DNA from: Siphonodentalium dalli
Taxonomy: Eukaryota; Mollusca; Scaphopoda; Gadilida; Siphonodentaliidae
NCBI GenBank assembly: GCA_032622095.1
Contig: CP136066.1
Coordinates: forward strand, 109,513,319-109,577,318
Length of the DNA: 64,000 bases
Reading direction: 5' to 3'
This document shows, piece by piece, positions 1 through 64,000 of this stretch. The position numbers and the translations under genes are program-made. The notes beneath the pieces were generated by a model. It was not told the DNA's origin. It did not search any database and saw only the letters and a list, made by a program, of their open reading frames with translations. Each line of letters begins with the position of its first letter. Position 1 is the first letter of the stretch.

Positions 1-60
1 AAATGGATAATAAAACACTGATTAAACTCATCAACAACTCCACTAATCCACCCTAAATTA

Positions 61-187
61 GAGGGACTTGCTGCATTTACCAGGGACTTGCTGCGTTTAC
101 CGGGGACTTGCTGCATATCCAGGGACTTGCTGCGTATAGTATGACCCCTATGCGAAGTCTGCCCTGCCCCTATGCGAAGTCTGCCTC
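61..187. repeat. Short tandem repeats (19-20 bp and 19 bp units)
   Basis: Four copies of a unit like AGGGACTTGCTGCRTWTACC lie in tandem at about 61-138. Two copies of CCCCTATGCGAAGTCTGCC follow at about 147-186. The remaining bases 1-60 and 188-860 show no gene. A reverse-strand copy of a dispersed repeat (see 26143-26530) lies at about 335-470. Confidence 0.75.
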
Positions 188-334
188 AGAATCGGAGAAG
201 TTGACTCCATAATGATATATAAGTTTAAAATTAACATTGTTTAAAATCATTCTTTATTTATTTTATGACATGAAATATGAAACTATATAATAATAATAGT
301 AATGACAAAATAACATAACAGATTATTTTAAAGT

Positions 335-470
335 GATGTGAAACACTCCGGTAGGGTGATCAAATAGAAATGGAGAATAATCTTCTTCAATTTCAAAGTA
401 GTTATTTTTACAAATATTCGTTACGTTATTGCCGAGAGATGCGTCCCGAATCGAGTAGTAAATATTTACA
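335..470 (-). repeat. Dispersed repeat R26, partial reverse copy
   Basis: On the minus strand the sequence aataactactttga...gattattctccatt...gagtgtttcacatcac matches copies at about 26440-26530 and 54515-54605. Family unknown. Confidence 0.65.
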
Positions 471-863
471 ATTGAGCATAGTTCTGACGATGTTTTCTAT
501 GCAGTGGTATGGTCAATTTGCTTAAGATTTTCAAAGTTGTTAGTAGAATGTTGCACTCCTCCAATTAGCATAGTGCCTGAATACTAACTTATCAGTTCGC
601 GCACCCGAACAAGTACATAATATGTCTTTAATACAATTAACAATAAATTCAAATGGTGTCGTCGTCAATGTATACCATACCCAGCTTTCTGCAATCTCAC
701 ACAGAACCTGTTAAATTTGTGAATACTTTTATTTATATATATTTGTCACAATGCATGACAATACTAGCGGAGAAGAATAATAGGCATCGGACATAATTAT
801 GTCCTGCAGAATGCTTTCGTAAAGCTGGGTAACCAAACTAATTTTTTTTATAAAAGCAGGGTA

Positions 864-1040
864 CTCTCAGGTGCCTAATAATCGTGATGGCCTAATAATA
901 GTGATGTGTGGGGATTTAGGCTGAAATTAATAATAGTGATGGCAATTTCACTCTATGTCTCAATTCCAATTAATAGTGATCGTTGGGAATTTTCTCCAAA
1001 ATTAATAGTCGTGCTGACACTATTATTTGGCACCTGAGAG
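864..1040. mobile_element. MITE of the CTCTCAGGTGCC family (TA target)
   Basis: 177 bp with inverted ends CTCTCAGGTGCCTAATAAT and ATTATTTGGCACCTGAGAG, flanked by TA (862-863, 1041-1042). No coding capacity. Tc1/mariner-type mobilisation is inferred from the TA target. Other copies lie at 10452-10611 and 61458-62599. Confidence 0.85.
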
Positions 1041-1181
1041 TAACCAACTGAAAATTAAAAAAAGCTGGATACCCAACTGAATGAAAGAGGGAGAAGGGGT
1101 GACAGTGACTATTTCAGCATCACTGACTGCCCACAACTTGGGACAAGTGAAGTTTATTGTGTTGTTATAATTAATATAACA

Positions 1182-1255
1182 TTGCAGACTTCACAATTAG
1201 CCTACATAAACATTCTCATATTAAGTTGCAGACTTCACAACTAGCCTACATCAAC
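1182..1255. repeat. Two-copy tandem repeat (about 43 bp period)
   Basis: TTGCAGACTTCACAA followed by TAGCCTACATMAACA occurs twice. The surrounding stretch 1041-2330 shows no convincing gene; the open frames at 1552-1986 have no recognisable protein features. Confidence 0.6.
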
Positions 1256-2337
1256 ACTATATCTCAATCAAATTGAGCCGATTTAAGGCTTCATTCAACT
1301 CCCATTCAACGGGGCTGACTTCTCTGGGGCCATCTTCATATGGGGCCGTCTTTGTATGGGGCCGACTTCTCCAGATACCGAGAGATAACCCAATCCAACA
1401 AACAATCATTTAAATATACAAGAACTTGATTTGGTTATACTCTGAGTAAATTAATATTGTTTGCTATTTTCATGTATAATTAACAAAATATTCCAACATT
1501 GTTACCTTTTCCTGACAACTGTACCTAAATCGAAGAAGAATAGATCATATATCAATGTATCTGAGAATTTTCTAAATAGATGCATGATTTAGCTATGCTT
1601 CTCGGAAATTCCGCAAGCTGGTTCAACTGAAATGTCATCGGCAGTGGTTTCATAAGTTGTAACAACATAATACCCCTCACCCTTAGTTGCGGTAATGCTT
1701 GCATGCAATCCAAATTGGTAAAATATTGTTTTACGATAGTCAAATGTAGCTACGATAGCTATTGTAGCTATAATTGGGAATTGCCAGACCTGATAGGGGA
1801 ACAATCCGACGTTTGTACTCAGATATCACCAATTTTTGTACCCAGCTTGCCTGTCCTAAGTTTCACAAGAAAATGGCTTATTTGATTCTATTTGTCATTA
1901 TATATATATTTATCACATCATTTATTATTTCTTTTCATAAAAATAAAATAAAACGAGCCGAAGATGATATGTTTAAAATTTCTTAAGCATGAAATTGGTG
2001 ATAAGTTGTTATATAGTGTCGATAGCTACGTTATGGACACAGTGCTCCCCTATTGTATTGCAATAATCGGCAACCTAAAAGTTTACGACAATGACCCCAT
2101 CGCAGCATCAGCGTCATCTATATTATATTTATAATTGGTTATCAGAAATTGGAAATTGCATCGCGATTTGCAATGCGAATCCAGTTAAATTGAGCCCTGG
2201 TTGGGAGGGTACCTCGAATCTGTTGTTTCCAAACTTTTTCTACTGTGTATATGTATAAACTAGGGTAGTCGAAAATCTATGTGATAAAGATAACCCTTCA
2301 AAATTTCTGTGATGCCTGTAATGGGAAAGGTTGCTTC

Positions 2338-2594
2338 AAGTCCGGAAAGAAAGAATATGACACAAGACATGACCAAACCACAATGTTCCCCCGATTACAT
2401 ATACTAATGTGTCACCTTGACCGCAATACTTCGTGGATCGTTTGCCTGATCACGAAAAAGGATTGCTAAATGTCTCTTTTTGTTTAAAAGGAAGGTAAAT
2501 GGTATGTCAAGGTGACACATTAGTATATGTGTTGTCCGGGGAAAATCGTGGTTTGGTCATGTCTTGTGTCATATTCTTCCTTTCCGGATTTGAA
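2338..2594. repeat. Fold-back inverted repeat
   Basis: Arms of about 90 bp (2338-2427 and 2500-2594) are inverted copies: TCCGGAAAGAAAGAATATG against CATATTCTTCCTTTCCGGA, and catatactaatgtgtcacct against its complement. The loop is about 70 bp. The open frame 2281-2469 is a product of this hairpin. Confidence 0.8.
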
Positions 2595-3940
2595 CAAAAA
2601 TTCAATGTATAGTAAATTTTGGATTAATACTGGTCTAGGGCTAATATTTATTTATAATGGCCAACAACTGTGATCTAAATCGAGCTAAAATAATTTTTAA
2701 TGTGATTTAAGTCTTAGGCATATTAATTAACCTGGAATGTATTTCTGAAGGTTAAAGGACACATGGTTATAACGTCTTGTCTGATTGGATAAACCTCTGG
2801 CATCCATTTACTTGAAAAATCTGAAATAGTTTGTTGAAAGTGACTGCATGATCTGCTATTAAGAGATGAAAAAATACAGAAGTGCGAGTGATCAATATAT
2901 TTGTATTCTACTGTATTATTTTACGCACCACTTACTGTATCTTCTATTGTGTCCATATGGTTAACCACATGGCTTTACAACTGTTCCCAGCCCCTTTTGT
3001 ATGTATGTTGGGGAGGGGGCAGTAGGCCTACTATTTGAGAACAATAAACAAGATCTAATTTATAGTGAAGTAACAGCTGTCTCAAGAGTTAAAATCCCAG
3101 GTGTGTTGTAGATTGGTGGGCATGATTTTTCAATATTTTTAATTTCCCAAGAGTGGATCTCAGGCCTGCTTTATGCCTTGTTTGGGACTGTGGAATGTAC
3201 CGCAGGAACACTGTCAACATATATGGTGGGTGTGTATCTATATATATATATATAGAGAGAGAACGCGAGAGTGGTTATCACGACACATGGTAGGGGTGTG
3301 GCTACTAGCTGTCTCCAAAAACCAGACATGCTTCATGTAGGTTGGGTCAACTGGCTAGTGGCTACCTCCAGACATTGGGATGTACATTGTAGTCATCACA
3401 AGACAAGTACCAGTATTATGGGGAAAATTCTTATACAACGTTATTGACAATGTTTATAGCCAAAATGCAGTATGTGAATAAGGAAACACACAAACTTAAA
3501 GCAAGTTTGATTCTTTAAATCAATCTTAAATTCTTAATGTGTATTTCCACTGTGCTGTTCAAGTAATACTCTCCCCGCAACATGAGTAGGCATTTTATGT
3601 CACTTCGGTCAAGATAGTTCAATCAGGCCTTAAAATCCGTCAAAATTTTAGATAAATCAAAACATGGTGTTTCTACAGGGAATCAAGACTTTTTAAGAGA
3701 ATCATGATTCTGATTCTCATTCAATTTTAAGGCCTGTCAATATTTCTGCAGCTGGAAAAAATCCAAAAACAAAATCATATCAAACTTTCCCAACCTACCA
3801 ACTCTATTTTTTTCACTCCATTAGATGAAACAGACAATCTTTTTTGTTGGCCTTGGTGAGCGACGTTTATTGTGTTTCAAAAGGCCATGAATTTGGATTA
3901 TCGATATATACATATTATCACTATGTACAGTGAAGTGATT
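2595..3940. other. Non-coding stretch with one short palindromic element
   Basis: I see no gene. At 3624-3736 lies a 113-bp segment with inverted ends CAGGCCTTAAAAT / ATTTTAAGGCCTG, flanked on both sides by TCAAT. A related fragment ends near 37515. A short TA/GA microsatellite is at about 3238-3262. Confidence 0.55.
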
Positions 3941-3944
3941 TGGT

Positions 3945-5430
3945 CTTTAGCTCACATGAGACGAAGTCTCCGGTGGAGCTATAGTCATCACTCCTCGTCC
4001 GTCGTCCATCCATCTGTCCGTCCATCTGTCCGTCCGTCAACAATTCTTTGAACATCTTCTCCTCTGGAACCGTAAGACCAAATGGGTTCATATTTGGTGT
4101 GGATGTTCCCTAGGTGACTCTCATTCAGATTTGTTCAAATTATGAGGTCACTGGGTGAAATATTTGCGAAACCAGGGCCATAATAGTGTTGAAACGATTA
4201 GTGAATTTCAGAGTCGACTAGTCGAGGCCCAAAAGTCGCGTTGCGTCGACTAGTCGGTACCCGATATCAAAACTTTCAAACATAACATTGTACAGAAAAT
4301 TCATCGTACATGGCGTACACTGATGACTGATGCAATAGCGTTCTATTGCGTTGCGCATTTCCCTGCATACACACCAATTTATTTGGGAAATAATACTGGA
4401 AACATCTTGATATTTATCCAACACACTGAATGTAATTATATAATTAGACATGTGGTGGATAATGATTAGATACACGATCATTTATATAGGTTTTAAATTT
4501 AATATCAGCGTTCGAGATTATTTCGTTTAGTCACGTGATCACCAATAAACCGGTGCCGAGCGGTGTCACTATAAAATGTTAATGTTCCGACTAAATACGC
4601 CCTATAGTATAGGCTACGTTGTAGAATACGATAGCCAGTTCTTAATGTCAGTATCATTTATATACGGTAGCACCAATGATGTCACCTTAAGCGACCTTCA
4701 CCCAGCGTCGCATCATAATCCGACGGTGCGAGTTCAATGGAAATATACACAGTGTCTGTATCAAAGCGGTCTCGAACAAACTACAAAGCCGCGTCAATCA
4801 TTCCCATCATGTCTTTTGACCTCAAACGACAAGTGAGACATTGTGTTGTCAATTTCATTCGTCCAATTAATAATCGGGTCACCGGTCCTTGTGTGTCTAT
4901 ACTAGTAACACTGTCATTTCCGGGTGCCACCAAACGTTATACTTACCATAACTTACGCGCAGTTAACACTGTTTATGCCGGAATCGATCTTGAAAACGTT
5001 ATACATGAAACTAATACACTATATTCCGACTAGTCGACGGCAAAATTCAGAGTCGACGTTATGACATTTCAGCGTCGTCTACGACTAGTCGATTAATCGT
5101 TTCAACCCTAGGCCATAACTCTATTCCTCCATAGTAATTCTTAGAACGACTTCTTTTCCAGAACTATAAGGCCGAATGGGTTCATATTTGGTGTGGATGT
5201 TCTCTAAGGGACTCACATTCAGATTTGTTCAAATTAGGTCACTGGGTCAAACAGTTGCGAAGCCAGGGCCATAACTCTTTCCCTCCATAGTGATTCTTTT
5301 AAGCATCTTCTCAAATACCATCAGGCCAAATGGGTTCATATTTGGTATGAAGGATCCTAGGTTGACTGGGGTTCAGATTTGTTCAAATGAGGTCACTGGG
5401 TAAAATGTGGGCAGGGCCAGGGACATAACT
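3945..5430. repeat. Dispersed repeat GTCTCCGG/GTCCGTCC, interrupted
   Basis: The repeat opens with GACGAAGTCTCCGGTGGAGC and a GTCC-GTCC microsatellite, then shows degenerate internal units containing ATGGGTTCATATTTGGTGTG and AGATTTGTTCAAAT. Related copies are at 29524-29620 and 33680-33985. It is split here by the hAT-like element at 4184-5110. Confidence 0.8.
4184..5110. mobile_element. Non-autonomous hAT-like element with perfect 8-bp TSD
   Basis: 927 bp with inverted ends TAGTGTTGAAACGATTA and TAATCGTTTCAACCCTA, flanked on both sides by GGCCATAA (4176-4183 and 5111-5118), the 8-bp duplication typical of hAT elements. Subterminal GACTAGTCGAC motifs are repeated in both arms. The open frames inside (4218-5033) have no transposase features, so it needs a transposase in trans. 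Confidence 0.9.
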
Positions 5431-5475
5431 CCAAAAAATATTTAAAAAAAAATTTTTTTATTAAACTTCATGGTC

Positions 5476-5478
<3 letters not shown>

Positions 5479-5522
<44 letters not shown>
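5479..5522. repeat. (TA)n microsatellite
   Basis: A perfect TA run of about 44 bp. The open frame across it, a string of Tyr/Ile codons, is an artefact. Confidence 0.9.
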
Positions 5523-5526
<4 letters not shown>

Positions 5527-5839
5527 GCCCCTGGCCCTTTATTCAAGTTCACTGCTTCTGCCACCCTGGTCCCAAAAATAATATTTACTCAAATTCTGAA
5601 CAAAGAATCATTAGTAAGAACCATTTACTTTGGCGCTAACTGTATGCAGGGTATGCCTACACATGTCAAGTGAAATCTGACATTTGTATAAACATTCCCT
5701 GGAGATCTGCTAGAGGTCATTAATTCCCTGTTACAACAACAATCTATCTCATGTATTGTTCACATCTTTCTCCATACTAATTCATTATATGTCTTCTACG
5801 CAATAATTAAATGGCCTATTTGCTTATATTTTGTATGAA

Positions 5840-6920
5840 ATTACCTTGGGTGACAGATTTGTGAAAATGTGATCACAAAGTTGAATAAGGGCAGAGCCAC
5901 AGACATAACTATTTCACCATATAGTAATTCTTAAAAAATAAGATTTTTTTTAATGGGGTCACCTGGTCAAATAGGGGCCAAGCGAAGGACAGTTTCACTC
6001 TTAATATGCTTCCTTCACAAGGACCATCAGGTCTATTTTACTGATATTTAGTATGAAGGGTTCTTTGGTGTCTGGGATTCAAATATATTCAGATGGGGTC
6101 ACCACTGACCAGGTTAAATAGGGTGGGACCAGGGACATAACTGTATGTCAAATTTATTCAGATGGGGTCACCAGGTTAAATAGGGTGGGACCAGGGACAT
6201 AACTGTATGTCTCTATATAGTAATTCTTAAAATGAATTCTCAAGAGAGGTTGGATTATTTAGCTTACATATAGGGGCCAAGCGAAGGACAGTTTCCCTCT
6301 TAACTGCTATGACGTCCGTAACTATTACGGACGTAAAAGTGCATGCCATGTGCTATATGGTCCGTAGGTACTACGGACCTACTTCAGCACACTAGCAGTA
6401 GGCCATTATACATAACTGGAACTCAAGAGATTGGTGCATCTGAATAACTGTATCTCCAAGTTTCTAACAGTGTATGATGTTCCACGAGTCAGTTTTATGG
6501 TTCTTGTGCTATTCCCTTTATAGATTCCCATTGGAAAATGGCAATAACGTCAGCAGCCCAGCACACGACGTCATATCGCAGCGAAGAGGTTAATATGCTT
6601 CCTTCAAAAGGACCCATCAGGTCTATTGTACTGATATTTAGTATGAAGGGTTTTTTGTTGTCTGGGATTCAAATTTATTCAGATGGGGTCACCAGGTTAA
6701 ATAGGGTGGGACCAGGGACATAACTATATGTCTCTATTGTAATTCTTAAAATGTCTTCTCAAGAGAGGTTGGGCTATTTAGCTTTCATATACTTGGAGGT
6801 TCTTTTAGTGACTGAGATTCAGATTTGTTAACATGAGGTCAACATGTTAAGAAATGACGGGGCTATGGGGAGTTAACACTTTTGTGTCTAATAAAATCAT
6901 TGAAATACCAAATTCATTAA
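5840..6920. repeat. Dispersed repeat, copy 1 left part (paralogous to about 35740-36290)
   Basis: Sequence such as GGGGTCACCAGGTTAAATAG and CAAGCGAAGGACAGTTTC recurs near 35.9-36.1 kb in the same order. Copy 1 carries an internal duplication of the GTTAAATAGGGTGGGACC unit (about 6115-6205) and two later insertions (6305-6588 and 6930-8253). Confidence 0.8.
6305..6588. mobile_element. TTAA-flanked insertion, possible piggyBac-like element
   Basis: Compared with the paralogue near 35930 (ccctcttaatatgcttcc), about 284 bp are inserted, with TTAA on both sides. The right end GACGTCATATCGCAGCGAAG resembles the inverted left side CTGCTATGACGTC. A diverged relative lies at about 58990-59280. The ends are not fully symmetrical, so the class is uncertain. 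Confidence 0.55.
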
Positions 6921-6929
6921 ATCATCTAC

Positions 6930-8253
6930 CAGGGTTTCCGTTAGTACGGCTCAGCGTCCGTAGGACGGCCTCATTCCCCTCGCAGATTATCTGTTTGATT
7001 CATACATATACCAAATGTCAGTCGCAATATGTCGTAAAAAAAATTCGGTTGCAACGGGAGTTAAACAGAATACTGGTGAAATGCGGGTCAAATAGCGACT
7101 TTAGATACAGCGTAATACATGTCGCGGTAACATCAACGAATGCCGGACTGCTGAGTACGCATATTTTTGTGCACGGGATGAAACTACTCATGCTCGAAAA
7201 TCCCGTAATATCCTACGATTACATAATTTGATCAAAGAATGCCGAATTTCTTAGTCGGGACATTTTTATGCACGGGATTTTCATGGATGAAACTACTCCT
7301 TCTCCGAGATCCCGTGCTATCGTACGGTACATAATTAATGGGTCCCTCTGCAGAGTCCATGAGGTACATAACAGAGTTTTAGCCAGCGTGTTATAAAATA
7401 TAATTTTGGCGGGAAATGTGAACATGTGCATCGTTGATTGTGCTTGGGGACCCAGGCGGGACAACGCAACTATTATTTACCATACTTTATCTCCATATTG
7501 GGGAGGGGGTATGAGTTTGTCTTTATCCTCCATGTATGCAATATGGATCAAATGAATGGTGTTGTTAACTTGTCACTATGAATTCCCACTATAAAGACTG
7601 ATTTCGGGACAGGTTCCGTATTATTGTGAAATAAATCACTTTGGGATATTGTTGACTATGCATGGCAATATACGCATAATAAGCAATTGCAGTCGTCAGT
7701 TTATGGACTAATAGAGACTATTGAATAAGCTACGCATTCCCAGTGAAAGATGTCGCTACCATTCGTATTCCGCAGTATGACGTCACAGCGCACAAATAGT
7801 TTTACGATTGACAGCGTATATCCTAGCTGTCGGTTTCATTTTCACAGAAGCTGCTTGAAATTCTAGGACATACTTTATTCATTTCTCCTTGCTTATCTAT
7901 TATTGGTCAATGCATAGATGCTTTGTAGTGTTTAGATTCATTATACCTGTCGGAATCTTATTGTATAAATTTGTATACACTAACTCGTAGCTTGTTCATT
8001 AATATATAGTCTTCAATCAGACGGCAGTCTTACGTTCGTAACTAATTGATTGATTATCCCATGGAAATGATTGCCTTGCGTAATATATACGTAGCTTTGG
8101 GTTGCTTTGTGGGATGCTTAGTTGCAAGGAAATTGCTACTTTTCAGTGTCAAATAACAAATTTTTTGGCCGATGGGACGAACCATGGTCGTCCCGTCGCG
8201 TTATGTGTTTCCCCAATACGGACTCATTAATTCCCCCCCTGGCGGAAACCCTG
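6930..8253. mobile_element. CAGGGTTTCC element, copy A (1324 bp)
   Basis: Inverted ends CAGGGTTTCCG and CGGAAACCCTG. Direct repeat CATCTAC on both sides (6923-6929 and 8254-8260). The paralogous repeat near 36270-36290 has the uninterrupted site (aaaacatctaccttgg), so the insertion is directly visible. Copies B (20372-24820) and C (27590-28625) share the interior. hAT superfamily is likely from the end motif and the 7-8 bp duplications. No transposase is seen. Confidence 0.88.
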
Positions 8254-8690
8254 CATCTACCTTGGACCTACCTGACTGATTAATTTGACATACATGTATG
8301 GTGTTTTGGGTCCATGGATAATTGGGCTTCAAACATGTCTAAATGGTTTAATAAAAAGGTGCTTGTGAGATTGGAAATTTCAAACAATTGAGAAAATTTT
8401 AGATGTCGGTTGTGAAATTCGAACCTAAGACTTGGGAGTCTGGAGGGACTTGTTGAGCTGGAGGAGGGGGTGATCAGTAGTGTATAGTTGGTAATTTCAA
8501 GGTGGATATACATTCATGAAGCCTCTCTAGCCACATATCCTGTTTAAATCTACTTCTTTTAAAGTTATTATGAAATGTTCTGACTGTTGTGGTCTCCAGA
8601 GTCCCAGTCTTATCAGTCTTTGCAGTCTGGTGAGCGACCCCACAGTCATTGACTGTCTTGTTATTATATGACTATGACTATTCTTCCCTA
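8254..8690. repeat. Dispersed repeat, copy 1 right part (paralogous to 36283-36740)
   Basis: CTTGGACC...CATACATGTATGGTG continues the repeat broken by copy A and matches 36283 onward through TTATCAGTCTTTGCAGTCTG. On the minus strand the part near 8415 holds a B-box-like GGTTCGAATTTC, but no tRNA fold. Confidence 0.75.
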
Positions 8691-9259
8691 AATAACACTA
8701 TTGTTTGATGATCTAATCCAAATATTCAGATCACACCAGGTTAGTTTTTTCCGGATCAAATCAGAGCACACTCATATGGAAATTGCCGAGATGTGCCGAA
8801 TTAACGACGACGGACAATTTATCCATTAAAAATAGACTACGTAACTAGGTACTAGTATGCTGTGGCTGTGTTATGTTTTTGCCCCCGTTATATCCGGTAA
8901 TAGAAATAAACTGCCGAAGTGAAGCAAATCTGTAATTAAATGGTTATTATTGTAAATTGGGCATCATATAATAAACCTTTTTTTTTAGTTGAACCTTGTC
9001 ATAGTATCACGTCGAGTTGAGGTGGGCAGTTTGCTGGATCAAACGAGCAGCCATATCTTATCTAATATATATACTACTAACTATTCAAATCATATTTGAT
9101 GATATTTCAGTGGTAAAACATATTTGATATGAGTCGAGGAACCCACCCATCAAAGCTCAGATTTATTAGATATCAATTTTTTAAATCTGTTATTTTTCAC
9201 CACCCGTTTGTGTATCTTTAATAAAGGCCAATGGAATGGTTGAAAGCTTGTGTCATTAA
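8691..9259. other. Upstream flank of the CARD/TRADD-N gene, no gene seen
   Basis: AT-rich non-coding DNA. A fragment at about 9110-9190 (GAGTCGAGGAACCCA...CAAAGCTCAGA) is related to the TTAA element at 48067-48540. No promoter motif could be assigned. Confidence 0.5.
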
Positions 9260-9508
9260 CCATTTCATGACTGGAGCTTTCTGAAATTTTGTGAAAACCC
9301 TTGGCCAATGCGTTCTCTTATTTATGTGAGTCTCCCATAGGGAGCCTCGTATATACATATAAGCGAATGCATTGGTCTAACAATATTTATCTTCACCTTG
9401 TAAGCCAGTGCATTCTCTTATATGTGCAGGGCTCCCTATTAGAGAATGCTATTGCACATGATCTTTATTCTTTAATGCTGCACCAGCGCAGCTCCTGTCA
9501 TGAAAATG
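9260..9508. mobile_element. TTAA hairpin MITE (CCCTTT family), 5' of the CARD gene
   Basis: Flanked by TTAA (9256-9259, 9509-9512). Outer ends CCATTTCATGACTGGAGC and GCTCCTGTCATGAAAATG. Inside are two copies of the core hairpin ATTCTCTTAT...GAGTCTCCC/GGGAGCC...ATAAG. It ends about 300 bp before the start codon. The open frame at 9301-9696 comes from this repeat. Confidence 0.8.
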
Positions 9509-9635
9509 TTAATAAACAAGTCTCAAGGTGTATCTCTCATATTTTTCAGGCTTGTATGGCATTACACATAATTACTCATCATTACTTTACCTGTACACAC
9601 TGCAATATTTCATCAATTTGCTTTTCTCTCTTCAG

Positions 9636-9803
9636 ATGGATTGTTCCACATAGACCTCAGAATTTTGGTCAATCATCTTGTCTTAAGACCTCCTGAGATA
9701 TCTCTTATTAAGTTTGATGCCGATTGATGGACATCAAACCGATGGAAAACTTTTAAACGCATTACCTACTTACATGTTTATGTGGTATTAGACCAACGTC
9801 ACA
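9636..9803 (+). other. Possible 5' UTR exon of the CARD/TRADD-N gene
   Basis: A strong pyrimidine-rich acceptor (cttttctctcttcag, ending at 9635) lies 168 bp before the start codon, so this may be the 3' part of a spliced leader exon. It contains a five-codon upstream reading frame (ATG 9636 to TAG). No promoter element was identified. Confidence 0.3.
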
Positions 9804-10218
9804 ATGTCTGATCACTCAGATGAAGATACAGACAACACTAGGTCATCCAGGCTTCTTCTAGAAAGAATAAAAAATCTGGAACGGGAAAAGGCAGAACTCG
9901 AAACCAAAGAAAATGAGAAACAACTTCTGAAAAAGTTGAAAGAGTTAGAGGGAGATGTAAAAACAATGAAGCAGAAAAAGACGAGTACTCCTATTCGGTC
10001 ACCAGATGAGTCTCATAGCAAGTCTAAGTTCAAAAGTCCCAGTGGCAGACGGTCACAAGAGTTCAGGAATGTCTCATTTGATGACAATGATTCTGTGCTA
10101 TCGGAAATCCAGTCTCGGTTTCGATCCATACCTCATACATCAAGACAAGATGTGGATCAAGCTGAGGAGCCCGATGATTGTGACGAGACATCAGAGGAAG
10201 ATGATGGATATATTAAAA
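9804..10218 (+). CDS. CARD/TRADD-N gene, exon 1 (coiled coil)
   Basis: The exon encodes residues 1-138 plus one base and ends at AAAA|gtatgt. Heptad-like leucines with Glu/Lys (SRLLLERIKNLEREKAELE) predict a coiled coil, so the protein probably oligomerises. A Ser/Lys segment and a DE-rich segment follow. Reading on into the intron would add only 14 residues before a TAA. Confidence 0.85.
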
Positions 10219-13200
10219 GTATGTTAATCTGTAAATACATATTATCACTATGTCGACGGTGAAGTAACCTGAGCCACCTTATCACATCTCGTTGAGAAGA
10301 TGAGATTCTGGATCACATGTGGCGAGGCTAATCCGTGTTCTTACCTTTTCAACAAGACGTGATGTGGTTAATCATATAGTTGATAAATATGAGCAAATAG
10401 CCACAATTTTTCTTATAATTAAATCACGTTAGCAAGAACCCATAACCCATACTTTCAGGTGCCTAATAATAGTGTCAGCACGATTAATCATTTTGGAGAA
10501 AATTCCCAATGATAAATATTATTTGGCATTGAGACATAAAATTAAATTGCCATCACTATTATTAATTTCAGCCTAAATCCCCACCCATCACTATTATTAG
10601 GCACCTGAGAGTAGCGAGATAACATCGGTCAGAAATTTGATCATAATGAATCAGCGAATGAGTTCTATATTGCTTGTTTGAGGCGATTTGACATGTCTTA
10701 GTTTGAATTTCATATACTGGTACACTGAGTTGGGTCTATCTATCTATTGGAATTTTGCAGTCAGTATATACATGAATACCTGTAGCAGTCATCAAGAAAT
10801 GAATACTAATTTATTGAGGGTTGTGTGACATGTACCTTCACTGGCCTCGATTTGTTTTTTAAAAGAATTGTTTAATTATTAATTTATGACTGACCACCTG
10901 GGAGGGACCAGGACTCCCTATACCCAGTGGAAGAAAATTTGGCAATTTGATCATGAAAACTGCAAAATCCTAGCATCTAGAGGTTCATCGATATTTCCAG
11001 CAAATTTGATCAACTGATTTGGCCAGGTGGTCATGACTTCACCTATCACTTCCAATTGACAAAATTAGAAGTACATTTTGGGAATTCACATACTGAAATC
11101 AATCATCTGGGTAAATTGTGAAATTTTACGCTAGAGATAGGGAACGTATGCTACCTTTGGCATTGTTAAAGGGGCCTGTTTTCGGGATAATCCCTAATCT
11201 GGTCTGGATAGGTGAAGAAAGTTTCATAAAAGTTTCCACTTAAATATAACAACTTCTATTCTCATGCTACTGGTATACTACTTACCATAGTGTATAACAC
11301 ACTTATTCTATTTTTCATGTTTTCAGCCGAAACTGTGATGTCAAATGAGAAAAAGCAGAGACTTCAGAAGAACAGAGATACTCTAGTCGAAAACGTGATT
11401 CCAGAGGATATATTCAATGATCTCATTGCGAATAAAATTCTGTCGACAGCTGACGTCGGTCGAATTAAGGAAAAAAATACCAGAGAAGCAATGAACGAAG
11501 AGCTTCTCAATATCTTGGGTCGACGTTCAAATCGAGCATTTGAAGTGTTTGTTGAATCACTGAGAAAGACACTGCAAGGTCACCTGGCTGACATCATTGA
11601 TCCTTCTTCCAGACATAAAAAGAAGAATAAAAGGAAAAGAAAGAGCGGTTAGTGATAATGGATAATTTAAAGATCCTCGGTCCGATTTGATGCCAAATAA
11701 TCCCGAATTTTCTCATCCCATTTTCTGCCTACCAGGCAAAAGAAAATGAAAACCATCATATCACACCGGCATTGCGAAAAGGTAATAATTTACATTGAAA
11801 ATCGATCACAAAAGCTCATAGTTGAGAACATTCTCTATTATCTTCTGCTTTTGGGCGACAGAAGCCTGGACGCTCTTTATGAGAGACAACCATTATCATT
11901 TTTGCTGGGCTGACAAAAATGCAAAAGTGTGTTAAAACTTCCTCTTTTGAAACTTTGATAGTCGATACCTTACCATCAAAACTAGGCTTGCCGCGATTTT
12001 GGGAATAATAGTTCAAATAACAATGCATATTATACAACAACACAAGAACGCTGGCATACAGCGTATTTGGAAAGAACTTATCTCAACTTAAGAGGCAATA
12101 TTTTGCACCGTACTAACAGCACTATTAATCTAACCCAGAAACCCACCCACGCAAACATTTGTGACAATGTAACTTTCAGTTGCGGCGTCTTTTGAGGTCG
12201 GGCCGACATAGTAATCTAGTTCCGTCTTGGTTTCACGTCACGGTGGTTTTTCTTTTAATGTGCCGACGCATGTGTATACTCCGCGGCACGCGTGATAGTA
12301 GTCCAAGTCTTCTTGTACTAAAACCAGCTAAGATATTGGGATGGTGATGCTGGTGTTTAGTCCAAGACCGCCCTATATGCTCGCTTATGACACGGCTTAA
12401 GCGTTAGTGACCCGCTCAAATAAAACCACAATTATATGAAATAAAATATCACAATTGCGACAATAAACGGATATTTTCCGCAGAAGACATGCTATTTTAT
12501 CTGAAACCCACATCAGTTGTGAATTTAAAACGGTAATTTAATGCGAAAAGAGACATTTACCTCAATGTTTACAATTTTTTAAAAGTATGCGAACTCGGTT
12601 GACCTCGCGAACTGTGTTCGGCATTTTCCGTTGAAAATATTCCGTAGATTTTGGACAACAACGCAAATTACGAAGAATTCTCCATTGTAATCGTAATTAT
12701 GTGTGTCAATAAATAAAATAATAAATAGATTAATTAAACATTGAAGATATAAATGTAATACATTAAATAAATTACGGGGAATTACAACCCTCTCAAAGTT
12801 TAAAACAGTGTAAACACAACGAGTATTAGAATAAATAATATGGTGCTACATTTCCCACATTTGGTGGACTTCGGCGAAATTAAGATATATACTAAGCGAA
12901 CAGAGCAATATACTGCTCTTGTTAAGCACACAAAAAATCAAAAAAAATTTGTATAAATTTTTAACCTTAAGTTTGAAAAGTCCCACTAAAACGGAAGAAC
13001 TATATTTCGAAACTGTGTGATTCGGTTCTCTGATTATTTTATCAACACAAAAGTCAAAATGCACATGGATGAAAATCACACGCATGGCAAGTCAGACACA
13101 AGAGTTCTAATTTGCTCCAATTTTGACAAGTTGCTTGCGAAAATTGTCAACAAAACTACCGTTCTGATCCTCCATTATGTCATTAAGTTTTTAGTGCGGG

Positions 13201-16200
13201 AATTGTTCCGAAAGCACATAGAAAACTGGACTTTCGGGCGATCGGTTTTCGCCATTTTTGTTCGGAAAACCCGCGCTATATATAGAAACGGAAAGTAGAA
13301 TTCCCAGAACAAACAGCGGATTATGCCGAACTTTTCGGACCACTTCGGCTTTCGGTTAAAACGTAAACAAACAGAGAAACAAATCGATGTTTGTGGCAAT
13401 CAACCGGAATATTCTATGTGTAATTTAACATTAAAGTTAGATTATTATACACCATTATGACCATAAGATGTAAGCCTTTCCGATGTATATAGCATCATGT
13501 ATTGATTTGCTAGGTAAATCGAGTAAAATACACCACAAATTCCCACCACAGATCGTGGGCGTAACTCGTGTGATAGGATTGGTATACAAGCGGGCTTGGA
13601 CTAAACACCAGCATCGCCATCCCAATATCTTAGCTGGTTTTAGTACAAGAAGACTTGGACTAGCGTGATAGCAGATGTTCAGCGGTCACGTGCTATTCCA
13701 CTTTTGAAGTTTTCAATTGGTTATGGGTATTGACAATCGAATGAATTGAGAGATTCCCGACTTTGAATTAAGGCACGATCCCGAACTTCAAATTCAATTA
13801 ATGCACGATCCCAAATTCACGAACAGGCTCATGAAGCACGTGGCCCGACGAGAGTTGGGAGTATTTTTCCGATTTTTTTGTTTAATCAAAATGATTTCTG
13901 AATCTGCTTAGTGCTTACATAAAGTTCATAAACTATGAGTAATTATTTTGTTCTTATTGTTTAATAGAGGCATTTGAATTTATATGGGAGCAAATTCTCA
14001 GAACTAATGCCCTTCATTTCCGACGTGCGGTGCCCGTAAAACGGGAGTTATACTTACCATCTTACACTTACCAGACGCACCTCTTAATAGTCTCTTTTTT
14101 GCCACCTATTTACTACAAATTAAATCTCTATTTGAGATTTAATTTCATGGGTTGAAAAATCGATTATAGCCACTGATTAATCAATTTTGAAAATCCAAAA
14201 TCGCGGCAAGCCTAATCAAAACCTCATATTACCAGTAAAGGGCTCATGCATCCGATCTAATTTTATGGTTTAGAAAACGTACAGATGCTGTTAGATGGTG
14301 GTTTTATATTGTCAAATCTTGAACCCTTCGATTCCTAAAATGATTCTCCTCTTCAGTTCTAAAAGTATAAATTGGAATTGTCTAATCATGATTATATTTG
14401 TAAGGATGTTTTGATTATACAGATAGATGACAGGTGTCCAGATAAACATGCTATGTTTCCCTTTTATTCATTTGTAAGGATGTTTAGTTACAAGTTCATT
14501 AAATATAAAATACCAAAAACTGGACCAGGTTTGTGTAATCTATACAATAGAATAAGGTTCCGGCTTAACCTCCTAGCAAAATATAGCATGAAGACGAATC
14601 AGCTGTTATGAATCAGCTGGATTGACAATTTAATTTGATTTCTGTTCCAATCTGATTATTAAATCAGATTGGAACATAAATCAAATTAAATCTTTAACCT
14701 CTGTACTTTTTTACCAAATTTTGTATGTGAGTTTATCAGCTCAAAACGCAGTTCGAATATGAGTTCGGTACACCCATTTTTGCTGGAGTTATGACCCTTT
14801 TTTGACTTGGAATCTGTCTGCGTCCGTCAGCTCGGAAAGTTTTCGGATGATAACTTTTATTTTGGTTTATCAGATCAAAACCCAATATGGTATGTCAGTT
14901 TATGAGCTCAAAATACAGGTCAAGTTCGATTATGGATTTGGTACGCCCATTTTTGCTGCAGTTATGGCCCCATTTCGACATGATCGGATCTGAACCAAAT
15001 TTGGTATGTCAGGTTATCATCTCCAAATACAGGTCAAGTTCGGATATGGGTTCAGTCCGCCAATTTTGTGGTCCTACTCGACTTAGAATTTGCCGATTAT
15101 TTTGGTTTGCGGATGATAACTTGAGTTTTTGTAATCTGATTGTTTTTAAATTTGGTACGTATGTGAATTAACCACATGGAGATACAGATCAAGTTCGAAT
15201 TTTGGTTTGGTTCACCCATTTTTGCCGGATTTATGCACGGGGGGAGAACTGCGACGTGAGGATCGGTGGCATTCCGATAAAGAGACGGTGGAATTCCGAT
15301 AAAGAGACGGTGGAAATCCGATAAACGAGACGGTTCGCTTTCGGCGACAAACAAGATTTTCTTCGTGTTTGGGCATTCAAACGGAATTGCCGTGACAAAT
15401 CAGGTTTCATATCATCAATATCGTTATTTAAGTTACTAATATCCATCAAAATCTAGACGCTACAGTGACTAAAATCAAGAGAATAGCCATTTAAAAGTCA
15501 CGCGATGGTTCGTTTTCCGATAAAAGACACGCGACGGTTCGTTTTTATCGGAAAACGAACCGTCGCGTGACTTTTAAATGGCGATTCTATTGGTTTTACT
15601 CACTGTATTCAATGAATTTTGCTGGATTTCAATTTACTTGTTTCTATAAAATTTCACATTTGGTGGGGGCCCCCCGGGGGGGGGGGGGGGGGGGGGGGGG
15701 AAACATATTGACGATGCGACCTTTGTCATGAAATAGGCATGATCAAAGACTGATAAGATTTTATCTAACATAAGCACTACATCACAGTATTATCAAACTA
15801 AAAAATGTTGAAATGCCTTTAGTTCGGAAAATAATATTTCTTTTACATGTAACTTATTTTCATTTTCGTTTCAGGTGAGATTAATGTCAGTGTTGACTGT
15901 GGAGACGTGACACCCCTCAGCAAAAAACGGACAGTGTGTACATGTGAAGAAGTGGAGCAGCAGATATTAGAAATGGCTAAAAATGCATTTAAACATATCC
16001 GCCGACGTGACGGAACTCCAGCATCCTTCGAACAATTCCGTAAGGAGCTGCAGCAAACAAATCTAGTCATCAAAGAATCATTAGAAATCTCAAACACGCT
16101 CAAAATACTATGCTCTCAGTGCCGATCGCTTAGTTGTGTAACTGATGGTAGTGTTGTCATTGTGTTGTTGTGTCACACGACACATGGTTTGCTGGATTTA

Positions 16201-19200
16201 TGGAACATGTACATCACTGGGAAGCTGTTGCAGATAATTGAAAATGGCTTCCTAAGCAAAAGTCTGATGCTGCGACTGAATATTAGTGCTGTTAAGTTGT
16301 CCGTTAGAATCTCCAAGGATGAATTTGTTCAGTGCATGAATGAGCTAAGTAAGTATCATGTTAAGGCCAAAAAAAATAGTGTTTTGGTTCTCTGGCAATT
16401 TTTTTGTCAAATCAACGAGAGAGGGTTTTATTTTTATTTTTTATTTTTTTTCTGCGCATAGTAAGCATGGACAAAGATACCTTCCTCTGTCTAGTAATAA
16501 CCAGAAAGGTAGAGGGAACTGTTATGCATATAAACTCATTTAGTCTTATATAAAAATGACATTGTACTACCAGTGTATGACTGGGATTACCTAACAATAT
16601 ATAATGCCCCTGACATTAACTACTGTTATTGTTGTCTAAAAACTGATACCTCCCCATTCTAATATGTGATCCTGAATTTAGTCCTGTGCCTTTCAATTGT
16701 ATAAAGTTACAATTAGTGTAAGTTGTTCACAATGACTAATTGTAAGAAGAGCATGAGGATCAGCTAATCATTTTCTTAATTGTAGTCATCTACTTCATGT
16801 TGTAAGCCTGCAAGTCACTTTTTAACACATTAGATGTTAGAGCTCAATGCACACTAATATTCAACACTTATCTGCTATGGACATGTTGATATATATATAT
16901 ATTTTTTTCAAATTTATTTTTTAAGTTTTTTTGTCATAACATCAGGCATTGCAATAAAAAGGCCTAGTGCGGCCCTTTTTATACAATGCGGCGGGGCGTG
17001 AGAACCAAAACCTTTTTTTTTTTGGCCTAATGCTTTGATTATTCAATTGATTCCCCATTAAATTCTAAAAGTATGCAGCGGTCCATTCTTCATCAGGTAC
17101 CATGCTGGCCCACAATTTACTTTTGTCAAATGAAACTATTTTTTTGTCAAATTCTTTTAGTGGAAGTTGCCAAATCCTTGATTGCTCTCGCACACGTATG
17201 CTCTTGCAGTTAATACTTCATGGGTGCTAAAATTTGCACTCGTCCCTCTTGTCAAAATGGTCACTATAATCAGTGATTCAATATTAAACTATTTGAAGGT
17301 ATATTTAGAGCCTTTCCCATGTCAGTTAAAATTACATGTATGGGCATGCGAAGTGTAACTGGACATAGGTCTATCCACAATTGCATTTTGTTTGTGAAAA
17401 TTCCAACTTACGATTATATTATGGACGCAATTACACCCGTCTTCTGAATTTGCGAGAGCAAATAAATGCTCTCACTATGTTTTCCTTGTGGGAAGGACTG
17501 CCAAATGATATTGTGTTGAAACTAAGGGGATTTGTAGAAATTTGATTCTTATGTGTTAAAATTGCTATTTTACCATTTCATGATGGCAGCTGCGCTGATT
17601 CAGCATTAAAGCTCATGTGCCAGTGCATTCTCTTATATATGCGAGTCTCCCATAGGGAACCTCACATATATAAGAGTATGCACTAGCTTAAAAGGTCAAT
17701 TTAAATAGTGTTAGGCCAAAGTATTCTCTAATATATGCAAGGCTCCCATATATAAGAGAATGCTACTCATGCGTAACATTCACACTCTGTGTTGTACAGA
17801 GTTTATCAACAAACTATAGTTGATCTATGATTGATCACAATTGTTCCCACCACACCGTGATGAACAGTATAGTCTGATATTTATTGACGGGCGAATTCAG
17901 AAATTTTTCAATCTAAACCGATCAACACAATATACATTTTATTTCTATGCACAGCTATCTGTTTATGTTGATCTGAAATGTTTCTTATTTTAGAATTAAA
18001 ACAGCTAAAGCAATCTTCCTGTCAAATAGCTATCCAACATAGGAAGAGTCCAGTCTGTACAAGGGTAAGTGTGTGTGACATAGAGACATAGAGATAAAAG
18101 TCTCAGTTTGAGTATTTTTCACCTTCTAGATCACGAAATTCTTATTATTTTTGAAAAAAACTCAAAGCTTTCTTTCCCAAGTCCTTGTTTTCATTCTGCC
18201 CAAAATATTTCAATTCTCAAGCTCCACACATCACTTTCTGTTCCTTAATATAACAAATATCTTGCCATTTGAAATGTATTTTATTCCACAACCGTTAAAA
18301 ACAAATAGTTGGGTCTCAGATAATTATTTTTTCTCTGAATGAATGAGGGAGGGAGAACTTTATTTTTATTTTTTATTTATTTTTGTGCACATCGTAAGTG
18401 TTGACTATATGGTAGCTTCCCTTGTCTAGTAATGGTTAGAAAATGTAGAGGGAACTTCTTTGTTTATATGAAAATGTTGGGGTTTTTTTCCATCCAAGCA
18501 GATATCTCACCCATACTTTGTCGGTTCGAATTTGCCACTGTGGGGGTATGCCAGCACCAGCGGTGATATCTCTTGTCGAATTAAGTATGTATACATGTGA
18601 ATGATGACACTTAATTTCTAAGCTGAGTGTATACCGTATTCTCGCGGGTATAAGCCCACTTTCGGGCATAAGACCACCCCAGTATTTTCACTAGAAGTAA
18701 GTTTTCCGGGGTATAAGACCACCCCCTCCCTAGCCCTAATCATAACCCCTCCAAAACGGCTTAAACTCGGATATGGGCCTTTGCAAACCAAAAATCGGGG
18801 TAAAACTGATGAAATAGATGAAAGCCGAGTATTGGGGAATATCCCCGGCTTCCAGATTAAGTAAAGGTAAATAGGCCTATAAGTTACTTTAAGAAAGTGA
18901 TTTTTCAATTAAATGTGAATATTAAAATATTATAATAACACTTGTCTTGTTGTTTTATTGCCCAACATTCCCATAATTCACGCCATAAATGACACTATTA
19001 AATTTTGTAAGCAGTGTGGGTAAATCCCGCATCTATAGTCTATAGTAGTCTATAGTTTATATCAATGTTCAGACTTAATCCGATTAGGAAACTAATAAAC
19101 CCGACGCTTTATTCATGACCCGTTGTCCACATAGAGGATGTTACAATAGCGACTAATTGCATGTTTAACAAAAGCCAGTGAGTGTAATTATTTAACACTA

Positions 19201-22200
19201 ACAGTACTGACAAAAGACAGTTATATTTCTGCTAAAAAAGCACGTGTTTTAATAAATAGAGTTATCGCTCCTAAACTGTTTATACTGTAAAACGTGAACA
19301 AAATGCAGGTTAAAAATGTTAATGTCAATAACCTTTATTTTGGTTATAACGTTGATGTTGTTTGGAAGACATTGTTGTTCAATGACAAGTTCCCCTTCTG
19401 CTTCATTATTATACCCACTGTGTGTTTACATAACCAGGAAGCCAGTTCTCTGTGTTTGGTTACATGAAGGAACATACCGACGTTGTCACTGAACGCGAAA
19501 AATATGTTTTTACAGTACTGTAGTTGGACAGACACCTGTGGCTTTGTACGCGCATAGCCGCGCATCGCTTTTGAACTTGAAGCTACATACCGGTATATAC
19601 GCCGTTAGCGACTCGGTTCTTTTGTATTTGGTGTCTGTTAATGATTTGTTTCCCCGGGAAGCTGCGGGAAGTATAATTTAATAAACAAATAAGATTCACT
19701 TTATTTTATTTTATTGAATATTCTCGATCATGCCTACGAAGTATACTTTTCAGTTTTGAATATAAATATTAAATTTCTCGAGTTCGTCAATCTTTTTTTG
19801 CTGTCTACAAGCTGATATCAAATACTTACCACCACTGAAATTGAACAAAATTTGGGGTGGGCTTAAACTTTTCCGGGGTATAAGACCACCCATGCCTTTT
19901 CAAGCTATTTATTCCCTAGGCCCCCTGGTCTTATACCCGCGAGAATACGGTAGTTCTAACTACTTATTTTGAAGTAAATTTGACAAAGACTGACTTCCCA
20001 GTCTTCATCTTTACAGTCAGTTGAGCGACTCCACAGTCTATGACTGTCTTGTTATAACTATTACTGAATACATGTACTACAATTCACAAGCATTTACTAT
20101 TCCAGTCATGCACTCCATATTTTTAAACAATTTTTTACGTCATCTTGGGAAAGCTCCTTGTCTTAGAAATAGGATCTGAATAGGAAGTCTAGAGACGTAA
20201 AACTCATAAGATTATCGCTGGCTTTTTAAAAGACTGATTTGAACCTATATGAAATAAATAGATAAATAATTATACATCGTACTGGACACAATAGTCTGTC
20301 AAGTTACACTATTAGTTCCAATGTGTTATTATGCCCCTGACCCTTCGAAGGATGATTCGTTGATGTATAGGCAGGGTTTCCGCCAGGGGGGAATTAATGA
20401 GTCTGTATTGGGGAAACACATACGGTAACGTGACGGGACGACCATGGTTCGTCCTGTCGGGCGAAAATTTTGTTATTTGACACTGAAAAGAAGCCATTTT
20501 CTTGCACCTGAGTGTCCCACAAAGCGATCCAAAGCTACGTATATTATGCAAGTCGATCATTTCCGTGGGTGCATTAATTCTGTTGATGGTATCCAAATAG
20601 TTAGTCATTTAATTACGTATACGTAAGACTGCCGTCTGATTGAAGACTATATAAATGAACGAGTTTAATACAGTGTTTACAAATTTATAACTTACAATAA
20701 GATTCCAACAGGTATATATAATGAATCTAAACACTAAAAAGCATCTACACATTCAAAGTTGACCAATAATACCTAGCAAGGAGAATTGAATAAAGTATTT
20801 CTTAGAATTTCAAGTAGCGTCAGTGAAAATGAAACTGACAGGATATATTCTGTCAATCGTAAAACTATTTGTGCGCGGTGACGTCATACTGCAGGGTTTG
20901 TCTGCAGGAGATATTTATAGCAGCGAAATACGAATGATAGCGAAATCTTTCACCCGGAACGCGTAGCTTGTTCAATAGTCTGTATTAGTCCAACAACTGA
21001 TGACCGCAGCTATAGAACATAGTTTTAGCCAACGTGTTATAAAATATAATTGAGTTTTTGGCGGGAAATGTGAACATGTGCGTCGTTGATTATTGTGCTT
21101 GGGGACCCAGGCGGGACAACGAAACTATTATTGACCTTACTTTGACTTTATCTCCATTTGGGGGGGGTATGTGTTCGTGTTTATCCTCCACTAGCAGGGT
21201 TACCCGGCATTGCCCAGGTTAAAGTGGTGTGAAACCGTCTGCATATTGTGGATAAATGATGGGAATAGATCATACTCTTGCTCAAAGCATTACACATATT
21301 CTCATAAATTATATACCCAAATAGCATCACAAAACATGATTCTTACACACGGAATATAAGTAGTAGCTCACCTTGTCGGATCAGAGCGAATGTCATTTTG
21401 TTTATCGCGATTAATCCGTCCCACCAATAAAGGACTATCTATTTATTTACAACTACGTATATTTCAGACGTTATAACATGAACATCATAAACACATTAGT
21501 TCGCAAAAATAAAAGACGACAATTGGGTTTTACATAGAGATGTATCAATCAGTCTAGTAGGTTTGACTAAGATTTTGAGGACACCTGATTATCATATCTC
21601 CATGAAGATACAGATGTTTTAAAGAAATATCCAGGTGCTCCTCTGTTCATTGTGCTATATACTGGCTAATTGTTCTCAGTTTAAAAGAAATGTTGCTATG
21701 AACTATATCAGCTACATGTGCCCGACACAGAGCGAGATTTTGAGTTGTTTATGTTAGGCGATGAGTCTGTTCTAAAACATGAAATATATCCTCTGTATAT
21801 TGGGCAGATATAACCTTGTCAGATGTCAGTATTGGAGGATCCTGAAAAGTCATGTGCCACTGACTCCGTTTTCTTTTATCTCAGAAGAAATTACATTGAC
21901 GGCACACTGTGACCACTATTGTTGAACAGGCCTTCTATTCATTTCCATATCTCTTGTAACTTTTTTGTGGAAACTATATTGAATGGGGCAGACTCAATTG
22001 TGTTATAATATTAACATGAGCTATTCTAATATTTTAACATGCGCCATTATCTTCCTCATAAAAAGTTAGAACGCCTTTGTACCATCTCGATTGTACCCCG
22101 TGAAGTTACAGACATATATTTGCAAATATATTTAGGCACCAAATGTGATGTTTTTAACTCGCACGATTTGATTCCTCGTATCATTTGAGAAGAACGTGTA

Positions 22201-22870
22201 TGAATTTGATGCTAATTGGCACTAAACATATTTCTATCAGTTGTGGTGACCCGCCCGTCCTTATTTCGGACTCAAGCGGCACCACATTTGACATCATTAA
22301 ACCACAAACTTAGACTCATTATGGAGATGAATATATATAAAATTGTTGAAAATTGGTGAGTACACAAATTCGTATCAAATTTAAGCCCCCTTAGCTCTCA
22401 CCCAAACGACACCAATTTGGCGTATTTAAACCACACGTTTAGATTCCTCGTATCACGGAGAAGAATATGTATCATTCTGATGGAAATCGGCGCTAAACAT
22501 ATTGTTTATCCATTTTTGTGTCTCTCTCACCTCTGTGGACCCCTGTCTCGAATGGCACCACTTTTGACATCAACCACACAATTAGACTCCTGATATCATG
22601 GAGATAAATATTTATAAGTTTGGTGCTAATCGGCGACTAATTTTTTTTTTTTTTATAAAACTTAGTGCCCACCACACCATCTCTCACACAAACAATACCA
22701 ATATAGCGTCTTTGCAATTTGGTGGAAATCGGCCCCTCTGATTTCCAGTGCAACCCCGACTCGAATGACGCCACTTTTAACAGTTTTAGACTCCTCATAC
22801 CATGTGGATCATTTTGTATAAGTTTGGTAGCAATCGGTGACTAAACCAACTCTTATCAAATTTAGTGCCT

Positions 22871-22907
<37 letters not shown>

Positions 22908-25900
22908 CCATCTCACACTCAAACGACACCAATTTGGGGTCTTTAAATCACACAATTAGATTCCTTGTTTCATGGAGAAGAATGTGTATTAATTTGGTGT
23001 AATGACGCCACTTTTGACAACATTAAGCCACCCCATTAGATTACTCATACTGTGTGGATGATTTTGTATAAGTTTTTGTATAAAATTTGCGAGTATACAA
23101 ATTCGTATAAAATTTAGGGTCCCCATATCACTCATCAAAACAGCACCAATTTGGCGTATCTAAACCACACGATTATATTTTCTCGTATCACTGAGAATAT
23201 GTATCAATCTGGTGGAAATCATATTGTTAATCTTTTTTGTGTTCCTCTCACCCTCTTTGCATCCTGACTCGAATGTCCCCACTTGTGACAGCTTGTGACA
23301 TCCTTAAACCACAAAATTAGACTCCTGATATCATGGAGATGATTATTGATAAGTTTGGTAAACTGATTTTGATCAATTTAGTGCCCACTAACCCCTATCT
23401 CTTACCCAAACAGCACCAACATCACGTCTTTAAATCACACGATCAGACTCATCGTATTATGGATAAGAATGCATATCACTTTGGTGGAAATCGGCGTTAA
23501 AATTAGTTTCATCAATTTTGGTGCCCCTCTCCCCTTCCGTGCATCTCTGTTGCGAATGGCGCCACGTTTGACATATTTAAACAACACCATTAGATTCCTT
23601 ATATCATGGGAATGATTATATAAAAGTTTCGTGGCAATCGGCGGCAAACATTTGTTCTACCCCTCCCCCTTTTCTGCCCCTGACAACGGCGTCACTTTAA
23701 AAAATTCTAACCAACACCATTATCTTTCTCGTAAAAAGTTACCCCTAGTAGACCGTTTGGTGCCATCTAGATGGTCCCTCGGCGCTAAACTTAGTTTATC
23801 AATGTTGGTGCCCCTCTCCCCTTCCGTGCACCCCTGACTCGAACGGCGTCACTCTTGACATATTTAAACCACACCATCAGATTCCTTATATCATGGGGAT
23901 GATTATATATAAGTTTTGTGGCAATCGGCGACAAATTTTTTTTTTCTGCCCCTCCCCCTTTTCTGCCCCGGACAACAACGGCGTCACTTTAGAAAAGTCT
24001 AACCCTCACCATTATCTTTCTCGTAAAAAGTTACCCCTAGTAGACCCCTTTGGTGCCATCTCGATGGTCCCCTGTGAATTTCTATAGAACACAGACAGAC
24101 AGACAGACATTCGCAAATATAGATATAGATGCATGTAATATGGCTCAATTGAATGGTGTTCTCATGCACTATGAATTCCCGCTATAAAGACTGATTTGGG
24201 ACAGGTTCCGTATTATTGTGAAATAAATCACTTTGGGATTTTGTTAAGTATGCATGGCAATATACGCATAATAATCAACACACGTAGAGAATCACATGTA
24301 TTTTTCAGGAACTTCGCTTACCGGTACATCGAACTCAAAAACAAATGGTAATACAGCAATAAGATAAATGATCAACATTGAGTAGTTTCATCCACGAAAA
24401 TCCCGTGCATAAAAATATCCCCGACTCAGCAATTGGGTGTTCTTTGATCCAATTATGTAATCGTACGATAGCACGGGGTCTTCGAGCGTGAATAGTTTCA
24501 TCCATGGAATCCCGTGCACAAAAATATCCGCACTCAACAGTCCGGCATTCTTTGATGTTACACGCAACATGTATTACGCTGTATCTAATGTCGCTATTTG
24601 ACATGCTCTTTCTTATTGTTTTTTCGGGAGATGGACTGTGTCGATTTCATTTTGTCAATATTAATGAAAATAAGTGTAGATATATAGCCTGTTGACACAG
24701 ACAAGACTGAAAAAGTTTTTAATAACGTCATTTATTTATGTATGAGCGGGATTTCATGCAACGACCGATGGGGGAATGGGTCCGTGGGACGGACCCGCAG
24801 CCAGCCTGGCGGAAACCCTGGTATAGGGGAGACCTTCATCCGTCTGTAACAAAAATTTCACAACTCAGTTCAAGTATCTCACATAGTGCATGTTTTGTCT
24901 GCACTTTTTTCCAGAGATATGGTTCTTTTCTGGACTTGGTGTCAAACACATCAATGCTCCTGTCCGTCCGTAATAAACATTTCACAACACATCTCAAGTA
25001 TTGATAGTCTAATTTGGATGTCCTTTGGTATGCCAGTAGACCAGCATTGTGGAAATGATCTCCACATAGTGCAGGTTTTGTCCACACATTTTTCCACAGT
25101 TATGGCCCTTTCCTGGAATTAGTGTAAAATGCATCATAACAAACATTATGCTGTGGATGTCCTTATTATTGGATTTCGTTGTCCTTTGGCATGGTGATAG
25201 CACAGGTTGGGGGAAAGGATATCCACATACAATGGGTTTCATAATTTATTATTTTTTTACCAGATTTACGGCCCTTGTTTGACTTAAAAATTTGTGAATT
25301 AGTGTCTGAAAGAACATTTCAGATTGTAACTTGGGCAAGGATCTTCTGATTCAGTTGTGCTTTGGAATGTTGATAGCCCAGCTTGGGGGAAAGGATACCG
25401 ACTTACTACAGGTTTTTTCCATTCATTTTTTGTAGAATCATTTAATTTTTATCAGAGTTACAGCCCTTGTTTGACTTGGGAATTTATTAATTTGGTTTCT
25501 GTATGAACATTTCAGGTTGCACCTTTGACATGGATCATCAGATTTGGTTGTGCTTTGGTGTATTGCACGCCAGTTTAATGGGAAAGAATACCCACTTATA
25601 TATTATATATTTTAAAAAAAATTCCATTCATTGCCCTCTCTCTCACGCTTGGCATTGCACTTGTTTTTTTTATTTACTTATTATGTGTTACACTAGATGA
25701 TTCTATATTAAGATCATAAGTTCCATAAAAATAAGCATGGAAGCCTTCAAAATACCATTACTGTAAGTCTGTTATTGGTTAATATTCTGCATGTCTGGAC
25801 AACAAGGTAGCGAGGAGTATTCTGTTCACAGTACATGTATTGATATTCTACACTGTATTCTCTGATGCCTTTTTATCTGATAATATTTCAGAGTATGACA

Positions 25901-28900
25901 AAGACGAGTTCAGAAAATGTTGCAGTTCCTATCCATTCCAGTAAAAACGCAGTACCTACATGTATGCATGCCAATAAGATGCCCAGGAGAGCTTTCTCAG
26001 AGATGTAAGTTGGAAAAATTTCTCTTGGAGGTTTCATACCTATCATATAACCTCTTCACTGCTAAATTGTGTTATTACGTCATGTGTTGGGCTGTTCACA
26101 TGGCTTTTGTGTTATAGAGAAATAAAACGTAAATGTTGTTAAAAGACATAATAAGGACTTGTTCGGGTGTGTGAAACTGATAAGTTATTATTCAGTCGCT
26201 ATGCCAATTGGAGGAATGTAGCATTCTAATAACATCGTCGAAAATATCAAGAAAATCAACTTTACCACTCCATAGAAAATATCGTCTGTACTGCGCTCAA
26301 TTGTAAATATTTGCTTCTCGAAACAGGACACAACTATTTGCAATAAACTAAAACCAAAAAGTATTTTGCCGTCAAGTGCCACTACCTTTAATTAATATAT
26401 AAGAATGATGGTGTGGGTTGTCAATTTGAATCAAATATTTGTAAAAAATAACTACTTTGAGCTGTTTTGAGCAAGATTATTCTCCATTTATTTTTATCAC
26501 CTTACTGGAGTGTTTCACATCACTTTAAAGTCCTACAATTTATCTGGGACGGAGGCTGTTATCTGGAACTCTCCATCCACATCCAATTATCATTGACATT
26601 GTTTAAAATATTGAATATATCTTTCCAATATAAGCTTAACGATGGGGTTCATGTAGTTTGCTGAATTTTCATAGCGGTCAAAACTCATGACCATGTTGAA
26701 TCCGCTGTTTATCACTTATATAGAGTTATAATCCGCTGTTTATCACTTATATATTTAAATTCATTATGAATTAGAATTGATTTATGTCTTTCCCACTATA
26801 TATTCAACTTCAATTGAACTGTTGGAGATAGTTCAGATAGTACATTTTATGTTGGAATCCTTACTTTTAGAAAAGCAAACATTTAATTAGTTTTGGATCA
26901 ATAACCCCATTCATGGTGGGGGGGGGGGGGGGGGGGGGGGCTGCTAATGTCACACTATTTTGCTGGTCAAATGGTGGAGATGACAGAAAGCGGAGTATAG
27001 CAATTTTGATTTAGAATACCCATGCGGGAAAATGTCAGGATTTCATTTAAAAAAGTGTAGACATGTCAATTAAGTGTTGGTTGTGGAAAAGAAATCCACA
27101 ATAGTCTGTTGCGCCATATACGGATATTCTTGTGAAGTCGGGGGAATATATGGTGAAAGGAAAATTATCATTTGATACATAAAAGGGCAGCTATTTGAAC
27201 TTCAGACCTTAGTAATAAGAACGTATGTACATGTACAACATCGTTCAGTTGTGCATTTGTCAGTTGCATAATAATGCTATTGTGAAATTTGTGCACCCAC
27301 TTGTTCCATGGTGTTGATGTAAAAATATCCAATAGTAGTGAATAGGAACCTTACACAATGGAACGGATTTATCTCAGTCATAACACCTTTTATGCACAAC
27401 ATATTTCATTGCAATTTAAAAACAATAAGGGATTTGTAAAAGCAGCGTTTTCAGGTGTTGTGAGGGAATCTCTGAATGTCAGTACTGTAGTTCTCTTACT
27501 TGATTTGGAGTAGTCATTCATATCCGACAATCTCTTGTGATTCACGGAGTAAATGTGTTCATAAACCTATGAACACATTGACTCAGTGGCAGGGTTTCTG
27601 CTAGGGGTTGGGGGAATGTGGCCGTATTTGGGAAGCACATACCCTGTGCCCTGTCGGGAGAAAACTTGGATGTTTATCACTAAAATGTAGCCATTTCCTT
27701 GTACCTGAGACAACAAGCAGGAACATTGAATCTTCCTATAGAAGCCAAATTAAAACAGATCATCTTTCGTTGATCTCAAGTTAATGAACTAAAAGCATGC
27801 AAGCACCACAATGTACAGTGGATACAACGACTTTATAACAGTAGCAATTTAACCCGACATCAAAGGAACTACTGGGGTTGGCAAAAGAAACATTGTCACT
27901 CAGTGTCAAGTGCACTCTAGCAGTAAACCAGAGTGATGTTACGAGCAGAGCTCATGTCATGCGGTAAGTCAGGTACTGCATGCTTTCTTTGTATTTTGTT
28001 CACAGTACCACTGAATCAAAACAATTTGGTGTAAAATCAAAAGCCATTCCTCAGATAGAGATGACCTCATGCTGGATTCGTAGAATGGATAATTTTTTCA
28101 TTAATTGGATAGGGAATAAATACACTGATAATAACTATTAATATTTTAATTGTTTTATTTTTAATTGAACATTTCTTTGATATAGACCTTGTTTTGAGGT
28201 AAAATGTCTGCACTGTTCGTCACAGCGACTTCCAGACCTCACCTGTCTTCATGGTTGTAGCTCAGAATTCAGCCCCCTAATGACTATATATACCGATGTA
28301 TAATGCGCATTTCGAGGGGAAATAGTGGGTCAGAAATTTGGGACTTATAGACAGAAATCTAAGGTAAATTAAAATACGAGAGGCTGATCACAACTAAACA
28401 TTCGCCGAACTGTGCACGTGGTCTGCACTACTGATCATGTCTTATTCATGCACCAAGTACAAGATTCCTTGCAATCTGTTATTCATCAGTGTCAGTGATC
28501 GCTCGTCCCATGTAAAAAGGGGGCTGAGCTAGGTCTGTGGCTATTTTGTGGCCAATATTAAGTCAAGGTTGGGGAAGGGAATGAGGCTGCTCAACGGCCG
28601 CCCTGCCATAGTAGCGGAAACCCTGCTCAGTGGGTGTGTCCATTGTAATGATATGGGAAAATCAGAACTAATATCAAGTGTATGTAAATCTGTTCAGACA
28701 TTTTGAATTGTAACTCCAGTATCAATGTCCGACTTGAATGCTGTCTGGAATCCTAATAGTCAGCATTAGTGTTAGGTAGCAATACACAATTTCCAGCAAT
28801 TGTGGCCAACATATTAGGGGGTACTGTACTTCAAATCTATACTGAGCCATTATGTTTGGCATAGGTCCAATCAACCATGTTTAGCTCAACATGACAAAGT

Positions 28901-31900
28901 GAAGTTTGAGCTATTGCTATGGGTTGGTCGTCCGTGTGTGCGTGTGTTTGTCAACAATTTCCTTTGGCACACCCTACAGGCCACATCCCTTATCTGATCA
29001 TTGCCAAACTTCATATGGATCCTCAGAGTGATCTCTAGATGGAAGCTTACCATTTTTTCCCCAAATTTCGATGAAAAACATTGCCGACGGCAGCCATCTT
29101 TGCATGACTAAATCCTTGGGCACACCTATCACTCCACATCCCTCCGATTGTCGTGGATCTTCATATGGATTCTTGTTTATTTTTGACAGAAATGGTAGGT
29201 GTAAACAATTGTCTGTACTTCTTTGTAAAATTTGTCACTGAGTTACGCCACTTGGTCTGCACACACAAAACGCTCAATTTTTTGTTCACCAAAATTGACC
29301 ATTTTCAATCCATAAGCAGACCATGACAGAGTGAATGTCAGTAAATAAGCTTCTACCTGATAGAGCTAAGAGCTGAGAAATATTTATAATAGAATTATGG
29401 TAGCAATAAAAACTGTCTTGCAAGCACAGATCTATGACCGGCCTATTTTCCTATAACCAAACACAGAGTTGGCCTTCACTGAATACAAAAAGCATGTTAC
29501 GTATCCCAAATTTTCACTTTTTAGCTCACCTGAGACGAAGTCTCCGGTGGAGCTATAGTCATCACTCCTCGTCCGTCGTCCGTCCGTGCGTCCGTCTGTC
29601 CGTCCGTTCAAACTTTTGATGTTTATGAGCTAAAAAGTGTGTCTAGCCCATAGTTATGAGCTAACAAATATTGTGAGCTAAGCTCCTAATAATTTGAAAA
29701 ATGTTCATACAAACAATATCTATGAGGTTTTCTCTCAGAAAAACATTATTTATAATTAACCTCTTAAAATTTGGACTTTGAACCAGTCCATCCGATGGAC
29801 TAATTTTGCAGTTACCCCCCTTATCACACGAGCACTTTTGTAGCTCCCAATAATCGGACACGCTGATTTATACATGTAGCTCCCAATAATTGGACAGGCA
29901 GATCTATATATACACAAAACAGCTCTTAGTATTTGGACTTTTGTAACTCCCAATAATCGGACACGCTGATACAGTGATTTATGTAGCGTATCACGATAGT
30001 GACTATACGCAAAAACCATGTTCTGTGATGATTATCTACACAAATTTATAGAACAAAACACTAAATATGGGTAATTTTTCTATTTGACGACAAAAATAGG
30101 TGATATTTTTGTATTGCGAATTCGCAATACTCTTCACAAGATACGATACACGTATCATGAGAAATCGTATTGCGATACATGTGTTTCGCAATTAATCGTT
30201 GCAGCCCTATTATTTCCAATCAACCAGCCGTGATTCACTTTCAGCCCACGTGCTGATGTTAAAATAAATTTTGATAAATCATCTGAACCGAATTATTTTG
30301 TCTCATCATTCGCTGCAAACTTGAAATAAACTTCCACGACTTGTCACCTTGTGTGGGCGAATACATGTGGTCCCAACTGCTAGTTATATTATGAAATCCC
30401 CAATACACCATTCACACAATTAAAATATTGAAAGTGTGTATTGTATGGCGACTGCCAATGGTGAACTCATACTTTGATCTTTCAACCTATTAATTTGCAT
30501 ATGCAAACGAATCCGAAGACACTCCGGTTTCTCCGTTAAAGTCCGTGATTGAATGTTTACAAAACATATAGCATTACCTATTGCCGAAAAACATTAATTT
30601 TCACAGTTAATTTATGGCCCACAACTTTGATTATGGTTTAAAATTAATGATCGTTTTAATTGATTCAGTTTGGCGGGGATACGAATAAATTATTGAACCC
30701 TTAATATTTGGACTTTTTGTAGCTCCCAATAATCGGACACGCTGATTTATACATGTAGCTCCCAATAATTGGACAGGCAGATCTACATATACACAAAAGC
30801 AGCGATATTTTTGTAAACATTAGTCTACGATAGTCGATTGAGCTCTTGGTATTTGGACTTTTGTAACTCCCAATAATCGGACACGCTCATACAGTGATTT
30901 ATGTAGCGTATCACGATAGTGACTATACGCAAATACCATGTTCTGTGAAGATTATCTACTTAAATTTCTATAACAAAACACTAAATATGGGTAATTTTTC
31001 TATTTGACGACAAAATAGGTGACATTTTGGTATTGCGAAATCGCGATACACTTCACAAGATACGATAGACGTATCATGAGAAATGGTATTGCGATACATG
31101 TGTATCGCAATTAATCATTGCAGCCCTATTATTTTCGATAAACCAGCTGTGATTCACTTTCAGCCCATTTTCTGATGTTAAAAGCAATTTTGATAAATCA
31201 TCTGAACCGAATTATTTTGTCTCATCATTCGCTGCAAACTTGAAATAAACTTCCACGACTTGTCACCTTGTGTGGGCGAATACATGTGGTCCCAACTGCT
31301 AGTTATATTATGAAATCCCCAATACACCATTCACACAATTAAAATATTCATGCACAGTCATGACAGTGAAACTGAAAGTGTGTATTGTATGGTGACTGCC
31401 AATGGTGAACTCGTACTTTGACCTTTCAACCTAATTTGCATATGCAAACGAATCCGAACACACTCAGGTTTCTCCGTTAAAGTCTCTGATTAAATGTTTA
31501 CAAAACATATAGCATTATCTATTGCCGAAAAACATTAATTTTCTCAGTTAATTTATGGCCCACAACTTTGATTAGGTTTTCAAATAAATGATTGTTTTAA
31601 TTGATTCAGTTTGGCAGGGTTACAAAGAAATTATTGAACCCTTAATATTTGGACTTTTGTAGCTCCCAATAATCGGACATGCTGATTTATACATGTAGCT
31701 CCAAAAAATTGGACAGGCAGATCTATATATACACAAAAAACAGCGATATTTTTGTAAACATTAGTCTACGATTGAGCTCTTAGTATTTGGACTTTTGTAA
31801 CTCCCAATAATCAGACACGCTGATACAGTGATTTATGTAGCTCCCAATAATTGGACAGGCAGATATATATATATACACACACGAACAGCAACAATTTTAT

Positions 31901-34900
31901 GAATATTGGCATATGATTGAACCCTTAAAGGCACGTGAGGCCTTAGTTGTCGAAAATATTCATATTTGTTCCAATCACCGTAAACAGAAAAACATTAAAA
32001 CGCATACAGTGTCGTTCATATATATACCATGACCATCGCGTAAACAGCATGTTATCATAAAGACCTACTATATTTTACCTAAGCAAGAGCCTGATTGTGT
32101 TACAGAAGACAGCACAATGCTACTGGCTAATCACACACAAATGGCATAAACGCTCTTTATTAGATCCATATCAGGAATTCACCAAGAAAGAACGCTCTTT
32201 ATGTTTACCATCATAATATAAACAAACACCAGAAAAGTAACTTTTTAAGCTTTTGTTTACACAACACTGGTCAAACATATGACAATAACATACTGTTTAT
32301 GCGATATTTCTTATTTGTATACGGACAAAGTCTGTCTACATTTTGATGTTCTTTCTGTTTGTGGCGGGTTTTGACGGGTGGAAATATTTTCACAGCATAC
32401 CCACCGCCAAGGCCAACCGTACCTTTAATATTTGGACTGTTGTAGCTCCCAATAATCAGACACGCTGATTTATGTAGCTCCCAATAATTGGACAGGCAGA
32501 TCTATATATACACAAAAACAGCGATATTTTTGTAAACATTTAGTCTACGATTGAGCTCTTAGTATTTGAACTTTTGTAACTCCCAATAATCGGACACACT
32601 GATACAGTGATTTATGTAGCTCCCAATAATTGGACAGGCAGATATATATGTACACACAAGAACAGCAACAATTTTATGAACATTTGGCAAATGATTGAAC
32701 CCTTAATATTTGGACTTTAGTAGCTCATAATAATCGGACAGGCTTAAACATATGTTTACATGGTAGGTTGTAGGTTCCAATTTTATTTATGTACATATGT
32801 TGATCAGTATAATAGCGTATTACATCACATAATTATACTGGAAATATATATATTTTATACTGGAATATACTGGAATTTCACTGGGACAAAGGTGTATGAA
32901 CCCTGGGCTCATATTCCCCTCATGGATCGCGTTCGATTGGATATGGACTCCATGAAGGGAATATGAGCCCATGTATCCCGTCCGCCAAATGAATAACGTA
33001 TATGTATAATGATGGTCTTGTCTCAAGATTTTCCAATTGAATGTTCCATTTTTTCCCGGAAAACTTGTTTGGTAATTGTCAAACCAGTATGCATACAATT
33101 GGTGGTCGCTCACACGAAGCCCTTCACCTGAGTGAACTTCAATCGCCTATACCAATTATCTGTATCATGGTGCATCATATGTGATAATAATTTTTTAGTC
33201 CTCGATCAATCCATCTGTTTGAGACCAGTGAGTGAATATCAACAAGTCTTCTTCTGGCAGCTATTTAAAAAGTGAGATTTTGAATATTGCCAGTACATCA
33301 TGATATTAAATTCAAATCAATAAGTGGACTATTGGTGCAGCAGTCACCCAAGAATCACATAAAGACACTTCACCTCGGGCAGTGAGCCCCCACCTATGTT
33401 TGGTTTATGAATTTATGGGAAATTTCTAAGAACTTGTAACACGGGACTGAAATAATCTCATATTTGGATTTCACATAACCTCCTTGATATTGGACACCGA
33501 AAGCTCCTTGATATTGGACGCCTAAGCTCCTTGATATTGGACACAAAAAAGCTCCTTGATATTGGACACAAAAAAGCTCATAAACATCAAATGTTGGAAC
33601 CACTATTGCAAACTCGTAAAAATTGGATAAAAATAGCTCATAATTTATTTAGCTCATAAAGGGTAGATGTTGGTAGTACCGTCCGTCCGTCAAACTTTTT
33701 TTAAGCATCTTCTCCTCTGAAACCATCATACCGAATTGGTTCATATTTGGTGTGGATGTTCCCTAGGTGACTCTCATTCAGATTTGTTCAAATGAGGTCA
33801 CCAAGTCAAATAGTTTTGATGTCAGGACCATAACTATTTTTCCACATAGTAATTCTTAAAACGACTTCTTTTCTGAAGTTGTCGGGCCGAATGGGTTCAT
33901 ATTTGGTATGAGGGTACCTTGGGTGACTGTGGTTCAGATTTGTTCAAATGAGGTCACTGGGTCAAATGTGGGTGGGGCTATGGACATAAATCTGAATTTT
34001 TTAATTTTTTTTTCAATTTAACTTATTTCTCAATTTAACCAAAAAAAAATATATATATATATATTTTATTTTTAATAAATAGTTTTTTTTTATTAAATAA
34101 AATATTTTATTTTTAAATAAAATAAAAAAAAACTCATTAAAATTTTGAAGAACCTATGACTACATCTTTGGGAGGGGAGGGGAGGTACCTCTAGTCACTC
34201 CACTATATTTGGTTGAAATCAGGGGTTTGGGAGAAATCAGGAACAGACAGATGTACAGAAATGTTCAGTAAATTGCTTTAATCATATGTATTCTCTACTA
34301 CACCAAGCCACCCATGTGCTCTGATGGACCCATGTTTATACAACTGGCAGATGGGTAGATAACATCTGCTGTGCTTTCCATCCCCAGAGAGTGTAATTCA
34401 TGTCATTTGTAATTTAAATGAGATTAATGGTGTTATCAATGAAGCACCCTTGTTGTTTACATTATCACTCAGTGGTCATTAAAATCAGATTATTTTCATT
34501 TTCTCCAAGTTTGAATTAAGAGAGTCTGGCATTAGCAGAATGAGGTTCCCAGAGGGTGATTTATGTTGCTCCACACAGCAGGCTAGCATAACCAAATACA
34601 CCCTCTGAGAACCTTATTCTGCTTAGGCCTCATCTTCTGGAAAGTATCTAGAGTCTCAAGATCTCATTCTGCTTAGGCCTCATCTTCTGTGAAGTATCTA
34701 TAGTATCAAATTTACTTTGTTGTTAGTTAAATTTCCCTTCTAGGAAGTTTATATATCCCCTAATTTGCAGAAGATAAAATTCATGATTGAGGTGCTCAAT
34801 GGGTGAACATCACCAACTTCAACTGGGGAACTTCAATCTTATTCTAGGTCTTCCATAGCAGTTGAGGGCCTTATCAGAATGAGGTCCCCAGAGGGTGAAT

Positions 34901-37313
34901 TTAGTGATACTAGCCCGCTGTGCAGGATAGCGTCACTAAATTCACCCTCTGGGGACCTCATTCTGCAAATAACAGACAGACTATTTCAAGGCTTGATTGT
35001 ATAATACATTGTGTTGCTTGAAGCCAGACAATTACAATGTAGGAACAGACATGCTTTTAGTGATGCTATCCCACACAGCGGGCTAGCATCACCAAATTCA
35101 CCATCTGGAGACCTCATTCTGCTTAGGCCTCATCTTCTGGGAAGTATCTATAGTATCAAATTTACATTGTTGTTAGTTAAATTTCCCTTCTAGGAAGTTT
35201 CTATATCCCCTAATTTGCAGAAGATAAAATTCATAATTGAGGGGCCCAATGGGTGAACATCACCAACTTCAACTGGGGAAATTCAATTTTATTCTAGATC
35301 TTCCATAGCAGTTGAGGGCCTTATCAGAATGAGGTTCCCAGAGGGTGAATTTAGCGTCACTAAATTCACCCTCTGTGGACCTCATTCTGCAAATGACAGA
35401 CACACTATCACACTATTTCAAGGCTTGATTGTATAATACATTGTGTTGCTTGAGGCCAGGCATGCACAATGTAGAAACAGACACGCTTTTTGTGATGCTA
35501 TCCCGCACAGCAGGCTAGCATCACCAAATTCACCCTCTGGAGACCTCATTCTGCTTAGGCCTCATCTTCTGGGAAGTATCTATAGTATCAAATTTACATT
35601 GTTGTTAGTTAAATTTCCCTTCTAGGAAGTTTCTATATCCCCTAATTTGCAGAAGATAAAATTCATAAATGAGGTGCCCAATGGGTGAATATCACCAACT
35701 TCAACTGGGGAAGTTAATTCTTGTCCTTATCAGATTTGTGAAAATGGGATCACAAAGTCAAATAAGGGCAGAGCAAGAGACTTAACTATTTCACTACATA
35801 GTAATTCTTAAAATATGTTTGCAAGAACTAGTTGGCTTATATAGAATGGAATGTTCTTCCTTGACTGCAATTCAGATTTTTTTTAATGGGGTCACCTGGT
35901 CAAATAGGGGCCAAGCGAAGGACAGTTTCCCTCTTAATATGCTTCCTTCACAAGGACCATCAGGTCTATTTTACTGATATTTATGATATGTATGAAGGGT
36001 TCTTTGGTGTCTGGGATTCAAATTTATTCAGATGGGGTCACCAGGTTAAATAGGGTGGGACCAGGGACATAACTATATGTCTCTATAGTAATTCTTAAAA
36101 TGTCTTCTCAAGAGAGTTTGGACTATTTAGCTTTAATACATATAGTATGGAGGAATCAGGAGGATCCTTTAGTGACTGAGATTCAGATTTGTTAAAATGA
36201 GGTCAACCTGTGAAGAAATGGCAGGCTATGGGGAGTTAACACTTTTGTGTCCAATAAAATCATCGAAATACCAAATTCATTAAAACATCTACCTTGGAAC
36301 CACTGACTGATTGGTCTGACATACATGTATTGTGTTTTGGGTCCATGGATAATTGGGCTTCAAACATGTTTAAATGGTTTTAGAAAAAGGCGCTTGTGAG
36401 ATTGGAAATTTCCAACAATTGAGAAAGTTTGAGGTGTCGGTTGTGAAATTCGAACCTAAGACTTGGGAGTCTGGAGCCCGGTCGGGAGGGGACTTGTTGA
36501 GCTGGAGGAGGGGGGTGATCAGTAGTGTACAGTTGGCAATTTCAAGGTGGATTTTCACCAAGCTACATACTTGAAGTCTCTCTAGCCACATATCCTGTTT
36601 AAATCTACTTCTTTTAAAGTGATTATGAAAAGAGCTGACTGTTTTGGTCTCCAGAGTCCCAGTCTTATCAGTCTTTGCAGTCTGGTGAGCGACCCCACAG
36701 TCATTGACTGTCTTGTTTGTGAACTTTCCCAGTTTCTTAAAATAATTAAACCTGTCACATTTAACACAGGCTACTCTAGCAGTTATGCCCCTCAGAGACT
36801 TATTTTTGTATTTTTTCAGACCCCCTACAACCCTCTATATCGTGTACTCTGCCTCAGCATATGCAATGGATTTCATCCACATATTTTTGTCCTTTCATCA
36901 GAGCAGATATTTCAGTCATAGGTATACAGATCTCCATAAAATTTGGTATGGATGTTGGCTATCAGCAGGGCTTTCAAAGAAGTGTTCAATGATCTTGCTT
37001 GATCTTGTATAGTCATTGTGCATGTGGAAAAGCACATTTTATTTATTCCATCCAAGCGGATGTCTCAGTCATAGGTTATCGGATCTCTTTGAAATTTGGT
37101 AATGATGTTGGCTACCAGGAGAGCTTTGATAGAGTTTTTTTTAATAAAACATAACTTATTGTATTTTGATTTAATAAATTTGTATTTTTTTTGTTTTACA
37201 GAACCAATATATCTTCATCACCACAAGAAAACACAGCACAAATAAAAACAGCAGGTCAACATGAATTTGTCACAACATATAATACGCGATCTAGGCCAAT
37301 GAACCACAGATGA
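9804..37313 (+). CDS. CARD + TRADD-N-like death-fold adaptor (six-exon gene, 501 aa)
   Basis: Exons 9804-10218, 11327-11647, 15875-16348, 17994-18064, 25892-26004 and 37202-37313 have AG/GT borders and matching phases (1,1,1,0,2), giving 1506 nt with one terminal TGA. The start is the first ATG after an in-frame TAG at 9789-9791. Residues 1-138 hold a charged coiled coil (about 17-57), a Ser/basic stretch and an acidic patch. Residues about 146-229 read as a CARD, with RLQKNRDTLVENV, LLNILGRRSNRAFEVF and LRKTLQGHLADII closely following caspase-2/RAIDD CARDs. A Lys/Arg-rich linker (about 232-245) could be a nuclear signal. Residues about 328-403 resemble a TRADD-like N-terminal domain (GSVVIVLLCH, LLDLWNMYITGKLLQIIE, then a strand and helix). 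The tail 404-501 is Ser/Lys-rich without a recognised fold. Inferred role: homotypic CARD recruitment in apoptosis or innate signalling. No enzyme motif is seen. Exons 1-3 are firm; exons 4-6 rest on splice sites and frame only. Confidence 0.85.
10452..10611. mobile_element. CTCTCAGGTGCC-family MITE in intron 1
   Basis: 160 bp, TA flanks, ends CTTTCAGGTGCCTAATAATA and TATTATTAGGCACCTGAGAG. The remainder of intron 1 (10219-11326) shows nothing recognisable. Confidence 0.85.
11327..11647 (+). CDS. CARD/TRADD-N gene, exon 2 (CARD domain)
   Basis: The acceptor is tttcag|CCGAAAC and the donor GCG|gttagt. The whole CARD lies in this one exon (residues about 146-229), followed by a cluster of Lys/Arg. 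The helix pattern and the closing KTLQGHLADII are typical of caspase-2/RAIDD CARDs. The donor contains an in-frame TAG (11650-11652), so retention of intron 2 would give a short coiled-coil/CARD protein. Confidence 0.9.
11983..14214. mobile_element. hAT-like element with perfect 8-bp TSD, host of a nested element
   Basis: Inverted ends TAGGCTTGCCGCGATTTTGG and CCAAAATCGCGGCAAGCCTA (20 bp, perfect) are flanked by ATCAAAAC on both sides (11975-11982, 14215-14222). It is 2232 bp in total, about 860 bp without the inner element at 12299-13662. No transposase domain is recognised, so it is non-autonomous. It lies in intron 2 of the CARD gene. Confidence 0.9.
12299..13662. mobile_element. Long-TIR element with 9-bp TSD (MULE-like), nested
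   Basis: Inverted repeats of about 75 bp with few mismatches start TAGTCCAAGTCTTCTTGTAC at 12299 and end with its complement at 13662. GCGTGATAG flanks both sides (12290-12298, 13663-13671). Long TIRs plus a 9-bp duplication suggest a Mutator-like element; the terminal bases are not diagnostic. The open frames inside (12846-13399) carry no recognised transposase. Confidence 0.85.
14690..15240. repeat. Degenerate tandem-like repeat in intron 2
   Basis: Related units of roughly 110-150 bp recur, with motifs GGTATGTCAGTTTATGAGCT, ATACAGGTCAAGTTCG and CGCCCATTTTTGCTG. Just after, at 15270-15335, CCGATAAAGAGACGGTGGAA occurs about three times in tandem. No gene. Confidence 0.65.
15463..15605. mobile_element. 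CAGTGA palindromic MITE (TA target)
   Basis: 143 bp with TIRs of about 65 bp. The ends CAGTGACTAAAATCAA and TTGGTTTTACTCACTG are flanked by TA. The arms GACTTTTAAATGGC / GCCATTTAAAAGTC make it almost one hairpin. Tc1/mariner-type target. Confidence 0.85.
15664..15700. repeat. Poly-G tract (25 G after GGGGGCCCCCC)
   Basis: A homopolymer with strong quadruplex potential, 175 bp before exon 3. Its true length may be uncertain in the assembly. Confidence 0.9.
15875..16348 (+). CDS. CARD/TRADD-N gene, exon 3 (TRADD-N-like domain)
   Basis: The acceptor is gtttcag|GTGAG and the donor CTAA|gtaagt. It encodes residues 246-403. The first part (247-327) is helical and Cys-containing, with VCTCEEVEQQILEMAKNAF. 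The second part (328-403) has the beta-strand, tryptophan-bearing helix and strand order of TRADD-like N-terminal domains. Family assignment is by eye. The opposite-strand open frame over 15843-16103 is an antisense shadow. Confidence 0.85.
16425..16525. repeat. Short dispersed repeat in intron 3
   Basis: A T-rich run then CTGTCTAGTAATAACCAG and GTAGAGGGAACT resembles about 18345-18460 (TTGTCTAGTAATGGTTAG, GTAGAGGGAACT). Other parts of intron 3 (16526-17570) show nothing beyond AT-rich sequence. Confidence 0.55.
17571..17785. mobile_element. Decayed TTAA hairpin MITE in intron 3
   Basis: It contains GCCAGTGCATTCTCTTATAT, GAGTCTCCCATAGGGAACCT and the complementary arm, with a left end resembling CCATTTCATGATGGCAGC. 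The TTAA flanks are not preserved and the right end is cut. Confidence 0.7.
17994..18064 (+). CDS. CARD/TRADD-N gene, exon 4 (71 bp)
   Basis: The acceptor ttatttttag and the donor AGG|gtaagt enclose 71 bp that stay open in the incoming phase (ending ...KSPVCTR) and leave phase 0. No domain is recognised. Support is splice consensus and frame only. Confidence 0.65.
18345..18633. repeat. Dispersed repeat remnants at the start of intron 4
   Basis: It holds a second copy of the 16.4-kb T-rich repeat and a segment with CCAAGCAGATATCTCACCCA and GTGGGGGTATGCCAGCACC, a repeat also seen at 36890-37140 and 38150-38960. No gene. Confidence 0.55.
18634..19950. mobile_element. TA-flanked DNA transposon, 1317 bp, non-autonomous
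   Basis: Ends CCGTATTCTCGCGGGTATAA and TTATACCCGCGAGAATACGG, with TA on both sides (18632-18633, 19951-19952). Subterminal repeats GGGGTATAAGACCACCC occur near both ends. The small minus-strand frames (18618-18908, 19344-19565) carry no transposase motif. Tc1/mariner/pogo-type target, class inferred. Confidence 0.85.
19953..20371. other. Non-coding intron 4 segment
   Basis: A short repeat at about 19985-20060 (TCAGTTGAGCGACTCCACAG...CTATGACTGTCTTGTTAT) recurs at 8620-8665 and 36680-36720. Nothing else seen. Confidence 0.5.
21191..24128. repeat. Degenerate array inserted in copy B
   Basis: It begins CTAGCAGGGTTACCCGGC and ends in a (CAGA)n run and ATATAGATATAGAT. In between, diverged units of roughly 150-190 bp repeat, with motifs such as CACCAATTTGGCGT, AAACCACACGATTAGA, CATGGAGATGAAT and TTTGGTGGAAATCGGC. 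Copy A lacks it (TTATCCTCCATGTATGC), so it is a later insertion. No coding sequence. Class unknown. Confidence 0.75.
22872..22906. repeat. Poly-C tract (about 35 bp)
   Basis: A homopolymer inside the degenerate array, G-rich on the minus strand. Confidence 0.9.
24828..25640. repeat. Degenerate tandem-like repeat, end of intron 4
   Basis: Diverged units of about 150-180 bp recur with TCCTTTGGTATGCCAG, GGTTTTGTCCACACAT and GTTATGGCCCTT, on either side of AT-rich spacers. No gene. 25641-25891 shows nothing but the exon 5 acceptor. Confidence 0.6.
25892..26004 (+). CDS. CARD/TRADD-N gene, exon 5 (113 bp)
   Basis: The acceptor is aatatttcag|AGTATG and the donor AGAT|gtaagt. The exon is in frame with exon 4 and encodes a Ser/Thr/Lys/Met-rich tail. 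The donor itself supplies an in-frame TAA (26006-26008), so intron retention would end the protein at once. Confidence 0.6.
26143..26530 (+). repeat. Dispersed repeat R26, full copy
   Basis: The order AAGGACTTGTTCGGGTGTGTG, CCACTCCATAGAAAATAT, TTAATATATAAGAATGATGG, GATTATTCTCCATTTA and GAGTGTTTCACATCAC is repeated at 54235-54605, and its end at 335-470 in reverse. The family is unknown and no coding part is evident. Confidence 0.7.
26918..26940. repeat. Poly-G tract (23 bp)
   Basis: A homopolymer in intron 5. The flanking stretches 26531-27581 show no gene or clear repeat. Confidence 0.9.
27590..28625. mobile_element. CAGGGTTTCC element, copy C (1036 bp, perfect 8-bp TSD)
   Basis: Ends CAGGGTTTCTGCTAGG and TAGCGGAAACCCTG, flanked by CTCAGTGG on both sides (27582-27589, 28626-28633). 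The left interior matches copy B (CCTGTCGGGAGAAAA, AGCCATTTCCTTGTACCTGAG). The 8-bp duplication supports hAT-type integration. Confidence 0.88.
28634..29523. other. Intron 5 stretch, weak repeats only
   Basis: At 28880-29340 there are diverged motifs of a dispersed repeat (TTTAGCTCAACATGACAAAG, GTCCGTGTGTGCGTGTG, CTTCATATGGATCCTC). No gene. Confidence 0.5.
29941..32745. repeat. Tandem array with about 920-bp super-period (AGCTCC..GGACA units)
   Basis: TTGTAACTCCCAATAATCGG starts near 29941, 30861, 31795 and 32574. The first two periods (920 and about 934 bp) share full-length content including CAAACTTGAAATAAACTTCC and TTGCATATGCAAACGAATCC; the later ones are shorter. Within each, pairs of the 33-36 bp unit TAGCTCCCAATAATYGGACA repeat. 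A fragment ending ATTAATCGTTGCAGCCCTA looks like a hAT terminus captured in the unit. Confidence 0.8.
31929..32424. mobile_element. TTAA-flanked AGGYAC element (496 bp)
   Basis: Ends AGGCACGTGAGGCCTT and AAGGCCAACCGTACCT, flanked by TTAA (31925-31928, 32425-32428). The neighbouring array unit keeps the empty site GAACCCTTAATATTTGGACT near 31637. Kolobok or piggyBac type from the TTAA target; no coding part. Confidence 0.85.
33479..33573. repeat. Four-copy tandem repeat of CTCCTTGATATTGGACA
   Basis: Units of 27-32 bp differ mainly in the A-rich spacer. The core resembles the 29.9-kb unit (AGCTCC, then RATAWTYGGACA). Not a CRISPR: spacers are short and near-identical, and the DNA is eukaryotic. 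32746-33478 holds a small inverted repeat at 32884-32971 (CTCATATTCCC / GGGAATATGAG) and no gene. Confidence 0.8.
34020..34135. repeat. AT-rich low-complexity tract
   Basis: Runs of A, T and TA with TTTTATTTTTAAATAAA. No gene; 34136-34530 shows nothing further. Confidence 0.8.
34530..35710. repeat. 432-bp tandem repeat, about 2.5 copies
   Basis: GCTTGATTGTATAATACATT occurs at 34991 and 35423, a 432-bp period. Each unit holds an inverted pair AGAATGAGGTCCCCAGAGGG / CCCTCTGGGGACCTCATTCT around a short loop. The near-identical open frames at 35011 and 35443 reflect the repeat. A diverged copy lies at 46505-46860. Confidence 0.85.
35711..36740. repeat. Dispersed repeat, copy 2 (uninterrupted)
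   Basis: Collinear with 5840-6920 plus 8254-8690 but lacking both insertions there. It preserves the empty sites for the TTAA insertion (about 35930) and for CAGGGTTTCC copy A (about 36275). Confidence 0.85.
36785..37140. repeat. Diverged repeat before CARD gene exon 6
   Basis: Units with CAGATATTTCAGTCATAGGT and AAATTTGGTATGGATGTTGGC repeat here and again at 38150-38400. The last coding exon sits between two portions of this repeat. Confidence 0.6.
37202..37313 (+). CDS. CARD/TRADD-N gene, terminal exon 6
   Basis: A polypyrimidine run and ttttacag precede AACCAATA. The phase-2 entry continues the frame of exon 5 for 36 further codons to TGA at 37311-37313. The tail is polar (SSSPQENTAQIKTAGQHEF). 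No clear AATAAA follows in the next 600 bp; the nearest variant seen is ATTAAA near 37960. Confidence 0.55.
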
Positions 37314-37686
37314 ATACATTAATGGGAGTCAGTTCTGAAAAAATTCTACATGCAAATGTTTTTGCAGGATATCAAGTGCTATATTTATTATTATTTTTTG
37401 TTAACTTTGACGAGAATCAGAATTTTGATTCTCAGTTTGATTCTGGTAAAGCAGCTGATTCGCTGTAGAAATGCTATAAATTGATTTTCGCAAATTTTTA
37501 AGGATTTTAAGGCCTGCTTTTCAGTGTCTACAATATAGCATATAACTAGTTTGTCAAGATATTTCCAGCATAGGGTCAGTTTTCATGGAAACTAGATCTC
37601 AACACTGACAACAGTCTGTCAAACTTAGATTTTACCTAGTGGTCAGGATGAATCACATGACTTGAGCATCCTAGTTCCTTCATTAA

Positions 37687-37937
37687 CCCTTCCTTGGCGC
37701 CTCAAATTTTGCAAAAAAACCTGTGCCAATGCAATCTCTTACGTATGTGAGTCTCCCATAGGGAGCCTCGCATATATAAGAGAATACATTGGCCTAACAA
37801 TACCTTGACATTGTAAGCCAGTGCATTCTCTTATATATGTGAGGCTCCCTATGGGAGACTCGCATACATGTATATAAGAGAATGCACTGGCACAGGATAT
37901 TTAATGCTGCAACAATGCAGCTCCCATCTTGAAAGGC
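37687..37937. mobile_element. TTAA hairpin MITE downstream of the CARD gene
   Basis: Flanked by TTAA (37683-37686, 37938-37941). Two core hairpins read GAGTCTCCCATAGGGAGCCT and AGGCTCCCTATGGGAGACTC with ATATATAAGAGAAT arms. It starts 374 bp after the stop codon and may be transcribed in the 3' UTR. Confidence 0.85.
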
Positions 37938-38149
37938 TTAAAGACCAATTTGGTCGTCCATTAAAAAATAAGAGTTGATCAATGAGGCTCAGTTTGAAAG
38001 TCAATGATTGGCAAAAATACATTATATTCCATTGGAAAGCTCAATCGGATTATAAGTCATGGGGATAAGTCTCTGTGTCAGAAGTTATGTATTTTTGGGT
38101 GTTTTCCATTCTAGAGTTATCCATTGTTTACCTGGAAATCTTGGGGTTT

Positions 38150-38960
38150 TTTTTGTCCGTCTGGGCAGATATCTTAGTCATGGTTCATCAAATCTCAATG
38201 AAATTTGGTATGGAAATTCGCTGTCATGACTGCTTTCAATAGAAGGGCAAATTACTTTCACTTTTCTCATTCTCAGTTATCCTTCTTTGTTGAACTCAAA
38301 ATCTTGCTTATTTTTCCCATCCATGCTGATCCATGCAGATATCTCAGCTATGGGTTATCAGATCTGAATGGAATTTTATATGGAGGTTCGCCATCATGAT
38401 TGCTATCAAATGTTTGCATTTTCTGTTCTGGAGTTATTCTTCTTAGTTGTCCCCCGAACATTTTGGAGGACTATTGTAATCAGCCGCATCCGTCCATCCA
38501 TCCGTCCATCCATCCATTCCATTCCTTGTCCGGACAAATCTTGAGCAATATTAAATATTATTTCTTTATATTTGGTGTGTGGTTCACATATGAGAAGATG
38601 CAGGCCAGGTTCGAATTTGGACACAGTCCTATGAATTTTGATGGTGATTCCCATTTTTCAACTTAGAAATCGCTGTTTTCGGGCTGTCCGGATGGTAACT
38701 TGAGCAATATTGAACAGAATTTCTTTATATAATTTGGTGCGTAGTTCACATTTGAGAAGACGCAGGCAAAGTTCGATTGTGGTCACGGTCCGATGAGTTT
38801 TGACAAGAGTTTCGCCCCTTTTTTGACTGCTACCTCATTTTAGGGGACATAGGGCCTGCGACCTTTTATTTATTTGAAATTTGGTCTGGTCCTGCCCATT
38901 TTTCAATTTGCTACCATGGGGGTATGCCAGCACCTGAGGTGTAACTTCTTGTTTATACGA
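38150..38960. repeat. Diverged repeat with CATC(C)n microsatellite
   Basis: It continues the 36.8-kb repeat (GGCAGATATCTTAGTCATGG, CAATGAAATTTGGTATGG), then a TCCATCCATCC tract (38488-38518) and a GGGGGTATGCCAGCACC end near 38920. 37942-38149 and 38961-39133 show nothing. Confidence 0.6.
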
Positions 38961-39135
38961 TACCTTGAAGTTGAAGGCAATACACATCCTAAATTATAGA
39001 CATTTTTTATCTAATGAGCTTGTGGATGTAACTGCACTATACATGATACAGACAGAGCATAATGTACATCTGAATTGAAAATCTGTTATTGAACGAGTTG
39101 CAGACAGAGACAGCACAAGAATATATAAGTAGCTA

Positions 39136-39360
39136 CAGTAATGCCCTAAATAATCGACTCCTTAACCACAGCAGAATTATGGGTAACTTTTCAGGATTTT
39201 GTCGGAAATATGGCTTGTTGATTCATTGGAAAGCTCTGTGAGAGCATTGGAAAGCTGTGAGAGCTTTCCAATGAATGGCAACAAGCCATATTTCCTTAAT
39301 CCTGAAAAGTTACCCATAATTCTGCTGTGGTTAAGAAGTCGATTATTTAGGGCATTACTT
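39136..39360. mobile_element. CAGTAATGCCC palindromic MITE, copy 1
   Basis: 225 bp, TA flanks. The arms run CAGTAATGCCCTAAATAATC ... GATTATTTAGGGCATTACT with almost complete self-complementarity, through GCTTGTTG / CAACAAGC. The centre repeats GAGAGCATTGGAAAGCTGTG. Confidence 0.85.
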
Positions 39361-39574
39361 TATGCATGTCCGCAACAAGTTCAAAAAATATTTGAGATTC
39401 TGATGCAAGTTTAGATCTGTATGTATTCCACAAACGCGTATCAGGTAAGTTTGATGGAAAGCCATCAATTCGTTGCAGTGTCAGTGGCAACATTGTCAAA
39501 ATGGATTAGTTTGTCCATTGAACACATGTTTTTAAAAATCACAGATGTGAACAAAATTCCTGTGAATTTCATAA

Positions 39575-39785
39575 CCCTTTCATGACGGTTGCGTTGGTGC
39601 AACATTAAAGAGACCATGTGCCAGTGTATTCTCTTATAGATGTGTCTCCCAAATGGCTTACAAGGTCAAGGTAAATATTCTTAGGCCAATATATTCTCTT
39701 ATATATGCGAGGCTTCCTTATATATAAGAGAATGCATTGGCACAGGGTTTTCACAAAATTCCAGGAAGCTCCAGTCATGTAAGGG
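39575..39785. mobile_element. TTAA hairpin MITE
   Basis: Ends CCCTTTCATGACGGTTGCG and AGCTCCAGTCATGTAAGGG. The flanks have decayed from TTAA (ATAA, TTGA). The internal core hairpin is partly deleted. Confidence 0.8.
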
Positions 39786-41901
39786 TTGATAGCATGCATG
39801 CTCATCCAATATGTGGAACATATCAGTATGTTGGAGTTTTATATAATATATGATTCTTTGTTAATACCAAAGTCAATTTTTTAAACATAAACTTATTTAT
39901 GCATAATATTGTCTTTTTTTATTTTCCTTCACATTGGTCATTAGCATATTTTCAACCTGCAAGACCAATAAAGCGTCACAATGTTCATCGTTAAAATTAA
40001 AACAAGACTTTACGTCTGTGGAGTGATCATGACACTGCCTGATATATCTTATCACATCTGACAGCTGTCCATGTATCCATGGCAAAGCAAAAATATCTAT
40101 GATGGCAGTCTGGTAGAAAATGTCCCAGTGGAGTATGTTATCCTCTGCAAAAATATTTATGTTGATACATGTTTATTAGCAGCTTTAAATAAATGATTTT
40201 TACAGCACTTCATCCTATTACAAGACAATAATAGGATGGTGGGCTGTTAATCATTCTGAAGGGTCACTACATGTACTTAAATAGAACCATTATGCCCGAG
40301 AAACTCATATTATTATTATTACCAGTTTCCACCCGTGTACCTTGACCCAAATACAGGAGGGGGAGGCATGAATAAAGAGGAAAATAATAATTTTTCAATT
40401 GAATAACATACATACAAACAGCTGAACAATATAATGTTCTAAGTGTACTCTTCCCAAATTTACATGTACCCAGGATAAAACAATGAAAAACAGCAATAAA
40501 ATGTGAGCACTTTTTGTTGTGAAAAAATATATATATATCAAATTTGTAATTGAAATTCTTACAAAACAATTGTTCCAAAACCTAAAATGATAAAAATCAT
40601 GTAGCTTTTGATTTATTATATGCCTGCCAACCATCTTCATTGGGTAGAAAATCTCTGAATAATTCCTTTCACAACAGCACAAGCAAGACTTCTTGAAACT
40701 TTACAAAGTAATTAGCAATAAATGATGTGCAAACAAAATACAGGATGTTGCTTGATGGACATGTTATCCAACATAAAAACTTGTCAAATTCCAAGACAGC
40801 CATGCAGCCACCGGGATCACAATTTTTATAAAGTTGGATACTTTGGTATATTATTGTAAAACATATGGTTGCAGTTCCAGAGGTTTGATGATATTCTTGC
40901 AGAGGTTTGTCAAAAATATGCCCAAAAAAAAAAAAAAATTATGAGAAATTTTAGGGCACACTCCCATGCAGCTGCAAAAAATTAGCTTTGTTCTGCAGGC
41001 CCACAATGCAAGTCAAAACAGTTATCAACAAATTAGCTTTGTTGTTCTGCAGGCCCAAAATGAAAGTCAAAACGGTTATCCATAAAACCCAGATGATTCC
41101 CATAAGAAATGAAGAAAATTCAACTGGATAAAACCTAATTACTTGCATGCAAAAAGTACTGAAAATAGAAACATTCTGTGCTGGATATCACACTTGTACA
41201 CATTGATGCCCATTTTACACTCTGTCAACTTAATTTTTCATATTGGTTGTGGCTCCGTTTAAGGGCCATAGATATAGCCCTGGGACTTAAATCTGCAGCG
41301 TGATGTCATTCCCCATAAGTTGAAGATGTTCGATACAAATAAACAGTTCAATTATTATAACGCGATATTCTCAATGTATGAAGAACTTGGATAAACATTT
41401 AATTTGATCTCTTTATATCCAATTTATTCGAGTGGATTATTGAATTCATAGCATAAGCCTTACCCCAACCTGCTTATTCAATTATATGGAGTATGATTAT
41501 GTACTGAAATAAAATTTCAAATTTAAATGACAGCGTCCCACCATTGCAACCACATTGAAACTATAGAGAAGTCAAAGCGATAAGTGTATGGTGACATCAC
41601 AGCATAGATTTAAATCCGATGGCTATATTTTACAGCAACGCAGATGGAGAGTTTCAGATATGCCTGATTTTGATTACAACGCTTGTATTAATGTAATGAA
41701 AAGATTCAGAGGCGAAAAGTAGGAAGATGGTTGACGACATGTTTCTTGACAAAAAAATCTGTAGTATAATTAAATTAATATATGAACAGTGTTATATAAA
41801 TTCTGACCTAATGGTAATTCTATGTTATCTACATAAACTGGTTTAGTGAGATGAAATTTAACCCCTTCTTTACCAGGTCAAGCACATCCTGGATTTACCT
41901 A
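39786..41901. other. Intergenic stretch between the convergent genes, no gene seen
   Basis: AT-rich sequence. A two-copy repeat at about 40981-41065 (AATTAGCTTTGTTCTGCAGG twice) and open frames of 60-103 codons without protein features. No recognised repeat family otherwise. Confidence 0.5.
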
Positions 41902-42032
41902 CAGTAATGCCCTAAATAATCGACTCCAACAGAGCTTTCCGATGAATGGCAACAAGCCATAATTCTAACTAAATCCTGAAAAGTTACCCATAATTCTGCT
42001 GTGGTTAAGGAGTCGATTATTTAGGGCATTAG
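41902..42032. mobile_element. CAGTAATGCCC palindromic MITE, copy 2 (short)
   Basis: 131 bp, TA flanks. One arm has lost its inner half, leaving a smaller hairpin. Confidence 0.82.
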
Positions 42033-42739
42033 TATATTTTAGTTATATTCAACTAATATCTGTGAATCTGGATATCTCCGTTTTGTGTATTTTGATAAAG
42101 AGGCACAACCCATAGACAAAACACAACACACATCTTAATCAAGAACCTTTTATTGAATGGGTTGTGGATTGCTCAAGGATATATTTCATGAGAGCTTCAT
42201 CCACAATGAGTTCGATAAAAGATTATGATGAAAGTTGTGTTGTATTTAAGTTCATTTTCCCTGAACACCCCTACAATGAATAACAGACCATTCCAATATA
42301 TACTTTTATAACTCAATCATTGTTGATGGATAGCTCTCAGTGACGTATAACAATGTCAACTGTGCGATATGCAAAACAACACAGTTCCCATATCAAAGTA
42401 CCTTTTATTCGATATACTGTTGACTGAATTGGAAGATAAATTGGATTGATTTGTCCTGGCGGACTCATCAATATACCTCTCAGAAACCCACATTGTGTTG
42501 ATAACCTATATATATTCAGGGTTCCACGATATTTTTTTATGAAAGCCTACATGTAATTTACTTTTTATATAGATTCTAGTGTATAAAATAACATGTTTGG
42601 AACAAGAATTGCTACCTGAAAGACGCTATTTTGTTTTATTTTGAATTTTCTATGCATTTATTTCATATGGTTTTCAGGACACAAAAAACTATTCCATTAA
42701 CTTTTCAACAGCAAATTGATATTCGTTGGTAGATCACTG
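42033..42739. other. Intergenic, no feature seen
   Basis: AT-rich non-coding DNA. No gene, palindrome or known repeat was noticed. Confidence 0.5.
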
Positions 42740-42970
42740 CAGCTTCCTGAAATTTTGCGAAAACCCTGAGCCAATTATATATGTGAGTCTCCCATAGGGA
42801 GCCTCGCATATATAAGAGAATACATTGGCCTAACAATATTTATCTTGACCGTGTAAGCCAGTGCATTCTCTTATATAGACGAGGCTCCCTTTGGGAGACT
42901 TGCATTTACAAGAGAATATCTGGCACAGGATATTTAATGCTGCACCAGTGCAGCTCCAGTCATGAAAGGG
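42740..42970. mobile_element. TTAA hairpin MITE, left end cut
   Basis: Both core hairpins and the right end GCTCCAGTCATGAAAGGG with TTAA (42971-42974) are present. The left end starts at CAGCTTCCTGAAATTTTGCG without the CCCTTT terminus. Confidence 0.8.
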
Positions 42971-43111
42971 TTAAATTAAATTTGTTATGTTGTTGTTGTA
43001 ACTGGAGGTCAGGAACCCTGAAAACATCTTTAAAGTCTGTATTTAAGAATGTATTTATCAATCTGTTTTGAACCTTGAATTGTGAAAAAAGCAACAAATT
43101 ACTAGGTTTAA

Positions 43112-43363
43112 CCCTTTCTTTACTAAATTGATTCTCCCATTCAGTTATACAATTGTACATTGGAATTGTCTACTATTCATCTGGAGAGGTGTTCAGGAGA
43201 TATAAGCAGACGACGGACAAACAGAAATATAGTACAAGTGTAGAACAATTTCTATTCATTGGAGAGAAATATTGTCAGATAATAAGTTCATCAATCGGCT
43301 ATGGCCATTTGTTGAACTTGTTACCTGAACATTTCCTAAGGGAACTACTCGTCAATGAAAGGG
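43112..43363. mobile_element. TTAA element with CCCTTT ends, different interior
   Basis: 252 bp, TTAA at 43108-43111 and 43364-43367, ends CCCTTTCTTTACTAAATTG and CTCGTCAATGAAAGGG. The interior (GGAATTGTCTACTATTCATC) recurs at 52840 and weakly at 14370 and 57385. The open frame 43153-43386 is inside it and has no known domain. Confidence 0.8.
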
Positions 43364-43398
43364 TTAATTTGATGTTTGAAGATTAAATACTACCTTAA

Positions 43399-43777
43399 CA
43401 CTTTTATGATGGGAGCTATGCTGATGCAGCATTAATGATCCTGTGCCAGTGCATTCTCTTATAGATGCGAGTCTCACATACAGTAATGCCCTAAATAATT
43501 GACTCCTTAACCACAGCAGAATTATGGGTAACTTTTCAGTATTTACTGAGAGCTTTCTGATGAATGGCAACAAGCCATATTTCCGGCTAAATCCTGAAAA
43601 GTTACACATAATTCTGCTGTGGTTAAGGAGCACTGGCTTACAAGGTCATGGTAAATATTGTTAGGCTAATGTATTCTCTTATATATGTGAGGCTTCCTAC
43701 GGGAGACTCGCATATATAAGCGAATGCATTGGCACAGGGTTTTCGCAAAATTTCAGGAAGCTCCAGTCATGGAAAGA
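43399..43777. mobile_element. TTAA hairpin MITE carrying a nested MITE
   Basis: TTAA flanks (43395-43398, 43778-43781). Ends ACTTTTATGATGGGAGC and GCTCCAGTCATGGAAAG. The left core hairpin is interrupted after CTCACATA by the CAGTAATGCCC element at 43481-43630. Confidence 0.85.
43481..43630. mobile_element. CAGTAATGCCC MITE, copy 3 (nested, right end missing)
   Basis: It starts after TA with the family's usual left end and stops at GTGGTTAAGGAG, about 30 bp short of the full right arm, where host element sequence resumes (CACTGGCTTACAAGG). Confidence 0.85.
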
Positions 43778-44206
43778 TTAATGTAAGCATGTCACAAACA
43801 CAGCCTGTTTAAAATCTACATTAAAATACAACTAAATAATTCCTAGCCCACTTTGTGAGCGATAAAACTAATGTTACTACATTAATTCATTACACGACCT
43901 ACTTGTATAAAGGCACTAATTCTTGTCATTGAGATCTGTTTGCTTAGAGAAAAAAAATTATAAGCTGTATCGCGTTCAGCCATTTTCGTTTCAGTGTTGA
44001 TATGTAGTCCTCAATGGACGCATTCAGGATAAGGCAATAAAAATAAGTTACTAGATTATCTTCAGAATTCGGTGAATCCAAGATGCAGACAGATGAATTT
44101 AGTTTCTCAACTTATATTTCATAAATATTGCCAAAGAAAAAGACATGTCATTGTGGTTTCTCCACTAACTCTATTTTTTATTATTATGGCCTCAACATGA
44201 GATTTA

Positions 44207-61147
<16,941 letters not shown>

Positions 61148-61400
61148 CTGAAACAATAAGAACACTCATAATTAAGGACTCACATGATGTTTGCATTATC
61201 TTCAGTCGAAAAATGTATCTGCCATCATTCAAATCGGCAAAGAAATTTCATAAATATATCTCACATCTGATTTTGAATTTGCTACATTTTTATGACTTAC
61301 TTTAAATATTTGTTCCACTCAGTTCCACTGTTTAAAAAATATTATTATCCATCCCTTAACTAACACTATTTCTGATTGGGCAAAAGCCGTCACAAGGTAG
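61148..61400. other. Start of the SQOR upstream intron, no gene seen
   Basis: The stretch continues as intron or upstream DNA of SQOR. I searched both strands to 64000 for a segment encoding the family's N-terminal GxGxxG motif and saw none. Confidence 0.5.
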
Positions 61401-62695
61401 TCCGGGAAAAGTCATATTGAACTTCTGAAAGTCATACTGGACTCGAATCGAGTGACAACATGATTATTAATTTTGGAGAAAATTCCCAACGATTACTATT
61501 ACATGTATTTGGCATTGAGAAACACAGTGAAATTGCCATCACTATTATTAATTTAAGCCTAAATCCCCACCCATTAGTATTGTGATTACTTATTAGTATT
61601 AGGCACCTGAGAGTATGTGGTATGATATAGTATATGTAGGGGCCAAACCTTCAGAAGGCTTTTAATACCTGTATGAACATTTATAAGTACCATAATCACA
61701 CACTCGATTCGAGTCCAATATGACTTTTATAAAAGTTATCGGGACTGGGTGACGTCATTTGGATAAATATACAGATGGATGATAAAAATGTCATTATACA
61801 ATGTTGTGTACGGATTGTGTTTTCTTGTACTCATCCGGGTTGTGGTGAAAAGACATATTGGACTCGACGCTATGCATATCATCCAATATGACTTTTCACC
61901 ACAACATGGACTCGTACAAGAAAAACACATACTGTACACAACATTGTATAATAACTTTATAATATATTCATACGGTATGGTCAGGTGCCTAATAATAGTG
62001 ACAGCATGATTATTAATTTTGGAGAAAATTCCCAACGATTACTATTACATGTATTTGGCATTGAGAATCACAGTTAAATTGCCATCACTATTATTAATTT
62101 AAGCCTAAATCCCCACCCATTAGTATTATGATTATGGGGCACCTGAGAGTATGTGGTATGATATAGTATATGTAGGGGCCAAAAGTTATCGGGACTGGGT
62201 GACGTCATTTGGATAAACATACAGATGGATGATAAAAATGTCATTATACAATGTTGTGTACGGATTGTGTTTTCTTGTACTCATCCGGATTGTGGTGAAA
62301 AGACATATTGGACTTGACGCTATGCATATATCCAATATGACTTTTCACCACAACATGGACTCGTACAAGAAAAACACATACTGTACACAACATTGTATAA
62401 TAACGTTATAATATATTCATACGGTATGGTCAGGTGCCTAATAATAGTGACAGCATTATTATTAATTTTGGAGAAAATTCCCCAACGATTACTATACATG
62501 TATTTTGGCATTGAGAAACACAGTGAAATTGCCATCACTATTATTAATTTAAGCCTAAATCCCCACCCATTAGTATTATGATTATGGGGCACCTGAGAGT
62601 ATGTGGTATGATATAGTATATGTAGGGGCCAAACCTTCAGAAGGCTTTTAATACCTGTATGAACATTTATAAGTACCATAATCACACACTTTGCA
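61401..62695. repeat. 450-bp tandem duplication with long inverted repeat and MITE copies
   Basis: AAAAGTTATCGGGACTGGGT starts at 61731 and 62181, a 450-bp period. Each unit holds arms CAATGTTGTGTACGGATTGT and ACATACTGTACACAACATTG around GACTCGACGCTATGCAT, then a CTCTCAGGTGCC-family MITE (61982-62149; 62430-62599). A third partial MITE lies at 61458-61613. AAACCTTCAGAAGGCTTTTA brackets the pair (61645, 62632). The open frames at 61736-62790 arise from this repeat. Confidence 0.85.
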
Positions 62696-64000
62696 TTCGT
62701 CATGAAAGATAGAGCTCTGTTATAGAGATGAGAGTTGAGTGAAAGACTAAATCCAATGGAGAGCTCAGAGTTGGAATATTTTTTAAACAAATAATTTAAC
62801 GTCTACTTAGTGTATACTCAGGTCTGATCTTAAAGAGTTTAAGCCACACATACAATGTACATGTGTATGGTAGAGTTTGAGGTTCTGTATGTTTATATTT
62901 TATATTATACACCACATACATTTATGCCACAGGGGTATGCCACAGGGGCTTGTTGCTAAGAAAACGAGCAAAAAAAATATAAATTATAAAAAAATGAGAA
63001 TTAAAATCAAGCACACTTCAGTTTTATAATATAATGTTTGTTAAAGTGGCGCACTAATTAAACAAAAAAAATTTAAATATTTTTTACTCCAAGATGCAGA
63101 ACATGAGGACTCAAGACCTTTGAACTGGGTCCATGTGGAGTATTTTCGGAACCAAAATAAAAGAAAGGTGCAGAATAAAAGAAGGGGGTAGAAATTATCC
63201 CAAAATAAAATAAGAGTAGGAACGGAATAAAAGTTGGGGTGTTAAATTCTCAAACTTTATTAGGATTTTCAGCAAAAGTCACTGATAAACACATACAGCC
63301 TAGTATTGAAATGATATAATTATGTACACTATTGGATGTGAATCCCTTTCAATATGATGAAAAGGAAGGCTATTGTGTCAATTTTGATAGGAAATTGGCT
63401 CCCAGGAGTCCGGCGAAACTACAAAAATTGCAGAATATTGCTATAATCCTCAAGCAGCGTATTGTAAGAAGTTACATGTAATTGGAGTTCACAAACACAG
63501 AATACATGTATGGTAATCTTAAAACAACTGTGCAGGGAGCTGTTGTTGTGATATGATACTAGTATTACCAAGAACATGTATTTAATTCTTCAGAAGAAAT
63601 TAAGTCCCAATATTTGATTCACAAGAATTAATTAGGCAAATGGTTAGATAATTGTATCATTTTTGTGTTTGTGACTTCCAGAAATTAATAAAAGTAGGGG
63701 GTCCAAATAATCATCATAAAGTCTGTTTATTTTGACAAAAGTTGTACATGTAAACATGGCCGGTGGGACAAATATTTGGATCCCTGGAGAAACATAAAAC
63801 TTCTTAAACAACTATCATCAACAAGTACATGCAATAATAGATTGACTTTGTTCCTATTTTCATAATTAATAACTCTCATATAATGAGATATTGCATGTCA
63901 AAACCACTGTTATGTAAACATATTACTGTTACAGTGGAATTACTAATAAGTCCAACAAGTCCAATTAGTCCAACAAGATACCAAAGCTTAATACAAACTT
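62696..64000. other. Non-coding right edge
   Basis: AT-rich with AATAAAAG-rich units at 63150-63245 and a single AATAAAAGTAGGGGG at about 63688. No exon or recognised transposon. Confidence 0.5.

Follow-up and report, generated by a model that had tools for sequence, protein, structure and literature searches.

A predicted CARD adaptor with a probable TRADD-N superfamily domain and a DEDD/DEDD2-like layout in Siphonodentalium dalli

The vertebrate proteins DEDD and DEDD2/FLAME-3 share a simple layout, in which one death-fold domain, a DED, is followed by a basic stretch and by a C-terminal TRADD-N domain. In DEDD, the basic runs lie between the DED and TRADD-N. Three nuclear localisation sequences have been described in DEDD, and caspase activation follows its nuclear localisation (PMC6599020), while DEDD2 is described as a nucleolar protein that has an N-terminal DED and interacts with cFLIP (PMC8195603). 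Proteins of the DEDD2 clade occur in molluscs, brachiopods, echinoderms, cnidarians and others. Their constant part carries a Death-like domain, as a rule a DED, adjoining TRADD-N, and proteins with Death-like and TRADD-N domains are expanded in marine invertebrates, bivalves included (Kaur et al. 2021, PMC8195603). Another animal clade of TRADD-N, the NCOA6 clade, is also expanded in bivalves, and adaptors made of a death-fold domain and TRADD-N were proposed as an ancient immune and cell-death switch (PMC8195603).

In the 64 kb stretch of DNA analysed here (the window), an earlier note had proposed a gene of six exons, and the reading frame was confirmed: the joined exons on the plus strand keep one frame for 501 codons, all five introns have AG/GT borders, and an in-frame stop codon lies 15 bases upstream of the ATG (Table 1). 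The intron between exons 2 and 3 measures 4,227 bases and the final two 7.8 and 11.2 kb, and the first AATAAA or ATTAAA past the stop codon is an ATTAAA at 37960. When codon scores were compared with those of random open stretches of equal length, exon 1 was matched by 0/130 and exon 2 by 0/589 of them. Exon 3 was matched by 0/12, a test that says little because only these 12 stretches were found and because its own score is negative. The scores of exons 4, 5 and 6 were matched by 198, 89 and 370 of 2,000 stretches, respectively, the value for exon 5 (4.5%) being borderline. Neither a domain nor a clear coding signal was found in exons 4–6 (98 residues) by the Pfam scan and the codon scores, and the protein through exon 3 is regarded here as the reliable part, with a tentative tail. 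Exons 2 and 3 are both symmetric, so that gain, exchange or skipping of either would leave the frame intact. The exon 2 donor (11644–11652) contains an in-frame TAG, so that the frame ends directly past the donor at 11650–11652, and an unspliced message would yield a CARD-only protein with a Ser-Gly end after the basic cluster.

Table 1. Coordinates of the predicted exons and of the features recognised within them
Feature	Position	Strand	Residues	Remarks
Exon 1	9804..10218	+	1-139	GT donor; preceded by an in-frame stop at 9789
Heptad-rich segment	9840-9989	+	about 13-62	in exon 1; heptad-like pattern only, no control
Exon 2, CARD exon	11327..11647	+		phase 1-1, symmetric
CARD	11356..11598	+	149-229	
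Basic cluster RHKKKNKRKRK	11611..11643	+	234-244	read from sequence
Exon 3	15875..16348	+	246-404	phase 1-1, symmetric; segment of unknown fold and TRADD-N-like domain
TRADD-like_N match (PF20694), sub-threshold	16108..16236	+	78-120 of exon 3	17.6 bits; E 0.0035
Gapless similarity to the C-terminal TRADD-N of DEDD2/DEDD	16147..16326	+	337-396	
Exon 4	17994..18064	+		without domain; weak support
Exon 5	25892..26004	+		without domain; weak support
Exon 6	37202..37313	+		includes stop codon; without domain; weak support

These exons could also belong to two products or two genes, with a CARD message ending at exon 2 and exon 3 residing in another transcript, perhaps one starting from Met279, which lies in frame ahead of the TRADD-N block and could start a separate protein. 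Such an arrangement would fit the Ser-Gly-stop obtained on donor read-through as well as the length of the intron in between, but we regard it as unlikely: donor and acceptor are good and share phase 1, the frame of exon 3 holds no ATG before its acceptor, both of which count toward a single CARD–TRADD-N gene, and a death-fold domain followed by TRADD-N is the established order in PMC8195603.

The predicted product is a CARD protein, and the CARD, like the introns, indicates a gene of animal type. Exon 2 matched PF00619 with an E-value of 3.8e-15 and 56.1 bits, above the curated Pfam cut-off of 23.9, the whole protein matched the same family (E 6e-14), and exon 2 also matched CARD_2 (E 3.8e-7), in agreement with the CARD that had been placed at about residues 146–229. 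The closest solved natural proteins by sequence were CED-3 (2.4e-4) and BCL10 (2.9e-3), with RAIDD at 0.57, which makes the earlier label of caspase-2/RAIDD-like too specific. The likeness to CED-3 and BCL10 concerns the CARD, whereas the remaining protein differs, no caspase domain being recognised here. The AlphaFold model of the CARD, generated from the single sequence, comprises six helical elements, of which the last spans 4 residues (pLDDT 80.1, pTM 0.58), and shows a helical death fold resembling solved CARDs. Foldseek gave 116 matches at E ≤ 10; among the best 50, three were designed proteins, the top one included, and the others were CARDs, CARD-like or CARD-containing, mostly CARDs; TM-scores in these 50 were about 0.4–0.57 with large rmsd and none reached E ≤ 0.001, while the Foldseek probability was near 1 for the best rows. 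The sequence match is the stronger evidence for the identity of the domain. DED (PF01335) was not matched in exon 2 or in the whole protein; the DEDD sequence gave 2.8e-13 on this model in the same library. Because the DED is absent, and a CARD stands in its place, the protein is not a member of the DEDD/DEDD2 family proper. Exon 2 had no relative in viral contigs, and neither exon 2 nor the TRADD-N part of exon 3 had an NCBIfam match.

For exon 3, the TRADD-like_N model (PF20694) gave 17.6 bits (15.4 on the whole protein), short of its curated cut-off of 23.7. Judged by E-value alone the match is not special: six other non-CARD Pfam families reached E ≤ 0.01 among 110 ORFs of the window, and one of these, DUF1667, sits in the exon 3 ORF itself. 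The match gains weight because the family had been named beforehand and because exon 3 matches DEDD2 and DEDD directly. For this family, a score from 17.6 bits up to the cut-off is also rare: when 386 cyanobacterial genomes were searched in six frames, with scoring limited to the candidates from a loose first look, eight rows fell in that range, two of them with internal stop codons.

In the pairwise comparisons exon 3 was aligned with DEDD2, DEDD and TRADD, leaving out the NCOA6 clade; the DEDD and DEDD2 sequences used as queries may be approximate, and their choice was not blind, as they were picked after a likeness to them had been noticed. The block given in Table 1 aligned without gaps to DEDD2 (18/60 identities, 31 positive; Smith-Waterman score 69) and to DEDD (16/60 identities, 31 positive; score 73), and 13 positions were common to all three sequences in the alignment. 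The DEDD2 score was reached by 0/20,000 shuffles (maximum 57) and by 0/20,000 block shuffles; with exon 3 reversed, the score was just 28. With gaps allowed, the best alignment to DEDD scored 80, which again none of 20,000 shuffles reached (maximum 66). BLASTP, run as a two-sequence search, gave 2e-6 for DEDD2 and 3e-6 for DEDD. In a six-frame search of the window with the DEDD2 tail, exon 3 ranked first (E 9e-4) ahead of a match at 8.5, and the best match in the reversed window had an E-value of 20; with DEDD as the query, exon 3 was absent from the matches up to E 100. The tails of both DEDD and DEDD2 pass PF20694. The aligned block is opened by Gly337-Ser338 (16147–16152), which is aligned to a Gly-Ser in DEDD2 and in DEDD and agrees with the motif of a tiny residue and a serine that is conserved in the beta2-beta3 turn of the TRADD-N superfamily, TRADD Ser67 being an example (PMC8195603); Gly337-Ser338 would accordingly be expected in that turn.

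The AlphaFold model was poor for exon 3 (pLDDT 41.9 from the single sequence), too low for a structure search, and the TRADD-N fold (RRM-like alpha+beta) is for this reason unconfirmed. A cyanobacterial TRADD-N profile, built from 27 matches with 26 unique cores (one, L068, cut at the wrong motif), gave 1.4 bits on exon 3, a value reached by 2,249 of the 18,345 scored shuffles, and 2.2 bits after TRADD was added (1,239/20,000 shuffles). Little weight is given to this null result because TRADD itself scored no higher on the cyanobacterial profile (1.3 bits, reached by 225/20,000 TRADD shuffles). Searches of viral contigs and of prokaryotic genomes gave no relative of exon 3. The best pairwise match among the 27 bacterial domains (score 59, reached by 4/2,000 shuffles) was not counted, since the Gly-Ser motifs were out of register.

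Could the resemblance be due to chance, exon 3 not being TRADD-N at all? The sub-threshold Pfam score, the poor AlphaFold model, the six chance-level families in 110 ORFs, the absence of exon 3 from the six-frame search with DEDD and the choice of DEDD and DEDD2 with the likeness in view would all agree with that, yet we find it improbable, as neither the DEDD nor the DEDD2 score was attained in 20,000 shuffles and the 60 gapless residues overlap the Pfam match. By similarity, though below the Pfam cut-off, the exon 3 domain probably belongs to the TRADD-N superfamily, and DEDD2/DEDD are the closest among the three proteins compared, an order based on pairwise alignments. The earlier placement of a TRADD-like N domain at residues 328–403 therefore holds in so far as the similar block lies inside it, but the likeness is to DEDD/DEDD2 and not to TRADD. 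The proposal that a CARD and a probable domain of the TRADD-N superfamily lie in a single frame is supported.

The protein is not a TRADD, with which it would share the TRADD-N superfamily. In a search of the whole protein against Pfam with E-values up to 10, just CARD, CARD_2 and the sub-threshold TRADD-like_N were listed; neither a C-terminal Death domain nor TRADD_N (PF09034) was matched, the latter being found in TRADD by that search, and TRADD and exon 3 showed no pairwise similarity, as 9,038 of 20,000 shuffles reached their alignment score. A TRADD-like adaptor tying TRAF proteins to a CARD platform is consequently very improbable, even if the Pfam model that gives exon 3 its 17.6 bits gives TRADD 48.2, because the similarity goes to DEDD/DEDD2 and both Death and TRADD_N are missing among the matches. 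The TRAF-type interface proposed in the earlier note is not upheld by these results; the MATH domain of TRAFs is, moreover, not a universal partner of TRADD-N (PMC8195603). Likewise, the contrast drawn there with vertebrate TRADD passed over DEDD2, in which a death-fold domain and TRADD-N are already combined, as well as the expansions of such pairs on record (PMC8195603).

The order of domains is that of DEDD and DEDD2, and the basic cluster between the CARD and TRADD-N corresponds to the basic runs of DEDD; from its composition it could be a nuclear localisation signal. Compared with DEDD/DEDD2, the N-terminal extension is longer here, a C-terminal tail is predicted, and a gapped alignment shows a net excess of about 20 residues before Gly-Ser. 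In exon 1, a heptad-like pattern is followed by a Ser/Asp/Glu-rich linker. The coiled coil that had been suggested for this region retains the pattern as its evidence, with no control, and self-assembly through it may be envisaged on that footing. The marine-invertebrate expansions described in PMC8195603 likewise have a domain of the Death-like superfamily followed by TRADD-N; there the partner is usually a DED and variable regions follow TRADD-N, whereas no such effector domain was recognised here.

We moderately favour a CARD adaptor laid out like DEDD/DEDD2 and possibly nuclear, in which a CARD would replace the DED and would be followed by a basic stretch and a DEDD2-type TRADD-N. The sequence itself shows the CARD, the common open frame and the similarity of DEDD2 type, while the Pfam score below the cut-off, the poor model and the negative codon score of exon 3 count against this reading. 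In such a protein the N-terminal helices might cluster the molecules and, once clustered, the CARD would nucleate or draw in a CARD partner, which might be an initiator caspase or a BCL10-like adaptor, whether in the cytosol or in the nucleus. TRADD-N may serve, by way of its Gly-Ser turn, as a switch or docking face, either keeping the CARD inactive or attracting a regulator. The nuclear location and the CARD partners are drawn by analogy with DEDD-type and CARD proteins.

The symmetric phase 1-1 of exons 2 and 3 would let the CARD exon be swapped in or skipped. Lophotrochozoan RLRs have acquired N-terminal domains of many kinds (CARD, DED, Death and others) via exon-intron changes (PMC8998645), and therefore offer a precedent for the swapping of death-fold exons. 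It is possible, though we hold it to be doubtful, that in an invertebrate a DEDD2-type protein received a CARD for its DED in this way and became a nuclear CARD platform. If so, a DEDD-style nuclear cell-death adaptor would have been rewired from DED caspases to CARD partners, such as initiator caspases, BCL10-like or RLR-MAVS-type signalling.

Adaptors with a death-fold domain and TRADD-N are a kind already published, and the CARD version looks like a new combination. CARDs are common among RLR-like receptors as a class. Since DEDD2-clade TRADD-N was reported fused to such receptors (PMC8195603), a pairing of CARD and TRADD-N may have been recorded already. A CARD paired with TRADD-N was not named in the literature searched, which consisted mostly of titles and the starts of abstracts, and a CARD is not named as a partner of TRADD-N in the sections of PMC8195603 that were consulted. 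With a CARD version, the death-fold half would prove exchangeable next to an unchanged TRADD-N half, and one could test whether TRADD-N, and not the death-fold domain, carries the conserved function.

The window has a G+C content of 34–39% (in 4 kb steps) and is rich in repeats. It contained no tRNA according to ARAGORN and no Rfam match at gathering score. The Pfam scan covered 224 of its 228 ORFs of at least 58 residues (four low-complexity ones were dropped), and the six families found at E ≤ 0.01 besides CARD, CARD_2 and TRADD-like_N (best 0.0023 in the 224 ORFs) are taken as chance matches, curated cut-offs being absent for most of their rows. A search for paralogues within the window gave one match outside the exons, at E 9.7.

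Repeats of several kinds occur in the window. A 1.3 kb element in intron 4 (18632–19952) has 23 identical inverted end bases starting from TA (TACCGTATTCTCGCGGGTATAAG) and looks like a non-autonomous DNA transposon. Eleven copies of a palindromic element (65–80 nt, ...CATTCTCTTATATATGCGAGTCTCCCATAGGGAGCC...), at least 60% identical to a reference copy, are spread over 9288–59941 (e.g., 17603–17667 and 37709–37865), some of them paired; they include copies shortly before exon 1 and about 400 bases beyond exon 6. Fold-back elements with arms of 77–106 nt, separated by 3 to 68 nt, occur at 45647–45861, 52530–52735 and 60293–60514. Two nearly identical tandem units of 450 nt (97% matches) make up positions 61731–62633, and unbroken runs of 35 C and 38 G are located at 22872–22906 and 56208–56245, respectively.
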